Shown here: positions 1 through 64,000 of the stretch, piece by piece
Position numbering within the stretch: the first letter of the stretch is position 1
Layout: each line of letters begins with the position of its first letter
Source: Oscillospiraceae bacterium
GTDB lineage: Bacteria; Bacillota; Clostridia; Oscillospirales; CAG-272
Direction of reading: 5' to 3'
Length of the DNA: 64,000 bases
Assembly: GCA_015063325.1 (NCBI GenBank)
Contig: SVUK01000003.1
Span: 62,001 to 126,000, forward strand
Notes under the pieces: model-generated
What the model was told of the DNA's origin: nothing
The model's database searches: none
What the model saw: the letters and a program-made list of their open reading frames with translations, nothing else
Program-made: the position numbers and the translations under genes

Positions 1-75
1 CCCTTCGGCTTCACAATCGAACCGCGCGTCAAAATAATGCGCGTGGCTGTCAAAAATCCGGTTGCAAACAGGCAT
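1..75 (-). CDS. tatD: TatD-family metal-dependent hydrolase, N-terminal fragment
   Basis: Only the first 25 codons are in the window; the gene runs off the left edge. The translation has an N-terminal FDSHAHYFD segment, the HxH metal-binding motif that opens TatD/YcfH-type DNases. These are TIM-barrel metallo-hydrolases of the cytoplasm. The ATG lies 5 bases after the gpsA stop codon, so it is the last visible gene of the metG-gpsA operon. Linkage of metG and tatD is common in Firmicutes, which supports the call. Family assignment is good for so short a piece, but the exact substrate (DNA 3' ends or D-aminoacyl-tRNA) cannot be read from it. Confidence 0.75.
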   Translation of the reverse strand, partial: MPVCNRIFDSHAHYFDARFDCEAEG

Positions 76-80
76 TTCTC

Positions 81-1055
81 TTAAAATTCCTTTCCCGAAT
101 TCCATTCCCGTTTGAGCGAACGGTTAAACAAAATACCAATTTCTTCTTCCGGCTTTGCGTTCTGATACAAAATGCGGTAGACCGCGCTACAAATGGGAAG
201 CTCCACACCGTAGCGCTCCTTCAGCACCATCACCGCCGCGGCGGTGGCAACCCCTTCGGCAAGCGAGGGGTAGGATTTTCCCTGCGCCACGCACTCGCCA
301 AACGCGCGATTATGCGAATAAGGCGAAAAAACGGTTGCTTCATAGTCGCCCAAATGGCAAAGCCCGTAGGCTGAAAAAGGATTTCCGCCCATCGCGCCGA
401 TCAGCGCGGCAATTTCGTGCGTTCCGCGGCTCATCAAAGCGCCTTTCAGGGTAGAAAGATGTAAACCGTCCAAAATACCGGCGGCAATACCGATCACATT
501 TTTTGTCGCCGCGCCGATTTCGTTACCGATCAAATCCTCCCCGTAATAAAAACGGATCAGCTTGCCGGAAAAAGCTTCGATCAGCTTCTTTTTTAAATCC
601 TCGTGCCGACTGTCAATGACCATACAGTTGGGAACGCCGGCAAGAAATTCCTGCACGTGTCCCGGACCGAGCCAAACCGCCGTGCGATTGTCCTGCGCCA
701 ATTCTTCCTCGGCAATTTGAGAAAGGCGTTTCCCGGTTTCCACTTCCAAACCTTTCATACACAAAACGATCTCTTTGCCGTGCAGATCCAGCGCGGCAAG
801 TTCTTTCATTAAGCCTCGCAATTTTTGGGAAGGCACCGAAACCAAAAGAATTCCCGCGCGGCAGGCTTCCTCCAAATCGGAGACTAACCGCACGTTTTCG
901 GGCAGTTCCAAAACCTCGTTTTTCCGCGTTTGCACAAGCGCCTGAAAATGCGGCGAAGCGGCTCTGCCGTAAAGGGAGACCGAATGACCGATTCTTTCCA
1001 AATACCATGCGATGAGCGATCCCCATCTTCCGCAACCGATAACTGAAATTTGCAT
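81..1055 (-). CDS. gpsA: NAD(P)-dependent glycerol-3-phosphate dehydrogenase
   Basis: This cytoplasmic enzyme reduces dihydroxyacetone phosphate to sn-glycerol 3-phosphate, the backbone for phospholipid synthesis. The 324-residue product is of normal family length. It starts with a Rossmann fold (GCGRWG, residues 7-12). The central ATKNVIGIAAG segment carries the catalytic lysine, and it is followed by the conserved LKGALMSRG helix of the substrate-binding domain. The gene lies between metG and tatD on the same strand, with a small hairpin in the 65-base gap after metG. The start is supported by GAGG about 10 bases upstream. No odd features. Confidence 0.95.
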   Translation of the reverse strand: MQISVIGCGRWGSLIAWYLERIGHSVSLYGRAASPHFQALVQTRKNEVLELPENVRLVSDLEEACRAGILLVSVPSQKLRGLMKELAALDLHGKEIVLCMKGLEVETGKRLSQIAEEELAQDNRTAVWLGPGHVQEFLAGVPNCMVIDSRHEDLKKKLIEAFSGKLIRFYYGEDLIGNEIGAATKNVIGIAAGILDGLHLSTLKGALMSRGTHEIAALIGAMGGNPFSAYGLCHLGDYEATVFSPYSHNRAFGECVAQGKSYPSLAEGVATAAAVMVLKERYGVELPICSAVYRILYQNAKPEEEIGILFNRSLKREWNSGKEF

Positions 1056-1080
1056 TGTAAAAACCTCTTTGTTTGAAATG

Positions 1081-1110
1081 TGGGGAGCCGTCCCGAAAAA
1101 CTGCTCCCCA
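1081..1110 (-). other. Intercistronic hairpin between metG and gpsA
   Basis: An 8-bp perfect inverted repeat (TGGGGAGC and its complement, 1081-1088 and 1103-1110) with a 14-base loop follows the metG stop. No U-tract follows on the minus strand, so it looks more like an RNA-stability or processing element, or a weak pause, than a full terminator. Confidence 0.5.
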
Positions 1111-1120
1111 TCCGTTTTAT

Positions 1121-3082
1121 TCAGTGAACGCGCTCGCCGAGCGGCGTTTCGGGATCCAAAAAGACCAAACGAACCGTCTCCTCGCCGGACGCCAAAATCA
1201 TACCGTTGGATTCAACGCCGCAAAGCACGGCAGGTTTGAGATTGGCAACAACAATCAGTTTTTTGCCGACGAGTTGTTCCGGCGTATACCATTTGGCAAT
1301 GCCCGAAACGACCTGCCGCCGCTCATAACCGAGATCCAGCTGCAATTTGAGCAGTTTTTTCGCCTTTGGAATCGGTTCGCAGGCAATCACCTTTGCCGTC
1401 CGCAATTCAACCGCAGAAAAATCGTCAATACCGATCTGCGCGCAGCCCTCCGGCTTCTCAACCGGCGCTTCGGCTTTCTGCGCCGCAGCTTTCTGCGCCT
1501 CAATCAGTTTTGCAAACTCCTCCAACTTTTTCTCCTCGTCCACACGGGCGAACAAAACTTTGGAATCGCCAACCTTTTCACCGGCGACCATACCGCAGAA
1601 TGCAGAAACTTCTCCCAGTGTTTCAAATCCACGTTTGGACGTTCCGAGCTCGGACAGAATCTCCTCCGCGGTTTCGGGAATGAACGGGGCGAGCATAACG
1701 GCGCCCCAACGAATGGCTTCCAACAGGTTGTAAAGCACCGTTCCGAGACGCGCGCGGTTAGATTCATCCTTTGCGAGTGCCCAAGGGGTGGTCTCGTCAA
1801 TATACTTGTTGGCACGGCTGAGCATTTCAAAAATACCCGAAAGCGCGTCGGCAATGTGAAAATCGTCCATACAGACTTTCAGATTTGCAAACGCTTTCAC
1901 GCAAGCCGCTTTCAGCTCGCCGTCGGTCCCTTCCTCAGCGCCCGGCGCAGGAACGATTTGGTCAAAATACTTCTTTTCCATATCCAGCGTCCGCTTGACG
2001 AGGTTGCCGAGGTTGTTGACCAAATCCATATTGTACCGCTTGATGACCGCTTCATAGGTGATCGAACCGTCACTTGCAAAGGGCATTTCGGAGAGCGCAT
2101 AGTAGCGAACGCCGTCGGTGGAAAAATGCTTGGCAAGTTCGTCGGCATAGATGACGTTGCCCTTGGATTTGGACATTTTGTCGGTGCCGAAATTGAACCA
2201 CGGATGCCCGAATACCTGTTTGGGCAGGGGCAGATCCAGCGCCATTAAGAAAATGGGCCAATAGATGGTATGGAAACGCAAAATATCCTTGCCGATGATA
2301 TGCACGTCCGCCGGCCAATAATGACGAAACCGCTCGGATTGCTCCGCATAGGATTTGTCGGGGTCATAGCCCAGCGCCGTGATATAGTTGGAAAGCGCGT
2401 CTACCCAAACGTAAATGACGTGTTTGGGATCAAAATCCACCGGAATGCCCCATTTGAAAGAGGTACGGGAAACGCAAAGATCCTGCAAACCGGCTTTAAG
2501 GAAATTGTTGACCATTTCCTTTTTGCGCAGTTCCGGCTGGATGAATTCGGGGTGATCCTCGATATACTGCATCAAACGAGGGGCATATTTGCTCATTTTG
2601 AAGAAATAAGCTTCCTCTTTCGCCTGCTTGAGGGGTGCGCCGCAATCGGGACAAACGCCCCCGACCGCCTGCGTCTCGGTAAAGAAGGATTCGCAGGGCG
2701 TGCAATACCAACCCTCGTATGCGCCCTTGTAAATATCACCCTGCTCATAAAAACGGCGGAAGATTTTTTGCACCGCTTTGACATGCGGCTCATCGGTGGT
2801 GCGGATAAAGTAATCGTAACTGCTGTTCATCTGATCCCAAACGCCGCGAATCTCACCGGCAACGCGGTCAACATAAGCCTGCGGCAAAAGACCTGCCTCG
2901 GTGGCATAGTTTTCAATTTTCTGCCCGTGCTCATCGGTCCCCGTACAAAAGAACACGTCCTTACCGAGCGCACGCTGATACCGTGCAACGGCGTCCGACA
3001 TAATAACCTCGTAGGTGTTGCCGAAATGCGGCTTGCGCGAAGCGTAGGCAATTGCCGTTGTCAAATAATATTTATCATTCAT
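1121..3082 (-). CDS. metG: Methionyl-tRNA synthetase
   Basis: This class I aminoacyl-tRNA synthetase charges tRNA-Met with methionine. The 653-residue protein has the HIGH-equivalent motif as HFGN (residues 19-22, in KPHFGNTYE). A knuckle with two CxxC pairs (CTPC and CPDC) binds zinc. DKMSKSKGN near residue 300 is the KMSKS loop. The C-terminal tRNA-binding OB-fold domain (FSAVELRTAKVIACEPIPKA onward) is fused as in most Firmicutes. The gene starts 3 bases after the stop of the upstream membrane protein gene; its GGAGG site lies inside the end of that gene, implying translational coupling. Confidence 0.97.
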   Translation of the reverse strand: MNDKYYLTTAIAYASRKPHFGNTYEVIMSDAVARYQRALGKDVFFCTGTDEHGQKIENYATEAGLLPQAYVDRVAGEIRGVWDQMNSSYDYFIRTTDEPHVKAVQKIFRRFYEQGDIYKGAYEGWYCTPCESFFTETQAVGGVCPDCGAPLKQAKEEAYFFKMSKYAPRLMQYIEDHPEFIQPELRKKEMVNNFLKAGLQDLCVSRTSFKWGIPVDFDPKHVIYVWVDALSNYITALGYDPDKSYAEQSERFRHYWPADVHIIGKDILRFHTIYWPIFLMALDLPLPKQVFGHPWFNFGTDKMSKSKGNVIYADELAKHFSTDGVRYYALSEMPFASDGSITYEAVIKRYNMDLVNNLGNLVKRTLDMEKKYFDQIVPAPGAEEGTDGELKAACVKAFANLKVCMDDFHIADALSGIFEMLSRANKYIDETTPWALAKDESNRARLGTVLYNLLEAIRWGAVMLAPFIPETAEEILSELGTSKRGFETLGEVSAFCGMVAGEKVGDSKVLFARVDEEKKLEEFAKLIEAQKAAAQKAEAPVEKPEGCAQIGIDDFSAVELRTAKVIACEPIPKAKKLLKLQLDLGYERRQVVSGIAKWYTPEQLVGKKLIVVANLKPAVLCGVESNGMILASGEETVRLVFLDPETPLGERVH

Positions 3083-3085
3083 GAT

Positions 3086-3868
3086 TCAATCCTCCAAAGG
3101 AAATGGGTACTCGGTCATCCGACCGGCATATCGAAAATAAGAAATCAACATTCGCGGAATCACGTCGGCAACAAGGAGAATACCCACCGTGAGAAAGCCG
3201 AGCAGAATCCGGGGCAAAAAGCAGAGCCACCAGCGTCCGCCGCCCGAAAAGGATCTTCCGGCAATTTGCCGGTTGGCGCGGCATGCCGCCAACAGCGGCA
3301 TTCGCCATTGCAACAAAAAGGAAAGCCGCACGAAACCGCGCAGGGCAAGCAACAGCCAAATAACATTCAATATCCACAAAACGACGTTACCGACCACAAC
3401 AAACACGACTGCGTTGCCGAAAATCACCGCAAACGCATCGTATAAAATCCCCGGGAACCAGCAAAAAACGGCAAATTTCCAATACAGCGGAAACAAAACG
3501 ATCAGCGACCGCAAATAGCGCTTACCGCTTGAAAAAGAATAAAACAGGTCGATCAAAAAAGAATCCCCGTCGTTTGCCATACGAACCGCCATATGCAAAA
3601 GTCCGGTAAAAAGCGGCGCAACAACCAAAAAAAGACTGCCGTAGAAAAGAAGATCCCCAACAATAGAAAGCAAAACCTTTTCCCATTGTTCAACCGCCAA
3701 AACCAAAGCCATTTGCCAACAGGCTTCGCGCAACAGAAAAGCGAAAATGAAAAAGGTGACCAAAAAGAGGAATCCTTCCACCAACTTCAAACGGTTGCTT
3801 CTACGGGATAAAATTTCCCCGGCTTCCCGGTATGCGGTACGAAAATCAGGCTGTATTCCGTTTGCCAT
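3086..3868 (-). CDS. Hypothetical polytopic membrane protein
   Basis: This 260-residue protein has about five to six hydrophobic segments, at roughly residues 28-50, 62-92, 115-140, 143-180 and 220-245. Basic loops between them suggest cytoplasmic sides. I do not recognise a family with confidence; the layout resembles the clostridial DUF975/YesL-like membrane proteins. No catalytic motif is visible. It is the first gene of the metG operon, directly behind a strong promoter, and is probably co-transcribed with metG, gpsA and tatD. Function unknown. Confidence 0.75.
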   Translation of the reverse strand: MANGIQPDFRTAYREAGEILSRRSNRLKLVEGFLFLVTFFIFAFLLREACWQMALVLAVEQWEKVLLSIVGDLLFYGSLFLVVAPLFTGLLHMAVRMANDGDSFLIDLFYSFSSGKRYLRSLIVLFPLYWKFAVFCWFPGILYDAFAVIFGNAVVFVVVGNVVLWILNVIWLLLALRGFVRLSFLLQWRMPLLAACRANRQIAGRSFSGGGRWWLCFLPRILLGFLTVGILLVADVIPRMLISYFRYAGRMTEYPFPLED

Positions 3869-3918
3869 ATGAAAGTCCCCCTTTCTTCTGATCTTCTCTT
3901 TTGATTCTCTAAAAGATT

Positions 3919-3947
3919 ATTATACCAAATAAATCCTTTTTTTGCAA
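3919..3947 (-). promoter_or_regulatory. Promoter of the metG operon
   Basis: On the minus strand a TTGCAA -35 (3942-3947) and a consensus TATAAT -10 (3919-3924) are separated by 17 bases. This lies about 50 bases upstream of the membrane protein gene. Confidence 0.8.
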
Positions 3948-3973
3948 GTCTTATTTGAGAATTTCAGAAAAAT

Positions 3974-4008
3974 GCAAAACAGACCGTCGCTTGGGCGGTC
4001 TGTTTTGC
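3974..4008 (-). terminator. Rho-independent terminator of the 955-residue protein gene
   Basis: A perfect 13-bp stem (GCAAAACAGACCG, 3974-3986, with 3996-4008) has a 9-base loop. On the minus strand it is followed by ATTTTTC. It sits 26 bases past the stop codon and just upstream of the metG operon promoter. Confidence 0.85.
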
Positions 4009-4033
4009 CTGATTTACAGATTGTTTCAAGCAA

Positions 4034-6901
4034 TCAATTCAAAAAGTCTGCCTCTACGCCGAAGAATGCGGCAAGCGCTTTGAGGATGGTCTTGCTGTCG
4101 GGATGCGCGCCGTAGTAACGCTCAATCGCGGCTTCGCACTCTTGGTAATCGCTTCCGTCTGTGGGAAGAACCAATCCAAACGGATTAACCATTTCGGGAT
4201 CGATCGCATCGCCGAGATACATCGCCTTGACAACGGCATTGCAGACCATATCGGAATTCATAACAAGTTCCACCGTTTCATCGGAAGACATTCCCAACAC
4301 TCCCCGGTCATCCCCATGGTTGAACAAATTGTGACCGTCACTCTTTGTTGCCGCCTTTGCAACGTCAAACATTTTGAGCATTGCCGCGGTCTCGCTTGAA
4401 TAATCGGGATATTTTTCCTTATCCGCCATTTCTTCAAACAGCGCGCCGAGAAGCTTTGTTGCCGCCTTGACGGCTTTTTCAAAAATACCGAATTGACCGA
4501 CGCGCTCTTCCGTCAAATAAACTTTGAGCATATTCGCGGTTTGCGGCGTCATGGTTTTGAGAAGCGTTTGAACATCTTCCTCGGTAATCTTTCCTTCCGG
4601 ATCTTTCAGCTTGCTTGCAATTGCCGCACCGCTGCTGACGCTTTCCATGGTTGCCGTATAATCGGTTGCAACTCCGTTTACCGGCTCGGTTGCCGCCTTG
4701 GCAAGTTCTGCCGCCGTGCTGATATCAATATCCATACTTGTCGCAACCTCTTCCTTTTGGAAGATTGCGGTAATCATCAACTCGGTTTTGCCGCCGAACG
4801 TTTCGGTGCTGTCAATCGAATCCAAAACGTTGCCCAGTTTGGAAGCAACACCGCTTAACCGATCCAAATCAAACGATTCGGAAGACTCGCGAAACGTATC
4901 TTTTACCTCAAGGGCAGTCCGAAAAATTCCGGCAATTTTTTCCGCCTCGGCTTCAATGGTCTTTTCGTTAATTTTCTCGCTCGCTTTTTGCGTATCGATC
5001 AAAAGATCCTGCATGGTAACGAGTACACTTGGGAATGTCTCCGCCGTAATGGAGGAAACCGCTTTCAGGCTTTCGGGAGTAAAATCGCCTTTGGAAAGAC
5101 CGGAAAGATCTACCGAAACGCTGTATTTCTGCACAATTTGCGAAATCAGGGTTTGGAATTCCCGCTCATCTGCCGCCTGTTCGCTTGCTCCGGCAATTTC
5201 CGAAGTGATTCTGACAAGCTTGGCAACGCCGCTTTTCAGAAGCTGTTCCCCCGTCATTCCTCCGTAAAGAGAACTCTTGTACTCTTTTTTATCGACGCCG
5301 CGTCTTGCCGCAAGCGGCGCTGTGCCTTCCTCTTGGCTCTCCTCATATTTCTGTGCGGCAATTTCAAAGAATTCTCTGACGTCGTCGGGCGTAATTTGCG
5401 AAAGACCGGCTTCGCGAATATCCGAAAGGATCGCGTCGGAATAGAGCTTTGCAACCGATTCGTCCAGCTTGATCTCCAAGCCGGATTCCTCCAATGCCGC
5501 AAGCATTTCCGCCGCAAGCATATCCACCTTCTCTTCGTAGGTTGCATTGGCGGCAAGTACACGGTTCACCGTTGCCGTAATTTTCTCAATATAATCTTCA
5601 AAAATTTCCGCGGCGTTCTCGGGCAGATTCAAAACGCTCGTGCCGATGGCGCGCATACCGACATTTGCCAGCTCGGATATCAGATTTTTCAGCGTTTCGT
5701 TTTTGCCGAGCGCGGAAATCAGATCCTTGATCACCGTTCCTTCGGCAAACGATTCTACAAGCTGATCGGAATTGGCGTTCTCCCCGGCAATATTCCGGAA
5801 CAGATCGGCTTTTGCCATAATGGAAAGCATTTCACCGAGCGTTTGAAAATCTTGATTTAATTTTTTGGAATCACGCGCGTCGGCGTGAAAATCTTTCAGA
5901 ATCGTTTGAAACAATTCTTCAACCGTGGGGTCCAGTTTCGGTTTTTCAATACCGAAAGCCGGTCTTCCGTTTTGCCATGCGTCGGTAACGGCATAAATCA
6001 GCTCCCCTGCCACCGTCTGCATAAGTTTGGAATCTCCGAGATTGTTGACCAAACCGCCGATGACGGCTGCCTTTTCTTCGTCCAAACTTTCAACCCCTTT
6101 CAGGTCTTTCAGTTTAAACGCTTCGGTCGCCAGCGAACCGATCGCCCTCATTTCCCGAATCGCGTTCGTCTTTTCACCGCCGGCGGAAAAACTCGTCAAA
6201 AAATTGCAGGTCAACCCGCCGCCGAGTTTGCCGTAAGCGGAGAAGAAGAAATTGTTCTCGGTATTTTTCAGCATTTGCCGGATTGCGCCGGAGTCGACCT
6301 TCCCGTTCACGGCGTTTTGGACTTCTTCCTGCTCCAGCGCGCTCTGCGCAATAGGCATGGTAACGTTCAGATAAGCGTACAAAGGCGTCATCAAAACGAA
6401 AAAGATCAGCGCGCCCTGCACAACTCCCAGGGCAACCGCGCGCAGAGTGTGTAGCTTCTTTTGAGAATCATTCTTTTTCATCTCTCCGCCAACAATCAGC
6501 ATAACGATAAGATAAATGACCCACGTCACAATTCGCAGAATGATAAAAGCAATGAAAAAGAACAGCGGAGCCACCAGCGCAACGGCAAAACCCGTCATCG
6601 TTTCCTGCAGGGGCTCGGAGCCGCTGATCCATTTGTAAACCTCTTTTGCCGGCTCGCTCGTCAAAACATCTTTCAGAGCCTCCTCCATCTGCGGAAACAG
6701 CGAGGAAGCACCGTTTTTGAACGCCCAAGTAGCAACAAATGCCACCAAAAGACAAACCGCCAAAATGATAAACCGAATACGAGATTTCGTCATTCCGCGC
6801 ACCAATGCGACCAACACGGCAACAAGCATTGCCAAAACAAAAAGTCCGGCAAAAAGATAGGGCAATATCGGAAGAATCCGATCAAATCCGATTTCATTCA
6901 T
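4034..6901 (-). CDS. Large CvpA-like membrane protein with long helical C-terminal region
   Basis: The protein has 955 residues. The first 190 or so contain about four membrane helices (near 13-35, 42-60, 105-137 and 155-175). The short loop VRGMTKS after the first helix recalls the VRG signature of CvpA/colicin V production-type proteins. The remaining 750 or so residues are rich in Ala, Glu, Lys and Leu and predicted mostly helical, with no enzyme motif that I recognise. The orientation suggests a large domain on the membrane surface, perhaps outside. It is a single-gene unit with its own TTGACA/TACAAT promoter and terminator. The CvpA link is tentative and function is unknown. Confidence 0.7.
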   Translation of the reverse strand: MNEIGFDRILPILPYLFAGLFVLAMLVAVLVALVRGMTKSRIRFIILAVCLLVAFVATWAFKNGASSLFPQMEEALKDVLTSEPAKEVYKWISGSEPLQETMTGFAVALVAPLFFFIAFIILRIVTWVIYLIVMLIVGGEMKKNDSQKKLHTLRAVALGVVQGALIFFVLMTPLYAYLNVTMPIAQSALEQEEVQNAVNGKVDSGAIRQMLKNTENNFFFSAYGKLGGGLTCNFLTSFSAGGEKTNAIREMRAIGSLATEAFKLKDLKGVESLDEEKAAVIGGLVNNLGDSKLMQTVAGELIYAVTDAWQNGRPAFGIEKPKLDPTVEELFQTILKDFHADARDSKKLNQDFQTLGEMLSIMAKADLFRNIAGENANSDQLVESFAEGTVIKDLISALGKNETLKNLISELANVGMRAIGTSVLNLPENAAEIFEDYIEKITATVNRVLAANATYEEKVDMLAAEMLAALEESGLEIKLDESVAKLYSDAILSDIREAGLSQITPDDVREFFEIAAQKYEESQEEGTAPLAARRGVDKKEYKSSLYGGMTGEQLLKSGVAKLVRITSEIAGASEQAADEREFQTLISQIVQKYSVSVDLSGLSKGDFTPESLKAVSSITAETFPSVLVTMQDLLIDTQKASEKINEKTIEAEAEKIAGIFRTALEVKDTFRESSESFDLDRLSGVASKLGNVLDSIDSTETFGGKTELMITAIFQKEEVATSMDIDISTAAELAKAATEPVNGVATDYTATMESVSSGAAIASKLKDPEGKITEEDVQTLLKTMTPQTANMLKVYLTEERVGQFGIFEKAVKAATKLLGALFEEMADKEKYPDYSSETAAMLKMFDVAKAATKSDGHNLFNHGDDRGVLGMSSDETVELVMNSDMVCNAVVKAMYLGDAIDPEMVNPFGLVLPTDGSDYQECEAAIERYYGAHPDSKTILKALAAFFGVEADFLN

Positions 6902-6981
6902 TTCTCAATCTCCTCCTTAATATTATGATGTAAAATTCCACAAGTCCGGAAGTTTTTAGAAATCCATCTTTTTCTTTTCTA

Positions 6982-7010
6982 TTGTACCACGCTTTTCTTT
7001 TTTTGTCAAT
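6982..7010 (-). promoter_or_regulatory. Promoter of the CvpA-like gene
   Basis: A minus-strand TTGACA (7005-7010), a 17-base spacer and TACAAT (6982-6987) lie about 80 bases before the start codon. Confidence 0.8.
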
Positions 7011-7062
7011 CTTCATCGCTTTTTTGTAAAAGGTAATATTTGTAAAAACTTTGCACTTTGGC

Positions 7063-7091
7063 TTGTTTTTTTACAAAACGCATGGTATAAT
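7063..7091 (+). promoter_or_regulatory. Promoter of the Rrf2-family regulator
   Basis: TTGTTT (7063-7068), a 17-base spacer and TATAAT (7086-7091) lie about 75 bases before the iscR-like start. No copy of the downstream TTCCTA/TAGGAA operator is seen here, so this gene may not repress itself directly. Confidence 0.7.
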
Positions 7092-7165
7092 ATCCTACAG
7101 AAGCAGTGGGAATTGACTTTTCCCTTTGATTTTCTGCCGGATCCCGGCGGACAGGAGGCTGTTTT

Positions 7166-7582
7166 ATGATGGTTTCTACCAAGGGGCGCTACGCGCTCCG
7201 ACTGATGATCGACCTCGCGCAACACGCGAACGAGGGCGCAATCTCTCTCAAAGCAATTTCGGAACGGCAGGAAGTTTCCATGAAATATTTGGAATCGATT
7301 GCCGCAATGCTGAACCGCGGCGATTTAATCCACAGTTCTCGCGGCAAGGACGGCGGATATTCCCTTTCCCGTCCGGCAAGCGAGATCTCGGTCGCCGAGG
7401 TCATGGCGATTACCGAGGGTTCCCTCGCCCCGGTCGCCTGCAACGGACTGAAGGACTCTTCCTGCGACCGCGCCGGAGCCGGACTATGCCTTTCTTTGCC
7501 CATGTGGCAAAAGCTGGACGCACTGATTGAGGACTATCTTTCGGGCGTCAGCATTCAGGACCTGATCGACCGGAAAGTATAA
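7166..7582 (+). CDS. iscR: Rrf2/IscR-family iron-sulfur responsive regulator
   Basis: The 138-residue protein has the Rrf2 winged helix-turn-helix at its N-terminus (STKGRYALRLMIDLA, then the SMKYLESIAAML recognition region). Three cysteines near residues 92-110 have spacing CX7CX7C. This matches the cluster-ligand region of IscR, so it probably senses Fe-S status by binding a cluster. It directly precedes a cysteine desulfurase and an IscU scaffold, as in other Gram-positive isc clusters. The start is supported by AGGAGG at 7153-7158. Two inverted repeats in the following gap are its likely operators. It could also be a CymR-like cysteine regulator, but the three cysteines favour IscR. Confidence 0.85.
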   Translation: MMVSTKGRYALRLMIDLAQHANEGAISLKAISERQEVSMKYLESIAAMLNRGDLIHSSRGKDGGYSLSRPASEISVAEVMAITEGSLAPVACNGLKDSSCDRAGAGLCLSLPMWQKLDALIEDYLSGVSIQDLIDRKV

Positions 7583-7602
7583 TTTGTGAAAAAATTTTCA
7601 AA

Positions 7603-7623
7603 TTCCTATTGACAAAGTAGGAA
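7603..7623. promoter_or_regulatory. Candidate Rrf2/IscR operator 1
   Basis: An inverted repeat, TTCCTA (7603-7608) and TAGGAA (7618-7623), has a 9-base spacer and overlaps the -35 of the iscS promoter. The arrangement fits repression by blocking RNA polymerase. Confidence 0.7.
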
Positions 7624-7637
7624 ATTCATGCTATAAT
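7609..7637 (+). promoter_or_regulatory. Promoter of the iscS-iscU operon
   Basis: A consensus TTGACA (7609-7614), a 17-base spacer and a consensus TATAAT (7632-7637) lie between the regulator gene and iscS. Such a perfect core promoter is expected to need a repressor, which fits the two overlapping operators. Confidence 0.88.
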
Positions 7638-7657
7638 TCCCATTGAAAAGATAGGAA
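7637..7657. promoter_or_regulatory. Candidate Rrf2/IscR operator 2
   Basis: A second copy of the inverted repeat, TTCCCA (7637-7642) and TAGGAA (7652-7657), covers the end of the -10 and the likely start of transcription. Its centre is 34 bp from that of operator 1. One half-site base differs from the first operator. Confidence 0.65.
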
Positions 7658-7680
7658 TTAAAAAATCGGAGGCAGAAATC

Positions 7681-8874
7681 ATGTTCGTTTATGCAGATCA
7701 CGCGGCGACCACACCGATGAGCGAAACCGCGATTGCCGCTATGACAGAGGCGATGCGCACCGTTTGGGGCAACCCCTCCAGCTTGCACACCGTCGGGCAG
7801 GAGGCAAAAGTCGCCTTGGAAAACGCGCGCGAGGAAATCGCGTCGCTTTTGGGCGCAACAGCAAAGGAGATCACCTTTACCTCGGGCGGCTCGGAAGCCG
7901 ACAACCAAGCGATTGTTTCGGCGGCTAAATTGGGCGCCGCCAAAGGCAAAAAGCATATCGTTTCCACCAAATTTGAGCATCACGCCATTCTGCACACGCT
8001 GAATAAGTTGGAAAAAGAGGGATATGAAGTAACCTACCTTGACGTACATGAAAATGGATTGGTCACACCCGAACAGGTAAAAGAGGCAATCCGCCCGGAT
8101 ACGGCTTTGGTAACCATTATGTACGCCAACAACGAGATCGGCACCCTGCAACCCATCCGTGAGATTGGTGCGGTTTGCCGCGCGGCAGGCGTTCTTTTCC
8201 ATACCGACGCGGTACAAGCCATCGGTCATATCGCCGTTGACGTTGTGAAAGATAATATTGATTTGCTCTCCCTTTCGGCGCACAAATTCCGCGGTCCGAA
8301 GGGCGTCGGCATCCTTTATGCCCGTCGGGGCATTCGGCTTGCAACGCTGATCGAAGGCGGCGCACAGGAGAGAGGCAAACGCGCAGGAACCGAAAATATT
8401 CCGGCAATCGTCGGCATGGCGGCGGCGCTGAAAGAAGCGGTTGCAAATCTGGAAGCAAATACTGCAAAAGTCGTTCCGCTCCGCGAAAAACTGATTACAG
8501 GTCTGCGCAAGATTCCCTATTCGCATCTCAACGGCGACCGCGACGCGCGCGTTCCGGGCATTGTCAATTTCTGCTTTGAGGGCATTGAGGGCGAATCGCT
8601 CCTGCTACTTTTGGATATGCGCGGCATTGCCTGCTCGTCGGGTTCCGCCTGCACGTCCGGCTCGCTCGACCCCAGCCATGTTCTGCTCTCTTTGGGCATT
8701 CCCCATGAGGTGGCGCACGGCTCTTTGCGGATTTCGATTGACGAAACGAACACCGAAGAACAGATCGACTATATTTTAGAAGCCGTTCCGCAAGTGGTCA
8801 GCTACCTGCGCACCATGTCACCCGTTTGGGAGGACCTGGAGAGCGGCAAACGCAAACATTTCTTTGCAAAATAA
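7681..8874 (+). CDS. iscS: Cysteine desulfurase, IscS/NifS type
   Basis: This PLP enzyme takes sulfur from cysteine as an enzyme-bound persulfide for Fe-S cluster assembly. The 397-residue product has YADHAATTP at the start. [10 protein letters not shown] contains the PLP lysine, and the catalytic cysteine loop is [11 protein letters not shown] near residue 320. It sits between the Rrf2 regulator and iscU and has a GGAGG site 7 bases before the ATG. The last bases of the gene, including the TAA stop, are repeated imperfectly just downstream (8878-8892). A second desulfurase gene lies at 33.2 kb. Confidence 0.95.
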
Positions 8875-8892
8875 GATTTTGAAAAATAGGAT
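8863..8892 (+). repeat. Tandem duplication of the iscS 3' end (2 x 15 bp)
   Basis: TTTGCAAAATAAGAT (8863-8877, containing the TAA stop) is followed directly by TTTGAAAAATAGGAT (8878-8892), with 13 of 15 bases the same. The copy keeps a stop-like TAG in place of TAA. Confidence 0.8.
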
Positions 8893-8895
8893 AAA

Positions 8896-8923
8896 GATAG
8901 ATAGATAGATAGACAGATAGATA
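8896..8923 (+). repeat. GATA tetranucleotide microsatellite, 7 units
   Basis: Seven GATA units, the fifth changed to GACA, fill the gap between iscS and the CGGAGG ribosome binding site of iscU. Slippage here would change leader length without touching either coding sequence. Confidence 0.95.
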
Positions 8924-8937
8924 CGGAGGAAAATAAA

Positions 8938-9378
8938 ATGCTTTACAGTGAAAAAGTGATGGATCACTTTCAAAATCCGCGCAATGTGGGCAAAATGGAC
9001 GATGCCGACGGCATTGGCGAGGTCGGCAATGCCAAATGCGGCGATATTATGAAAATGTATATCAAGGTGGATGAAAACGGCATTATCACCGACGTCAAAT
9101 TCAACACCTTCGGTTGCGGAAGCGCGATTGCCTCCTCCTCGATGGCAACCGAAATGATCAAGGGCAAGCCGATTGACGAAGCGCTCAAGCTTTCCAACAA
9201 AGCGGTTGTGGAAGCCTTGGACGGACTGCCGGCGCACAAATTGCACTGCTCGGTGCTTGCCGAAGAGGCGGTGCGTGCCGCCGTGAAAGACTACTACGAC
9301 AAACACGGCATCGCCTATAATCCCGACGAATTCTGCGCCGGAGACTGCGCCCATTGCCACGAGCACGACGCGCAATAA
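8938..9378 (+). CDS. iscU: Iron-sulfur cluster assembly scaffold, IscU/NifU-N type
   Basis: This is the scaffold on which IscS-derived sulfur and iron form a [2Fe-2S] cluster before transfer to client proteins. The 146-residue protein has the three IscU cysteine sites: AKCGD (near 34), FGCGSA (near 60) and LHCS (near 104). The DEFCAGDCAHCHEH tail adds three cysteines and two histidines after the normal IscU fold. This extension is shared with some clostridial NifU-like scaffolds and may bind another metal. It is the last gene of the iscR-iscS-iscU set and is preceded by a GATA microsatellite and CGGAGG. Confidence 0.93.
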   Translation: MLYSEKVMDHFQNPRNVGKMDDADGIGEVGNAKCGDIMKMYIKVDENGIITDVKFNTFGCGSAIASSSMATEMIKGKPIDEALKLSNKAVVEALDGLPAHKLHCSVLAEEAVRAAVKDYYDKHGIAYNPDEFCAGDCAHCHEHDAQ

Positions 9379-9389
9379 CGCAATCAAAT

Positions 9390-9447
9390 AAGACCGCGAG
9401 AGGGGAGGAACCTTTTTTCAAAAAGGTTCCTCCCCTCTCGCGGTCTT
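9390..9447. terminator. Bidirectional terminator between iscU and nadE
   Basis: A perfect 28-bp stem (9390-9417 with 9420-9447) has a 2-base loop. It has a purine-rich GAGAGGGGAGGAACC arm and T/A-rich centre. It lies between convergent genes and can end transcription from both sides. Confidence 0.85.
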
Positions 9448-9456
9448 TTCCTTCTT

Positions 9457-10197
9457 TCACCCCTCAAATTTCGGCATGGGGAGAAGTTTGTGGAGATTGA
9501 GCGCGTGCAGGCGGTCGATTTTGGCTTTGGCGTCCGGCTTTGTGGCAAGGTCGTCCTCGCCGCGGATATAACGGTCGAGGTCGGCATAGGTAAAGCCGAG
9601 GTTCTCCTCGTCGGTTTTGCCGGAAAGCCCGTCCGAGGGGGTTTTATAAATCAATTCGCGCGGAAGAGCCAGCTCCTCGCCAATCTGCAGAACTTCGGTC
9701 ACTGTGAGCGAGGAGAGCGGCGAAAAATCGCCGGCGGCATCCCCGAATTTGGTGGAATACCCAACCCAGTCCTCGGAGAGGTTGCAGGTGTTCACCACGC
9801 GGCCGCCAACGCAGGCGGCAACGGCATAAAGAGTGGTCATCCGAACGCGCGCGGGCGTGTTGACCTTTGCTTGATTGGACGGTTCCATGTGGGTTTTGAA
9901 CTCGGCAAAAAAAGCGTCCACGGTGGAGCCGATATTGATCGTGACCGATGGAATCCCAAGCGTTTTTACCAGCAGATGGCTGTAAGAAATATCCGATTGT
10001 TCGCCCTGCGGCATCAGGACGCCGAGAACGCGGTCTTTCCCCAGCGCACGCGCGCAAACCGCGGCGGCAACCGAGCTATCCTTGCCGCCCGAAATGCCGA
10101 TAACGGCTTTGGCGTCAGGCGCGGCGGTCTCGGCAAAATAAGTGCGCACCCATTCAACAAGTTTTTCCAGTGTTTCTTTCGCATGAAAAGTTGACAT
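9457..10197 (-). CDS. nadE: NH3-dependent NAD+ synthetase
   Basis: This enzyme converts nicotinate adenine dinucleotide to NAD+ with ATP and ammonia, the final step of NAD biosynthesis. The 246-residue size matches the short form with no glutaminase domain. GISGGKDSS (near residue 34) is the ATP-pyrophosphatase P-loop. STKFGDAAGDFSPL is the conserved substrate and Mg loop. It is the third gene of a minus-strand group with the RNHCP protein and yggT. The ATG has GGGAG about 10 bases upstream. Confidence 0.93.
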   Translation of the reverse strand: MSTFHAKETLEKLVEWVRTYFAETAAPDAKAVIGISGGKDSSVAAAVCARALGKDRVLGVLMPQGEQSDISYSHLLVKTLGIPSVTINIGSTVDAFFAEFKTHMEPSNQAKVNTPARVRMTTLYAVAACVGGRVVNTCNLSEDWVGYSTKFGDAAGDFSPLSSLTVTEVLQIGEELALPRELIYKTPSDGLSGKTDEENLGFTYADLDRYIRGEDDLATKPDAKAKIDRLHALNLHKLLPMPKFEG

Positions 10198-10221
10198 TTT
10201 AATAAAACTCCCTTCCGAATA

Positions 10222-10500
10222 TCAGGCAAAAAAGGTCATCAGTCCGCGTAAAACGGCAATGAGAATAACAACGGCGAAAAACGGAACGTCAATCGGCGTT
10301 TCCTGAAACCAGTCCATTTTTTCAAACAACATTCGCACCGGGTGAATCATCGGTTCGGTGATCATATAGAGCAATCCCGAGAGCCAACCCTCGCCGGTGG
10401 GATCGAACCAGGAAAGAATGGCGCGCAGAAAAAGAGCCGCCCAAAGAACGGTCAACATTCCCGAAAGCGTATGATAAAGAATGGAATGAAACAGCTCCAT
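10222..10500 (-). CDS. YggT-family membrane protein
   Basis: The start at 10500 gives 92 residues and has AAGGAG 7 bases upstream. A longer reading would add 13 polar residues with no ribosome site. Two hydrophobic helices (about 5-27 and 68-90) flank a loop with LRAILSWFDP and ITEPMIHPVRMLFE. This matches the YggT/YlmG repeat, where a SWF or SWI motif is followed by TEPxLxPxR. Relatives act in chromosome or membrane organisation near cell division genes, but a precise role is not known. It sits between the RNHCP gene and nadE. Confidence 0.85.
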   Translation of the reverse strand: MELFHSILYHTLSGMLTVLWAALFLRAILSWFDPTGEGWLSGLLYMITEPMIHPVRMLFEKMDWFQETPIDVPFFAVVILIAVLRGLMTFFA

Positions 10501-10559
10501 CTGCTTCTCCTTTCCCGAAAAAATGCCTTTCCGGTGCAAAAATCAATGATAGGATATGC

Positions 10560-10889
10560 TCAAATTTTACCCGCCGTTAAACGGATCAGCAACGAGAGAT
10601 TGTCCGGCTGGACCTTCGCCTCATGCGCGGCGCGGCAACGGCTCTCGACACCGCACTTGCGGCACCGGTGAACGATGACGTATCCTCGTCGGGCGTCCGG
10701 CTCCACGCGAATCGGCTCCATATCGCCGCCGCATTCCGCCGCCCGATCGCCGGGATTGACATCCACATGGATCGACCAAAGGCAAAACGGGCAGTGGTTG
10801 CGAGAGGTATACCCCAAAGGCTCCACCGTTTTGCCACAATGTGAGCAGACGAATCCGCTGTCATTTTTCACAAATCGCTTCTGCTCCAT
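10560..10889 (-). CDS. RNHCP domain protein (zinc-binding, function unknown)
   Basis: The 109-residue protein has CSHCGKTV near the N-terminus and the name-giving SRNHCPFCL motif near residues 29-37. Later come HVDVNPGDRAAEC and CRKCGVESRCR, giving several CxxC pairs likely to bind zinc. RNHCP proteins occur across Firmicutes and Actinobacteria and have no settled role; an RNA-related function is often guessed. It is the first gene of the yggT-nadE group, behind a TTGACT/TAAAAT promoter. Confidence 0.88.
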   Translation of the reverse strand: MEQKRFVKNDSGFVCSHCGKTVEPLGYTSRNHCPFCLWSIHVDVNPGDRAAECGGDMEPIRVEPDARRGYVIVHRCRKCGVESRCRAAHEAKVQPDNLSLLIRLTAGKI

Positions 10890-10924
10890 TCCGACGTTCC
10901 CTCCCGTTTACAAACTCTTTTTCT

Positions 10925-10953
10925 ATTTTACCACAAGAGAGGGAAAAAGTCAA
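10925..10953 (-). promoter_or_regulatory. Promoter of RNHCP-yggT-nadE
   Basis: A minus-strand TTGACT (10948-10953), a 17-base spacer and TAAAAT (10925-10930) lie about 35 bases before the RNHCP start. Confidence 0.75.
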
Positions 10954-10999
10954 CCGTTCGACGCCTTTACGTTTCTTTTTTTGAAAAGATGAAAAAACC

Positions 11000-11028
11000 T
11001 TGTTTTTTTCTACTGAATATGGTAAAAT
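11000..11028 (+). promoter_or_regulatory. Promoter of the acyl-adenylate ligase homologue
   Basis: TTGTTT (11000-11005), a 17-base spacer and TAAAAT (11023-11028). An in-frame ATG at 11030 falls directly behind the -10 and would not be on the transcript, which supports the GTG start at 11081. Confidence 0.65.
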
Positions 11029-11080
11029 AATGGTAGAAAGACTTGATCCGTCAATTCAGAGGAAAGAAGGTGCTCTCAAA

Positions 11081-12712
11081 GTGGCATATCAGAATTATCC
11101 GGTCAACGAATGCGAAAATCTCGCCTCTCTCGTCCTGCAAAGCGCTTCGGCTTTCGGTCAGCGAACGGCGTTTTGCGAAAAACGCGACGGCGTCACCGTC
11201 ACCTATTCCTATGCACGGCTTGGCACCGATGTCTTTTCGCTTGTCGCTGCCCTTTCCGCGCGCGGACTTGTGGGCGCTCGGATACTGATCGCCGGGCAGA
11301 ACTGCTATCATTTTGTCCTCTCTTTTTTGGCGGTCACCGCCGCAGGCTGTTGCGCGATTCCGGTGGATCACGCCGCCGACGCCGAGGCGTTCGAGGCGCT
11401 GGCAAAACGTACCGGCGCGCAGGCAGCAATCCTTTCGCCCGACTTTATTCCGAAATCCGACCGCCTGCCATCATCTGTCCGCCGCTTCTCGTTTGCCGAT
11501 CTTGACGACCTAATCGCCGAGGGAGACGCGCTTTCCGTTGACCCCAGCGCGCTCCGACTTCCCGAGCCCGATCTTGTCGCCGCCGTCTTTTTCACAGCCG
11601 ATGCCTGCCGGGGAGTCATGCTCTCGCACCGTAACCTCTGCTTTGACGCCGCTGCCGTTTGCAAAATGGTGGAAGTGCGACCGGACGACGTTTTCCTCTC
11701 GGTCCTTCCGATTCACCATGCCTACGAAATGACCTGCGGCATTCTTGTACCGCTTCTTTCGGGCGCAAAAATTGCGTTTTCCGAAGGACTGCGCTATCTG
11801 ACGCGAGAAATGAAGGAATACCACCCGACCGTGCTCAACTGCGTCCCCTACCTTGCCGAGGTCATGTACCAAAAGGTGATGGCAGGTATTCGCCGCCAAG
11901 GATTGGAGGGGCATGTAAAAAATATGATCCGCGTAACCAGCGCGATTCTGCCCGAAAAAGCCGCGCTTGCCGCAAAACGCCGCGCCTTTTCCTTTATCCA
12001 TAAAAGTTTCGGCGGTCATTTGCGCTTGATCCTGACCACCGGCGCGCCTGCCGATCCCACCGTGATGCGCGGATTCCGCAAATTCGGCATTCTCGCTATT
12101 CAGTCCTATTCCATTGTGGAATGTTCTCCGGTCGCCGCCATCAACCGCGACCGCTTCTACCGCGCCACCTCGGCAGGACTTCCCATGCCCGAAACGGTGC
12201 TGGATATTTACGATATGAACGAGGAGGGACTGGGCGAGATCCGCGTAAAGGGCAAAAATATTATGCTCGGCTATTTTGACGATGCCGAAACAACCAAAGC
12301 CGTCCTGAAAAACGGTTGGTTCTATACCGGCGACCTTGGATTTTTCGATCCCGACGGATTTCTCCGCGTCATCGGGCGCAAGAAAAACCTCGTCATCACC
12401 GCCTCGGGCAAACGCATTTACCCAGAGGAAATTGAAGCGCTGCTCAACGAAAATAAGCTCATCGCCGAATCGCTTGTACGAATCGTTCCCGATCGTTCGG
12501 CGGAAGGCGTTCACGTTGAGGCAACCATTCACCCTGACCGCGTCGCCGTCGCCGCCCTCCGGGATGACAATCCCAAACAGCGCGCCGCTGTTGAGATCCG
12601 CGCCGCTGTTGACGAACTCAACCGTATCTTGCCGCCAACCAAACGAATCAAACGATTCACCGTCTCCGCATCTCCCCTTCCGCGCACCCCGTCCGGAAGA
12701 TTGGTGAGGTAG
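11081..12712 (+). CDS. Acyl-adenylate-forming ligase homologue with degenerate catalytic motifs
   Basis: The fold is that of AMP-binding (ANL) enzymes closest to long-chain acyl-CoA synthetases. LSHRNL, PIHHAYE, YTGDLGFFDPDGF and GRKKNLVITASGKRIYPEE are all recognisable. Several key motifs are not normal. The P-loop that should read SGTTGxPK before GVMLSH is replaced by ADACR, three residues shorter and without the lysine. The adenine-binding YGLTE is YSIVE. The C-terminal catalytic lysine position reads TPSGRLVR. The GTG start (543 residues) has AAGGTG upstream and fits the promoter. It may be a reduced-activity or non-catalytic member, or use unusual chemistry. It is a single gene between two hairpin junctions. 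Confidence 0.85.
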   Translation: MAYQNYPVNECENLASLVLQSASAFGQRTAFCEKRDGVTVTYSYARLGTDVFSLVAALSARGLVGARILIAGQNCYHFVLSFLAVTAAGCCAIPVDHAADAEAFEALAKRTGAQAAILSPDFIPKSDRLPSSVRRFSFADLDDLIAEGDALSVDPSALRLPEPDLVAAVFFTADACRGVMLSHRNLCFDAAAVCKMVEVRPDDVFLSVLPIHHAYEMTCGILVPLLSGAKIAFSEGLRYLTREMKEYHPTVLNCVPYLAEVMYQKVMAGIRRQGLEGHVKNMIRVTSAILPEKAALAAKRRAFSFIHKSFGGHLRLILTTGAPADPTVMRGFRKFGILAIQSYSIVECSPVAAINRDRFYRATSAGLPMPETVLDIYDMNEEGLGEIRVKGKNIMLGYFDDAETTKAVLKNGWFYTGDLGFFDPDGFLRVIGRKKNLVITASGKRIYPEEIEALLNENKLIAESLVRIVPDRSAEGVHVEATIHPDRVAVAALRDDNPKQRAAVEIRAAVDELNRILPPTKRIKRFTVSASPLPRTPSGRLVR

Positions 12713-12721
12713 GGGAAGACC

Positions 12722-12767
12722 TTGAGGGGGAGAAAACCTTTTTGAAAAAAAGTTTTCTCCCCCTCAA
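12722..12767. terminator. Hairpin after the ligase homologue
   Basis: A 16-bp stem (12722-12737 with 12752-12767) has a GAGGGGGAG purine arm and an inner T5/A5 pairing. It lies 10 bases past the ligase stop codon. Confidence 0.75.
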
Positions 12768-12824
12768 ACTCTCTCTCTTTCAAAAAACTTAAAAAATTTT
12801 TAAAATTCTTTTGGGCGGAGAGAG

Positions 12825-12874
12825 TGCAGGGGGAGGAGCGCTTTTCTTAGAAGAAAAGCGCTCCTCCCCCTGCA
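12825..12874. terminator. Hairpin after dnaE
   Basis: A perfect 24-bp stem (12825-12848 with 12851-12874), 2-base loop, with the purine-rich arm TGCAGGGGGAGGAGCGC, lies 14 bases past the dnaE stop. With the preceding hairpin it separates convergent genes. Confidence 0.8.
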
Positions 12875-12887
12875 AATTTCTCTTTTT

Positions 12888-15800
12888 TTATTTCAAAATC
12901 ACATTTTCTTTCCCGAGAAGATCGCGGAACTGTGCAAGCAGATAATCGCTCAACGCAATTCCGGCATGGTCAAAGTCGTACTGTTTCGTGGACGCATCAT
13001 AAAAGACGACCGGAAAACCGCCCTCAAAGATTTGGGTCAAATTTTCGGCTTTGCGGTATTGCTCGCATTCTTTGTCGGGCACACGCAAAAACAGACGTTT
13101 GGGGCGTTGCGTTTGCGAAGGTTGTTTTGCAGCTTGCGGTGCGGCTTTTTCAACGGCAGATACTTGCGAAGATGTCAATGGTTCTTTGAAATCGGCATTT
13201 TCAACCAACTCCTCTACCGATGCGACCAGCAGTTTCGGCGTTTCCTCGTCGCGTACCGAAAGCGCGCCCGAAACAAACACGGCGCGATCTTTTTGCAAAA
13301 GCGGCGAAATGGCGGCAAACACCGAGGAAAACGCCACACATTCCATTTCGGCATACTGATCCTCCACCGTAAAGAACGCCATGCGCTCGCCGGAACGGGT
13401 ATTCTTGACCGAAATCGCCGTAATCATACCGGCAATGCGAATGCGCAGGCGGTCGGGCAGATCATTCTCGCCTGAAACAAATTTGGAAATCGGATCGGGA
13501 GACAGAATGGACAAATGGCGCGAAAAACTTTCCATCATTGATCCCGAGAAAAACATTCCGGCAACCTCGCGCTCCATCATCAACTTTTCCCGAACGGTCA
13601 GGTCAGGCAGGGGCGGATAGGAAAACGCAGGCGACCGCTCGGCACCGCCGGGCATGGAGAACATATCAAGTTGCCCCAAAAGGTTGTTCTTTCCTTTTTG
13701 CACGGCTTGGTCCAAAAGCGTTTCGCACGCAACCAACAGCCGACTGCGGTAAACGCCCAGCCGATCGAAGGTTCCGGCTTTAATCAGGGACTCCACCATG
13801 CGGCGATTGAGATCGCTTGTCGGCATCCGGTTGACAAAATCTTCAAACGAGGCAAATTTTCCGTTTTTGCGCTCGGCAAAGATATGGTTTAGGAACTGCT
13901 CGCCCACATTTTTAATGGCAAGCAGACCAAAGCGAATATCGTTGCCGTCCACCGAAAAATCGGCGCGGCTCTCGTTGATATCGGGCGGCAAAACGCGGAT
14001 ACCGCGAGAGGAACACTCGGAAATATACTCGGCAATTTTCGCCTGATTCCCCAACACACTCGTCATCAACGCACACAAATATTCGCGTGGAAAATGCTGT
14101 TTGAGATAGGCGGTGCGGTAGGAGATAACGGCGTAAGCGGCAGCGTGCGATTTGTTGAAAGCGTAGTTTGCAAAGCTCTCCATATCGGAAAACAGCTTTT
14201 CCGCCGCGGAAGGGTCAATTCCGCGCTCCTTCGCGCCGACAACAAACGTTTCGCGCTCGGCAAGCAAAACCTTGGCTTTTTTCTTGGACATGGCACGGCG
14301 AACCACGTCGGCGTGCCCGAAGGTATAGCCGGCAAGTTCGCGGAAAACGCTCATCACCTGCTCTTGATAAACGATGACGCCATAGGTGGAGGACAGAATC
14401 GGCTCCAGCTCTGGAATATCGTAGTGCACCGTTTCGGGATGATGCCGCCCCTCAATAAAGCGCGGAATAAAATCCATGGGACCGGGGCGGTAAAGCGCAA
14501 TGGCGGCAATCACATCCTCAATGCGTTCCGGGGCGAGAGAGGTCAGCATTTTCTGCATTCCGGCAGATTCCAGCTGAAATACGCCGCCGGTCTTGCCGGA
14601 TGAAATCAGCCGATAGGTCTCAGCGTCGTCCATGGGCAGATTTTCCAAATCAAACTCCGGCATTCTCTCGCGGATCATCGTTTCGGCGTCGTGCAGAATG
14701 GTCAGATAGCGGAGCGCAAGAAAATCGAATTTCAACAGCCCCAGGCGGGCGATGGTATCCATGTCAAACTGCGTAACCACCGTACCGTTGCTGATGGCGA
14801 GAGGCACGTAATCGGAAACGGGTCGATCGGTAATGACCACTCCTGCCGCGTGTACCGACATATTGCGCGGCATTCCCTCCAGCGCCATGGCTGTATCCAC
14901 CAAACGGCGCACTTTTTCGGAACTTTCGTAAAGCTCCTTCAAATCCCGGTTTTTCAGAGCGGCGGAAATGGTAATCCCCAATTCCTGCGGTACCGCTTTG
15001 GCAACCACATCGACATCGGCATAGGGCATTCCAAGGGCACGTCCAACGTCGCGAATGGCGGCGCGCGCCGCAAGCGTTCCGAAAGTGATGATTTGCGAAA
15101 CATGGTCTTTTCCGTACCGCTCGGCAACATAGTCGATGACCTCGTCGCGGCGGTTGTAGCAAAAGTCCATATCAATATCCGGCATACTGACGCGTTCGGG
15201 GTTGAGAAAGCGTTCAAACAAAAGATCGAACCGGAGCGGATCAACGTCGGTAATACCAAGCGAAAAGGCAACGAGACTCCCGGCTCCGGAACCGCGCCCC
15301 GGTCCTACCGGAATCTCCTTGGAACGCGCAAAAGAAACATAATCCTGAACAATGAGAAAATAATCGGCATAGCCCATACTGTTGATGACCGAAAGCTCGT
15401 AGTCCAGTCGCTCGCGGTATTCTTTTTCGGAATGGTCGCCGAAAACAATCGTTCCGTTTGCCACCCGTCCGTCAAAACCGCGCAGGGCAAGATCACGCAG
15501 GTATCCTTCGGCGCTCTCGCCCACCGGAACCGGAAATTTGGGCAGATAGGTAGTCTCAAAATCAAATTCCACATTGCAGCGCTCTGCAATTTGAACGGTA
15601 TTTTCAAACGCTTCGGGATAAGCGCCCAGCACCGCCGCCATTTCTTCCTCGCTTTTCAGGTAAAATTCGTCGGTCGCAAAGGCGGCAGGCCGCCCCATAT
15701 CCACAGTGGTGTTGGTTTGAATACACATCAGTACCGCCTGTGTGTCGGCGTCGCGCCGGCGCAAATAGTGACAGTCATTGGTGGCAACCAGCGGCAGATT

Positions 15801-16388
15801 GCAGGTCTTGGCAAGTTCTGCCAGCATGGGAATCATGCGCTTTTGCTCGGGCAAATTATGATTTTGCAATTCGATATAAAAATGATTCTTCCCGAACAGT
15901 TCGGCATAGCGGTTAGCCGTTTTCTCCGCCTCGGCAAAATCGCCCTTGGCAAGCAGTTTCGGAATCTTGCCGCCCAAACAGGCAGATAAGGCAATCAATC
16001 CTTCGGAATGGGTACGGAGCAGTTCTTCGTCCACACGCGGTTTGTTATAAAATCCCTCTGTAAAGGAAAGCGACACCATTGCGCAAAGGTTGCGGTAGCC
16101 AGTCTCGTTTTCGCAGAGCAGAACGAGATGATCGGCATACCCTTCGCCGGTGTTGGTTTTGGAAAAGCGCGACCCGTTGGCAACGTAAACCTCGCACCCA
16201 ATAATGGGTTTGATTCCCTCGGCACGGCATGCCTGCCAAAAGGCGACCGTACCGAACATGACTCCGTGATCGGTGATGGCAACGGCATTTTGCCCAACCT
16301 CTTTCACGCGCTTCGGAATATCCGTAACGCGGCAGGCGCCGTCAAGAAGACTGTATTCACTATGCAAATGCAGATGAACAAATCCCAT
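12888..16388 (-). CDS. dnaE: DNA polymerase III alpha subunit, DnaE type
   Basis: This is a replicative C-family DNA polymerase. It opens with a PHP domain (HLHLHSEYSLLDG and ITDHGVMFG). The catalytic PDIDMDF aspartates lie near residue 400, followed by the palm/fingers region, a helix-hairpin-helix and an OB-fold (about 990-1070). No exonuclease domain is present, so it is DnaE rather than PolC. The ATG at 16388 (1,166 residues) has AAGGAG 8 bases upstream; a GTG three codons earlier overlaps that site and is less likely. It follows whiA after 192 bases filled with 21-bp tandem repeats. Confidence 0.95.
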   Translation of the reverse strand: MGFVHLHLHSEYSLLDGACRVTDIPKRVKEVGQNAVAITDHGVMFGTVAFWQACRAEGIKPIIGCEVYVANGSRFSKTNTGEGYADHLVLLCENETGYRNLCAMVSLSFTEGFYNKPRVDEELLRTHSEGLIALSACLGGKIPKLLAKGDFAEAEKTANRYAELFGKNHFYIELQNHNLPEQKRMIPMLAELAKTCNLPLVATNDCHYLRRRDADTQAVLMCIQTNTTVDMGRPAAFATDEFYLKSEEEMAAVLGAYPEAFENTVQIAERCNVEFDFETTYLPKFPVPVGESAEGYLRDLALRGFDGRVANGTIVFGDHSEKEYRERLDYELSVINSMGYADYFLIVQDYVSFARSKEIPVGPGRGSGAGSLVAFSLGITDVDPLRFDLLFERFLNPERVSMPDIDMDFCYNRRDEVIDYVAERYGKDHVSQIITFGTLAARAAIRDVGRALGMPYADVDVVAKAVPQELGITISAALKNRDLKELYESSEKVRRLVDTAMALEGMPRNMSVHAAGVVITDRPVSDYVPLAISNGTVVTQFDMDTIARLGLLKFDFLALRYLTILHDAETMIRERMPEFDLENLPMDDAETYRLISSGKTGGVFQLESAGMQKMLTSLAPERIEDVIAAIALYRPGPMDFIPRFIEGRHHPETVHYDIPELEPILSSTYGVIVYQEQVMSVFRELAGYTFGHADVVRRAMSKKKAKVLLAERETFVVGAKERGIDPSAAEKLFSDMESFANYAFNKSHAAAYAVISYRTAYLKQHFPREYLCALMTSVLGNQAKIAEYISECSSRGIRVLPPDINESRADFSVDGNDIRFGLLAIKNVGEQFLNHIFAERKNGKFASFEDFVNRMPTSDLNRRMVESLIKAGTFDRLGVYRSRLLVACETLLDQAVQKGKNNLLGQLDMFSMPGGAERSPAFSYPPLPDLTVREKLMMEREVAGMFFSGSMMESFSRHLSILSPDPISKFVSGENDLPDRLRIRIAGMITAISVKNTRSGERMAFFTVEDQYAEMECVAFSSVFAAISPLLQKDRAVFVSGALSVRDEETPKLLVASVEELVENADFKEPLTSSQVSAVEKAAPQAAKQPSQTQRPKRLFLRVPDKECEQYRKAENLTQIFEGGFPVVFYDASTKQYDFDHAGIALSDYLLAQFRDLLGKENVILK

Positions 16389-16416
16389 TGGTCGCACTCC
16401 TTTCCTTTTTTGCTCC

Positions 16417-16538
16417 GATTTACTTTAAGCTACCTTTGATTTACTTTAGACCATCTTGAATTTACTTTAGACAACTTTTGATTTATTTCTGAATGACTTT
16501 AATTTATTTCAAACAATTTTTTGTTTATTTCAGACTTT
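16417..16538 (-). repeat. 21-bp tandem repeat array between whiA and dnaE
   Basis: Five exact-length 21-bp units (16417, 16438, 16459, 16480 and 16501 onward) and a shorter sixth share the core ATTTACTTTAGAC or ATTTATTTC on the plus strand. On the transcribed minus strand each reads GTCTAAAGTAAAT or GTTTGAAATAAAT, so each has a TAA. Units diverge gradually along the array. The array ends next to the dnaE ribosome binding site. Confidence 0.9.
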
Positions 16539-16580
16539 AATTATCAAAATTATTTTTCGTTTCTCGGTTTCCGGATATTT

Positions 16581-17468
16581 TTATTCCACCGCGTCTAAAA
16601 GGCGGCGCAAACGGTGATTCAAACCCGATTTTGTAATGGGGGGGTTGTGCAAAAGGGCAAGCTCGTCCAAAGACGATTCGGGGTTTTCCAGCCGCAACCG
16701 CGCCGTTTCGCGCAGTTCTTCCGAAAGATTGCCCAGTTTTCCTGTCTCTTTCAAATAGGAAATGGCTTCCACCTGCCGTGCCGACGCCGAGACCGTACGC
16801 GCAAGGTTGCGCGTTTCGCAGTTGGTCATGCGATTTTCATAACTGCGAATATCGCGCATAATACGCGCATTCATCATTTCAAAAGTTTCGCGCTGAGCGC
16901 CCATCATGGTAAAAAGATCCTCCACCGAAGCAGCTTTTTTAAAGTAAAAGCCGGTACGATTTCCCCGTTTTATGCGTCCTGCCGGATAGCCGATCTCCTC
17001 AAAAAAAGCGGAAACGACCGTTTCAGAGGCAGATGGGACGAGAAATTCCATATGAATCGCCTTTTGCAAATCATTAACCGTTCCTAAAGAGAGAAACATT
17101 CCGCGCAAAAAGGCGCCGTTGCATTCCTCGCATCGGGCGCCGAAAACACTGGCAAGGTCCTCTGCATTCGAGGTTTGCATATGATCCAATAACCGCCGAA
17201 ACGAGGGAGAGGCAAACAAAACCTCTTCGTAATATTTGCCGCAAAAGCCGATTTTTCGGTGCATCGGTTCTTTGGAAAATTGCACGCGCAACTCGGCAGC
17301 GGCAAGATCGGCGGTCTGCCCATCGCGAAACCGCGCAATGGCTCCGCCTTTGTTTTCCGGGTCCGGAAACGCGACAAGAAAAAGCCCACAAATCAAGCAT
17401 CGCCGGCAACAATTCTTTTTGACCGGCACCGATAAAAGATCAGCGCGCACCGTATCGGCAAACGACAT
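16581..17468 (-). CDS. whiA: WhiA-type DNA-binding regulator (DUF199)
   Basis: The 295-residue protein has the WhiA layout. A LAGLIDADG-homing-endonuclease-like N-terminal domain contains KKNCCRRCLICGLFL and GAFLRGMFLSLGTVND. The C-terminal helix-turn-helix has LRLENPESSLDELA and ITKSGLNHRLRRL. WhiA binds DNA and affects sporulation in Actinobacteria and chromosome segregation or division in Firmicutes. The ATG has GGAGGTG 8 bases upstream. It lies after murB and before dnaE on one strand, probably in one transcript. In many Firmicutes whiA follows yvcJ and yvcK, which are not in this window. Confidence 0.93.
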   Translation of the reverse strand: MSFADTVRADLLSVPVKKNCCRRCLICGLFLVAFPDPENKGGAIARFRDGQTADLAAAELRVQFSKEPMHRKIGFCGKYYEEVLFASPSFRRLLDHMQTSNAEDLASVFGARCEECNGAFLRGMFLSLGTVNDLQKAIHMEFLVPSASETVVSAFFEEIGYPAGRIKRGNRTGFYFKKAASVEDLFTMMGAQRETFEMMNARIMRDIRSYENRMTNCETRNLARTVSASARQVEAISYLKETGKLGNLSEELRETARLRLENPESSLDELALLHNPPITKSGLNHRLRRLLDAVE

Positions 17469-17554
17469 GGCTTTTTCACCTCCGTTTCCTTTATTTTCAT
17501 CATTTTAAAACCACATGTAAATTAAAAAACAATTGATTTTCTCATACATGTCCT

Positions 17555-18460
17555 TCAAATTTCCCCCAAAATGCGAATTTCGGGCTCCAGCAAAATTCCG
17601 GTTTTCTCCAAAATAATCTTTTGAATTTGCTCTATCAGAGAAACGACATCCTTTGCCGTGGCGTTTCCCTTGTTGACGATGAATCCGGCGTGCTTTTCGG
17701 ATACCGCCGCACCGCCGACGGAGAATCCCTTCAATCCGAAGCGGTCGATCAATTCGGCGGCGGAGCCGTTTGCCGGACGTTTGAAAGCGCTTCCGGCACT
17801 CGGCTCGCCGAGCGGCTGTTTTGCGCGACGCAGGGCAAGATTTTCGGCAATCGTCCGTTTGATTTCATCGCAATTTCCTTTTTGCAATCGAATCCGCGCG
17901 CCCAAAACAATTTTCCAAGAATCTGTCGAATAAACGCTCGTGCGATAGCCGAAGACATGTTCAAATCCGGAGAATTGACCGCAGGAATCGGTTTGAAAAT
18001 CGTAATACGCGGTTTCGGCAACGACTTGCGCAATTTCTCCCCCGTGCGCTCCGGCGTTCATACAAATCGCTCCGCCGATCGTTCCCGGAATGCCGGCGGC
18101 AAATTCCAGCCCCGAAAGTCCGCGCGCGGCGGCACAACGGGAAAGCGCCGGAAGCATTGCGCCGCAGTCGACAGAAAAACCGTCCGGCTCATCGGCAATA
18201 CGGTTCAGTCCTTTGGTAAAAATCACTGCGCCGGGCAAGCCAAAATCCGAAAATAAAAGGTTGCTCCCATTCCCAACGACGAACAAAGGAAGACCTTCCG
18301 CGCGGCAAATTCGGGCGGTCAGCGTCAGTTGCTCCGCCGTTTGAGGAAAAATTGCAAGATCGGCGCTTCCGCCAATGCGAAAGGTTGAAAAGCTTGCAAG
18401 GGGGCATTTTTTTCGAAACGGAATCTTTCTTTCGGTCAACGTCCTTTCCAAGAAGGTCAC
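17555..18460 (-). CDS. murB: UDP-N-acetylenolpyruvoylglucosamine reductase
   Basis: This flavoenzyme makes UDP-N-acetylmuramate for peptidoglycan synthesis. The 301-residue protein has FAD-binding FRIGGSADL and VVGNGSNLL. It also has EFAAGIPGTIGGAICMNAGA, the FGYRTS segment, GSAFKRP with the proton-donor serine, and EPEIRILGE with the catalytic glutamate. This is the shorter type found in Firmicutes. The start is a GTG at 18460 with a perfect GGAGG 11 bases upstream of it. It is the first gene of murB-whiA-dnaE. Confidence 0.95.
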   Translation of the reverse strand: MTFLERTLTERKIPFRKKCPLASFSTFRIGGSADLAIFPQTAEQLTLTARICRAEGLPLFVVGNGSNLLFSDFGLPGAVIFTKGLNRIADEPDGFSVDCGAMLPALSRCAAARGLSGLEFAAGIPGTIGGAICMNAGAHGGEIAQVVAETAYYDFQTDSCGQFSGFEHVFGYRTSVYSTDSWKIVLGARIRLQKGNCDEIKRTIAENLALRRAKQPLGEPSAGSAFKRPANGSAAELIDRFGLKGFSVGGAAVSEKHAGFIVNKGNATAKDVVSLIEQIQKIILEKTGILLEPEIRILGEI

Positions 18461-18493
18461 CTACGTCACCTCCGTTCCGCTATATTGTCACTG

Positions 18494-18540
18494 ATTGTAC
18501 TCTGCACTATTATTATACTCTGCGCTCCGCCAATTTGCAA
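18494..18540 (-). promoter_or_regulatory. murB promoter with duplicated -10
   Basis: A minus-strand TTGCAA (18535-18540), a 17-base spacer and TATAAT (18512-18517). An 18-bp imperfect tandem duplication (13 of 18 bases) places a second -10-like TACAAT at 18494-18499. Confidence 0.8.
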
Positions 18541-18606
18541 TAGCAAATTTACAATCCTACTTTTGAAAAAGGATTTTTGTTTTTTCCCGAAATTTCCTTT
18601 TTTCCC

Positions 18607-18634
18607 TTGCAAAAGGAGAAAAATGGTGTATAAT
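18607..18634 (+). promoter_or_regulatory. coaE promoter
   Basis: TTGCAA (18607-18612), a 16-base spacer and TATAAT (18629-18634) lie about 60 bases before the coaE ATG. Confidence 0.75.
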
Positions 18635-18695
18635 ATAAGGTAGATTAGTATGGATAAGTATGAATTTCCGCAAAAATAAACAGGAGGTGCCTGCA

Positions 18696-19328
18696 ATGAT
18701 CGTCATTGGTCTGACCGGACCGACAGGAGCCGGAAAAAGCACGGTTCGGGAATTGTTTGCCTCCTATGGCGTTCCCGGGATCGACGCCGACGCGGTTTAC
18801 CACGAGCTGATCTCTCCCCCATCCGCATGTTTGGACGAACTGACGCGCATTTTCGGAAAATCCATTCTTTTGCCTGACGGAACGCTTGACCGCAAAACGC
18901 TGGGCAAAAAGGTGTTTTCCAATGAACAGGCGCGCGCCATGCTCAACGCAGTTTCCCATCGGCACGTAATGGAAGAAATCCGGCGGCGAATCGCAGAATG
19001 GAAGAAAAAAGGCGTTGCCGCCGCGGTGCTGGACGCACCGCAACTTTTTGAAGCAGGCGCCGAGAAGGATTGCACAGCAGTTGTTGCCGTTTTGGCAAAC
19101 CGCAACGCCCGTTTTTCGCGCGTTTCGGCTCGCGACGGACTCTCCAAAGAGGAGATTCTTGCCCGAATGGACGCCCAATTGCAGGAGGATTTTTTCCGAT
19201 CCAACGCCGACTACGTCCTGGAAAATAACTCTTCCCCCGAAGATCTTATTCCCTCGGTGGAGAACATTTTAAAGTCCCTGCAAATTCCCTTTACTCCCCG
19301 CACAAACCAATCAACTGAAATTTTATAA
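18696..19328 (+). CDS. coaE: Dephospho-CoA kinase
   Basis: This kinase phosphorylates the ribose 3'-OH of dephospho-CoA, the last step of CoA synthesis. GLTGPTGAGKST is the P-loop; DADAVYHEL and the later LDAPQLFEAG are typical CoaE segments. The ATG at 18696 follows AGGAGG and gives 210 residues. An ATG 12 codons earlier has no ribosome site and would add a polar tail. It is the first gene of a plus-strand group with the M18 aminopeptidase, prfA and sua5. Confidence 0.92.
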   Translation: MIVIGLTGPTGAGKSTVRELFASYGVPGIDADAVYHELISPPSACLDELTRIFGKSILLPDGTLDRKTLGKKVFSNEQARAMLNAVSHRHVMEEIRRRIAEWKKKGVAAAVLDAPQLFEAGAEKDCTAVVAVLANRNARFSRVSARDGLSKEEILARMDAQLQEDFFRSNADYVLENNSSPEDLIPSVENILKSLQIPFTPRTNQSTEIL

Positions 19329-19385
19329 AAAATTTTTATCCGCATATACATGTATACATGAAAATAAGAATAAAGGAGAACGATC

Positions 19386-20768
19386 ATGTCTGAAAACAAA
19401 TACGAAGCACTCCGCTATCAAAAAAAATCCGTTTATGAAAAAGCCGGTGACGAAATTGTAGAAAAAGCCTACGAGTACGCCAAAAACTATATGCGTTTTC
19501 TGGACGCTTCCAAAACCGAGCGCGAAGCGGTTGCCGAAAGCGTTCGCATTGCCGAAAAAGCCGGTTACCGCGCCTGGAATTTCGGCGACCCGATGAAAGT
19601 CGGCGATAAGCTCTACTACAACAACCGCGGCAAAAATCTGTTTTTGTTCCGTATTGGCTCCGAGCCGATCAACAACGGAATTCGCATTACCGGCGCGCAT
19701 ATCGACTCTCCGCGTCTCGATCTAAAGCAGAATCCCGTATTTGAAGACCACGACCTCTGCTATCTGAAAACGCACTACTATGGCGGCATTCGCAAATATC
19801 AATGGCTTGCCATGCCCTTGGCGCTCCACGGCGTTGTGGTCAAGCAGAGCGGCGAGGTTGTCAACATCACAGTCGGTGAAAACGAATCCGACCCTGTCAT
19901 GTATATCACCGATCTGCTCCCCCACCTTGCGCAGAATGAGGTCACCAAAACCGTCTCGCAGGCGTTTGTGGGCGAAAAGCTCAACATTCTGGTCGGCAGC
20001 CGTCCTTTGGATTGCGATGAAAATCAATCGGCAAAGCTGACCGTTCTCAACTATCTGAACGAAACCTACGGTATTACCGAGGAAGATCTGCAATCAGCAG
20101 AGCTTTCCATTGTTCCTGCCGGACGGGCGCGCGACCTCGGCTTTGACCGCTCAATGATCTGCGGTTACGGTCACGACGACCGTTGCTGCGCCTACCCCTC
20201 GCTGACGGCAATGATCGACGCCGACGAAAAAATTCACACCACCATGTGCACACTGGTGGACAAAGAAGAAACCGGCAGTGACGGCGTTACCGGCGCACAA
20301 TCCAGCATTACCGTTGATTTGATCGACGAGATTGCTCGCGCATTGGGCGGCAACCCTGCAACCGTTCGCGCCAATTCCAAATGTCTCTCCAGCGACGTTG
20401 CCGCCATTTTCGACCCCGCGTTCAAAGATGTTTTTGAGGAACGCAACGCCGCCATTTTGGGTTGCGGTGTGGCAATGTGCAAATTCACAGGCGCGCGCGG
20501 CAAATCCGGAACGTCGGATGCTTCCGCCGAGCTTGTGGCATGGGTGCGCCGCTGTCTGAACGAATCGGGCGTGGTATGGCAGACCTGCGAGCTTGGCAAA
20601 GTAGACCTTGGCGGCGGCGGAACCATTGCAAAATATATGGCGAATCAGAATATTGACACCATCGACCTCGGCGTCGGCGTGCTTTCCATGCATGCGCCCT
20701 ATGAGGTCATTGCAAAGGTCGATCTTTACGAAGCCTACCGCGCTTTCTACGCATTCTACCGTTTCTGA
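19386..20768 (+). CDS. M18-family aminopeptidase
   Basis: This is a cytoplasmic dizinc peptidase that removes N-terminal residues, with a preference for acidic or small residues in the family. The 460-residue length is normal. Metal ligands are visible in GAHIDSPRLDLK (His, near residue 100), DKEETGSDG (Glu pair) and LSMHAPYE (C-terminal His). YYGGIRKYQWL is a conserved family segment. The ATG has AAAGGAG 8 bases upstream. The stop is 6 bases before the prfA ATG. Confidence 0.9.
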   Translation: MSENKYEALRYQKKSVYEKAGDEIVEKAYEYAKNYMRFLDASKTEREAVAESVRIAEKAGYRAWNFGDPMKVGDKLYYNNRGKNLFLFRIGSEPINNGIRITGAHIDSPRLDLKQNPVFEDHDLCYLKTHYYGGIRKYQWLAMPLALHGVVVKQSGEVVNITVGENESDPVMYITDLLPHLAQNEVTKTVSQAFVGEKLNILVGSRPLDCDENQSAKLTVLNYLNETYGITEEDLQSAELSIVPAGRARDLGFDRSMICGYGHDDRCCAYPSLTAMIDADEKIHTTMCTLVDKEETGSDGVTGAQSSITVDLIDEIARALGGNPATVRANSKCLSSDVAAIFDPAFKDVFEERNAAILGCGVAMCKFTGARGKSGTSDASAELVAWVRRCLNESGVVWQTCELGKVDLGGGGTIAKYMANQNIDTIDLGVGVLSMHAPYEVIAKVDLYEAYRAFYAFYRF

Positions 20769-20774
20769 TTTCTC

Positions 20775-21854
20775 ATGACCGATCGTTTCATGGCGCAGCT
20801 TTCCGGCGCGAAAGAGCGGTTTTTGCAGGTGGAAGCATCGCTTTCCGACCCTGCCGTTCTTGCCGATCCGGCAAAGTATGCCGCCGCAATGAAAGAATAT
20901 CGCCGGCTTTCTCCGCTCGCCGAAAAAGCGAGTGCGCTTGACCGCGCAAAAAACGCGGCGGATGAAGCGCTTCTTCTCCTGGAGGAGAGCGCCGACGCCG
21001 AACTTCGTGAGCTTGCAAACGCCGAACTGAAAGAGGCACGCACCGAAATGGAGGCACTGACCCGTGAGATCACGCTTCTTTTGCTTCCGCGCGACCCGAA
21101 CGACGAAAAAAACGTTTTGGTAGAAATCCGCGCCGGAGCAGGGGGAGAGGAAGCTGCGCTGTTTGCTGCCGACCTTTACCGGATGTACTGTATGTTCGCC
21201 GCGGCAAATGGATTCCGCACCTCAATGATGAGCTCCACACCAACCGAGCTGGGCGGTTTTCGCGCCGTCGTTTTTTTGGTGGAAGGGTCGGGAGCCTATT
21301 CCCGACTGCGGTTTGAAAGCGGCGTCCACCGCGTCCAGCGTGTTCCGACCACCGAATCGCAGGGGCGGATCCAAACCTCCACTGCAACGGTCGCCGTTTT
21401 GCCGGAAGCCGATGAGGTAGAGGTACAAATCAACCCTGCCGATTTGATTTTTGAATCCTGCAAATCCAGCGGCGCAGGAGGTCAGCATATTAATAAGACC
21501 GAATCTGCCGTCCGTCTGACGCACAAACCCACCGGAATCGTGGTGGAATGCCAGGAGGAGCGCAGTCAGTTCAAAAACAAGGATAAAGCCCTGCAAATGC
21601 TGCGCACCATTCTCTACGACCGCGAAAAACGCGAGCACGACGATAAAATTGCCTCCGACCGCCGCGAGCAGGTCGGTACCGGCGACCGGAGCGAAAAGAT
21701 CCGCACCTACAACTTTCCCCAAAACCGCGTGACCGATCACCGCATCGGGCTCTCGCTCCATTCGCTCGATTCCTTCCTGAACGGGCGGATCGACGCCATG
21801 ATCGACGCGCTTGCGGTTGCCGAGGCAACCAAAAAAATGACCGAAAACAACTGA
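20775..21854 (+). CDS. prfA: Peptide chain release factor 1
   Basis: RF1 recognises UAA and UAG and triggers release of the finished peptide. The 359-residue protein has GAGGQ in [16 protein letters not shown], whose GGQ tip reaches the peptidyl transferase centre. The [13 protein letters not shown] segment has the RF1 PxT-type codon-recognition region. [21 protein letters not shown] is also conserved. No clear ribosome binding site precedes the ATG, which lies 6 bases after the aminopeptidase stop, so translation is probably coupled. It is followed by a Sua5/TsaC gene. The usual intervening prmC is missing here. Confidence 0.95.
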
Positions 21855-21876
21855 TTTTTATTGAGGTATTTTGGTT

Positions 21877-22914
21877 TTGAACACCCAAGTCATTCAAATT
21901 TCCGATCCCATTCTGCAAAAAAGCGACCTCTCCCGTGCTGCCGAAATTATCCGAGCAGGGGGGCTTGTCGCCTTTCCGACCGAAACGGTTTACGGGCTCG
22001 GCGGAGATGGGACCGACGACAGCGCGGCAAAAAAAATCTATGCCGCCAAAGGGCGCCCATCGGATAACCCGTTGATCATTCATGTTGCCGCGCCGGAGGA
22101 CGCCGACCGCTATGCAGTGGTCAACGCCACCTATCGTCGTCTTGCCAAAGCGTTTATGCCCGGTCCTTTGACGGTCATTCTGCAAAAGCGCGAGATTGTT
22201 CCGAAATCGGTAACCGGCGGATTGGATACCGTTGCCGTCCGTTGCCCTTCGCACCCGGTGGCGCACGCGTTGATCGCGCTTGCCGGTGTTCCGATTGCGG
22301 CGCCCTCGGCAAATCTTTCGGGCAAACCGTCGCCCACCTGCGCCGCGCATGTCATCGCCGATCTTTCGGGACGCGTGGATATGATTCTCGATGGCGGCGA
22401 CTGCGAAATCGGGCTGGAATCCACCATTGTTAAAGTGGACGGAGAAGATGAAATTACCCTGCTCCGCCCCGGCGGAATTACCTACGACGCGCTTTGTATG
22501 GTCGTTTCCAAAGTCAACATTGCCCCGGCAGTAACCCATGCGCTCGCACAAAACGAACATCCGCTCTCTCCGGGAATGAAATACCGTCATTATGCGCCGA
22601 ACATTCCGGTCGTGCTTCTTTCGGGCGAAAGCAAAAAGGTGACCGCATTCCTTGCCAACGAACAAAAAACAAAAAAATGCGCGCTCCTTTGCTATGAAGA
22701 AGAGCTTCCGTTTCTGCGCGCCGATCGCCTGTTCCCGGTTGGCAAAAGGGACGACCTTGCCGCACAGGCGCAAACGCTGTTCCGGCTTTTACGGGAAGCC
22801 GACCGAACCGACGCCGAAATCATCTACGCGCATCTGCCGCCCGAAACCGGATTGGGTCTTGCACTCTATAATCGCATGATTCGCGCCGCGGCACATACGA
22901 TAAAAGAAGTTTAA
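21877..22914 (+). CDS. L-threonylcarbamoyladenylate synthase, Sua5 type
   Basis: This enzyme makes threonylcarbamoyl-AMP from threonine, bicarbonate and ATP, the first step of t6A37 tRNA modification. The N-terminal YrdC domain shows FPTETVYGLG and AAKGRPSDNPL. The C-terminal Sua5 domain shows GMKYRHYAPNIPV, so it is the long Sua5 form rather than TsaC. The start is probably the TTG at 21877 (345 residues), 9 bases after GAGGT; a TTG two codons earlier is too close. TsaD, the second-step enzyme, is encoded at 42.2 kb. Confidence 0.92.
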   Translation: MNTQVIQISDPILQKSDLSRAAEIIRAGGLVAFPTETVYGLGGDGTDDSAAKKIYAAKGRPSDNPLIIHVAAPEDADRYAVVNATYRRLAKAFMPGPLTVILQKREIVPKSVTGGLDTVAVRCPSHPVAHALIALAGVPIAAPSANLSGKPSPTCAAHVIADLSGRVDMILDGGDCEIGLESTIVKVDGEDEITLLRPGGITYDALCMVVSKVNIAPAVTHALAQNEHPLSPGMKYRHYAPNIPVVLLSGESKKVTAFLANEQKTKKCALLCYEEELPFLRADRLFPVGKRDDLAAQAQTLFRLLREADRTDAEIIYAHLPPETGLGLALYNRMIRAAAHTIKEV

Positions 22915-22935
22915 AATGTTTAAAACGTTTAAAAT
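22909..22935 (+). repeat. Tandem duplication at the sua5 3' end (3 x 9 bp)
   Basis: Three 9-bp units, GTTTAAAAT, GTTTAAAAC and GTTTAAAAT, run from the last valine codon and TAA stop of the gene into the gap. Each copy keeps TAA in the same place. Confidence 0.85.
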
Positions 22936-22981
22936 AAGTTACCATTGATACCGAGTTCAAAGAAAGGAACCCTGCAAATCC

Positions 22982-25180
22982 ATGGCAAAAAAGAAAAAAC
23001 AAGTGAAAGAAATCATCTATGCCCCGGTGGTCAATCAACCCATCACCGAAACCATAGAGAAAAACTATATGCCCTACGTCATGAGCGTCATTGTTTCGCG
23101 CGCCATTCCCGAGATCGACGGACTGAAACCGGCGCACCGCAAATTGCTTTACACCATGTACCGTATGGGACTGTTGACCGGGGCGCGCACCAAAAGCGCC
23201 AATATTGTTGGGCAAACGATGAAACTCAACCCCCACGGCGACGCTTCCATTTACGAAACCATGGTACGTCTGACGCGCGGCAATGCAACTCTGCTCCATC
23301 CGCTGGTCGACTCCAAAGGCTCGTTCGGCAAGCAGTATTCCTCCGAGATGAAATACGCCGCTTCGCGTTACACCGAATGCAAACTCGATTCCATTTGTGC
23401 CGAACTGTTTGAAGGAATCGACAAAAATGCCGTGGATATGGTGGATAACTATGATGCCACCATGAAAGAACCGGTCCTTCTGCCAACCACCTTCCCCAAT
23501 GTGCTGGTCATGCCCAATATGGGCATCGCCGTCGGCATGGCGTCCAATATCTGCTCTTTTAACCTCGCCGAAATCTGCGACGGTACCATTGCCCTTTTGC
23601 GCAAACCAAACCTTTCGGTGGAGAAAATGATGGAGCTTGTCAAAGCGCCCGATTTTTCGGGCGGCGGCGCTATCCTGTATGACGAAAATCAAATCCGACA
23701 GATTTACGAAACCGGACAGGGATCGGTCAAACTTCGCGCACGGTACGTTTATGATAAAGACGCAAACTGCATCGATATCATCGAAATCCCCTACTCTACC
23801 ACCATTGAGCTGATCATGTCCAAGCTGACAACGCTCTATAAAGAGAAAAAGCTCAAGGAGATTCGCGATTTCCGGGACGAGATCGACCTCAACGGCTTCA
23901 AGCTGACGCTCGATCTGGAGCGCGGCGTTGATCCCGATAAGCTGATGACAAAGCTCTTCAAGCTCACACCGCTGGAAGACAGTTTCAAATGCAATTTCAA
24001 TATTCTGATCGACTCGGTGCCGCGCACCATGGGTATTATCGAAATCCTTTCCGAGTGGATTCGCTTCCGCCTGGGCTGTCTGCGCCGCGAACTGCAATTC
24101 GACCTCGAAAAGAAAAAGGATAAGCTCCATCTGCTTTTGGCATTGGGCAAAATTCTTTTGGATATTGACAAAGCGATTCGCATTATTCACAAAACCGAAA
24201 AGGACGCCGACGTCGTTCCCAACCTGATGAAAGGGTTTGAAATCGACGAACGGCAAGCAAACTACATTGCCGACATCAAACTGCGCAATATCAACCGCGA
24301 GTACATTCTCAACCGCATTGCCGAAATTGAATCGCTTCAGAAAGAGATTTCCGATATGGAGGAAACGCTGGCGGACGAACTGAAGCAAAAGGCACTGATT
24401 ATCGAACAGTTGACGGCAATCAAAAAGAAATACGGACAGCCGCGCCGCTCGTTCATCGTTCACGCTTCCTCGGTGATGGAATATAACGAGGAAGAGCATA
24501 TCGAAAACTACAGCGCGCGCTTCGTGCTGACCCGGGAGGGATATTTCAAAAAAATCACCTTCCGCTCCCTGCAAGGCAACGACGAGCAAAAATGCAAAGA
24601 GGGCGACGAGGTGCTTTCGATTTTGGACGGCGAAAACCGCGACGATCTCATTTTCGTCACCGATAACGCGCAAATGTACCGCGTTAAGGCGAACGATTTT
24701 GAGCCGACCAAAGCCTCGGCACTGGGCGATTTTCTGCCCGCTGTTTTGGGTATGGACCCCGGTGAAAAACCGATTCTGATGAACATTCAAAATTCCTATC
24801 CCGAAAAGGAAAACTTCGTGTTCCTGTTTGAAAACGGAAAAGGCGTTCGCGTTTCGGCGGCAAGCTATGTAACCACCGGAAACCGCCGAAAACTGACCTC
24901 GGTTTGCTCCAAGGCTTCGCGCCCCGTCGCCGCCTTTTACGAAAAAGCGCCGATGGATATTCTGCTTGTCTCCTCCGAAAATCGCGGAATCGTTATCAAG
25001 TCATCGCTGATCCCTCTCAAAAGCACCCGCACCTCGGGCGGCGTTCAACTCATTACGCTGAAAAAAGGACAAACGCTGGCATTTGCGAAAACCGACCTTT
25101 CCGAATTTCCGGGCGGTGCAACCGGACTGAAAAAGCTAAAAATTCCGGCACCCGGGGTACCGCTGGATTCGCTGAAATAA
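22982..25180 (+). CDS. Divergent type IIA DNA topoisomerase, A subunit (GyrA/ParC-like)
   Basis: This is the DNA-cleaving subunit of a type IIA topoisomerase. The 732-residue protein has the GyrA/ParC core with DGLKPAHRKLLYTM and NPHGDASIYETMVR. The catalytic tyrosine is Tyr130 in AASRYTE. Differences from GyrA are clear: the first histidine of HPHGD is Asn, and the approach to the tyrosine is rewritten (SFGKQYSSEMKY). The roughly 230-residue beta-propeller region lacks the GyrA box QRRGGKG. The match is thus to a topoisomerase IV-like enzyme. The probable partner B subunit lies at 38458-40470 in the same window. The ATG follows GAAAGGAA. Confidence 0.88.
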   Translation: MAKKKKQVKEIIYAPVVNQPITETIEKNYMPYVMSVIVSRAIPEIDGLKPAHRKLLYTMYRMGLLTGARTKSANIVGQTMKLNPHGDASIYETMVRLTRGNATLLHPLVDSKGSFGKQYSSEMKYAASRYTECKLDSICAELFEGIDKNAVDMVDNYDATMKEPVLLPTTFPNVLVMPNMGIAVGMASNICSFNLAEICDGTIALLRKPNLSVEKMMELVKAPDFSGGGAILYDENQIRQIYETGQGSVKLRARYVYDKDANCIDIIEIPYSTTIELIMSKLTTLYKEKKLKEIRDFRDEIDLNGFKLTLDLERGVDPDKLMTKLFKLTPLEDSFKCNFNILIDSVPRTMGIIEILSEWIRFRLGCLRRELQFDLEKKKDKLHLLLALGKILLDIDKAIRIIHKTEKDADVVPNLMKGFEIDERQANYIADIKLRNINREYILNRIAEIESLQKEISDMEETLADELKQKALIIEQLTAIKKKYGQPRRSFIVHASSVMEYNEEEHIENYSARFVLTREGYFKKITFRSLQGNDEQKCKEGDEVLSILDGENRDDLIFVTDNAQMYRVKANDFEPTKASALGDFLPAVLGMDPGEKPILMNIQNSYPEKENFVFLFENGKGVRVSAASYVTTGNRRKLTSVCSKASRPVAAFYEKAPMDILLVSSENRGIVIKSSLIPLKSTRTSGGVQLITLKKGQTLAFAKTDLSEFPGGATGLKKLKIPAPGVPLDSLK

Positions 25181-25244
25181 TCACATAATCTTTTTAAAAA
25201 TACGACCGATACAAGCAAATACAAAAGAAAGGATTCTGAAACCG

Positions 25245-25370
25245 ATGAGTGAAAAACCAACCACCCGTTTTCCGCTTCCGGTGCGCATTCTTGCCATCAT
25301 TCTGGCAGTTCTCGTCACAGGCGGCGCGCTGACGTATATCATCATGTTCATTATGGGATTGATCCATTAA
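25245..25370 (+). CDS. Small single-pass membrane protein, 41 residues
   Basis: A short frame starts with ATG at 25245, with AAAGGA about 12 bases upstream, and ends in TAA at 25370. The polar basic N-terminus (MSEKPTTRFPLPVR) is followed by one hydrophobic helix (ILAIILAVLVTGG, then YIIMFIMGLI). It lies 64 bases after the topoisomerase A gene and 37 bases before a strong terminator, so it would share that transcript. No family is recognised. Support rests on the ribosome site, clear membrane pattern and position. Confidence 0.6.
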   Translation: MSEKPTTRFPLPVRILAIILAVLVTGGALTYIIMFIMGLIH

Positions 25371-25406
25371 CAAAAAAGGATTTGATCCATAAAAAAAAGA
25401 GAACAA

Positions 25407-25467
25407 GAAAAGCGCGGCAGATTTGAAGTGAACCCAAATCGTTCACTTGAATCTGCCGCGCTTTTTT
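25407..25467. terminator. Bidirectional terminator between topoisomerase A region and potD
   Basis: A long hairpin has arms AAAAGCGCGGCAGAT and GAAGTGAAC (25408-25433) pairing with 25441-25465, and a small internal loop. T-runs follow on both strands, matching its place between convergent genes. Confidence 0.88.
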
Positions 25468-25481
25468 CGTTCGGAAATCAA

Positions 25482-26594
25482 TTATTTAATTTTTACCTTT
25501 TCCCAAAGCTCGTTGATGAGCTCAAGCGTTGCGTCGGGAAGGTTTTCATAGAACTGCATGGGAATTTCACTGGTTCCGTAAAGAATCTCCATTGCATCCT
25601 CGTGAACCTCCGCCATATCTTCCTGATAGGTCTTGCTGTTGACCACCAGCTTGTTGGGAGAAGCATAGTATGTTGCCTCAGCGTTTGCAACGGCGGCTTC
25701 CTCGGAGAGCATGAAATTGATATATCGCTCTGCAATTTCGGGGTTTTTGCTGGTGTTTAAAATGCACATGGCGTCCACATAAATATTGGTGCCTTCGGGC
25801 GGATAGAAGAAGCCGAGATCCTCGTTTTCTTCATACATGGTGAAATAGTCACCGGCGTAATAAGCGGCAATTGCGGCGGAGCCGGTTTCCATCTTGTTGA
25901 ACACCTCGTCCATCACATAGCCGGGGTCGCATTTTTCTTTTTGCGTCTGCAATTCTGCCAGCGCCGCATTCCACTGGCTCTCGTCGGTGGTGTTAACGCT
26001 GTACCCCAACTTGAACATTGCCGTTGCAAAAGCGTCGCGCGAGTTATTGAACTGCAAAATGTTCCCCTTGTATTTCTCGTTCCACATCAAATCCCAACCG
26101 GTCAGATCCTCTTCAGCAACCTTGGTAGTGTCGTAAATAATACCAACGGTACCGTACGTATAGGGAACGGAATATTCCTGTTCGGGATCATAATAAGGTT
26201 TCTCCTCGCCGAATACCGGGGCAAGGTCAATGTTTTTCAGGTTGGGAATATTCTCCTTGTTAATCTTGCGGAGCATTCCCTCCTTGATCATCCGGGCGAT
26301 CATATAATCGGAAGGAATAACGATATCGTATTTGGTTCCGCCGGCGGAAATCTTCGCGTACATATCCTCATTGGAATCGTAGGTGGTATAGTTCACCTTC
26401 ACACGCTCGCCATAGGTTTCAAAATACCAATTTTCAAATTCCTTGTTGGTGTTGTAGGAATCTTCCGAGCCGTCGGAAATGTACTCGCCCCAGTTGTAAA
26501 CATAGAGGGTGGTCGCTTTTTCTCCGCAGGAGGAGAGCAACAGGGCGGGCAAAAGCAAAAAGGTTGCGAGAACAAAACAAATTATTTTTTTCAT
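25482..26594 (-). CDS. potD: Spermidine/putrescine-binding lipoprotein
   Basis: This is the extracytoplasmic solute-binding component of the Pot ABC transporter. The start at 26594 (370 residues) has AAAGGA 8 bases upstream. A lipoprotein signal follows, with lipobox LSSC and Cys23. The mature part begins TLYVYNWGEYISDG, the polyamine-binding protein signature. DIVIPSDYMIARMIKEG and VPYTYGTVGIIYDT are also typical. It is the last gene of potABCD, separated from potC by tandem repeats that include its ribosome site region. Confidence 0.95.
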   Translation of the reverse strand: MKKIICFVLATFLLLPALLLSSCGEKATTLYVYNWGEYISDGSEDSYNTNKEFENWYFETYGERVKVNYTTYDSNEDMYAKISAGGTKYDIVIPSDYMIARMIKEGMLRKINKENIPNLKNIDLAPVFGEEKPYYDPEQEYSVPYTYGTVGIIYDTTKVAEEDLTGWDLMWNEKYKGNILQFNNSRDAFATAMFKLGYSVNTTDESQWNAALAELQTQKEKCDPGYVMDEVFNKMETGSAAIAAYYAGDYFTMYEENEDLGFFYPPEGTNIYVDAMCILNTSKNPEIAERYINFMLSEEAAVANAEATYYASPNKLVVNSKTYQEDMAEVHEDAMEILYGTSEIPMQFYENLPDATLELINELWEKVKIK

Positions 26595-26611
26595 TTTTTT
26601 AATCCTTTCTA

Positions 26612-26714
26612 ATATCAAACTGAATATCAAATATTTTTTTTATCTAATATCAAACCGTTTTTTATCTGATATCAGACATTTTCTATTGTTTTATCAAATG
26701 TCAAACAGTTTCTT
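26612..26714 (-). repeat. Decayed tandem repeats between potC and potD
   Basis: About four units of 22-29 bp share TATCAAAC followed by a T-run on the plus strand. The unit nearest potC covers its last codons and stop (minus-strand CTGTTTGACATTTGATAAAA). The one nearest potD runs into its AAAGGA site. Confidence 0.75.
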
Positions 26715-27525
26715 TTTTTCGTTTTCCGCGCTCTCCGATGCCGCTGACAAAATTGACCAGCAAAAGCATGATCACCATGACAAAGATAATGAGCGTGCAA
26801 AGCGCGTACATACTGTATTTCACCCGATGCGCCGTTTGATTGTAAATATAAAGCGGAAGGGTTACAAAGTCGGGCGAACTGACGAAATGGCTGATCACAA
26901 AATCATCCAGCGAAAGGGTAAATGCCATAATCATTCCGGTTACAATTCCCGGCAAAATATGCGGGAATTCAACCTTGAAAAAGCTCTGCGCCGGCGTGCA
27001 TCCCAAATCCATTGCCGCCTCGCGCAAAGAAGGATCCAGCTGGCGGAACCGCGGCAGAATGGAGAGGATCACGTAAGGCAAGCTGAACGTGACGTGCGCG
27101 ATGAGCATACTGGGAAACCCGATCAGGTCAATGTTCCCGTTTATTTTTTGCAGAATACCGCCCACCGCCACAAAAAAGAGCAGCATGGAAACACCGGTCA
27201 CAATATCCGGGTTCATCATGGGAATGTTGGTAACCGCTTTGATGCTGTTTTTCAGCCAACGCAAACGCATCCGATCAAGCCCCAGCGCCGCAAACATTCC
27301 AATAACGGTTGCAATCGCCGCCGAGCTGATTGCCAGCAAAAGCGAATTGCGCAAGGACTGCAATGCCGTGGAATCGCGGAACAATTCCCGATACCATTTA
27401 AAGGAAAATCCGGTATATGCGGCAAACGATCCTTTTTCGTTAAAGGAAAAAACGATCAAAACCAAAATCGGTGCATATAGGAGCAAAAAAATGAGGACAA
27501 GATAAATTCGGGAGAAGGCTTTCAT
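26701..27525 (-). CDS. potC: Spermidine/putrescine ABC transporter permease PotC
   Basis: This inner-membrane permease subunit has 274 residues and about six helices. The EAA loop that contacts the ATPase is EAAMDLGCTPAQSFFKVEFP followed by HILPGI. It overlaps the end of potB by 4 bases (ATGA), so translation is coupled. The C-terminus ends in a basic GERGKRKKETV tail. The stop region is tandemly repeated downstream. Confidence 0.95.
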   Translation of the reverse strand: MKAFSRIYLVLIFLLLYAPILVLIVFSFNEKGSFAAYTGFSFKWYRELFRDSTALQSLRNSLLLAISSAAIATVIGMFAALGLDRMRLRWLKNSIKAVTNIPMMNPDIVTGVSMLLFFVAVGGILQKINGNIDLIGFPSMLIAHVTFSLPYVILSILPRFRQLDPSLREAAMDLGCTPAQSFFKVEFPHILPGIVTGMIMAFTLSLDDFVISHFVSSPDFVTLPLYIYNQTAHRVKYSMYALCTLIIFVMVIMLLLVNFVSGIGERGKRKKETV

Positions 27526-28358
27526 ACCAGCACACCCCCTTTGTCGTCATCTGAGATCTTGTTCAAAAACAGGGTGGAAATCAAAATCAGAATCATCATC
27601 ACCAGCGAAAGCGCCGCGCCAATATGGTAAGCGCTTGCAGTTGCCTGCTTAAACTGCCGTTCAATGGTATCGCCGATCAACTCCATTTTTCCGCCGCCCA
27701 ACTTTTGGGAGATATAGAAGGTGGAAATAGAAGGAACAAACACCATGGTAATCCCCGAAAGAATTCCGGGAACGGTCAAAGGCAACACAACACGGAAAAT
27801 GGTTCCGAAAGGGGTACAGCCAAGGTCTGCCGCCGCCTCCAAATAGCGATTATCCAGTTTGGAAATGGAGGTGTAAATCGGCAAGACCATATAAGGCAGG
27901 AAATCGTAAATCATACCCAAAACAACCGCAAATCCGGTGCCGATGATCCGTATCGGTTCTTTTCGTCCCATCGCCATCAGCAACGAGTTGATCAGTCCGC
28001 CGTTGTCCAACAGCACCAAAAGCGAGTAGGTGCGAATCAACAGGCTAACCCACATGGGAAGCATCAAAAGAATCATCAAAATCTTTTGTGTGGACGGCTT
28101 GGATCGCGCCATAAAATAGGCAAGCGGATAGCCGATGAGAAGGCAGATAACCGTTGCAATCAGCGCAAACAGAACCGATAACAAAAAGATATGCGAATAG
28201 GTTGCCAGCTGCCCGATATTGGAAAAGGAAAAATGATTGTCTTTATCGGTAAATGCGAAATAAAGGACGAACAGCATGGGACCAATGATGAATAACACCA
28301 CCCAAACGATATGCGGAACCGCCGCCATGCGCTCCAACAAAGAAAGCCTTTTCTTCAT
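27522..28358 (-). CDS. potB: Spermidine/putrescine ABC transporter permease PotB
   Basis: This 278-residue permease pairs with PotC to form the membrane channel. It has about six helices and the EAA loop [20 protein letters not shown] followed by LTVPGI. Both ends overlap neighbours by 4 bases, ATGA type: with potA upstream and potC downstream. The operon order potA-potB-potC-potD is the standard one. Confidence 0.95.
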
Positions 28359-29494
28359 TCCGCCGCATCCTCCGCGTCCGCCTCAGGATTGGGATCGGAC
28401 AAATGATCCATCTCCTCGGAGAAGGTGGAATAATCCCCGAACATTCCGGAATACTCGGATTTTTTCATGACATGAATGGCGTCCGGATCAATGGAAAGTC
28501 CAATGGTCATGTCCGGAGCAACATAATCCGAGGTTTCAATCATCCACTTAAAACCTTTGACGTCCACAATGATCTCGTAGTAGTCACCTTTAAATGTCAC
28601 CGAAGAAACTTTGCCCGAAAGCATTCCCTTCTCCACCGAAACCACGTCCACGTCCTCGGGGCGAATGACGATATCCACGGGCTCGTTCTGATTGAAGCCT
28701 TCGTCAACGCAAACAAAAGTTTGTCCGGCAAACTTTGCCTGACGATCGGCGATCATCACGCCATCCAAAATGTTGGATTCTCCGATAAAGTCGGCAACAA
28801 ACGCATTGACCGGCTCATTGTAAATATCGGTTGGCGTACCGATCTGCTGAATCTTGCCGCGCGACATGACCACAACGGTATCCGACATGGAAAGCGCTTC
28901 TTCCTGATCGTGCGTAACATAAATAAATGTAATACCGGTGGCATGCTGAATGCGTTTGAGTTCATTCTGCATATCCTTGCGCAGTTTGAGGTCAAGCGCG
29001 CCGAGCGGTTCGTCCAAGAGAAGCACGCGCGGCTGGTTGACCAACGCGCGAGCAATGGCAACGCGCTGTTGCTGACCGCCCGAAAGCGTGCTTGTTTTAC
29101 GGTTTTCAAACCCACGAAGACCCGTCATTTCCAGCATTTCTTTGACGCGCTTTTCAATCTCCCCTTTCGGAACATGCGAAAGTTTCAACCCAAACGCTAC
29201 ATTATCATAAACGTTAAGGTGCGGAAACAGCGCGTACCGCTGAAACACCGTGTTGACCTGACGCTTGTAGGGAGGAACATCGTTGATACGTTCCCCGTCA
29301 AAAAAAACGTCCCCCGCGTCCGGCGATTCAAATCCGCCGATAATCCGCAGAGTGGTCGTTTTGCCGCAGCCGGAAGGTCCGAGAAGCGTTACAAACTCCT
29401 TGTCGTGGATCTCCAGATCCATGTTGTCCAGCACAGTTTCGCCGTCAAACGCTTTGGAAATTCCTTTTAATTGAATCAGAACATCTTGGTTCAT
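28355..29494 (-). CDS. potA: Spermidine/putrescine ABC transporter ATPase PotA
   Basis: This is the ATP-hydrolysing subunit for polyamine import. The 379-residue protein has Walker [11 protein letters not shown], signature [15 protein letters not shown], Walker [13 protein letters not shown] and switch His in [11 protein letters not shown]-terminal TOBE-type domain contains VIRPEDVDV. The acidic tail ([14 protein letters not shown]) is longer than usual. Its ATG is 12 bases from the only strong AAGGAG, and an out-of-frame ATG sits 5 bases from that site (see 29445-29501). Promoter at 29636-29664. Confidence 0.95.
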
Positions 29495-29501
29495 TCCACA
29501 T
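29445..29501 (-). other. Out-of-frame 18-codon mini-ORF overlapping the potA start
   Basis: A frame starting with ATG at 29501 lies 5 bases after AAGGAG, encodes [18 protein letters not shown] and ends at 29445, inside potA. Spacing favours this ATG over the potA ATG (12 bases). It may be a translated leader that limits or couples potA expression, or it may be a chance frame. There is no protein-level evidence. Confidence 0.35.
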
Positions 29502-29545
29502 AAATACTCCTTTTTTCACAAAAAAATATTCATGGAAATGCATGA

Positions 29546-29586
29546 CTTTACCCGCCATCGGTTTCTCCGGAAAAACGAGGGTAAAG
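29546..29586 (-). other. Leader hairpin of the pot operon
   Basis: In the roughly 135-base leader a CTTTACCC/GGGTAAAG stem (29579-29586 with 29546-29553) closes a second, imperfect pairing inside. No U-tract follows at once, so it is not an obvious attenuator. Confidence 0.5.
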
Positions 29587-29635
29587 TTCCCGTTTCTCCT
29601 CGGCTTTCGGCACAATGTGCGCAAATTCCGCATAT

Positions 29636-29664
29636 ATTGTAGCAGATAAGTTTTATAATTGCAA
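29636..29664 (-). promoter_or_regulatory. potABCD promoter
   Basis: A minus-strand TTGCAA (29659-29664), a 17-base spacer and TACAAT (29636-29641). The 320-base gap 29495-29814 holds this promoter, the leader hairpin and AT-rich sequence up to the M50 gene stop; I see no gene in it. Confidence 0.75.
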
Positions 29665-29814
29665 TAGTTTTTCAAAAAAAATCAAATTTTGTTATTTTTT
29701 ACAATTATTCGCAACTAATTTGTATCCATTGCATTTTTCCCACAATTTCTTTTGCTTTGCTCTGCTTTTCTCTGTTTTTCTCGTTTTTCCTTTGAAAACG
29801 GTTGATCAAGAAGT

Positions 29815-30408
29815 TTAAAAAGTCGATTTGTTTTGTTCAAAGAAACGAGAGAGCAAACTTGCCGAAAAACCGAGCCACGAAATACCGCTTCCGGCGCGCA
29901 AAAGAAGATAGACCGAAAACAGCCATAAAAGCATTAAAAAGCCGAAAGATACCCACCGCAAAATCAAAGCGGCGGAAGCGGCGCCGATCTTTGCCGAAAG
30001 CAAGCAATCTGCAATCCGTCCGCCGTCAAAGGTCTGAATGGGCAGAAGATTCAAAATTCCCAAAATCAGCGACAGCGCCGAGATCTGACTGAAAAAGCCG
30101 ACCGCCGAAAACGGAAACGTCAGTGCGGCGCATAAAAAACTTGCCGCCGGTCCTGCCGCGGCAAGCAGTCCCTCGTCTCGGTAAGATTGCAACCCGACAA
30201 TTCCGATTCGCGCGCCGAGCAAACCGAATTCAATCTTCTCCACCCGAATTTTTAAAATCCATGCTGCCAAAAGGTGACCCGCCTCATGGATCGAAACCGC
30301 CGAAATAAGCGCGCAGATCAAATCCAAACGTTCGGTAAAAAGAAAGCCGAACAAAACGGCAAACGCAATGGGATGAACCTGTAATTTAGGTCGTCGGATA
30401 CGCCGCAT
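29815..30408 (-). CDS. M50-family (site-2 protease type) membrane metalloprotease
   Basis: The start at 30408 gives 197 residues and has AAGGAG 7 bases upstream; a longer reading would add 57 unlikely residues. The zinc site is HEAGH (near residue 42), and the third ligand lies in LLPIQTFDGGRI. About five hydrophobic segments make it an intramembrane-cleaving protease of the SpoIVFB/YwhC group. In sporulating Firmicutes SpoIVFB activates sigma-K, but there is no SpoIVFA-like gene beside it, so that role is only possible. It follows the rlmL-like gene on the minus strand after a terminator. Confidence 0.82.
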   Translation of the reverse strand: MRRIRRPKLQVHPIAFAVLFGFLFTERLDLICALISAVSIHEAGHLLAAWILKIRVEKIEFGLLGARIGIVGLQSYRDEGLLAAAGPAASFLCAALTFPFSAVGFFSQISALSLILGILNLLPIQTFDGGRIADCLLSAKIGAASAALILRWVSFGFLMLLWLFSVYLLLRAGSGISWLGFSASLLSRFFEQNKSTF

Positions 30409-30563
30409 GAAAGCTCCTTTCCAAACATGAACTTCGTAAATGCCGTTTATTTTATGCGGCGGCGGCTGTCCGATATGAAGTGAAAAAACAAAACAAAACA
30501 TGAAAAATGAAATTTGGAAAAAATAAAAATAATAAAATGTTATAAAATAAACGCGAAGGAAAA

Positions 30564-30592
30564 ACCGCTCTCTCGGCAAAAGAGAAAGCGGT
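30564..30592 (-). terminator. Terminator after the RlmL-like gene
   Basis: An 11-bp stem with one mismatch (30564-30574 with 30582-30592) has a 7-base loop and is followed by TTTT on the minus strand. It lies between the methyltransferase gene and the M50 gene. Confidence 0.75.
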
Positions 30593-30599
30593 AAAATTT

Positions 30600-30665
30600 C
30601 AGCGTTTCAGTTTGAAAATTTCAGTATTTTGGTTTGAAAAATTCAACGTTTCGGTTTAAAAAATT
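30600..30665 (-). repeat. Tandem triplication of the rlmL-like gene 3' end (3 x 22 bp)
   Basis: Three units of exactly 22 bp (30600-30621, 30622-30643, 30644-30665) share GTTT-GGTTT-AAAA-TT. The last unit encodes the C-terminal residues FFKPKR of the methyltransferase; the other two are decayed copies beyond the stop, each retaining TGA at the unit edge. Confidence 0.9.
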
Positions 30666-31767
30666 CATAGAGGAAACATGGGATCATACCATTATACTGC
30701 CGCAGGATTTTATCGGCGCGGCGCCCATACAGCTTTTCAAACTGCGGATGAGAGGTGATCACATAAATCTGCCAAGGATCAAACAGAGCAAAATTTTTGC
30801 CCATGGCGCGGTAAAGCGCTTCGGCTTCGATCGGCGTCATCAAGCGTTCCCCATAGGGCGGATTGCAAATGATCGTGCCGCGTCGATCCGGCTTGCGGAT
30901 CGTCCGCGCATCGGCGGTAAAAATTCGGATCTGCTCTTTCACTCCGGCGCGGAAAGCGTTCTCTTTGGCAACGGCAAGCACCTCGGAATCAAGATCCGAC
31001 GCCCATACGGTCACGCCGATCCCTCGCTTGATTTCTGCTTTCGCCGCATCGCGTTCTGCCGCCCAAATGTTTGACCGAATTGCAGGAAAGGCTTCCGCCG
31101 CAAACCGACGTTGCAACCCCGGCGCAATGTTTGCGTGAATCATCGCCGCCTCTACGGCGATTGTTCCCGAGCCGCACATGGGATCCCAAACCAAGGTATC
31201 TTCGCGCGGATGAGAGGATAAAACCAAACCTGCCGCAAGCGTTTCACGCAAAGGCGCCGCGCCTGCCTCGGGACGGTAACCGCGCTTGTGCAACGCCGTA
31301 CCGCTCGAATCGATCATCAGCGTGGCAACATCCTTAAACAGGAAAAACTCCACCCGATAGGTCGCTCCGGTTTCGGGAAACCATTGGATGCCGTATTTGG
31401 AAGAAAGTCGGTTGACAATGGCTTTTTTGATGATTTTTTGGCAGTCGGGCACCGAATAAAGCTTGCTTTTCACCGCGTGTCCAATGACCGGGAAAGCGTC
31501 GTCTTTACCGATCCAGTTTTCCCATGGAAGCGCCTTCGTTCCCTCAAACAATTCCTCAAACGAGGTTGCCGGAAACCGCCCGAGCAGGATAAGCACCCGT
31601 TCGGCGCACCGCAGGCGCAGGTTGGCGCGAACAAGCGTCTGCTCGTCGCCGGTAAAATAAACTCTTCCGTCAATGGTCTCGGTTCTCTTTCCGCCGAAAG
31701 CGTCGATCTCCTGACCGACCAGACGCTCCAGACCAAACATACAGGTTGCAACCAAATCCAGTTTCAT
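30643..31767 (-). CDS. THUMP-domain 23S rRNA guanine-N2 methyltransferase, RlmL/YpsC type
   Basis: This enzyme uses S-adenosylmethionine to methylate a guanine base in 23S rRNA, as in E. coli RlmL (G2445). The start at 31767 (374 residues) follows AAAGGAG. The N-terminal half is a ferredoxin-like and THUMP RNA-binding region. The methyltransferase follows, with DPMCGSGTIAVEAA (SAM motif I) and NPPYGERL (motif IV, target base). The C-terminal YEFFKPKR and stop are part of a 22-bp tandem repeat. The YpsC family of Firmicutes has this size and order. Confidence 0.9.
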   Translation of the reverse strand: MKLDLVATCMFGLERLVGQEIDAFGGKRTETIDGRVYFTGDEQTLVRANLRLRCAERVLILLGRFPATSFEELFEGTKALPWENWIGKDDAFPVIGHAVKSKLYSVPDCQKIIKKAIVNRLSSKYGIQWFPETGATYRVEFFLFKDVATLMIDSSGTALHKRGYRPEAGAAPLRETLAAGLVLSSHPREDTLVWDPMCGSGTIAVEAAMIHANIAPGLQRRFAAEAFPAIRSNIWAAERDAAKAEIKRGIGVTVWASDLDSEVLAVAKENAFRAGVKEQIRIFTADARTIRKPDRRGTIICNPPYGERLMTPIEAEALYRAMGKNFALFDPWQIYVITSHPQFEKLYGRRADKILRQYNGMIPCFLYEFFKPKR

Positions 31768-31863
31768 AAAGGCTCCTTTTTTTGCGTTCTTCTCAAAAAC
31801 CGGTGCAAAAAGACATTTTTTCACAACAATTTTGACAAAAAATGAAAAATGTGCATTCCGGTC

Positions 31864-31908
31864 TTGCATTTTTATGAAAACTAATGTATAATGTGGATGT
31901 ATAATGCG
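31864..31908 (+). promoter_or_regulatory. asd promoter with duplicated -10
   Basis: TTGCAT (31864-31869), a 17-base spacer and TATAAT (31887-31892). A 13-bp tandem duplication (31883-31895 and 31896-31908, 11 of 13 bases) gives a second TATAAT at 31900-31905. Confidence 0.8.
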
Positions 31909-31947
31909 AGACAGATATTTTGAATCACCCGAAAGGACATATTTCCA

Positions 31948-33033
31948 ATGGAAACAAATCAAAAAATGAAAGTCGGCGTCATCGGCGCCACAGGTATGGT
32001 AGGGCAACGGTTTTTAACCCTTTTGGAAGACCATCCCTATTTTGAAGTTTCGGTGCTTGCCGCGTCTGCGCGCTCTGCGGGTCAAACCTACGAGGCGGCA
32101 GTGGGCGACCGCTGGAAACTCTCAATTCCCATGCCGGAAAAATACAAAACGATGATTGTGAAAGACGCGGCGGACGTTTCCGCCGTAGCCGCCGAATGTT
32201 CCTTCGTTTTCTGCGCCGTGAACATGAAAAAAGACGAGATCAAAGCGCTGGAGGAAGCCTATGCCAAAGCTGAATGCCCGGTGGTTTCCAACAACTCGGC
32301 AAACCGCTGGACGCCCGATGTTCCAATGGTAATCCCGGAGATCAATGACGCGCATCTTGCCGTGATCGAACATCAAAGAAAGCGTTTGGGAACCAAGCGC
32401 GGTTTTATCGCCGTCAAGCCAAACTGCTCGATCCAATCCTATGTTCCGCTCCTGACTCCCCTGCTCAAATACGGCATTGAAGAAGTGGTTGCAACCACCT
32501 ATCAAGCAATCTCCGGCGCCGGCAAAACCTTCCGCGAATGGCCGGAAATGATTGACAACGTGATCCCCTTCATCGGCGGCGAGGAAGAAAAGAGCGAACA
32601 GGAACCGTTGCGCGTTTGGGGCAAGGTGGAAAACGGCGTAGTTGTCAAAGCCGAAGCCCCCATCATCACCACGCAGTGCATTCGCGTTCCGGTTGTAGAC
32701 GGTCATACCGCGGCGGTGTTTGTAAAATTCAAGAACAAACCCAGCAAAGAAGAGATTCTGAATGCTTGGGCAAACTACTCCGGCAAGCCGCAGGCGCTGG
32801 AGCTTCCCCATGCGCCCAAACAGTTCATCCATTATTTTGAAGAGGACAATCGTCCGCAAGCGCATCTTGACCGCGACCTGGAAGGCGGCATGGCAATTTC
32901 CGCAGGACGACTGCGCGAAGACACGCTCTTTGATTATAAGTTTGTCGGTCTATCCCACAACACCCTGCGCGGTGCGGCAGGCGGCGCGGTGCTGATTGCC
33001 GAACTGCTTTACAGAGAAGGCTATTTTAACTGA
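31948..33033 (+). CDS. asd: Aspartate-semialdehyde dehydrogenase
   Basis: This enzyme reduces aspartyl phosphate to aspartate semialdehyde with NADPH, feeding lysine/diaminopimelate, threonine and methionine synthesis. The 361-residue protein has GATGMVGQRF (nucleotide binding), the catalytic cysteine in KPNCSIQSYVPLL and the catalytic histidine in VPVVDGHTAAV. The sequence type is that of the fungal/archaeal Asd branch also found in Clostridia, not the E. coli type. It is a single-gene unit with its own promoter and a terminator at 33052. No lysine riboswitch is seen in the short leader. Confidence 0.93.
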   Translation: METNQKMKVGVIGATGMVGQRFLTLLEDHPYFEVSVLAASARSAGQTYEAAVGDRWKLSIPMPEKYKTMIVKDAADVSAVAAECSFVFCAVNMKKDEIKALEEAYAKAECPVVSNNSANRWTPDVPMVIPEINDAHLAVIEHQRKRLGTKRGFIAVKPNCSIQSYVPLLTPLLKYGIEEVVATTYQAISGAGKTFREWPEMIDNVIPFIGGEEEKSEQEPLRVWGKVENGVVVKAEAPIITTQCIRVPVVDGHTAAVFVKFKNKPSKEEILNAWANYSGKPQALELPHAPKQFIHYFEEDNRPQAHLDRDLEGGMAISAGRLREDTLFDYKFVGLSHNTLRGAAGGAVLIAELLYREGYFN

Positions 33034-33051
33034 ACTGAATCCCGATAAAAA

Positions 33052-33085
33052 GCGGACTTTCCCACGGAAAAGTCCGCCTTTCTTT
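33052..33085. terminator. Terminator between asd and the second desulfurase gene
   Basis: GCGGACTTTCC (33052-33062) pairs with 33066-33077 with one bulged A and is followed by TTTCTTTTT. It serves convergent genes. A decayed 38-40 bp direct repeat follows at about 33078-33155. Confidence 0.8.
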
Positions 33086-33158
33086 TTGGGATCGAAACGG
33101 GTTTTGAGTGAAACCTTTTCTTTTTTGGGATTAAAACAAGTTTGGATTGAAATGGGTT

Positions 33159-34322
33159 TTATCGAATGTGAACGAGCCGAGAAATTTCTTCACCCAAAGC
33201 GTCGGCGAAAATCCGAACGTCCTCCTCGGAGTTTTCTGCCGAAAAGCTAACGCGAATGGTAGAACCAACGTCGGCAGGTGAGAGTCCAAACGCCGTAAGC
33301 GCCGCGCTGGGAACCGTTGCATGAGAAGAGCACGCCGACCCGTTGGAAATATAGATTCCCCTTGCGGAAAGCGCATGTAAAATCGTTTCGGAGCGGATGC
33401 CGGGAACGGTCACACTCAAAATGTGCGGCGCGCGCGCGCCTTTCGGTAAATTGAGGCGGACTGGCAGACCGTCCAGTAAATTTTCAGCAAGCTCACGCAA
33501 AATTTTCATTTTTCCAATGTTGGAAGGAAGGTTTGCAAACCCTTCTTTTGCCGCCGCCGCGAACCCGGCAATTCCAACGAGATTTTCGGTTCCCGAACGG
33601 AAGCCTGCCTCCTGTCCGCCGCCGAAAATCACCGGCGAAAGGTCGCGCCGTTTGCGCGCCTCGGCAGAAACCCAAAGCGCTCCAACGCCCTTGGGACCGT
33701 GGATCTTATGCGCACTGACGGTGATCAGGTCGGCATTCATGTTTTTGACGTTGAGCGGCAGGTGCAAATATCCCTGCACGGCGTCGGTATGCGTAACGAT
33801 ATCGTTTCGGTACGCCTTGACCATAGAAAATGCCTCGGCAACCGGATAAGCCGAGCCGGTCTCGTTGTTCACCGCCATCAGGCTGACCAAAAAGGTTTTT
33901 TCGTTCAGTGCGGAGCGCAAAAAATCAAGATTCAAAACGCCGTTTTCGGTCGGAACGCGGACCACTTCAAATCCGCGCGATTCCAAAAATTTGAGCGCAT
34001 TTTCCACCCCGGGGTGCTCGGAATCGGTGGAAATGATCCTGCCACCGGCGCGCCGCGGTTTTGCAAACGACGTTCCGATCAGGGCAAGGTTGTCCCCCTC
34101 GCTTCCGCTCCCGGTAAAGATCAATTCCCCGGGCTCCGGTCTGCGAACGCCAAACGTCAAAGCGACATCCTTGCGGCAGTTTTCCAACAGTTCCTTCGCG
34201 CGGTTTCCTGCCGTGTGAATGGATGACGGATTGCCGTAGCGTTCCATTGCTTCGGTCATTGCCGCTTTTGCCGAGGGAGAAAGCGCTGTTGTCGCGCTGT
34301 TGTCCAAATAAATCTCTTTCAT
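33159..34322 (-). CDS. Cysteine desulfurase, second paralogue
   Basis: A 387-residue PLP-dependent NifS-family protein begins with YLDNSATTALS. It has SAHKIHGPKG with the PLP lysine, FGGGQEAGFRSGTEN, and the catalytic cysteine loop SNGSACSSH. It differs from the iscS product at 7.7 kb, with no CTSGS loop. Paralogues of this type often serve thiolation of tRNA with ThiI, or other sulfur transfer, but thiI is not adjacent. It is the last gene of the murD-alr-lipoprotein group, 11 bases after the lipoprotein gene. Confidence 0.9.
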   Translation of the reverse strand: MKEIYLDNSATTALSPSAKAAMTEAMERYGNPSSIHTAGNRAKELLENCRKDVALTFGVRRPEPGELIFTGSGSEGDNLALIGTSFAKPRRAGGRIISTDSEHPGVENALKFLESRGFEVVRVPTENGVLNLDFLRSALNEKTFLVSLMAVNNETGSAYPVAEAFSMVKAYRNDIVTHTDAVQGYLHLPLNVKNMNADLITVSAHKIHGPKGVGALWVSAEARKRRDLSPVIFGGGQEAGFRSGTENLVGIAGFAAAAKEGFANLPSNIGKMKILRELAENLLDGLPVRLNLPKGARAPHILSVTVPGIRSETILHALSARGIYISNGSACSSHATVPSAALTAFGLSPADVGSTIRVSFSAENSEEDVRIFADALGEEISRLVHIR

Positions 34323-34333
34323 CTGTTTCGTCC

Positions 34334-35422
34334 TTAACGGAAGATCAGTTCCGCCGCCATTTTTTCAAAATCTGCAAGATGTTCCGCATAGTGCGCCTCG
34401 GTAGCGGTATAGGTCATGGTATAAAACATTCCGCGGTAAGTAGCAACCAGCTGGCGATAGTGATAGGAGGTGCCGCCGACAGTATAGCGAAACTCGTAAT
34501 CCATTGCCGCAACTCCGCCAAGCGTACTTTCTTTCTCGGCAACCGCCTCATATGCTCCCTCACCCGAAACACGCGCCATCAAATCTGTGGTCATTTTGTG
34601 AAATTCCGAGACCGACATTCCGCTTTCAACGGGTAGGTAGGCAACGACGCTGACGTTCGACCGATCGTTCGGCTCCACCGCCGCAAAAACGCGCTGATAA
34701 GCGTCCACATCCCAGTCGGCAGGTGCAAAAAAGCGGTAGGCAACCTCGTCCGAGCAAGCGATTTTCATACCGTCGGGCACATCCTTCACGTTTGCCGGCT
34801 TCCATGCCGTTTGAGATGGGGTATAGGGCGTTTCGCTGAACTTGAATTCGGCAATAATCTTGTCCAGGTCGCTCTCGGAGAGCTGATAAGCCGCCTCGGT
34901 ACCCAAATAGGAAAGCACGTAGAAATACCCGTTCCGCTCGGCAATAACATAGACAAAATGCAGGGTTTGCCGTTCCCCTTCGCGCGTCGGGACCAGCGCC
35001 GTCACGTGGTAGTATTCCGCCGGAGCGCCTCCCAAAAAGAAAGAGTGCGCGGCATGCGCCTCGTCGGCAGTATAGGGCGTTACTTCGCCGTTGACCGCGC
35101 GGATTTGAATCTGCGGCAGGCAAACGACCGTCCAATACATTTTTCTGCCGCTGATGTCGTCACCAACGGAATACCCAGCCGAAGAATAGCGTTGCACGCT
35201 GACGGTCGATTGCGCCGTGGCGTCGCGGTAGGCGCCCGAAATTCCGTAAAAGGTATTGGTATTCCATGTTGTCGGAACATAGAGCAGATAGTCGGCACCT
35301 GCGGCGGACGCAACCATCATACCGTCCGGCGCGTCGTTTTCTTTTTTCACACAGGAGGTCAGCAATGCCGCCAGGAAAATCCCGGCAAGCAAAAGCGCAA
35401 CGCATCGTTTGAATTGCTTCAT
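34334..35422 (-). CDS. Lipoprotein with duplicated PsbP/DcrB-like domain
   Basis: The 362-residue protein has a lipoprotein signal with lipobox LTSC and Cys24, so it is membrane-anchored outside the cell. Two related halves follow, about 32-195 and 210-362. Each begins PDGM, then a short strand, Y, P and W (LLYVPTTWN and RFFAPADWD), and ends with a helix such as DLDKIIAEFKF or DFEKMAAELIF. The pattern recalls the PsbP/DcrB/Mog1 fold, but the link is by pattern only. Function unknown. It sits between alr and the second desulfurase gene. Confidence 0.7.
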   Translation of the reverse strand: MKQFKRCVALLLAGIFLAALLTSCVKKENDAPDGMMVASAAGADYLLYVPTTWNTNTFYGISGAYRDATAQSTVSVQRYSSAGYSVGDDISGRKMYWTVVCLPQIQIRAVNGEVTPYTADEAHAAHSFFLGGAPAEYYHVTALVPTREGERQTLHFVYVIAERNGYFYVLSYLGTEAAYQLSESDLDKIIAEFKFSETPYTPSQTAWKPANVKDVPDGMKIACSDEVAYRFFAPADWDVDAYQRVFAAVEPNDRSNVSVVAYLPVESGMSVSEFHKMTTDLMARVSGEGAYEAVAEKESTLGGVAAMDYEFRYTVGGTSYHYRQLVATYRGMFYTMTYTATEAHYAEHLADFEKMAAELIFR

Positions 35423-35431
35423 TCTCTTCTC

Positions 35432-35479
35432 TCCTTATTTCAGTCCTTATTTGAGTCTTATTTCAGTCTTTATTTCAAC
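35432..35479 (-). repeat. Tandem duplication of the alr 3' end (about 4 x 12 bp)
   Basis: Four units of 11-13 bp read TTGAAATAAAGAC, TGAAATAAGAC, TCAAATAAGGAC and TGAAATAAGGAG on the minus strand. The first contains the final LysTAA of the gene; the last runs into the next gene's ribosome site. Confidence 0.85.
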
Positions 35480-36723
35480 GCAAGCATTTCCGCCGCCGCC
35501 GAAAGAATGCCGATTTTTCCGCTTTCATAAGTCAAACCGCCCTGAAAATATGCTGTAAACGGGGCGCGCAGAGGTCCGTCGGCAGAAAGTTCAATGGAGC
35601 TTCCCTGCGTAAAACCGCCGGCAGCCATAACCACGCGGTCGGTATATCCGGGCATTTCCCAAGGCTCGGGGGTAACGAACGCGTCCACCGGGCTTCCCTT
35701 TTGAATTCCACGGCAAAAAGCGCAAAGTCCTTCGTCCGAACCGGTTTGTACCATTTGAATAATATCATATCTCGGCTCGTCCCATTTCGGCTCGACGGCA
35801 TACCCCAGTTTTTCAAAAACATAGGCGGCAAGGCAGGAGGTTTTCAACGCCTGCGCCACCGTGTGGGGGGCGTAGAAAACCCCTTTGTAAAGAGATTTGT
35901 TCTGCCCCATGGTCGCGCCTTGCTCGGTTCCGATCCCAACCGATGTCAAACGATAACTTGCCAACTCAACGGCGCGCGCCGATCCGGCAAGATAGCCGCC
36001 GCACTCCGCCATTCCGCCGCCCGGATTCTTGATCAGCGACCCAATGACAAGATCGGCGCCGACATGCCCCGGCTCGCGCGTTTCTACAAACTCGCCGTAG
36101 CAGTTATCCACCACCACGTAAACGTCCTTCCGTACACGCTTGACCGCTTCAATCAACTCGCCGATCTGCGCCACGCTTAAAGTCTTGCGGTTCAAATATC
36201 CCTTGGAACGCTGGATAAACACAACTTTGACGGCAGAATCCCGTTTCAAAGTTTCCAGAATTTCCGCCGTACAAAATTTGCCGTCACCATCCAAATCGGT
36301 TTGGCGGTAAGAAACGCCGAAATCGGCAAGCGAACCGTTGCCGCGCTCCCCGGAAAGACCGATGACCTCTTCCAATGTGTCGTACGGCTTTCCTGCAACC
36401 GAATAAAGAACATCTCCCGGGCGGAGAAGCCCGAACAATCCGATGGTAAGCGCTTGCGTGCCGCTGGTAATCCCGTGCCGGACAAACGCCGCCTCGGTGC
36501 CCATCAGCTCGGCAAAAATCGAATCCAATGTTTCACGCCCTTTGTCACCGTGTCCGTAACCACTGCTGGACTGAAACATGGAATCCGAAACTCGGTGCGC
36601 GCGAAACGCATCCATCACCCGATTGGTGTTGACAAACGAAACGGCGTCAATTTCGGCAAACCGTACGGCAAGCGCCGCTTCCGCTTCGGCGGCAAGATTT
36701 GTCAATTTTTCTGAAAACTGCAT
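35470..36723 (-). CDS. Aluminium-resistance / methionine gamma-lyase-like PLP protein
   Basis: The 417-residue protein matches the family annotated as aluminium resistance protein (YnbB in Bacillus), a fold-type I PLP enzyme related to cystathionine and methionine lyases. Visible segments are SGYGHGDKGRETLD, FVRHGITSGTQAL, VDNCYGEF and LVIGSLIKNPGGG, where the lysine should hold PLP. Its natural substrate is not established. In Bacillus the gene lies near hflX and glnR; here it is between murD and a lipoprotein gene. The start has GAGG 8 bases upstream, preceded by A-rich 12-bp repeats. Confidence 0.88.
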   Translation of the reverse strand: MQFSEKLTNLAAEAEAALAVRFAEIDAVSFVNTNRVMDAFRAHRVSDSMFQSSSGYGHGDKGRETLDSIFAELMGTEAAFVRHGITSGTQALTIGLFGLLRPGDVLYSVAGKPYDTLEEVIGLSGERGNGSLADFGVSYRQTDLDGDGKFCTAEILETLKRDSAVKVVFIQRSKGYLNRKTLSVAQIGELIEAVKRVRKDVYVVVDNCYGEFVETREPGHVGADLVIGSLIKNPGGGMAECGGYLAGSARAVELASYRLTSVGIGTEQGATMGQNKSLYKGVFYAPHTVAQALKTSCLAAYVFEKLGYAVEPKWDEPRYDIIQMVQTGSDEGLCAFCRGIQKGSPVDAFVTPEPWEMPGYTDRVVMAAGGFTQGSSIELSADGPLRAPFTAYFQGGLTYESGKIGILSAAAEMLALK

Positions 36724-36732
36724 GATACTACC

Positions 36733-36792
36733 TCTGTTTTTTACTTCTTTTTTTACTTCTTTTTTTTACTTCTTTTTTTACTTCTGTTTTAC
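36733..36792 (-). repeat. A-rich 12-13 bp tandem repeats before alr
   Basis: Four to five units of GAAGTAAAAAAA (minus strand) fill the space between murD and the alr ribosome binding site, which itself reads CAGAGGTAG and resembles the repeat unit. Confidence 0.85.
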
Positions 36793-36841
36793 CTTTTTTG
36801 TTCTTTTTCAAATTTCAAAATCATTTTCTGTAATTTTACCG

Positions 36842-38242
36842 TCATTCTTCCGAAAAATCGTTGACAATTCTGCAAAAAACCTCTCCGCGCTCGGCAAAAT
36901 CCCGGAAAGCGTCAAAACTGGCGCAGGCAGGGGAGAGCAGAACGACGTCCCCCGGTTGTGCCGTCTCCTTCGCTTTTTCCACTGCGACGCGAAAATCCGG
37001 CTCAATCCAAAACGGGAATCCGGAACCTCTTTTTTCAATCTCTTCGGCAATCGTCCGGGCGGTTTGACCGGTCAGCACAACCGATTTTGCATAGATCTCC
37101 AAAGCTTCGGCAAGCGGCGCATAGGAAAGATGTTTGTCGTAGCCGCCGCAAATCACAACGGGGCGAATCCCCTGTTCGCAAAGCGCAGAAAGCGCCGCAC
37201 GGGTGCGCGTGGGCGTGGAATCAATCGAGCTGTTGTAGTAGGTTACGCCGCCCACCGTTCGAATTTTCTGAAGCCGGTGCGCCACACCGCAAAAGCGTTT
37301 GGCAACGGCGGCAATACTCTCGGTTGAAACAAGTCCTTCGGTCAAAGCGATTGCAGTAAGATAATTCTCCAAATTGTGTTTTCCGGGCAAACGTATCTCT
37401 GCAATTGGCAGAATCGGTTTTTCGCCGTTACCGAAATCGGCAAAAATCATATCGTTTTTTGAAAAAACGCATTTTTCAGCGCCGCGCGGTCTTCCTGCCG
37501 CCGAAAAGAAGGTGACCGGAACGGGCGAGCGTTCGGCAAGCGCAAAGGTTTCCGCGTTGTCGGCGTTTAAAACCAACAATTTGCACCGCTCATGCTTGAA
37601 AATTTCGGTTTTAGCAGAAACGTATTCCGAAAAGTCGGTGTGCCAGTTCAAGTGATTCGGGGAAAGATTGGTGATTGCGGCACGGTCGGGGGAAAATCGA
37701 ATTCCCTGCAACTGAAAGCTGGAAAGTTCAACCACTGCAAAATCGCGCGCGCTCATCTCTTCCAAATGCGGCAGCAGCGGCGCGCCGATATTGCCGCCAA
37801 CGTAAACGCGCCCCGTCTTTTTGCGTTTTTTCTCCTCTTCTAAAAATAACCCGGTCAGCGTTGTGGTCGTCGTTTTCCCATCGCTTCCCGTAATCCCCAA
37901 CGTCAGCGCCGGGGACGCTCGCAAAAACCATTCCATTTCGGAGGTCACAAAACTTCCGTTTTCCGCCGCGCGGCAAAACTCCGGCAAATCGGGGCGCATT
38001 CCCGGAGAGCGAAAAATAAGCGCCTCGTGCAAATTTTGTAAGTATTCCTCGCCGCAAATCAGGGCGGCGCCCAGCGCGCGCACTTCCTCGGCAAGCGAAG
38101 CAAGCTCGCCTTCCTCTTTTCGATCTCTAACGGTCGGTTTAACGCCATGGGCACACAGAAAGCGCACCAGCGGCAGATTGGATACGCCAAGCCCCACAAC
38201 CGCGCAGGACTTTGGCAGGGAGACAGACAAATCGATCGGCAT
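36842..38242 (-). CDS. murD: UDP-N-acetylmuramoylalanine--D-glutamate ligase
   Basis: This enzyme adds D-glutamate to UDP-MurNAc-L-Ala in peptidoglycan precursor synthesis, with ATP. The 466-residue protein has the Rossmann start VVGLGVSN, the P-loop GITGSDGKTTTT, NLSPNHLNWH and the C-terminal DKHLSYAPLAEA segment. Length is normal for the family. It is the first gene behind the TTGCAA/TATAAT promoter at 38279-38307, divergent from the topoisomerase B gene. murB is at 17.6 kb, so cell wall genes are scattered here. Confidence 0.95.
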   Translation of the reverse strand: MPIDLSVSLPKSCAVVGLGVSNLPLVRFLCAHGVKPTVRDRKEEGELASLAEEVRALGAALICGEEYLQNLHEALIFRSPGMRPDLPEFCRAAENGSFVTSEMEWFLRASPALTLGITGSDGKTTTTTLTGLFLEEEKKRKKTGRVYVGGNIGAPLLPHLEEMSARDFAVVELSSFQLQGIRFSPDRAAITNLSPNHLNWHTDFSEYVSAKTEIFKHERCKLLVLNADNAETFALAERSPVPVTFFSAAGRPRGAEKCVFSKNDMIFADFGNGEKPILPIAEIRLPGKHNLENYLTAIALTEGLVSTESIAAVAKRFCGVAHRLQKIRTVGGVTYYNSSIDSTPTRTRAALSALCEQGIRPVVICGGYDKHLSYAPLAEALEIYAKSVVLTGQTARTIAEEIEKRGSGFPFWIEPDFRVAVEKAKETAQPGDVVLLSPACASFDAFRDFAERGEVFCRIVNDFSEE

Positions 38243-38278
38243 AGAAGTTTCCTCGCTTTTTTGTCAGTATCCTTATCC

Positions 38279-38307
38279 ATTATATGCGAAATGCCCTTTG
38301 GTTGCAA
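38279..38307 (-). promoter_or_regulatory. murD promoter
   Basis: A minus-strand TTGCAA (38302-38307), a 17-base spacer and a consensus TATAAT (38279-38284), about 35 bases before murD. Confidence 0.82.
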
Positions 38308-38357
38308 GAGCAAGAGCCAAAAAAAATCAAATCGTTGGAAAAAAATCAAAAATCCCC

Positions 38358-38386
38358 TTTTCAAATTGGTTTTTCTTTGCTATAAT
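38358..38386 (+). promoter_or_regulatory. Promoter of the topoisomerase B gene
   Basis: TTTTCA (38358-38363), a 17-base spacer with an extended TGC, and TATAAT (38381-38386). It is divergent from the murD promoter, with about 50 bases between their -35 elements. Confidence 0.65.
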
Positions 38387-38457
38387 GAAAAGCGGAGATT
38401 CAAACGCCCGGAAAAGAACCGCAACCGGGTGCCGTAAAATGCAGGAAGGAACGAAAT

Positions 38458-40470
38458 ATGGCAACGCAACAAACAAAGAAACAACAATATGACGATAACA
38501 GTATCTCCTCGCTCAAAGGCGCCGACCGCGTTCGCAAACGTCCGGCGGTCATTTTCGGATCGGACGGACTGGAAGGCTGCGAGCACTCCTTTTTTGAAAT
38601 TCTTTCCAATGCGGTAGACGAAGCAAGAGAAGGACACGGCGACCTGATTCAGATTACCGTTTTCCGCGATAAAAGCATTGAGGTGGAGGATTTCGGGCGC
38701 GGCGTTCCGCTGGGGTGGAATGAAAAAGAGCAGAACTGGAACTGGTTTTTGGTTTACTGCGAGCTGTACGCCGGCGGCAAATATGCCAATAACAGCAACG
38801 ACGCTTCCTATCAATACGCGCTTGGTCTGAACGGTCTGGGCGCCTGCGCCACACAGTATGCCTCCGAATACATGGACGTTTTCTCCTATTCGGGCGGCGT
38901 AGAACGTTCGATTCATTTTAAAAAAGGAGAACCGATCAGCGAGCTGATGGAACGTCCTTTAGAGAAAAAGGAGAAAAAAACCGGCACCATTGTGCGCTGG
39001 AAACCCGACATTGAAGTTTTTACCGACATCAATATTCCGATCGAATATTTTGAGGATGTCATCAAACGCCAATCGGTGGTCAACGCCGGCGTTTGCTTCC
39101 GGCTCCGCGTGGAAAAAGAGGGGCGCGGATTTGAAACCAAGGACTATATCTATCCAAACGGAATTGCCGACTACCTTTCCGAACGGGTAGGAGACGCGGC
39201 GTTTACCATGCCGGTCAGCTGGCATTTGGAAACGCAGGGTCGCGACCGCGAAGACAAGCCGGAATATAAATTTAAAGCCGATGTTACCTTCTGCTTTTCC
39301 AAGACCATACAGTTTATCGAATACTACCATAACTCCAGCTATTTGGAATACGGCGGTTCGCCCGATAAGGCAGCGCGCTCGGCGTTTACCTACGCCATTG
39401 ATAAATACTGCAAATCAAAAGATCTTTATAAGAAAACCGACGTCAAAATTATTTTTCAGGATGTTCAGGACTGCATGGTGCTGGTCATCAACAGCTTTTC
39501 CACGCAAACATCCTACGAAAACCAAACCAAAAAAGCCATCAACAACGTCTTTATCGCCGACGCGCTGAACCAATTTATTCGTCAGCAATTTGAAATTTTT
39601 GCAATCGAAAATCCGCTTGCCGCCGATCAGATTGCCAATCAGGTGCTCATCAATATGCGCGTGCGGATTGCCGCCGAAAAAACGCGCACCGACGTTGGCA
39701 AACTGCTGGAAAACAGCAAACCGTCCGACCCTTCCAGCCGCGTGGAAAAATTCGTCAACTGCCGCTCCAAGGATGCAACGCGCGCCGAGCTTTATATCGT
39801 AGAGGGCGATTCGGCACTCACCTCCTGCAAATTGGGGCGCGACGCCGAATTTCAAGCGATCATCCCCGTCCGGGGCAAAACACTGAACTGCCTGAAGAGC
39901 GACTACGACAAAATCTTCAAAAACGAGATCATTGTTGATCTTTTGAAGGTAATCGGCTGCGGCGTGGAAATAGACGGTCACCACCGCAAAAAAGATGAGA
40001 AAAACACCTTCCATCCGGAAAATCTGCGCTGGTCGAAAATCATCATCTGTACCGATGCCGACGAGGACGGTTTCCAAATCCGTACCCTGTTGCTCACCCT
40101 CTTCTACCGTCTGCTCCCAACGCTTCTCAAAGAGCACAAAGTCTTCATCGCCGAGTCTCCCCTGTTTGAGATCACCGTCGGCGACGACACCTATTTTGCC
40201 TACGACGAATTTGAAAAAGCGGCGATTTTGAAGAAGATCGGAAATAAGAAATACAAGCTCCAGCGTTCCAAAGGATTGGGCGAAAATGAGCCGGAAATGA
40301 TGTGGCAAACCACCATGAACCCCGAAACGCGCCGCCTGATTTCGGTCTCCCCGACCGACGCCGCGCAAACGGCTTTGATTTTTGAAACCCTTTTGGGAGA
40401 CGATCTGCCGGCGCGCAAAGCCTTTATCACCGAAAACGGGAAAAAATATATGAAGGACATTGACGTTTAA
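38458..40470 (+). CDS. Divergent type IIA DNA topoisomerase, B subunit (GyrB/ParE-like)
   Basis: The 670-residue protein is the ATPase/Toprim subunit of a type IIA topoisomerase. The GHKL ATP site shows FEILSNAVDEA, DFGRGVPL (usual DNGRGIP) and GLNGLGACATQYAS. The Toprim domain has VEGDSALTSCKLGRD (usual EGDSAGGSAKxGRD) and CTDADEDGFQIRT. The tail motif is QRSKGLGENEPEMMWQTTMNPETRRL-like (usual RYKGLGEM). Acid residues for Mg binding are intact, so it is probably active. Divergence parallels that of the A subunit at 23.0 kb, its likely partner, although they are about 13 kb apart. The ATG has GGAAGGA 8 bases upstream. Confidence 0.88.
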   Translation: MATQQTKKQQYDDNSISSLKGADRVRKRPAVIFGSDGLEGCEHSFFEILSNAVDEAREGHGDLIQITVFRDKSIEVEDFGRGVPLGWNEKEQNWNWFLVYCELYAGGKYANNSNDASYQYALGLNGLGACATQYASEYMDVFSYSGGVERSIHFKKGEPISELMERPLEKKEKKTGTIVRWKPDIEVFTDINIPIEYFEDVIKRQSVVNAGVCFRLRVEKEGRGFETKDYIYPNGIADYLSERVGDAAFTMPVSWHLETQGRDREDKPEYKFKADVTFCFSKTIQFIEYYHNSSYLEYGGSPDKAARSAFTYAIDKYCKSKDLYKKTDVKIIFQDVQDCMVLVINSFSTQTSYENQTKKAINNVFIADALNQFIRQQFEIFAIENPLAADQIANQVLINMRVRIAAEKTRTDVGKLLENSKPSDPSSRVEKFVNCRSKDATRAELYIVEGDSALTSCKLGRDAEFQAIIPVRGKTLNCLKSDYDKIFKNEIIVDLLKVIGCGVEIDGHHRKKDEKNTFHPENLRWSKIIICTDADEDGFQIRTLLLTLFYRLLPTLLKEHKVFIAESPLFEITVGDDTYFAYDEFEKAAILKKIGNKKYKLQRSKGLGENEPEMMWQTTMNPETRRLISVSPTDAAQTALIFETLLGDDLPARKAFITENGKKYMKDIDV

Positions 40471-40488
40471 TCCAATCGTCCTTCTCGG

Positions 40489-40528
40489 AAAGAACGGACT
40501 TTTCAAGCCAAAAAGTCCGTTCTTTTTC
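40489..40528 (+). terminator. Terminator after the topoisomerase B gene
   Basis: A perfect 15-bp stem (AAAGAACGGACTTTT, 40489-40503, with 40511-40525) is followed by T-rich sequence, 18 bases past the stop. Confidence 0.88.
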
Positions 40529-40577
40529 GTGTTTTTTCAAAAAAATACGGAAAAAAGCGGCAATCCGAAAAAAAGAC

Positions 40578-40606
40578 TTGCAATCGGGAGAAAAAAAGAT
40601 TATAAT
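40578..40606 (+). promoter_or_regulatory. Promoter of the dCMP deaminase operon
   Basis: TTGCAA (40578-40583), a 17-base spacer and TATAAT (40601-40606) lie about 75 bases before the gene. Confidence 0.82.
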
Positions 40607-40679
40607 AATAAAAATAGAATGGTAAAGTATACCGTTTTTACCCATTTCCTTTGCAAAACAACAAAAAACGGAGGTTTTT

Positions 40680-41168
40680 ATGGAGCGCGTTTCCAAAATC
40701 AACTACTACCTTGATATTGCCCAAACGGTTGCCGAGCGGTCCACCTGCCTGCGCCGGATGTTCGGAGCAATTATCGTGAAAAACGACAGCATTATTTCCA
40801 CAGGTTACAATGGGGCGCCGCGCGGCAGAAAAAACTGCAACGAGCTCGGGATTTGTATGCGCGATAAACTCAACATTCCGCGCGGAGAGCGCTATGAACT
40901 CTGCCGCTCGATCCACGCGGAAGCAAACGCCATTATTGCCGCGCCGCGCGATCAAATGCTTGGCGCAACCCTTTATATGGCATGCATCGACGCGCGCACG
41001 GGCGAGCTTTCCCCCGGCACCTGTTCCTGCATGATGTGCAAACGGCAGGTGATCAACGCCGGTATTGAAAAGGTGATCGTTCGCGACACCAAGGACGCCT
41101 ACCGCGAGATTGACGTAGAAGATTGGATCACCAACGACGATTCGCTCTCGGGCGAATTCGGCTATTGA
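40680..41168 (+). CDS. Deoxycytidylate (dCMP) deaminase
   Basis: This zinc enzyme deaminates dCMP to dUMP for thymidylate synthesis. The 162-residue protein has the HAEANAI zinc/proton-transfer motif. The second zinc motif reads PGTCSCMMCKRQVINAG, where the usual PCxxC is SCMMC. The early SGxGYNGAPRG-like segment (STGYNGAPRG) is typical. ComEB of Bacillus belongs here. It starts an operon with the phosphatase, rimI and tsaD. The ATG has GGAGG 5-6 bases upstream. Confidence 0.92.
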   Translation: MERVSKINYYLDIAQTVAERSTCLRRMFGAIIVKNDSIISTGYNGAPRGRKNCNELGICMRDKLNIPRGERYELCRSIHAEANAIIAAPRDQMLGATLYMACIDARTGELSPGTCSCMMCKRQVINAGIEKVIVRDTKDAYREIDVEDWITNDDSLSGEFGY

Positions 41169-41172
41169 GAAT

Positions 41173-41724
41173 ATGCCGACACTGACCGAACAAAAACCGC
41201 TCGCAACCCCTGCTCAGGAAGCCGAAACCGCGCGTCCTTTGCGCGTTTGCTTCGTCTGCACCGGGAACACCTGCCGCTCGCCCATGGCGGCGGCGGTTGC
41301 CAACGCGCTCGCCGCAAAAATCCACGATGGGCTCCCCGAAGCGGTAAAGGATTGCCTTCCCCTTTCGGTGGAAGCCATCAGCGCAGGTCTTGCCGCCTAC
41401 GACGGCGACCCCATTTCCGAAAACGCCGTCCGCGCGCTGGAAGAAGCCGGCGTTGCGCCCGTACCGGAGCACGATTATCACACGCACACCGCCCATATGC
41501 TTTCCCCCGAAATTGCCGAACAGTGCGATTGGATGGTCGGACTTTCGGGCAACCACGTTATGGGATTGTTGATGCAATATCCGCAATATGCCGGCAAAAT
41601 CATCGGAATGCCGAAAGAGATCTCCGACCCATGGGGACAGGATCTTTCGATTTACAAAACCTGCCTTGCCGAGATCACCGAGGGCGTGAAAGCGCTGTTC
41701 TTTTCCGAAAAAAATGGAATTTGA
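41173..41724 (+). CDS. Low-molecular-weight protein-tyrosine/arginine phosphatase
   Basis: The active-site loop VCTGNTCRSPMA (CX5R, near residue 30) and the general-acid DPWGQD near the C-terminus mark the LMW-PTP family, which in Firmicutes includes the arginine phosphatase YwlE. The 183-residue size includes a polar 24-residue N-terminal extension not usual in YwlE. The gene begins 4 bases after the deaminase and overlaps rimI by 11 bases, so the three are co-translated. The substrate (phosphotyrosine or phosphoarginine) cannot be decided here. Confidence 0.88.
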   Translation: MPTLTEQKPLATPAQEAETARPLRVCFVCTGNTCRSPMAAAVANALAAKIHDGLPEAVKDCLPLSVEAISAGLAAYDGDPISENAVRALEEAGVAPVPEHDYHTHTAHMLSPEIAEQCDWMVGLSGNHVMGLLMQYPQYAGKIIGMPKEISDPWGQDLSIYKTCLAEITEGVKALFFSEKNGI

Positions 41725-42184
41725 AATTTTAAAGGTCGATCGGAAACACCTCCCCGAAATTGCCGAATTGGAAGCCGCTTGCTTTACCGAACCGTGGAGC
41801 GAGAACGCGCTGAACCTCTTTTTGGGAGAGGAAGCCGTCGCATTTGCCGCGCTGGAAAACGGAACCCTGCTCGGCTATATCGGAATGCTCCTTGCACCCG
41901 ACGAAGGGCAAATTCTCAACCTTGCCGTATTTCCAAAGGCAAGGAAACGCGGCGTTGCAAAAGCGCTGGTCGCGCGTCTGTTGCAAGAAGCCGAAAGTCG
42001 GAAACTTGCAATGCTTTCGCTGGAGGTTCGCGTTTCCAATCTTCCGGCAATCCGACTTTATGAATCCGTCGGCTTCCAAACCGCCGGCATACGGAAAGGA
42101 TTTTATCACCATCCCGTTGAGGACGGTCTGGTTATGCTGAAAACACTTTTCCCAATGTTTGATTTTCACAAAAAAGGAGTCTAA
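41714..42184 (+). CDS. rimI: Ribosomal protein S18-alanine N-acetyltransferase
   Basis: This GNAT acetyltransferase modifies the N-terminal alanine of S18 in well-studied bacteria. The 156-residue protein has the GNAT core LNLAVFPKARKRGVAKAL (acetyl-CoA loop) and LEVRVSNLPAIRLYESVGF. The rimI-tsaD pair is widespread in Firmicutes, usually with tsaB and tsaE before it. Here those two are absent and a deaminase and phosphatase are in their place. It overlaps the phosphatase gene by 11 bases and ends 5 bases before tsaD. Confidence 0.9.
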   Translation: MEFEILKVDRKHLPEIAELEAACFTEPWSENALNLFLGEEAVAFAALENGTLLGYIGMLLAPDEGQILNLAVFPKARKRGVAKALVARLLQEAESRKLAMLSLEVRVSNLPAIRLYESVGFQTAGIRKGFYHHPVEDGLVMLKTLFPMFDFHKKGV

Positions 42185-42189
42185 AAAAC

Positions 42190-43233
42190 ATGGCATTGCT
42201 CCTTGGAATGGAGTCTTCCTGCGACGAAACTTCCGCCGCCGTGGTAGAGGAGCGAAACGGAATTCTGACCGTTCGCTCGAACATCGTCGCCTCGCAAATT
42301 GAAACCCACCGGCTCTACGGCGGTGTCGTTCCCGAAATTGCCAGCCGCGCTCACGTGGAAGCTGTGACAAATGTGACAGCTGACGCACTCGCGGAAGCCG
42401 GGATAAAATTGACCGACCTCGATGCAATTGCAGTCACCTCGCATCCGGGATTGATCGGCGCTTTGCTTGTCGGGGTAAACTTTGCCAAATCGCTTGCGTT
42501 TGCCAACCGCATTCCGCTCGTTTCGGTCAACCATATTCACGCGCATATCTGCGCTGCGTTTTTAACGCATACCGATCTCAAACCACCCTTTCTCGCCTTG
42601 GTGGTATCGGGCGGGCACACCTGCTTTTACGAGGTAAACGAAAAGATGGAATACCGCGAGATCGGAGGCACGCGCGACGACGCCGCAGGCGAGGCGTTCG
42701 ATAAAATCGGGCGCGTCATCGGGCTTCCCTATCCGGGCGGCGCGGCGCTGGACAAGCTGGCGTACGAAGGCAATCCTAAGGCAATTTCTCTCCCCTCTCC
42801 GGCTCTTGGCGGCGAAGAGATTGCGCTCTCCTTCAGCGGCATCAAAACCGCCGCGCTCAACTATCTCAACAGCGCGGAACAAAAAGGAGAAAACGTCAAT
42901 CGCGCCGATCTTGCCGCTTCCTATACGGCAAAAATTGTGGAAGCCATTGTCAAAAAAACCGACCTTGCCCTGAAGCAGTCCGGTCTGAAAACACTGGTGC
43001 TTGCCGGCGGCGTCGCCGCAAACACACACCTGCGCGGCGCTTTGGAAATTCTTTGCAAGAAAAAAAACATCCGGCTTGCCATGCCGTCAATCGCCCTTTG
43101 CGGCGACAACGGCGCCATGGTAGCGGCGGCAGGATATTTCGGTTACCGTGCCGGATGTTTTTCGGATACCGCGCTGAACGCCTCGGCGCTTGACTACCCC
43201 GAAGGCATTATCGGAAAAGCCGAAAAAAATTGA
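42190..43233 (+). CDS. tsaD: tRNA N6-adenosine threonylcarbamoyltransferase
   Basis: TsaD moves the threonylcarbamoyl group onto A37 of ANN-decoding tRNAs, together with TsaB and TsaE. The 347-residue protein begins GMESSCDETSAAVV and has the metal-binding VNHIHAHI motif, VSGGHTCFY and LAGGVAANTHLR of the ASKHA fold. It follows rimI with AAGGAG 8 bases upstream. The first-step enzyme Sua5 is encoded at 21.9 kb. TsaB and TsaE are not in this window. Confidence 0.96.
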   Translation: MALLLGMESSCDETSAAVVEERNGILTVRSNIVASQIETHRLYGGVVPEIASRAHVEAVTNVTADALAEAGIKLTDLDAIAVTSHPGLIGALLVGVNFAKSLAFANRIPLVSVNHIHAHICAAFLTHTDLKPPFLALVVSGGHTCFYEVNEKMEYREIGGTRDDAAGEAFDKIGRVIGLPYPGGAALDKLAYEGNPKAISLPSPALGGEEIALSFSGIKTAALNYLNSAEQKGENVNRADLAASYTAKIVEAIVKKTDLALKQSGLKTLVLAGGVAANTHLRGALEILCKKKNIRLAMPSIALCGDNGAMVAAAGYFGYRAGCFSDTALNASALDYPEGIIGKAEKN

Positions 43234-43350
43234 CTACCATCACCGTTTCACCCCATCGCATTCGTTTCATAAAAACACATTTTCCATATTTTACCCCCAA
43301 AAATTGAACTGTTCCGGTTGATCTGCGGAACGGAAAGAGAGGGCATTATC

Positions 43351-44037
43351 ATGTCGATCAACGAACAAAACCTCATCCATCCAACCGAAGAAGAAACCCC
43401 CTACGTTTCGGACGCCGTTATTCGCCGCCTGCCGCGCTATTTCCGCTATCTGCGGATTTTAATGCGCAACGGCAAAATGCGCGTCAGCTCGGGCGAACTT
43501 GCCTCCATGATGCACATCACCGCCTCGCAGATCCGCCAGGACCTGAACTGCTTCGGCGGATTCGGTCAACAGGGCTACGGCTATAACGTCAGCTTTCTGT
43601 ATGCAAAAATTTGTGAACTGCTCGGCGTCAGCGCCGGCATTACCGCCGTCGTCATCGGCGCCGGCGACCTTGGACGCGCGCTGGTTCGCTCCTCCATGTT
43701 TGCAAAACGAGGCGTGGATATTCTCTCGCTGTTCGATATCAACCCGGCGCTGATCGGGCATGAGTTCGGCGGTGTAACCGTTCGGGATATGAGCGATTTG
43801 GAATCCTTTTGCAAGCAAAACGCCGTCACCATGGCGGTTCTGACCCTTCCGAAGGATCAGGCGGAAGCGGTTGCCGAGCGCCTGATTGCCGCCAATGTGA
43901 AAGGATTTTGGAATTTTACCGGAAAGGAACTGCATTACGAAGATCCAGAAATTGTTGTGGAAGAAGTTCATCTCGGCGATTCGCTGATGAGCCTGAACTA
44001 CCGCCTCTGCCGGGGAAAATCGGCAAAAAATGACTGA
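43351..44037 (+). CDS. rex: Redox-sensing transcriptional repressor Rex
   Basis: Rex represses fermentation and respiration genes when NADH is low and leaves DNA when NADH is high. The start at 43351 (228 residues) follows GAGAGGG. The N-terminal winged helix reads VIRRLPRYFRYLR to SQIRQDLNCFGGFGQQGYGYN. The Rossmann domain reads VVIGAGDLGRALVRS. No Rex operator (TTGTTAA-type palindrome) was found near any gene in the window. It is followed by dnaD. Confidence 0.95.
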   Translation: MSINEQNLIHPTEEETPYVSDAVIRRLPRYFRYLRILMRNGKMRVSSGELASMMHITASQIRQDLNCFGGFGQQGYGYNVSFLYAKICELLGVSAGITAVVIGAGDLGRALVRSSMFAKRGVDILSLFDINPALIGHEFGGVTVRDMSDLESFCKQNAVTMAVLTLPKDQAEAVAERLIAANVKGFWNFTGKELHYEDPEIVVEEVHLGDSLMSLNYRLCRGKSAKND

Positions 44038-44061
44038 CGCCGAACGGAGCAATACGACAAT

Positions 44062-45027
44062 ATGAAAATCCAATGGAATTTTGGAGGGCGAGTTTTAACG
44101 CTTCCGGCAGCGGTTGCCGAAACCGACGCAACACCCCGGCAACTTCGCGTTCTCTTTTTGCTCGCCGCAGGAACCGCCGAGCTTTCCGAACTTGCCAAGG
44201 CGCTGGACTGCAAACAAGCGGAGATTCTGGAAATCCTTGCCTTTTGGCAGGAAAAAGGCGTTTTGCAAACCAATCTTGCCCCGACCGCTTCTAAAGAAGA
44301 GAAAAAAGCATCCGCGGTTGAAAAGCCGAAAAAGCTTTCCCGCGCCGATGAAATCCCAACCTATTCGCTCGCCGAACTGAACGACATGCTGGAACGCCGC
44401 GCATCTTTGCGATTCATGATTGAGGAAGCGCAGCAGATCATGGGAAAACTGTTCAATACCTATGAAATCAATATTCTGCTCGGCATGGTGGATTATTTGG
44501 AGCTGGACGAGGACTATGTTCTTTTGCTGTTGGCACATTGTATGCGAATCGATAAAAAGGGACTGCGCACCATCGAGCGTTACGCCATCTCGCTGATCGA
44601 TCGAGGAATCACAACGGCAGACGCACTGGAAAACGAACTGCAGGCGATGGAAGAACGGCACACGCTGGAAGGCAAGGTGCGCACCGTCTTCGGGCTGAAA
44701 AGCCGCTCGCTGACCACCAAAGAGCAAAAGCTGATCGCCGCGTGGGCGTCCTTCGGCTACGGCGAGGAGATCATTCGCCGCGCCTATGAGATCACCGTGG
44801 ATTCCATTCACGAACCGTCCATGTCCTACACCAACGCCATTTTGGAGCGCTGGCACGCAAACGGATTGAAAACGCTGGAGGAGATCGAGCAGGCGCTCAA
44901 CACCGAACGCGCCGAAAAAGAAAAAGCGTCCGGCGAATCCTCAAAAGCCGATTTTAAGACCTTTGACCCGAACGACGCCTTTGAAGCGGCACTCCGCCGC
45001 AGTTACAAAAAGAAAGATTCGAACTGA
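44062..45027 (+). CDS. dnaD: DnaD-domain replication initiation protein
   Basis: DnaD acts with DnaB and DnaI to load the replicative helicase at origins and restart sites in low-GC Gram-positives. The 321-residue protein has an N-terminal winged-helix region, a linker rich in Lys and Glu, and a C-terminal DnaD domain near residues 105-200. The YxxxWxxxG-type tail appears as ILERWHANGLKTLEEIE near 280. It is directly followed, after 18 bases, by a DnaI/DnaC-like ATPase, so both helicase-loading genes are paired. Confidence 0.88.
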   Translation: MKIQWNFGGRVLTLPAAVAETDATPRQLRVLFLLAAGTAELSELAKALDCKQAEILEILAFWQEKGVLQTNLAPTASKEEKKASAVEKPKKLSRADEIPTYSLAELNDMLERRASLRFMIEEAQQIMGKLFNTYEINILLGMVDYLELDEDYVLLLLAHCMRIDKKGLRTIERYAISLIDRGITTADALENELQAMEERHTLEGKVRTVFGLKSRSLTTKEQKLIAAWASFGYGEEIIRRAYEITVDSIHEPSMSYTNAILERWHANGLKTLEEIEQALNTERAEKEKASGESSKADFKTFDPNDAFEAALRRSYKKKDSN

Positions 45028-45045
45028 CCGAAAGGAAAGAGCAGA

Positions 45046-46020
45046 ATGTCATACAGACAGGAAAATCAGCGCCTGGTGCGCGAAGAATACGAAAAAAAGG
45101 CAATGCTTGCCGAAGAGGAAGCGGATCGGCGGCGCGCCGAACTGGAAGACGCCATTCCCGAAGTCCGCGAGTTGGACGCCGCGCTTTCGCAGCTGGGACC
45201 CGAAATCTTCCGAATCGCCATGCGCGGCGGAAATGTTACCGCGGCAGTGGAAGAACTGCACGAAAAGACTAACGCTCTGCAGGCAAAACGAACAGCGCTC
45301 CTTTTGAAAAACGGATTCCCTGCCGACTACGACGATCCGAAATACGAATGCCCCGTCTGCCGCGACACCGGCTTTGTCAAAGGAAAAACGTGCGCCTGTA
45401 TGCGCCGCCGGATGGTGGAAATCGGGCTTGGCTCCTCCGGACTTTCAGAACAGATGAAAAAACAGTCATTTGAAAACTTTTCGCTTGATTATTACCGCTT
45501 TAACCCTGAAGTTTTCCGAGAAATGAGCGAAGTTTTTGCCGCCGCAAAGGAATTTGCCGAGGAATTCGGCTCCCCCGAAGCAAGCGCAAAAAATCTTCTC
45601 CTGGTGGGCGGTCCAGGCATTGGGAAAACGCATCTTTCCACCGCCATTGCGCGCCGCGTGATCGAACGCGGATACGACGTTCTTTATAACAGCGCCGTCG
45701 GAATGCTTTCGGATTTTGAAACGCTCCGTTTCGGTACCGGCATGGCGCAGGGCGATGCTTCCAACGTCTCCCGATATACCGAATGCGACCTTCTGATTTT
45801 GGACGATCTCGGCACCGAGGTGGTCAACCAGTTCTCGCTTTCCTGCCTCTACTACGTCTTGAATACCCGGCTGAACAAAGAACTGCCCACCATTATCAGC
45901 TCCAATCTGCCGCCTGCCGAAATCAGTAAAACCTATACCGATCGCATTGCCAGCCGCCTGTTCGGAGAATATCGCGTCCTGCTTTTCCGCGGAAAGGATA
46001 TCCGCCAACAGAAAAAATAA
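45046..46020 (+). CDS. DnaI/DnaC-like helicase-loader ATPase
   Basis: This AAA+ ATPase of 324 residues has Walker A VGGPGIGKTHL, Walker B DLLILDDLGTE and the sensor/arginine-finger segment SNLPPAEI and DRIASRL. An N-terminal part contains a CPVCRDTGF with CACMRR zinc knuckle, the arrangement of primosomal DnaI rather than the IS21 helper IstB. It follows dnaD. The ATG follows AAAGGAAAGAG. It ends just before a terminator. Confidence 0.88.
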   Translation: MSYRQENQRLVREEYEKKAMLAEEEADRRRAELEDAIPEVRELDAALSQLGPEIFRIAMRGGNVTAAVEELHEKTNALQAKRTALLLKNGFPADYDDPKYECPVCRDTGFVKGKTCACMRRRMVEIGLGSSGLSEQMKKQSFENFSLDYYRFNPEVFREMSEVFAAAKEFAEEFGSPEASAKNLLLVGGPGIGKTHLSTAIARRVIERGYDVLYNSAVGMLSDFETLRFGTGMAQGDASNVSRYTECDLLILDDLGTEVVNQFSLSCLYYVLNTRLNKELPTIISSNLPPAEISKTYTDRIASRLFGEYRVLLFRGKDIRQQKK

Positions 46021-46032
46021 AAAATTTGCATG

Positions 46033-46073
46033 AAAAAATGGATTCGTGAAACACTATTCGCGAGTCCATTTTT
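46033..46073 (+). terminator. Terminator after the DnaI-like gene
   Basis: AAAAAATGGA pairs with TCCATTTTTT (46033-46073) with inner partial pairing and a T-tail, 12 bases past the stop. Confidence 0.75.
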
Positions 46074-46097
46074 TATTTAAAGTGTTTATTCCCTATT

Positions 46098-46275
46098 TGA
46101 GAAATTTTTTGTTGGAGAAATTTATTTTTTGTTTGAAAACTTTTTTGTTTGAAAAGTTTTTTCTTGAAAAGTTTTTTCTTGAAAAGTTTGTTTTTTTATT
46201 TGAAAAAAACATTTTTAATTTGATTTGAATTTGAAAAGTTCATTCTTCAAAAGAGTTTATCTTTTATTTGAAAGG
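46098..46275 (+). repeat. AT-rich degenerate tandem repeats before the 46.3 kb gene
   Basis: About seven to eight degenerate units of 15-21 bp share TTTGAAAAGTTTTTTC. The last unit is the ribosome binding site itself (ATTTGAAAGGAAAAAAG). The 265-base gap 46021-46285 otherwise holds only the terminator. Confidence 0.8.
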
Positions 46276-46285
46276 AAAAAAGATC

Positions 46286-46738
46286 ATGACTGAAACCAAA
46301 CCGAAAACAGCTGAAGAATTGCTGGAGGGCACCTATCGCAATGTCCGGATGTGCGCAGATTCCCTGCTTGATCTGTTGCCCCACGTCAAAAACGAAGAAC
46401 TGAAAAGCGAAATGACCACCGAAGTCTCGGTCTACGAGGCGTTCTCCTCCCGTATCGTTAAAGAAATGCGCGAGCACGGCATTACCCCCTCGGAAATCAA
46501 TCCCATTGCCCGATTCTCGGCAAAAATGGGAACCTTTTGGCATACCTTGACCGATCCCTCGGCTCCTCATATCGCACAAATGATTCTGGAAGGGACCACC
46601 ATGGGCGTCGGCAATTTGCTGCGCGCTTTGAGAGAGGCGGAAAACACAGGCGTTCCGGAGCATATTCTGACTATCGCGCGTGACGTTTGCAACTACGAGG
46701 AAGAAACCATGGAGCGAATCAAAGCCTTTTTGAAATAA
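46286..46738 (+). CDS. Small helical protein, possibly ferritin-like fold, function unknown
   Basis: The ATG at 46286 follows GAAAGGA and gives 150 residues. The sequence is strongly helical: ELLEGTYRNVRMCADSLLDLLPHV, then ELKSEMTTEVSVYEAF, AQMILEGTTMGVGNLLRALREAE and CNYEEETMERIKAFL. The spacing of Glu and Tyr in two helix pairs recalls DUF2383/ferritin-like four-helix bundles, but no EXXH metal pair is clear. It is probably cytoplasmic. Its 3' end is duplicated downstream as a decayed 63-bp repeat. Confidence 0.75.
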   Translation: MTETKPKTAEELLEGTYRNVRMCADSLLDLLPHVKNEELKSEMTTEVSVYEAFSSRIVKEMREHGITPSEINPIARFSAKMGTFWHTLTDPSAPHIAQMILEGTTMGVGNLLRALREAENTGVPEHILTIARDVCNYEEETMERIKAFLK

Positions 46739-46802
46739 AGGATTGGAATCTGCTTGCAATCAGATCGACGCATGGAGCAAAATATAACCTTTTTGAAATA
46801 AA
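46677..46802 (+). repeat. Decayed 63-bp tandem duplication of a gene 3' end
   Basis: 46708-46739 and 46771-46802 match at 27 of 32 bases with offset 63, including a CCTTTTTGAAATAAA that holds the final LeuLysTAA. The 31 bases before each are weakly alike. Confidence 0.8.
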
Positions 46803-46821
46803 ATAGGCGAAATCATTGAAG

Positions 46822-46855
46822 AAAGCTCCGGAGAGATACGCCCGGAGCTTTTTTG
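46822..46855 (+). terminator. Terminator after the 46.3 kb gene
   Basis: AAAGCTCCGG (46822-46831) pairs perfectly with 46842-46851, has a 10-base loop and is followed by TTTT. Confidence 0.88.
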
Positions 46856-46889
46856 TCCCTCTTTCCTGCCCTCTTGTCTATCCGACCAC

Positions 46890-46918
46890 TTGACATTTGA
46901 CGGAAAAAATGGTACAAT
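46890..46918 (+). promoter_or_regulatory. Promoter of the glycosyltransferase gene
   Basis: TTGACA (46890-46895), a 17-base spacer and TACAAT (46913-46918). Confidence 0.82.
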
Positions 46919-46966
46919 AACGATAACCACCATTGTGGACACTTTTCCTTTTTTGAGGTTTTGAAA

Positions 46967-48208
46967 ATGGAACAAGCGAAGTATAAAATCGTTATCACCT
47001 TTGTGGAAGCCGGAATGGGGCATATCACTTCCGCCACCGCTATTGCGGACGCGCTGGAAAAATACCACTCCGATGAGGTAGAGGTCATTCGCACCAATAT
47101 TTTCACCGATACCAACGACAAAGTCTTAATAAAATATCAGCAATTCCTGATTGACGAGGTCAAGCGAAGCAATAAACACCCGGCGCACATGTTCTACGTT
47201 TCCATGACAAGAATGCCGCTGTTCCCCCGGATGTTCTCGCTCATTTTCACCAACGCCACCATTTTTCACCGGGAAAAGAAACGCGTGATGAATATTTTAA
47301 GACGATTTGATCCGGATATGGCGTTCCATACCCACTTTACTCCTACGCACGATTCGGTGGAAGCGGGAAAGAAACGCCGCGGAAATTTTCTGACCGGATT
47401 TTACGATCCGGACACCAGCGTTCACGGTTGGTGGGATAAGCGCGCCGATCTTTGCATTTTCAACAACAAGGGTGCCTACGAGGAAGCGCTCAAGCTGAAA
47501 TACGATCCGAAAAAATGCTTTTGGGCGCCCTTTGCCCTGCGGCAAAAGGTCCTCGATACGCCGAAAGATAAAATTCTTTTGCGCAGAAAACGCGGACTTC
47601 CCGAAAGCGGATTTATCGTAACGCTTTCTTCCAGCGCCTACGCCGGAGGGCTGTTGCTCAAATTCGCCAACCGCTTTTTGGAGATTGACCGTCCTTTCAC
47701 CCTGCTGGTTCTTGCAGGATCAAACGAAAAAGTGCGCGAAAAACTGGAACAGCGTGTCGGGCACACCGGAAAGGTGGATTTGCGCGTTTACGGCTTTGAC
47801 GGAGACGCGCACGAGCTTTACGGAGCCTCGGATATTTTTGTAACCAAAGCCGGTCCGAACGCGCTTTTGGACTGTGTTTATATGGGTACACCTGTCATGA
47901 CCAATTTCTGCGCCAGCCAAATCGAGCGCAAAACGCGCGCCTACTACATCGACGAGCAGAAAACCGGCGTTCATATCAAGGATGAAAACAAAGCCGCCGA
48001 ATTTTTGATCGACTGTATGGACGATCCCGAAAAGCTTGCGCCGTATATTGAAAACTGCAAGCGTTTTGCGCGCGAACTGACCGGCGGTGAAAAAATGATT
48101 GCCGACGCGATTGTGGAAAAATTGCGCAAAAACGGTCCTCCAAAAGCCGCTCGGAATTTGCAAAAAACGGCTGATAAAGCCGAAGAAAAAGAGCTCCTTC
48201 CCGTTTGA
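46967..48208 (+). CDS. MGDG synthase/UgtP-like glycosyltransferase (GT28)
   Basis: The ATG at 46967 has GAGG 9 bases upstream and gives 413 residues. The N-terminal half has VEAGMGHITSATAIADAL, matching the MGDG-synthase N-domain glycine motif. The C-terminal half has the sugar-nucleotide site with SDIFVTKAGPNALLDCVYMGTPVM. The family transfers a hexose from UDP-sugar to diacylglycerol on the cytoplasmic face, making glycolipids and lipoteichoic acid anchors; the donor here is unknown. A Lys/Ala-rich tail (PPKAARNLQKTADKAEEK) follows the domain. Confidence 0.85.
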   Translation: MEQAKYKIVITFVEAGMGHITSATAIADALEKYHSDEVEVIRTNIFTDTNDKVLIKYQQFLIDEVKRSNKHPAHMFYVSMTRMPLFPRMFSLIFTNATIFHREKKRVMNILRRFDPDMAFHTHFTPTHDSVEAGKKRRGNFLTGFYDPDTSVHGWWDKRADLCIFNNKGAYEEALKLKYDPKKCFWAPFALRQKVLDTPKDKILLRRKRGLPESGFIVTLSSSAYAGGLLLKFANRFLEIDRPFTLLVLAGSNEKVREKLEQRVGHTGKVDLRVYGFDGDAHELYGASDIFVTKAGPNALLDCVYMGTPVMTNFCASQIERKTRAYYIDEQKTGVHIKDENKAAEFLIDCMDDPEKLAPYIENCKRFARELTGGEKMIADAIVEKLRKNGPPKAARNLQKTADKAEEKELLPV

Positions 48209-48299
48209 ACCGCCGAAAAAACGCGCTTTTTTTCTGGAAAAACAGGTGCTTTTTCAGGAAAAAATCGGTCTTTTTTCGGAAAAAATTTGGAAAAAACTC

Positions 48300-48328
48300 T
48301 TTACAAAACCTGTTTTCTATGATATAAT
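48300..48328 (+). promoter_or_regulatory. rpsO promoter
   Basis: TTTACA (48300-48305), a 17-base spacer and TATAAT (48323-48328), about 118 bases before the rpsO start. Confidence 0.78.
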
Positions 48329-48335
48329 ACACTCT

Positions 48336-48445
48336 GCATGACGATGACGCAGTCGGTTGGATTTGCCCTGCTTTGCAGGTCTTCACCCACCGCCGCACCG
48401 GGTCACTCGCATCAAAAATCTTCAGAAAGGTGAAGGATATCAGCT
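48336..48445 (+). promoter_or_regulatory. Candidate S15-responsive mRNA leader of rpsO
   Basis: The roughly 105-base leader has a CCTGC-TTT-GCAGG hairpin near 48367-48379. A CTTCACC (48381-48387) is exactly complementary to GGTGAAG (48429-48435), the purine-rich segment before the start. A competing local pairing, TCTTCA with the same GGTGAAGGA, is also possible. This looks like two exclusive folds that hide or free the ribosome site, as expected for autoregulation by S15 in Firmicutes. Structure is inferred by eye. Confidence 0.6.
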
Positions 48446-48712
48446 ATGATGATGAAGGAAGAGAAACAAGCCCTGATTGAACAGTATGCCGTTCATGAAG
48501 GCGATACGGGTTCTCCCGAAGTGCAAATCGCGCTTCTGACCTCCCGTATCAGCAATCTCACCGAACACCTCAAGACAAACAAGAAGGACTTCCACAGCCG
48601 CCGCGGTCTGCAAAAGATGATCGGTCAGAGAAGAAGCCTTCTCGGTTATCTCCAGAAGGTGGACATTGAGCGCTACCGCGCAATCGTTGCCAAACTCGGT
48701 TTGAGAAAGTAA
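48446..48712 (+). CDS. rpsO: 30S ribosomal protein S15
   Basis: S15 is a primary binding protein of the 30S central domain. The 88-residue protein reads [25 protein letters not shown], then the [19 protein letters not shown] rRNA-binding helix-loop. The start shows ATGATGATG; homologues suggest the first or second. It precedes pnp as in most bacteria. A structured leader with a ribosome-site complement suggests translational autoregulation. Confidence 0.98.
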
Positions 48713-48719
48713 ACAGCTC

Positions 48720-48756
48720 GGAGCAAGGGTCGGGTAAACGCCGCGGCCCTTGCTCC
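48720..48756 (+). other. Hairpin after rpsO
   Basis: GGAGCAAGGG (48720-48729) pairs perfectly with CCCTTGCTCC (48747-48756). No long U-tract follows, so it may be a partial terminator or processing site. A second stem, CCCCCTT with AAGGGGG (48771-48777 and 48795-48801), follows. Confidence 0.65.
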
Positions 48757-48852
48757 TCGCTCTGTCTATTCCCCCTTTTCGAAAAGGTCAAATCAAGGGG
48801 GATCAAAAGGAACCAACAGAAACAAAAAAGCAAAAAAGTCTTTTCCCCGGCA

Positions 48853-48914
48853 GGATTAGCAGTTACCCGAGGCCCCGAACCGCGCGGCTCGGAGTTCCGG
48901 TTAAGTGCTAAACC
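48853..48914 (+). other. Long imperfect hairpin in the pnp leader
   Basis: GG-TTAGCA at 48853-48861 pairs with TGCTAA-CC at 48906-48914. Further imperfect pairing through CCG and CCGA-CCGC leads to a GC-rich tip. It lies 36 bases before the pnp start. Comparable long stems in the E. coli pnp leader are cut by RNase III and used for PNPase autoregulation; the same role here is inference. Confidence 0.65.
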
Positions 48915-48949
48915 TCCGGGAAAACAATAAAAACGGAGGAAAAAAAGAA

Positions 48950-51067
48950 ATGTCCAATCCTATCAGCACCCCAATGGAATTTAAAAACTACCGGGTATTC
49001 AACTATACCCTTGCCGGTCGTCCGCTCGTGATCGAAACCGGCAAAATGGCAGGTCTTGCCAACGGCTCGGTCCTTTGCCGCTACGGCGAAACCGCAGTTC
49101 TCTGCTGCGCCACCGCCAGTGAAAAGCCGCGCGACGGCATTGATTTTCTGCCCCTTTCGGTCGACTTTGACGAGAGAATGTACTCCGCCGGCAAAATTCC
49201 GGGCGGATACCTCAAACGCGAAGGTCGTCCCAGCGAAAAGGCAATTCTGACCTCGCGCGTGATCGACCGTCCCATTCGTCCCCTTTTCCCGAAAGACCTG
49301 CGCAACGACGTTGCTCTGACTTTGACGGTGATGTCGGTCGATCCCGACTGCTCGCCCGAAATTACCGCGATGATCGGCGCCTCCATTGCCCTTTCCATTT
49401 CGGATATTCCGTGGAACGGTCCGATCGGCGGCGTATTCATGGGTCTTGTTGACGGCGAGATTGTAGTCAACCCCAACGCCGAGCAACAGAAGAAGAGCGA
49501 CCTGCAGCTGACCGTTGCCGCCTCGATGCAAAAGGTGGTAATGATTGAAGCCGGCGCAAACCAGGTGGACGACGACACCATGTTCAACGCCATCATGAAG
49601 GCGCACGAGGTGATCAAAGACCTGCTCGTCTTTATCAACGGTATCATTGCCGAGGTGGGCAAGCCGAAATTCGACTATCCTTCCTGCGAGCTGGACCACG
49701 ATATGTTCGACGCAATTTTCGCTTTCTGCGAAAAGGATGTGATGAACGCCCTGGACACCGACGACAAAAATGTTCGCGACGCGAGAATGGTTCCGATCAA
49801 GGACGCCATTTTGGAAAAATTCACCGAACAATATCCCGACCTGCCCGGCATGATGGAAGAATTGATCTACAAAATTCAGAAAAAGATCGTTCGCCGCTGG
49901 CTGTTGGTTGACAAAAAGCGTGTTGACGGTCGCCGCATGGATCAGATTCGCCCCTTGGCAAGCGAGGTTGGCATTCTGCCGCGCGTTCACGGTTCCGGTC
50001 TCTTTACCCGTGGACAGACGCAGGTTTTGACCGCCGCTACGCTGGGTACCCTTTCCGAAGCGCAGATGCTGGACGGCATTGACAGCGAAACTTCCAAACG
50101 CTATATGCACCACTACAATATGCCCGGTTTCTCCACCGGTGAAGCAAAGCCGGTCAGAAGTCCCGGACGCCGCGAGATCGGTCACGGCGCGCTTGCAGAG
50201 CGTTCGTTGATTCCGGTGCTTCCCTCCGAGGAAGAGTTCCCCTATGCCATCCGCCTGGTTTCGGACGTTGTTTCTTCCAACGGCTCCACCTCGCAGGGTT
50301 CGGTTTGCGGCTCTACGCTGGCGCTGATGGACGCAGGCGTTCCGATTAAGGCTCCGGTTGCCGGCATTTCCTGCGGTTTGATCACCGCCGAGGACGGCTC
50401 TTGGGACACTATGCTGGATATTCAAGGCTTGGAAGACTTTTACGGCGATATGGACTTCAAGGTTGCCGGAACGCATAAGGGCATTACCTCCATTCAAATG
50501 GACCTGAAAATCGACGGTCTGACTCCCGAGATCATTCGCCGCGCTTTGGAAATGACGCACATCGGCAGAGATTATATCATTGACGAAGTTCTGCTCAAGG
50601 CCATTCCTGCTCCGCGCCCCGAGGTTTCCAAATATGCGCCCAAGATGACCACCATGAAGATTGATCCCGACAAGATCCGCGAGGTCATTGGCAAGGGCGG
50701 TTCTGTCATTCAGAAGATCGTTGCCGACACCGGCGCGAAAATCGACATTGAGGACGACGGCACCATTCGCATTGCCGCAATCAACAGCGAGCAGGCGGAT
50801 GCCGCAAAAGCCTGCATTGACGCTATCGTGTTTGAGCCGGAAGTGGGCGCCGTTTACACCGGTAAAGTGACCGGCATTAAAGAATTCGGTTGCTTTGTGG
50901 AATATGCTCCCGGCAAGGAAGGTATGGTTCACATTTCCAAGATTGCTCCCCGTCGGATTGAGAAAGTTGAGGATGTTCTCAAGCTCGGCGACATTGTCAA
51001 AGTGAAATACATGGGACTTGACAAGAAAGGCAGACCCGATTTCTCGATCAAGGACGCACTGAACTGA
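48950..51067 (+). CDS. pnp: Polyribonucleotide nucleotidyltransferase (PNPase)
   Basis: PNPase is a phosphate-dependent 3'-5' exoribonuclease. The ATG at 48950 follows CGGAGG (705 residues). It has two RNase PH-type domains, the second with SDVVSSNGSTSQGSVCGSTL and MDAGVPIKAPVAG. A KH domain follows with IREVIGKGGSVIQKI (GxxG), and an S1 domain with GAVYTGKVTGIKEFGCFVEY. It follows rpsO with a structured 234-base gap. Both own transcription and readthrough from rpsO are possible. Confidence 0.97.
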   Translation: MSNPISTPMEFKNYRVFNYTLAGRPLVIETGKMAGLANGSVLCRYGETAVLCCATASEKPRDGIDFLPLSVDFDERMYSAGKIPGGYLKREGRPSEKAILTSRVIDRPIRPLFPKDLRNDVALTLTVMSVDPDCSPEITAMIGASIALSISDIPWNGPIGGVFMGLVDGEIVVNPNAEQQKKSDLQLTVAASMQKVVMIEAGANQVDDDTMFNAIMKAHEVIKDLLVFINGIIAEVGKPKFDYPSCELDHDMFDAIFAFCEKDVMNALDTDDKNVRDARMVPIKDAILEKFTEQYPDLPGMMEELIYKIQKKIVRRWLLVDKKRVDGRRMDQIRPLASEVGILPRVHGSGLFTRGQTQVLTAATLGTLSEAQMLDGIDSETSKRYMHHYNMPGFSTGEAKPVRSPGRREIGHGALAERSLIPVLPSEEEFPYAIRLVSDVVSSNGSTSQGSVCGSTLALMDAGVPIKAPVAGISCGLITAEDGSWDTMLDIQGLEDFYGDMDFKVAGTHKGITSIQMDLKIDGLTPEIIRRALEMTHIGRDYIIDEVLLKAIPAPRPEVSKYAPKMTTMKIDPDKIREVIGKGGSVIQKIVADTGAKIDIEDDGTIRIAAINSEQADAAKACIDAIVFEPEVGAVYTGKVTGIKEFGCFVEYAPGKEGMVHISKIAPRRIEKVEDVLKLGDIVKVKYMGLDKKGRPDFSIKDALN

Positions 51068-51099
51068 TTTTTTCGAAAAAGCAAAGGAGGGTTTTTACG

Positions 51100-51438
51100 A
51101 TGGATGAAGAAAAGATTCCCACCGAAGAAGAGTCCGCCGAAAACGCGGAATTTTCCGAACGCTATGAAAGCGCGAAATGCGCTTGCCGGGGAATGCTCGA
51201 TCGTCTGAAAAGCGACCTGAAGGCGGCAAACGGCAACCCCTATATCCGCGCGACCTCCACCGTTCGCTACGAAATTTTGCGCTCCCCGAATGACGAAGAG
51301 CCGATTGACAGCTTTGAAATTCAAAAATCGAACGGCTGCTCGCTCCGCACGCTTGCGCTTGCCGTCACGGTTGTTGCCGCGCTGGAAATTCTTTCGATTC
51401 GCGCAAAGATCAAACGAACAAAAAAAAATAAAGTTTAA
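51100..51438 (+). CDS. Small hypothetical membrane-anchored protein
   Basis: The 112-residue protein has an acidic N-terminus (MDEEKIPTEEESAENAEF), a middle part with ESAKCACRGMLDRLKSDLKAA and strand-like segments, and one hydrophobic helix near the end (LALAVTVVAALEILSI) followed by a basic tail KIKRTKKNKV. It would be anchored with a basic cytoplasmic end. A strong AAGGAGGG site precedes the ATG, 32 bases after pnp, so it is in the same transcript. I do not recognise the family. Confidence 0.75.
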   Translation: MDEEKIPTEEESAENAEFSERYESAKCACRGMLDRLKSDLKAANGNPYIRATSTVRYEILRSPNDEEPIDSFEIQKSNGCSLRTLALAVTVVAALEILSIRAKIKRTKKNKV

Positions 51439-51462
51439 GGTAAACAAAATTTAAGAAAAGAA

Positions 51463-51498
51463 CAGGAACCGCCGCGGCACACGCCGCGGCGGTTCCTG
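51463..51498. terminator. Bidirectional terminator after the pnp operon
   Basis: A perfect 16-bp GC-rich stem (CAGGAACCGCCGCGGC, 51463-51478, with 51483-51498) has a 4-base loop and is followed by CTTTTCC. It lies between convergent genes. Confidence 0.9.
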
Positions 51499-51523
51499 CT
51501 TTTCCATCAGGTTTTCATTGAGT

Positions 51524-52534
51524 TTATTCTTCACTTCCCTGCAAAATCTTTTCGATATGCGCGCGGTACTGATCTTTAACGCTTTCTGGGGTGACGACGC
51601 GCATTTTGGAGCCAAACTGAGCTAACCAACCGAAAAAGGTGGGGCTGACCTGCACGTCTACCGTTGCCAAAAGGCGGTCGTTTGCCGACGGCATCATTCG
51701 GATCTCCTCCCCGAATTTATCGTACACAGGTCCGATAAGCGGTCGCTCAAATTCCAGCACAACTGTTTGCGCTTCTCCATTGTACATTTTGAACGCCTGT
51801 TTGGTATATTTTGCTACCTGATTGATTTTTTGGATTGCCTCTTTGGAAATTTCAGAACCCGGTACCACTTCTACCTGCGCCATGCGGTCAATCCGGTAAT
51901 TTGCCGTTGTTCCGGCGTGTTTTTTGCTATAAGCGACCAAATAGTAATTATCCTCATAAAAAACCAGCGCGACCGGCTCGATACAATATGTTTTGATCTC
52001 CCCCTCATCGGTCGTTCGATAGACGCGCTCGCGGTTCTCGTTCAGATCAAAATAGTTGAATCGAATCATTTGTTTGCGACTGATGGCTTCCTCAATGGCG
52101 TCAACGGCGAAAAGTGCGCGGCTATCCTTATGTTTGCGCGTATTGAAACAAACCATATTCTTTTTGAGCAATTCGGCTTGATGAATGCCGCCCAGTGAAG
52201 CAATTTTATCCACGATCTCGCCCGTGCGCTCCTCGGAAATAAAACTGACCGCCTCGATGGCGTCGATCATCACTTTGAGTTCCGGCACGCTGAAATTACG
52301 ATCCTCCACATAGTAAAATTTCTCGCGCCCTACCTGCTCCTCCATAATCTCGTAGCCGGCGTCGTTCAATACGCCGATATCCAGCGACAATGTTCGCGGA
52401 TTGGACGGGATGCCCATCTCGTTGAGTTTGCGGCAAAGCGTTTGCCGCGAAACAGGATGTCCTTCGTCGGTTTCGCGCTGTAAATAATCCATTATGGTCA
52501 ACAACTTGATTTTTTGCGGTTTATCTTTGGTCAT
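51524..52534 (-). CDS. HTH and WYL-domain transcriptional regulator (YafY family)
   Basis: The start at 52534 follows GGAGGAAA and gives 336 residues; a longer reading has no ribosome site. The N-terminal helix-turn-helix reads KLLTIMDYLQRETDEGHPVSRQTLC. The middle and C-terminal parts have a WYL domain (YEDNYYLVAYS, where the WYL triad is YYL) and a WCX-type end. WYL proteins bind small or nucleic-acid ligands and control stress and defence genes, among others. The target is unknown. It may act on the adjacent acidic membrane protein gene. Promoter at 52566-52594. Confidence 0.9.
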   Translation of the reverse strand: MTKDKPQKIKLLTIMDYLQRETDEGHPVSRQTLCRKLNEMGIPSNPRTLSLDIGVLNDAGYEIMEEQVGREKFYYVEDRNFSVPELKVMIDAIEAVSFISEERTGEIVDKIASLGGIHQAELLKKNMVCFNTRKHKDSRALFAVDAIEEAISRKQMIRFNYFDLNENRERVYRTTDEGEIKTYCIEPVALVFYEDNYYLVAYSKKHAGTTANYRIDRMAQVEVVPGSEISKEAIQKINQVAKYTKQAFKMYNGEAQTVVLEFERPLIGPVYDKFGEEIRMMPSANDRLLATVDVQVSPTFFGWLAQFGSKMRVVTPESVKDQYRAHIEKILQGSEE

Positions 52535-52565
52535 GAAATTTCCTCCTGCAAAATAAATTCGCCTT

Positions 52566-52594
52566 ATTATACCATAAATATTGCCCGATTGCAA
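52566..52594 (-). promoter_or_regulatory. WYL regulator promoter
   Basis: A minus-strand TTGCAA (52589-52594), a 17-base spacer and TATAAT (52566-52571). It lies inside the short gap after the acidic membrane protein gene, so the two genes may be expressed separately. Confidence 0.82.
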
Positions 52595-52628
52595 CTTCAC
52601 CCGGCAATTTATCGTTTCCATTCGGCAT

Positions 52629-53312
52629 TCAGAACGACAAACAAATTACGATAAAGAGGATCAGTAAGACGCCGAAAAGAACAGCGGCAACCGTATTGAC
52701 CGCATGAAAAGCCCATACGTCCTTCTTTTTGGAAACCGGTATGCTGACCCAGCCGACAAAAACAGCCGAAAAGAGCAGCGAAAAGATCAGGTTAATTTTG
52801 ACGAAGTTGTCAGTTTCGCCCGTCTCCAAAATGAATGCCGTGAAAAGGGTAAGCAGAAAAGAAGAGACCACAACGCAAAACAGGTATAATCCCACGCCGA
52901 AACAAAAGGTATAAACAGATCCGACCTTCTTGCCCGTTTCGGTGGGAACATTTGTTTTTGTGATCGTCGCTTTTGCCGGAATCGGCAATGGGTCTGCCCA
53001 CGTGACCTCGGCTCTTGCTTTTCTGTTCAACCGATAAGAGGCGGAAAATTCGAATTCGTCGTTCCCAAAATCATCGTTTTCAAATTCGTCGGAAAAATCG
53101 CTGCCAAATTCATCGTCAAATGCATCTTTTCCGTCGTCCCAGTCGCTCTCATCCATATCGGTGTCGTCGTTCTCTTCGGCATCAGAAAATCCGCTCCTCC
53201 GCCCCTCTTCCTCTTCGTCTTCTTCAAAAAGCAAAAAATCGTAAATGTCGTGGTCACCGTCCAAATCCATATCCGGAACCCAATCGAAAAAATTGTTTGA
53301 ATTGCTGCACAT
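52629..53312 (-). CDS. Acidic EF-hand-like membrane protein, function unknown
   Basis: The 227-residue protein opens with DMDLDGDHDIYD, an EF-hand-like calcium loop with Asp at positions 1, 3, 5, 9 and 12. About 75 residues then follow in which a large share are Asp or Glu (for example FDDEFGSDFSDEFENDDFG). About three membrane helices fill the C-terminal half (near 132-160, 172-190 and 200-225). It could be a surface acid cluster that binds cations, but its family is not recognised. It has its own TTGACA/TATATT promoter and AAAGGAGG. Confidence 0.72.
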   Translation of the reverse strand: MCSNSNNFFDWVPDMDLDGDHDIYDFLLFEEDEEEEGRRSGFSDAEENDDTDMDESDWDDGKDAFDDEFGSDFSDEFENDDFGNDEFEFSASYRLNRKARAEVTWADPLPIPAKATITKTNVPTETGKKVGSVYTFCFGVGLYLFCVVVSSFLLTLFTAFILETGETDNFVKINLIFSLLFSAVFVGWVSIPVSKKKDVWAFHAVNTVAAVLFGVLLILFIVICLSF

Positions 53313-53342
53313 TTCCGTTGCCTCCTTTTTGATTACAATAAT

Positions 53343-53371
53343 AATATACTATAAATCATCGCTTTTGTCAA
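53343..53371 (-). promoter_or_regulatory. Promoter of the acidic membrane protein gene
   Basis: A minus-strand TTGACA (53366-53371), a 17-base spacer and TATATT (53343-53348). Confidence 0.78.
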
Positions 53372-53537
53372 TATTAAATAGTAACTATATATTCGCTTAT
53401 TAAACAAAAATGGAAGTCGTATTTTTTTTGGAAGATGGTTTTTGCCGTATCAAACAGATTCGGCACGGAAAAAATAAGGAAACAGCAATTTTTCTTTGAA
53501 AAAGCAAGTTTCATCCTTGAAAAAACGCCGTTTGTGA

Positions 53538-53566
53538 TTGACAAGCTCGAAATTATATGATAATAT
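53538..53566 (+). promoter_or_regulatory. Promoter of the glycogen operon
   Basis: TTGACA (53538-53543), a 17-base spacer and TAATAT (53561-53566). The 340-base gap 53313-53652 holds this promoter, the divergent one at 53343, AT-rich sequence with small imperfect duplications, and the glgB leader; no gene is seen. Confidence 0.75.
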
Positions 53567-53652
53567 ATATGTATAAAAATATGTATAAAGAGAAAACTCT
53601 TTTGCTTTCAATTTGTAACTTGCATTCGATTTGTAAAAGGAGACATCGGCGT

Positions 53653-55569
53653 ATGAATCGGCAGAACGATCAGGCACCCTACTTTTTCCATCAGGGCAGT
53701 AGTTACCGCGCGTTCGACTACCTCGGCGTACACCGCGATGGCGATACCATCGTCTTTCGCGTTTGGGCCCCTAATGCTAACGCCGTTTCGGTGGTTGGCG
53801 ATTTTAACGATTGGAATCCAGCCCTGACTCCTATGGAAAAGGTGACGAGCGGCGGCGTTTGGGAGACAATTCTTCCCTCCGGCGACGTGAAGGACGGGCA
53901 ATGCTACAAATTCTTCATTCGAAACAAAGAAAAAGAACTCTATAAAGCTGATCCCTATGCTTTTCGGGCACAGTTGCCGCCCGAAACGGCGTCGGTCGTT
54001 TGGCAGACGAACGGTCACGTTTGGCGCGACGCCGGATGGCTCCGCCACCGCGCGAAAACGGCGACCCGTGAGACAGTTTTGAGCCAACCGCTGAATATTT
54101 ACGAACTGCACGCCGGCTCCTGGAAACGGCACGAGGATGGCTCGCCGCTCTCCTACGTTGAGCTTGCCGACGAGCTGGTTCCCTATCTCAAAGAGATGGG
54201 GTACACGCATTTGGAATTGATGCCGCTTGCCGAATATCCCTTTGACGGCTCTTGGGGATATCAGATTTGCGGCTACTACGCGCCGACCTCGCGCTACGGT
54301 ACACCGCAGGACTTGATGGAATTCGTAGACAAGCTTCACGAGGCAGGTCTTGGCGTGATTTTGGACTGGGTTCCGGCGCACTTCCCCAAAGACGCGCACG
54401 GGCTTTACGAATTTGACGGTCAGCCGCTTTACGAATATCAGGGAAAAGATCGCATGGAACACGCCGGCTGGGGCACGCGCCGCTTTGACGTTGGGCGCGA
54501 AGAGGTGCAAAGTTTTTTGATTTCCAACGCGGTTTACTGGATCGACGTTTTCCACATTGACGGTTTGCGCGTGGACGCCGTTGCCTCGATGCTCTATTTG
54601 GACTATGACAAAAAGCCGGGCGAGTGGATTCCGAATATTTACGGCGACAACCGCTGCCTGGAAGCGATCGCATTCTTCCAAAAGCTGAACGACCGGCTCG
54701 CCCACCTCTACCCCGACGTTTTGACCATTGCCGAGGAATCGACCGCTTGGGCAAACATTACCCACATGGGTGACGACGGGCTGGGCTTTACACTGAAATG
54801 GAACATGGGCTGGATGAACGACAGTCTTGCCTACCTTTGCGAGGATCCGCTTTGGCGTTCCTATCACCACAACAAACTCACTTTCCCCCTGACCTACGCC
54901 TACTCCGAGCGGTTCGTTCTCCCCGTCTCGCACGACGAAGTCGTTCATGGAAAAAAATCGCTCCTTGACCGCGCTCCAGGTCCTTATGAACAGAAATTTG
55001 CCAACACGCGCGCCTATCTTGCCTATATGATGACGACGCCGGGCAAAAAGCTCCTCTTTATGGGCTCGGAGATCGGACAATTCCGCGAATGGGATTTTGC
55101 CGGGCAGATTGAATGGTTCTTGCTTGACTATCCCATGCATTCGGCGTTTCAATCCTATGTTGCTGCCCTCAACCATTTCTACCTTGCCAACCCTGCCCTT
55201 TGGGAAAGAGACGGCGACTGGATGGGCGGTTTTGAATGGATTGATGCCGACAACGCCGAACAGAGCATTTACTCCTATCGCCGCAAAGATTCCGAGGGAC
55301 ACGAGATCGTCGTCCTGCTCAACTTCCTTCCCGTCCGTCGCGACGATTTTCTGCTTGCCGTTCCCTTTGCCGGGACCTATGAGGAGATCTTCAATTCCGA
55401 CAAAGAGGAATTCGGCGGTTCCGGAATCGTCAACAGCGGTCGTTATCATACTGAGCCTTGCTTGCTCCGTTCCTACGGAAACGCAATTCGTATTACCGTT
55501 CCCCCTATGAGCGCTCTCTTCTTCCGCTGTACGCGGAAAAAGAAACAACCCCGTTCCGGCGTAAATTGA
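53653..55569 (+). CDS. glgB: 1,4-alpha-glucan branching enzyme
   Basis: This enzyme forms alpha-1,6 branches in glycogen. The ATG at 53653 follows AAAAGGAG and gives 638 residues. The N-terminal CBM48 (VFRVWAPNANAVSVVGDFNDW) is followed by the GH13 barrel. The nucleophile is in GLRVDAVASML, the acid in TIAEES and the third carboxylate in VSHDEVVHG. It is the first gene of glgBCDAP, a usual Clostridia order. Its last 24 bases and the following 5 are duplicated in tandem after the stop (29-bp units). Confidence 0.96.
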   Translation: MNRQNDQAPYFFHQGSSYRAFDYLGVHRDGDTIVFRVWAPNANAVSVVGDFNDWNPALTPMEKVTSGGVWETILPSGDVKDGQCYKFFIRNKEKELYKADPYAFRAQLPPETASVVWQTNGHVWRDAGWLRHRAKTATRETVLSQPLNIYELHAGSWKRHEDGSPLSYVELADELVPYLKEMGYTHLELMPLAEYPFDGSWGYQICGYYAPTSRYGTPQDLMEFVDKLHEAGLGVILDWVPAHFPKDAHGLYEFDGQPLYEYQGKDRMEHAGWGTRRFDVGREEVQSFLISNAVYWIDVFHIDGLRVDAVASMLYLDYDKKPGEWIPNIYGDNRCLEAIAFFQKLNDRLAHLYPDVLTIAEESTAWANITHMGDDGLGFTLKWNMGWMNDSLAYLCEDPLWRSYHHNKLTFPLTYAYSERFVLPVSHDEVVHGKKSLLDRAPGPYEQKFANTRAYLAYMMTTPGKKLLFMGSEIGQFREWDFAGQIEWFLLDYPMHSAFQSYVAALNHFYLANPALWERDGDWMGGFEWIDADNAEQSIYSYRRKDSEGHEIVVLLNFLPVRRDDFLLAVPFAGTYEEIFNSDKEEFGGSGIVNSGRYHTEPCLLRSYGNAIRITVPPMSALFFRCTRKKKQPRSGVN

Positions 55570-55603
55570 TTATACAACCCCACCCCGGCGTAAATTGATT
55601 ATT
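55546..55603 (+). repeat. Tandem duplication of the glgB 3' end (2 x 29 bp)
   Basis: 55546-55574 and 55575-55603 match at 25 of 29 bases and both hold CCGGCGTAAATTGATTAT. The TGA stop of glgB is inside the first copy. Confidence 0.9.
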
Positions 55604-55622
55604 ATTGCAGGAGGTTTTCTTC

Positions 55623-56816
55623 ATGTTCAAAAAGAAAGAATGCGTTGCAATGCTGCTTGCCGGCGGTCAAGGCAGCAGACTTTATGCCCTGACCAAAAAA
55701 ACCGCTAAGCCTGCCGTCTCCTTCGGCGGCAAATACCGCATTATCGATTTTCCTCTCTCCAACTGCATCAACTCCGGTTTAGACACGGTCGGCGTCCTGA
55801 CCCAATATCAGCCGCTTCAACTCAACGAGTACATCGGTAACGGTCTGCCCTGGGATCTTGACCGCACCTTCGGCGGCGTGAAGATCCTCCCCCCCTACCA
55901 AGGACAAAAGGGCGGCGACTGGTATAAAGGAACGGCAAACGCCATTTGGCAAAACATGGAATTCTTTAACCGTTACCGCGCCGAGTATGTTCTTATCCTC
56001 TCGGGCGACCACATTTACAAAATGAACTACTCCAAAATGCTGGCGGCACACAAAAAGAGCGGCGCCGACTGCACCATTGCCGTGATCGACGTTCCGCTCG
56101 AAGAGGCAAGCCGCTTTGGTATTATGAGCACGCGTGAGGACGGCAGTATTTTCAAATTCTCGGAAAAACCGAAAAATCCCGAAAGCACCAAAGCCTCGAT
56201 GGGAATCTATATTTTTACGCGTGAAAAACTGGAACGCTATCTGCGCGCCGACGCTGAAAATCCGGAATCGGAAAACGATTTCGGCAAAAATATTATTCCG
56301 GCAATGCTTGCCGCCGGGGAAAAACTGATGGCTTATCCCTTTGTTGGCTACTGGAAAGACGTTGGGACCATCTCCTCGCTTTGGGAGGCGAACATGGACC
56401 TTCTGGGCGAGCATCCGGCGCTTTCCCTGCTGGATGAAACCTGGCGCATTTACAGCCGCCATGAAGCTGCTCCTCCGCAATATGTGGGAAACGACGCCAT
56501 TGTTGAAAACACCTCGATGACCGCCGGTTGCGAAATTTACGGCACGGTACGGAACAGCGTTCTCGGCACCGGCGTAATTGTCGGCAAAGGCGCTGTGGTA
56601 GAGGACAGCGTTCTGATGAACGGTGTTCAAATCAGCGAAGGCGCAACCGTTCGCTACTCCATTCTGGACGCCAACGTTTCGATCGGCAAAAACGCCCGTG
56701 TCGGTGAAGACAAATCGAAAACCGATCAGATCGCCGTGATCGGCGCCGACTGCGTGATCCCGGACGGCGGCATTGTTCCCCCCGGCGCCATGCTGGAAGA
56801 CGCGAAAAATAACTGA
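55623..56816 (+). CDS. glgC: Glucose-1-phosphate adenylyltransferase
   Basis: This makes ADP-glucose, the committed step of glycogen synthesis. The ATG at 55623 follows GGAGG and gives 397 residues. [12 protein letters not shown] is the nucleotide site, and [14 protein letters not shown] and [10 protein letters not shown] are typical. The C-terminal left-handed beta-helix has hexapeptide repeats ([15 protein letters not shown]). The SGDH catalytic aspartate is present, as in active GlgC. It is followed by glgD, the non-catalytic partner. Confidence 0.95.
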
Positions 56817-56830
56817 AAGGAGCAAAGAAA

Positions 56831-57964
56831 ATGAAAATTGCAGGATTGGTTTTCTCGAACATTCACGATCACTCGATGCCGGAACTGACCCGGATGCGCA
56901 CCATGGCAAGCATTCCCTTTGCCTGCCGCTATCGTTTGATTGACTTTGCCCTTTCCAATATGGTCAATTCGGGAATCACCAATATCGGCGTGATTACCCA
57001 CTACAATTATCAATCGCTGATGGACCACATCGGCGGCGGAAAAGACTGGGATCTTGCGCGCCGCTCGGGCGGCATCAAGATCCTGCCCCCCTACATTGCC
57101 GCTTATGAGAACGCCGCCGCCTCCAAGCTCTACACCAGCCGTTTGGAAGCGCTTTACGGCGCGCAGAACTTTATCAACCGCTGTGGTGCGGAATATATCG
57201 TTCTTTCGGATTGTGACGTGGTTCTGAACATCGACCTGAACGACGTGATTGAAGATCACATTCGTTCCGGTGCGTTCCTGACGCTGGTGACCAAACGCAT
57301 GGATGTTACCGATTTGCACCTTGCAAACGAGCGCGACATTGCCGTGGTGGACGAGAACAACCGCATTACCGAGATCGACCGCTATATCCCCACTGCCGGT
57401 GAAGTAGACGTCAGCACCAACATTATGGTTCTTCGCCGCACCGACTTGCAAAATGCCCTTTCCGAGGGATTGGCGCGCGGATATAATAGTTTCCATTTGG
57501 ATATCATTGGGAAAAATCTTTCCAAAAAGCATTTTCATGCCTACCGTTTCAAAGGCTGGTTCTCGCAGATTGATTCGCTTGGAAAATATTTCAGCACCTC
57601 GATGCAACTTTTGAACACCGACGCGCGCCACTGTCTTCTCGGCAATCCCGACCGCGAAATTTATACGAAGATCCGCAACAGTGCGCCCACGCAATACAAG
57701 GAGGACGCCGCTGTTTCCAACTCGCTGATCGCCGACGGCTGTGTGATTGAAGGAACGGTAGAAAATTCCATCCTCTTCCGCGGCGTTCACGTCAGCCGGG
57801 GAACGGTGGTTCGCAACTCGATCCTTTTGCAGGACACCTACGTTGGCGCAAACGTCAGCCTGAACTGCGTGATCACCGATAAAAACGCCTCCATTCGGGA
57901 CGACCGCGTTCTTTCCGGGCACGAAACCATGCCCTTCTTTATCGGGAAAGGCATGACCGTCTGA
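56831..57964 (+). CDS. glgD: GlgD, regulatory subunit of glucose-1-phosphate adenylyltransferase
   Basis: A 377-residue relative of GlgC that forms a mixed tetramer with it in Firmicutes and raises its activity. The N-terminal nucleotide-binding glycine motif (GGQGSRL) is replaced by AGLVFSNIHD. The SGDH site is replaced by LSDCDVVLNIDL, as expected of a non-catalytic subunit. The C-terminal beta-helix is kept (SLIADGCVIEGTVENSI). The gene follows glgC by 14 bases with AAAGGAG. Confidence 0.92.
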   Translation: MKIAGLVFSNIHDHSMPELTRMRTMASIPFACRYRLIDFALSNMVNSGITNIGVITHYNYQSLMDHIGGGKDWDLARRSGGIKILPPYIAAYENAAASKLYTSRLEALYGAQNFINRCGAEYIVLSDCDVVLNIDLNDVIEDHIRSGAFLTLVTKRMDVTDLHLANERDIAVVDENNRITEIDRYIPTAGEVDVSTNIMVLRRTDLQNALSEGLARGYNSFHLDIIGKNLSKKHFHAYRFKGWFSQIDSLGKYFSTSMQLLNTDARHCLLGNPDREIYTKIRNSAPTQYKEDAAVSNSLIADGCVIEGTVENSILFRGVHVSRGTVVRNSILLQDTYVGANVSLNCVITDKNASIRDDRVLSGHETMPFFIGKGMTV

Positions 57965-58028
57965 TTCCCTCTCCCAAAAAGCGATACATCACGCCCGAAA
58001 GGGCAATGATCGGAAAGGAAATTTGGAA

Positions 58029-59465
58029 ATGAAAAAGATTTTATACGTTGGCGCCGAAGCTATGCCCTTTGCGGCAACCGGAGGACTGGGAGACGTTCTC
58101 GGCTCCCTTCCTGCCGCGCTGGCGGCAACCGGCGAATGTGACGTTCGCGTGGTGATGCCGCTTTACGAAATGGCGGCAAAAAACTGGAAGAGCAAGATGA
58201 AAAGGCTTGCCGAATTTCAGGTTCAGCTCTCCTGGCGCAGTCTTTACTGCGGCGTTTGGTCGCTTGAACAGAACGGCGTGACCTACTATTTTATCGACAA
58301 CGAGTATTACTTCCGTCGACCGGCACTTTATGGGCATTACGATGATGGCGAACGCTACGCCTACTTTTGCATGGCGGTACTCGAAATGATGCGGCAGATA
58401 AACTATTTCCCCGATATTCTTCACGCCCACGACTGGCAGGCGGCGCTTTCCATCGTCTATTTGAACTGTTTGTACCGCTCGGTACCCGGATATGGAAACA
58501 TTCGTACGGCATTTACCATTCACAACATTGAATACCAGGGGCAATACGATTTTGCTATTTTGGGCGATGTGTTCGCACTTGGAAACGATCAGCATAGTCT
58601 GATGGAGAACGACGGCTGTATCAACCTGATGAAAGCCGCCATTGAATGCGCCGACCGCGTGACCACCGTCAGCCCACGCTATGCCGAAGAAATTAAAACC
58701 GCCGAATATGCCCACGGGCTGGAAGCCGCACTCAACCGTGCCTCCGGCAAGCTCTGCGGCATTCTCAACGGCATTGACTACGATTACTACAACCCCGAAA
58801 CCGACCCTGCCATTGCCGCGGCGTTTACCCGTCGGGCGCTCTCGGGCAAGGTCAAGGATAAAATGGCAATGCAGAAGGAATGCGGTTTGCCCGTGCGGCG
58901 CGACATTCCCATGCTTTCGGTCATCTCCCGTCTCGCTTCCCATAAGGGGCTGGATCTTGTGGTGAACTGCATTGAACGGATTGTTGCCGAAAACGACGTA
59001 CAATTTTTGATTCTCGGACGCGGTGAGGAACGCTACGAAAAGTTCTTTATCGACTTTCAGAATCGCCACCCCGACCGCGTGCGCGCGCGTATTTGCTACG
59101 ACCGCGACCTTTCCAAACGTGTTTACGCGGCAACCGACATTTTCCTCATGCCATCCAAAACCGAACCCTGCGGTCTTTCGCAGATGATCGCCTCTCGCTA
59201 CGGCGCCATTCCGGTGGTGCGCGAGACCGGCGGGCTTTACGACTCGATCAAGCCCTACTGGATCGACGAAAAGGGGATTTTGCACGGCAACGGCTTTACT
59301 TTTGCAGGCTACTCCTCCGAGGAGCTTTGCGAACGCACGCAAGCGGCGATTGACCTTTGGCGCGATGTGCCTGCGCGCCGGCGTCTGCTTTCCCGGATCA
59401 TGGAAACCGATTTTTCATGGGGAAAATCGGCAACCAAATATTTGGACCTCTACCGCGGTCTTTGA
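58029..59465 (+). CDS. glgA: Glycogen synthase, GT5 family
   Basis: This extends alpha-1,4-glucan from ADP-glucose. The ATG at 58029 follows GAAAGGA and gives 478 residues. The GT5 pattern is clear: FAATGGLGDVLGSLPAAL at the N-terminus, HAHDWQAALSIVYL, GILNGIDYDYYNPETD and SKTEPCGLSQM near 380. The donor-site KTGGL motif, whose lysine contacts ADP-glucose in E. coli GlgA, reads ATGGL. Relatives in Clostridia may share this change, so activity is still likely. It lies between glgD and glgP. Confidence 0.93.
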   Translation: MKKILYVGAEAMPFAATGGLGDVLGSLPAALAATGECDVRVVMPLYEMAAKNWKSKMKRLAEFQVQLSWRSLYCGVWSLEQNGVTYYFIDNEYYFRRPALYGHYDDGERYAYFCMAVLEMMRQINYFPDILHAHDWQAALSIVYLNCLYRSVPGYGNIRTAFTIHNIEYQGQYDFAILGDVFALGNDQHSLMENDGCINLMKAAIECADRVTTVSPRYAEEIKTAEYAHGLEAALNRASGKLCGILNGIDYDYYNPETDPAIAAAFTRRALSGKVKDKMAMQKECGLPVRRDIPMLSVISRLASHKGLDLVVNCIERIVAENDVQFLILGRGEERYEKFFIDFQNRHPDRVRARICYDRDLSKRVYAATDIFLMPSKTEPCGLSQMIASRYGAIPVVRETGGLYDSIKPYWIDEKGILHGNGFTFAGYSSEELCERTQAAIDLWRDVPARRRLLSRIMETDFSWGKSATKYLDLYRGL

Positions 59466-59520
59466 CCCGGCTTTAAAATAATTTTTTCAGTTTTATCCAC
59501 AGAAAGGCGTATTCATAACT

Positions 59521-61947
59521 ATGAGTGATTTACCAAACAGCGCAGAAGTAAAAGAAATTTTAGAAGGCGTTCTGCAGCGCCAATTCGGTTGCTCGGCGGC
59601 GGAGGCTTCGCAGGAACAAATGTACAAAGCGACCGCCATTTCGGTAAAGAACATTCTTTCCGAAAAGCGTTCCGCCTACAAGAAAAAGGTCAATTCCGCC
59701 GGCGCAAAACGCGTCTACTATATGTGCATGGAGTTTTTACTTGGTCGTTCTCTGAAAACCAACCTTTGCAATCTCGGACTTGCCGGCACCTATGAGAAGG
59801 CACTGAAATCCATGGGATTCTCCCTGGAAAAGCTCTACGACTGCGAACCGGACGCAGGTTTGGGCAACGGAGGCTTGGGTCGCCTTGCCGCCTGCTTTAT
59901 GGATTCGCTCTCCTCGCTGGATTACCCGGCTACCGGCTTTTCCCTTTGCTACGAATACGGTCTGTTCAAGCAGATGATTGTAAACGGAATGCAGGTGGAG
60001 CTTCCCGACGTATGGCTTCCCGGCGGCGAAGTTTGGCTCGTTCCTCGCACCGACCGCATTTACAAGGTTCATTTCGGCGGTCATGTTAACGAGCACTGGA
60101 ACGAGGACGGTCACTGCGAAATTTCCTATGAGGGCGGCGAAACATACGAGGCAATTCCCTGCGATATGATGATTTCCGGCGCCGACAGCTCGGCAGTCAG
60201 CCAGCTCCGGCTTTGGCGCGCGCGCAACATTCAAAACTTTAACATGGGTCTTTTCACGCAGGGTCAATATACCAAAGCGCTGGAGGAAAGCAACAGCGCC
60301 GAGATTATTACCAAGGTCCTTTATCCTTCGGATAACCATACCGAGGGTAAGTTGTTGCGTCTGACTCAGCAATATTTCCTCGTTTCCGCATCTGTTCAAA
60401 GCATTCTGCGCGACCACATGGCAGTTTACGGAACGATGGAGAATCTTGCGGAAAAGGTTGCCATCCATATCAACGACACGCATCCGGCACTTTGTATTCC
60501 GGAACTGATGCGCATTTTGATTGACGAATATTTCTTCCCCTGGGATAAGGCTTGGGATATGGTTACGAAAGTGGTATCCTACACCAACCATACCGTTATG
60601 CCCGAAGCACTGGAAACTTGGGACGAGGATTTGTTCAAGCTCCGTCTGCCGCGCATCTATATGATTGTGAAAGAAATCAACGAGCGCTTCTGCCGCGAGG
60701 CTTGGGAACACTTCCCCGGCAACTGGAACACCATCTCCCGTCTTTCGGTGATCGGTTATGGACAGGTGCGTATGGCGAATCTTTCGGTGATCGGTTCGCA
60801 CTCGGTCAACGGCGTTTCCAAACTGCACTCCAAAATCTTGCGCGATTCCACCTTTAAAGATTTTTACAAAATGTTCCCCGATCGGTTTGACAACGTGACC
60901 AACGGTATTGCACACCGGCGTTGGCTCTGCTATTCCAACCCCAAACTGGCAAGTCTGCTTTCCGAGTGCATTGGCGACGGCTATCGCCACAACCCCGAAG
61001 AGCTTGCCGAATTCGCAAAATATGTCGACAACGCCGAAGTCCTCAACCGTTTGCGCGCCATCAAGCACCAGAACAAGGTTGCCTTCTCCAATATGATCCA
61101 CGAAAAAACCGGTCAGTTGGTGGACACCCACTCGGTTTTTGACGTGCAAATCAAACGTCTGCACGAATACAAACGTCAGCTTTTGAATGCGCTCAATATC
61201 ATTGGGCTGTATCTCGATTTGAGCGAGAATCCCAATATGGATATGCAGCCGCAAACCTTCCTCTTCGGTGCGAAAGCCGCCCCCGGCTATGCGATGGCGA
61301 AGCGAATCATAAAACTGCTTTGTATGTTGAGCAAGGATATTGAGGCTCATCCTGCCATTCATGAAAAGCTCTCGCTCGTCTTTTTGGAAGACTACAACGT
61401 CAGCCTTGCCGAGGCGCTCGTTCCCTCGGCGGAGATCAGCGAGCAAATCAGTCTTGCCGGAAAAGAGGCGAGCGGTACCGGTTGCATGAAGCTGATGATG
61501 AACGGCGCTTTGACCATTGGAACGCTGGACGGTGCGAATGTGGAAATGCAAGCCGCCGCAGGAAAAGAGAATATGTTCATCTTCGGACTTACCGCCGAGG
61601 AAGTGGAACAGCTCTGGCTCTCCGGTTACCATTCGCCCTACTATTACAACACCAACGAGCGCCTGAAGCGCATTGTAGACCGTCTTGTTTACGGTTTTGC
61701 CGGCGAATCCTTCTCGGATATTGCCTCCTATCTCCTCAGCGGTCACGGCATTGCCGATCCGTATATGTGCCTTGCAGATTTTGAATCCTACCGCACTACG
61801 CACGAAAAAATGATACAGGATTACCGCAACAAGCCTCTTTGGAACAGAATGTCGTTGCTCAATATTGCGGCTTCCGGTCACTTTTCCGCCGACCGCTCGA
61901 TTGAAGAGTATGCCACGAGAATTTGGGGATTGAAAAAGATTAAATAA
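59521..61947 (+). CDS. glgP: Glycogen/maltodextrin phosphorylase, GT35
   Basis: This PLP enzyme releases glucose 1-phosphate from glycogen ends. The 808-residue protein is of usual length. It has GLGNGGLGRLAACFMDSL and, near the C-terminus, EASGTGCMKLMMNGALTIGT with the PLP lysine. The RIHEYKRQLLN-like segment appears as RLHEYKRQLLNAL. The ATG follows AGAAAGGCG. It closes the operon, so synthesis and breakdown are encoded together. Confidence 0.96.
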   Translation: MSDLPNSAEVKEILEGVLQRQFGCSAAEASQEQMYKATAISVKNILSEKRSAYKKKVNSAGAKRVYYMCMEFLLGRSLKTNLCNLGLAGTYEKALKSMGFSLEKLYDCEPDAGLGNGGLGRLAACFMDSLSSLDYPATGFSLCYEYGLFKQMIVNGMQVELPDVWLPGGEVWLVPRTDRIYKVHFGGHVNEHWNEDGHCEISYEGGETYEAIPCDMMISGADSSAVSQLRLWRARNIQNFNMGLFTQGQYTKALEESNSAEIITKVLYPSDNHTEGKLLRLTQQYFLVSASVQSILRDHMAVYGTMENLAEKVAIHINDTHPALCIPELMRILIDEYFFPWDKAWDMVTKVVSYTNHTVMPEALETWDEDLFKLRLPRIYMIVKEINERFCREAWEHFPGNWNTISRLSVIGYGQVRMANLSVIGSHSVNGVSKLHSKILRDSTFKDFYKMFPDRFDNVTNGIAHRRWLCYSNPKLASLLSECIGDGYRHNPEELAEFAKYVDNAEVLNRLRAIKHQNKVAFSNMIHEKTGQLVDTHSVFDVQIKRLHEYKRQLLNALNIIGLYLDLSENPNMDMQPQTFLFGAKAAPGYAMAKRIIKLLCMLSKDIEAHPAIHEKLSLVFLEDYNVSLAEALVPSAEISEQISLAGKEASGTGCMKLMMNGALTIGTLDGANVEMQAAAGKENMFIFGLTAEEVEQLWLSGYHSPYYYNTNERLKRIVDRLVYGFAGESFSDIASYLLSGHGIADPYMCLADFESYRTTHEKMIQDYRNKPLWNRMSLLNIAASGHFSADRSIEEYATRIWGLKKIK

Positions 61948-61960
61948 CAGAAAAATCAAT

Positions 61961-62016
61961 AAAAAACATGAAAAAAGGAAGGGATTTTTCAATCCCTTCC
62001 TTTTTTCATGTTTTTT
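61961..62016. terminator. Bidirectional terminator after glgP
   Basis: A perfect 26-bp stem (61961-61986 with 61991-62016) has a 4-base loop and T-runs on either strand. It lies between convergent genes. Confidence 0.92.
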
Positions 62017-62017
62017 A

Positions 62018-62084
62018 CTTTTCTGTATTCTTTATTTTTGTGTTTTTATTCTTTATTTTTTCGTTTTCTTTATTTCAATCCTCG
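62018..62084 (-). repeat. Tandem repeats after tgt (about 3 x 18-22 bp)
   Basis: On the minus strand GAAATAAAGAA, containing part of the tgt stop region, recurs as AAATAAAGAATAAAAAC and AATAAAGAATACAG at about 20-bp spacing. Confidence 0.7.
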
Positions 62085-63211
62085 ACCCGTTCGCCGAGAA
62101 TGTTGCGATACTTTTGATAAAAGGATTCAAAATAGCCGCCGTCCAAAGATTCGCGGATTTTGGCGGTGAGTTCGTTGTAAAACCAAAGGTTATGCGTGAC
62201 GCAAAGCGACATTCCCACCGATTCCTTTGCCTTGATCAGATGGCGCAGATAGGATCGCGAATAGTTGCGGCAACAGGGACAACCGCAGGTCTCGTCCAGC
62301 GGACGGGGGTCCTTTGCGTATTTCTCGTTGCCCAAATTGATCTTTCCGTGCCACGTGAACAGGTTTCCGTGACGCGCGTTGCGGCTGGGCATGACGCAAT
62401 CGAAGAAATCGACCCCCAGGTGCACTGCCTCCAAAATATTGCAAGGTGTTCCAACACCCATCAGGTAGCGCGGCTTGTCCTTTGGCATATAAGGCTCCAC
62501 CGCGTCGATAATGCGGTACATTTCCTCGGTCGGCTCTCCCACGGCAAGTCCTCCGATGGCGTACCCTTCACAAGGGACCTCGGCAATCATTTGCATATGC
62601 GCAATGCGCAAATCCTCAAAGGTGCTTCCCTGGTTGATTCCGAACAGCATTTGGTGGGGATTGAGCGTATCCGGCAGGCTGTTGAGACGGTCCATTTCGG
62701 CACGGCAACGCAAAAGCCACCGGTAGGTGCGCTCCATGCTCTTTTTACAATAGAGGTAGGGCGAGGGGTTCTCCACGCATTCGTCAAACGCCATGGCAAT
62801 TGTGGAGGCAAGGTTAGACTGAATTCTCATGCTTTCCTCGGGTCCCATAAAAATCTTCTTGCCGTCGACATGGGAGGAAAAATAGACGCCTTCCTCCTTG
62901 ATCCGCCGCAGTTTGGCAAGCGAAAAGACCTGAAATCCGCCGCTGTCGGTCAAAATCGGGCGGTCCCAGTTCATGAATTTATGCAGTCCGCCCATCTCGC
63001 GAATCAAACCATCGCCGGGGCGGATATGCAGGTGGTAGGTATTGGAAAGCTCAACCTGACAGCCGATTTGCCGCAGTTGCATGGTATTGACGCCGCCCTT
63101 GATAGCGGCACAGGTACCGACGTTCATAAACACCGGGGTTTGGATATCCCCATGTACGGTGTGTAAAATTCCGCGGCGCGCACGCCCGTCGGTCGTTAAC
63201 AATTCAAACAT
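62075..63211 (-). CDS. tgt: Queuine/preQ1 tRNA-guanine transglycosylase
   Basis: This enzyme swaps guanine 34 of GUN-anticodon tRNAs for preQ1. The start at 63211 follows GAAAGGA and gives 378 residues; a longer reading adds 37 unlikely residues. It has LTDSGGFQVFSL with the catalytic Asp, DCVMPSRNARHG with the second Asp, and the zinc motif CGCPCCRNYSR with a distant His. preQ1 synthesis genes are not in the window. It follows mutL on the minus strand. Confidence 0.96.
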   Translation of the reverse strand: MFELLTTDGRARRGILHTVHGDIQTPVFMNVGTCAAIKGGVNTMQLRQIGCQVELSNTYHLHIRPGDGLIREMGGLHKFMNWDRPILTDSGGFQVFSLAKLRRIKEEGVYFSSHVDGKKIFMGPEESMRIQSNLASTIAMAFDECVENPSPYLYCKKSMERTYRWLLRCRAEMDRLNSLPDTLNPHQMLFGINQGSTFEDLRIAHMQMIAEVPCEGYAIGGLAVGEPTEEMYRIIDAVEPYMPKDKPRYLMGVGTPCNILEAVHLGVDFFDCVMPSRNARHGNLFTWHGKINLGNEKYAKDPRPLDETCGCPCCRNYSRSYLRHLIKAKESVGMSLCVTHNLWFYNELTAKIRESLDGGYFESFYQKYRNILGERVED

Positions 63212-63251
63212 ATAGAGGTTTTTCCTTTCGTTTTTGCAGAGGGACAGATTT

Positions 63252-64000
63252 TCAAAAGCCGGTGCGGTCAAATTGCCGATCCAGCACGCGTTTGGAAAGC
63301 TCCATTGCAACCGGGCGGCCATGGGGACAAAAGGTGATATCCGGCAATTCCATCAGCTTTTGAACCAGCCATTCAATTTCCTCGGAAGCATATTCCCTGC
63401 CCCCCTTGATTGCCGCTTTACAAGCCGCTTGATAAAGCGCCTTTTCAAACAGAATATCACGCGTGAGCTTGACACTGCCGGTGTTGTCAATCAATCGCCC
63501 TGCCATGGTGCCGAGCATGGCGCCCACGGCGCCCGGCTCCACTCCTTGGGGAATCGCATCGGCAAGGACGGTATTTTTTGCATAGCGCAAACGGAATCCG
63601 ATTTTTTGCAACTCTTCGTCAAATTCCTCCAGCGCCGAAACCTCGGCGGCGGTGAGCATGGTCTCCACCGGGAGCATCATCAACTGCGAGGTAACGGGAA
63701 TATTTGCAAGTCCGGCTTTCAGCTCCTCAAAGAGAATGCGCTCATGGGCGGCATGTTGATCCACAAGAAGCAGTTTTTCGCCCGTCTCCACCAAAATATA
63801 GCACCGGAATGCAACCCCCAAAATGCGGTAAGGCGGCAGTTCGGGCACCGGTTCACCGGAACTCGGAATTTCATTTTTTGCCGGAGAAGCCCCCGTTCCG
63901 GCGGCGTTAATCTCCGTGGAAAAATGCGTTTCCGGAACCGAAAGCTCCTCGTTTGGGTTGACCGACGGCGGAAATTTTACATCCATGTGTAGCGGCACGC
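63252..64000 (-). CDS. mutL: DNA mismatch repair protein MutL, C-terminal part
   Basis: Only the linker and C-terminal domain are in the window; the gene continues past the right edge. The dimerisation/endonuclease domain starts at YRILGVAFRCYILVET. It has the zinc-dependent nicking motif DQHAAHERILFEE and, near the end, ITFCPHGRPVAMELSK, so this is an endonuclease-type MutL as in Bacillus, not the E. coli type. It ends 41 bases before the tgt start and is likely co-transcribed with it. Confidence 0.93.
   Translation of the reverse strand, partial: VPLHMDVKFPPSVNPNEELSVPETHFSTEINAAGTGASPAKNEIPSSGEPVPELPPYRILGVAFRCYILVETGEKLLLVDQHAAHERILFEELKAGLANIPVTSQLMMLPVETMLTAAEVSALEEFDEELQKIGFRLRYAKNTVLADAIPQGVEPGAVGAMLGTMAGRLIDNTGSVKLTRDILFEKALYQAACKAAIKGGREYASEEIEWLVQKLMELPDITFCPHGRPVAMELSKRVLDRQFDRTGF

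What the first reader, a model, noticed from the sequence alone, without database searches (positions are those of the whole stretch)
8863..62084. Gene-end 'echo' repeats: decayed tandem copies of CDS 3' ends including the stop codon
At least eight genes are followed by tandem copies of their own last bases and stop codon: iscS (15 bp), sua5 (9 bp x3), potC (22-29 bp), rlmL-like (22 bp x3), alr (about 12 bp x4), the 46.3 kb gene (63 bp), glgB (29 bp x2) and probably tgt. Unit length differs per site, the sequences are unrelated between sites, and copies decay with distance. That points to local slippage or duplication events anchored at stop codons rather than one mobile repeat. Possible roles are a reserve of stop codons, spacing of the next ribosome site, or no role in a lineage with high tandem-duplication rate.
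Basis: partly seen in the sequence, partly recalled or inferred. Interest (0 to 1): 0.75.

Follow-up and report, generated by a model that had tools for sequence, protein, structure and literature searches.

The report
Species-specific tandem duplications in gene spacers
This gut Clostridia genome carries many short head-to-tail DNA duplications in the gaps between its genes; those that overlap a gene's end copy its stop codon without harming the protein, which makes the genes look as if they 'echo', and close relatives largely lack them.

Summary
The echoes are real, far above chance and almost confined to this genome, but they are not strictly anchored at stop codons. In 1.33 of the 1.68 Mb of the window's genome, 22 of 767 gene ends carry a tandem copy of the gene end with its stop (shuffled spacers: 0.7); seven comparison sets together give 2 of 1431. 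Arrays, mostly with unrelated units, occur in 66 of 766 spacers, including 14 of 125 divergent spacers, which hold no stop codon; relative G032 (GlgB 92% identical) has them in 4 of 215. At glgB, three relatives have one copy where the window has two. Arrays reach about 30 nt into gene ends but rarely cross a start codon (1 of 765). A local duplication process filtered by selection predicts this: copying a stop leaves the protein unchanged, copying a start or breaking a frame does not. Stop-reserve and spacing roles find no support. Stop-bridging is mildly above random placement (30 versus 22.7). The closest known pattern is the tandem repeats of archaeal Borg elements, some beginning inside gene ends; here copies are mostly imperfect and the excess is intergenic. 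The cause is unknown: six repair functions tested are present.

The parts
8863..8892 (+). 15-bp pair over the stop of the iscS/nifS-type gene (7681-8874 +), followed by an AGAT tetranucleotide run 8895-8923
   Evidence: TRF, 86% match; below my stop-bridging cut-off; gene family
22909..22934 (+). 9-bp x3 array bridging the stop of the sua5/TsaC-type gene (21871-22914 +)
   Evidence: gene family
26636..26711 (-). about 22-bp array bridging the stop of the potC-like gene (26701-27525 -)
   Evidence: gene family
30593..30667 (-). 22-bp x3.4 array bridging the stop of the RlmL-like gene (30643-31767 -)
   Evidence: gene family
35432..35477 (-).
   Evidence: Pfam PF06838
46708..46802 (+). spaced echo (offset 63, 32 bases matched) of the end of gene 46286-46738 + (no family found)
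55545..55602 (+). 29-bp duplication bridging the stop of glgB (53653-55569 +); single copy in G031, G032 and G033
   Evidence: GlgB
62014..62075 (-). 21-bp x2 array abutting, not copying, the stop of tgt (62075-63211 -); spacer 127 bp against 54 bp in G032
   Evidence: Tgt
16417..16531 (-). 21-bp array inside the spacer between WhiA-family gene 16581-17468 - and DNA polymerase III alpha gene 12888-16388 -; not stop-bridging
36729..36790 (-). 12/25-bp array abutting the start side of gene 35470-36723 -; not stop-bridging
46096..46206 (+). 15-bp array inside the spacer 46021-46285; spacer 265 bp here, 75 bp in G032
48217..48286 (+). about 21-bp degenerate array starting 9 bp after the stop of gene 46967-48208 +
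   Evidence: TRF; gene calls
33083..33152 (.). 39-bp x1.9 array in a convergent spacer
53554..53636 (.). 12-bp and 18-bp arrays in a spacer called as divergent (no stop codon), upstream of glgB; would fall in the gene if the longer start at 53557 were used
   Evidence: TRF; ORFs; gene calls

Best explanation
The lineage leading to this species accumulated many independent short tandem duplications (unit mostly 7 to about 30 bp, sometimes re-amplified to about ten copies) in its intergenic spacers, most likely through replication slippage or misalignment, later blurred by substitutions. What survives is set by selection. A duplication inside a spacer, or one that spans a stop codon, leaves the upstream protein unchanged because translation still ends at the first copy. 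One that spans a start or ribosome-binding site, or breaks a reading frame, is removed. Stop-codon echoes are therefore the visible edge of a spacer-wide process, not its target. Shown: excess over shuffles, near-restriction to this genome, single-copy state in relatives, the stop/start asymmetry, occurrence in divergent spacers. Inferred: slippage as the molecular step, selection as the filter, and why only this lineage has it.
For: Arrays in 66/766 spacers against about 1 in shuffles; relatives G032 4/215, G027 2/198, G019 1/252; E. coli 1/103; 78 loci of other Clostridia 13/672. In spacers of 60-250 bp: 48/408 against 2/323 in the three relatives (Fisher P 9e-11). AT content alone is not the cause: AT-richer Clostridia (spacer GC 0.333 against 0.382) have 9/309. 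Orthologous spacers (207 of 938 could be matched): 17 distinct spacers with an array only in G000, 5 only in a relative, 2 in both (20 and 5 pairs, since two spacers were compared with several relatives); pairs with a G000 array are on average 58 bp longer than the relative, the others 6 bp. Stop-bridging 22/767 against start-bridging 1/765 (P 5e-6). Of 31 arrays whose edge lies inside a gene end, 29 stay within 30 nt; upstream of starts most edges stop about 10 nt short. All 30 arrays found in gene interiors have periods divisible by 3. One of the two arrays shared with a relative lies beside a gene whose product I recognise as CtsR (recall) and looks like its operator, so a repeat with a likely function is conserved.
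Against: A general tandem-duplication mutator should also leave in-frame duplications in proteins, but coding arrays are not more frequent than in relatives (3.0 per 100 kb against 2.0-4.6); 237 ortholog pairs with G032 show no tandem insertion on either side; polarised coding insertions are 13 against 15. So the process may be spacer-directed rather than filtered by selection alone. Stop-bridging is somewhat above random placement. Junctions fit slippage only loosely: of 39 two-copy arrays at >=85% identity, 8 match over less than a full unit, 15 have 0-2 extra matching bases and 16 have more. Five arrays occur only in a relative. Starts in my gene calls are less certain than stops. No repair defect was found.
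Confidence: 0.72

Rival explanations
1. Stop codons, or the transcription/translation ends that coincide with them, attract the duplication process (true anchoring).
For: Stop-bridging is 30 against 22.7 expected from random placement, 21 against 12.5 in spacers >=100 bp and 10 against 4.1 in spacers >=150 bp. Array-edge density in the last 30 nt of genes is 1.5 per kb (29 arrays) against about 1.0 in the first 80 nt after the stop (46 arrays) (counts, division mine).
Against: Divergent spacers without stops carry as many arrays (14/125). Array edges are at least as dense 10-29 nt upstream of starts (1.7-2.2 per kb). Random placement ignores promoters and other constrained parts of long spacers, which may inflate the excess.
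Confidence: 0.14
2. A genome-wide mutator: loss or change of a repair or replication function raised the duplication rate everywhere.
For: The burst is almost confined to this lineage; its third-position branch is longer (1943 against 1578 changes) and AT-biased (GC>AT 1729, AT>GC 696). Its MutL linker carries a 39-bp in-frame array absent from G031 and G032. A Y-family polymerase domain is found in G000 but not in the near relatives G031, G032 and G033, which are 61-92% complete.
Against: MutS, MutL, the PolA 5' exonuclease domain, RecJ, XseA and RadA are present in G000, and Ku is found in none of the 11 genomes tested. G027 and G019 have a Y-family polymerase and lack the burst. First- and second-position changes are fewer than in G032 (1123 against 1424) and coding insertions no more frequent.
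Confidence: 0.2
3. The echoes are selected: reserve stop codons, or spacing for the next ribosome-binding site.
For: 19 of 29 stop-bridging genes have an in-frame stop within 10 codons against 14.2 (sd 2.4) in shuffles, which follows from the copies themselves. In third and later copies the stop triplet matches at 41 of 45 positions, against 161 of 182 for gene-end bases and 125 of 155 for downstream bases, a small difference not tested.
Against: Periods show no in-frame bias (14/5/13), other genes have fewer backup stops than shuffles, and 7 of 32 cases are convergent. Ho and Hurst 2019 report no evidence for selected additional stops in bacteria (PMC6764699; abstract and section list seen).
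Confidence: 0.04
4. One or a few mobile or dispersed repeat families inserted near gene ends.
For: 22 of 109 arrays have a similar stretch elsewhere, 8 array pairs are related, and a few look like dispersed families.
Against: 87 of 109 arrays have no similar stretch elsewhere, and glgB shows a duplication of its own end that relatives hold in single copy.
Confidence: 0.03
5. Assembly artefact of a metagenome-assembled genome.
For: No reads could be examined.
Against: Most arrays hold copies that differ by substitutions, all but one of the 109 are under 120 bp, and other assembled genomes treated alike largely lack them.
Confidence: 0.03

Closest known systems
Tandem repeats of archaeal Borg elements (Schoelmerich et al. 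2023, PMC9879509; abstract, passages, section 28 and the first parts of sections 6 and 21 read)
   Same: Many loci with essentially unique units; enrichment in A on the coding strand (here 0.407 in arrays against 0.328 in the rest of same-strand spacers); intergenic periods not bound to 3; rarely shared with close relatives; [quoted passage not shown]
   Different: Borg repeats are counted as perfect copies, about half lie in ORFs, and they make up 0.29-1.02% of the element (paper's Table 1). Here only 4 arrays (0.028%) pass the perfect >=50 nt, >=3 unit test, none of them in an ORF, and the carrier is a bacterial chromosome.
TAACTGA direct repeats of marine Beggiatoaceae (MacGregor 2015, PMC4679880; search listing and passages read)
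   Same: Intergenic direct repeats; [quoted passage not shown]
   Different: One fixed 7-nt unit; here units differ at most sites.
Bacterial VNTR/minisatellite loci and heptamer repeats (recalled; partly from passages of PMC4679880)
   Same: Short-unit tandem arrays thought to change copy number by slippage.
   Different: Usually scattered loci (recall); a species-wide burst across some 9% of spacers was not in the listings I saw.
Additional 3' stop codons (yeast tandem stops PMC1088959, search listing only; bacteria PMC6764699, abstract and section list)
   Same: Extra stops after the gene end.
   Different: In yeasts those are reported as selected in-frame stops; here they look like by-products with no frame bias.

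Membership tests
Borg-type tandem repeat regions | perfect units, >=50 nt and >=3 units, 20-76 per element of 0.6-1.1 Mb | tested here: not met
   4 in 1.33 Mb, 0.028% of sequence
Borg-type tandem repeat regions | unique unit at each locus | tested here: met
   87 of 109 arrays without similar stretch elsewhere; the other 22 include a few dispersed families
Borg-type tandem repeat regions | A enrichment on the coding strand | tested here: met
   A 0.407 in arrays against 0.328 in the rest of same-strand spacers; no significance test made
Borg-type tandem repeat regions | about half of repeats in ORFs, making disordered protein repeats | tested here: not met
   30 arrays in 998 kb of gene interiors, rate not above relatives; 0 of 4 perfect repeats in ORFs
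Borg-type tandem repeat regions | rarely conserved in closely related genomes | tested here: met
   2 of 19 orthologous spacers with a G000 array have an array in the relative; rates
Borg-type tandem repeat regions | unit number varies within a population | not testable with these tools
   no reads or second strain available
Selected reserve (additional) stop codons | in-frame excess of downstream stops | tested here: not met
   192/222/191 of 545 spacers with a stop in frames 0/1/2; genes without echoes 163 against 190.9 in shuffles
Stop-anchored duplication | arrays depend on the presence of a stop codon | tested here: not met
   14/125 divergent spacers carry arrays
Stop-anchored duplication | stop-bridging above random placement | tested here: inconclusive
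   1.3- to 2.4-fold at threshold 12 (P 0.0035-0.023), P 0.02-0.05 at threshold 15; the null ignores spacer constraints

The most novel reading that the evidence does not exclude
A bacterial chromosome has acquired a Borg-like, spacer-directed tandem-duplication activity: a lineage-specific process that keeps copying 7-30 bp stretches of non-coding DNA, including gene ends with their stops, while leaving coding sequence alone for mutational rather than only selective reasons.
Probability: 0.13. Interest if true: 0.75.

Novelty: new variant of a known kind. Interest (0 to 1): 0.47.

Why it matters
Bacterial spacers are generally thought to be kept short by deletion (recalled). Here one species, with a median protein identity of 89% to its neighbour G032, has spacers visibly growing by local duplication, with single-copy relatives available as the before-picture. 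That allows a direct test of how spacers grow and which boundaries selection defends (starts strictly, the ground behind stops hardly), and whether the archaeal Borg repeats reflect a more general process. It also warns that motifs found after stop codons in such genomes can be duplication debris.

Tried and rejected
Stop-codon reserve and ribosome spacing, a mobile repeat, loss of MutS, MutL, PolA 5' exonuclease, RecJ, XseA or RadA, and gain of Ku were tested and set aside. A Y-family polymerase domain is in G000 and not found in G031-G033, but G027 and G019 have one and lack the burst. AT-richness alone was rejected as the cause. I looked for microhomology at junctions; the result was mixed. 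I looked for more in-frame tandem insertions in proteins: none in 237 ortholog pairs with G032 or 151 with G027, one (in G019) in 177 with G019. Heterogeneity along contigs was seen but not explained. Literature: seven searches showed no title or abstract start that reports gene-end echoes as a bacterial species-wide trait; most listings were cut (for example 12 of 2,039), and the library holds open-licence papers only.

Limits: gene calls come from my own script; ends are exact where a gene is real, starts less so, and it misses short genes (160 genes called in 200 kb of E. coli). One of 79 loci of other Clostridia was dropped because of N runs. Shuffle means rest on 3 shuffles. The relatives are samples: G032 390 kb, G027 and G019 400 kb each, G031 48 kb, G033 60 kb. 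In my notebook I wrote 12/672 for other Clostridia; the rows sum to 13/672. The binomial P (0.004) uses 20 against 5 pairs; for distinct spacers, 17 against 5, my own arithmetic gives 0.017.
Full report
WHERE IT IS. The window is bases 62001-126000 of contig 14 of a 1.68 Mb genome in 24 contigs. The nearest named record is an 'uncultured Clostridia bacterium' MAG contig (92% identical GlgB); it is most likely the relative G032, whose contig 6 has the same length of 26,511 bases. G031 and G033 are about as close (91%), G027 is 80%.

THE OBSERVATION. TRF lists the arrays in the window. To test echoes I called genes with a trained codon-model script over 1.33 Mb of the genome (1100 genes) and asked, for each gene end with a spacer of at least 20 bp, whether a self-match containing the complete stop codon occurs at an offset of 7-80 bp. 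At score >=13, 22 of 767 ends qualify, against a mean of 0.7 in dinucleotide-shuffled spacers; at score >=12, 23 against 0.7 shuffled and 6.0 when spacers are swapped between genes. Striking examples outside the window have ten or eleven copies: a 15-bp unit at C18:279169-279335 and an 8-bp unit at C21:125699-125782.

NOT ONLY STOPS. The same kind of array lies throughout spacers: 40/515 same-strand, 12/126 convergent and 14/125 divergent spacers. Divergent spacers have no stop codon. Coverage by arrays (threshold 12) is 5.7-7.7% over the first 120 nt after a stop, 3.2% in the last 20 nt of the gene and 1.1% in the 20 nt before that; upstream of starts it falls to 1.2% in the last 20 nt and to 0.15% in the first 20 nt of the gene. 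Of 31 array edges inside gene ends, 29 lie within 30 nt of the stop; on the start side 2 edges lie within 10 nt upstream and 1 inside the gene, against 25 at 10-29 nt. When the observed arrays are placed at random in their own spacers, 22.7 stop-bridging cases are expected against 30 seen (P 0.023); in spacers >=150 bp 4.1 against 10 (P 0.0035). I read this as a process acting across spacers with at most a mild preference for gene ends; part of the excess may come from promoters and other constrained parts of long spacers that the null ignores.

ALMOST CONFINED TO ONE GENOME. Arrays are found in 66/766 spacers here, 4/215 in G032, 2/198 in G027, 1/252 in G019, 1/103 in E. coli K-12 and 13/672 in 78 loci of other Clostridia; stop-bridging is 22/767 here and 2/1431 in all the others together. 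With spacer length restricted to 60-250 bp the contrast is 48/408 against 2/323 in the three relatives. Small samples of G031 (1/24 spacers), G033 (1/38) and other genus members (0/18) agree. In the 207 spacers that could be matched to a relative, 17 carry an array only in this genome, 5 only in a relative and 2 in both; pairs with an array here are 58 bp longer than the relative's on average, others 6 bp. At glgB three relatives have a single copy of the 29-bp stretch with the stop at the same place. At C17:155561 the duplication appears, from the aligned sequences, to have changed the last residues of the upstream protein, so not every case is silent (inference).

WHAT THE ARRAYS ARE LIKE. 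Of 109 arrays (score >=12), periods run from 7 to 63 bp, 98 of them at 31 or below, with no bias modulo 3 (39/36/34). 87 have no similar stretch elsewhere; the rest include a few dispersed families. Arrays in same-strand spacers are A-rich on the coding strand (0.407 against 0.328). Copies are often imperfect, so many arrays are not recent.

MECHANISM. A tandem duplication that spans a stop leaves the first copy, and so the protein, intact; one that spans a start places a second start and ribosome site upstream. That alone predicts the asymmetry seen. The molecular step is inferred: slippage or misalignment followed by re-amplification. Of 39 two-copy arrays at >=85% identity, 8 match over less than a full unit, 15 show 0-2 extra matching bases and 16 more, which neither demands nor excludes microhomology. 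The six repair functions tested are present in G000. A Y-family polymerase domain is in G000 and not found in G031-G033, but two other relatives without the burst have one. In 35 gene triples with G027 as outgroup, the lineage shows a GC-to-AT shift (1729 against 696 changes; G032 1273 against 943), more third-position changes than G032 (1943 against 1578) and fewer first- and second-position changes (1123 against 1424). Against a plain mutator, coding sequence shows no excess of arrays (3.0 per 100 kb; 2.0-4.6 in the three relatives), no tandem insertions in 237 ortholog pairs with G032 and no more insertions than G032 (13 against 15), although mutL just beyond the window does carry a lineage-specific in-frame array. 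So either proteins are strictly protected by selection or the process favours spacers; the data cannot separate these.

FUNCTION. A reserve of stops predicts in-frame periods and an excess of downstream in-frame stops; neither is seen genome-wide, in line with the published absence of such selection in bacteria (PMC6764699, abstract). A spacing role fails in convergent cases (7 of 32). By contrast the repeat beside the gene I recognise as ctsR is shared with G032, and the same sequence occurs in G027, as expected for an operator. The CtsR identity and operator motif are recalled, not tested.

KNOWN KINDS. The nearest described pattern is the Borg tandem repeats, some of which have the first unit within gene ends (PMC9879509). 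This genome fails the strict Borg criteria of perfection and ORF content. I file it as a new variant of lineage-specific tandem-repeat proliferation: works like, but is not a member.

Noticed in passing
G000 C14:126043 on (just beyond the window's right end): The mutL gene carries an in-frame 39-bp tandem array in its linker (repeated 13-residue unit), absent from MutL of G031 and G032; the enzyme otherwise reads intact.
   Followed up: partly
G000 C17:196188-196222: A direct repeat in a divergent spacer beside a gene I recognise (recall) as ctsR, shared with G032 and seen in G027; probably the CtsR operator.
   Followed up: partly
G000 C21:78310, C17:372315, C17:372416, C14:10344; C21:79047 and 80610; C5:20630 and C20:13430: Small dispersed repeat families, distinct from the local duplications.
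   Followed up: no
G000 C7:13351 and G019 C18 (loci L212-L226): A 44-47 bp tandem unit of similar sequence occurs in two species of the genus, suggesting a shared dispersed element.
   Followed up: no
G000 C17 against C18, C21 and C14: Array frequency is lower on C17 (11/254 spacers) than on C18 (21/166), C21 (9/72) or C14 (14/117); cause unknown.
   Followed up: partly
G000 C21:16308-16408: G032 has a single promoter-like stretch where this genome has about six copies of a 17-bp unit; could be an amplified operator.
   Followed up: no
G000 C17:43031-44596: Y-family DNA polymerase gene present here and in G027, G019, G021, G026 and G034, not found in G022, G030, G031, G032 or G033.
   Followed up: partly
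window 8895-8923: AGAT tetranucleotide run of about seven copies between the iscS-type gene and the next gene; a likely length-variable locus.
   Followed up: no
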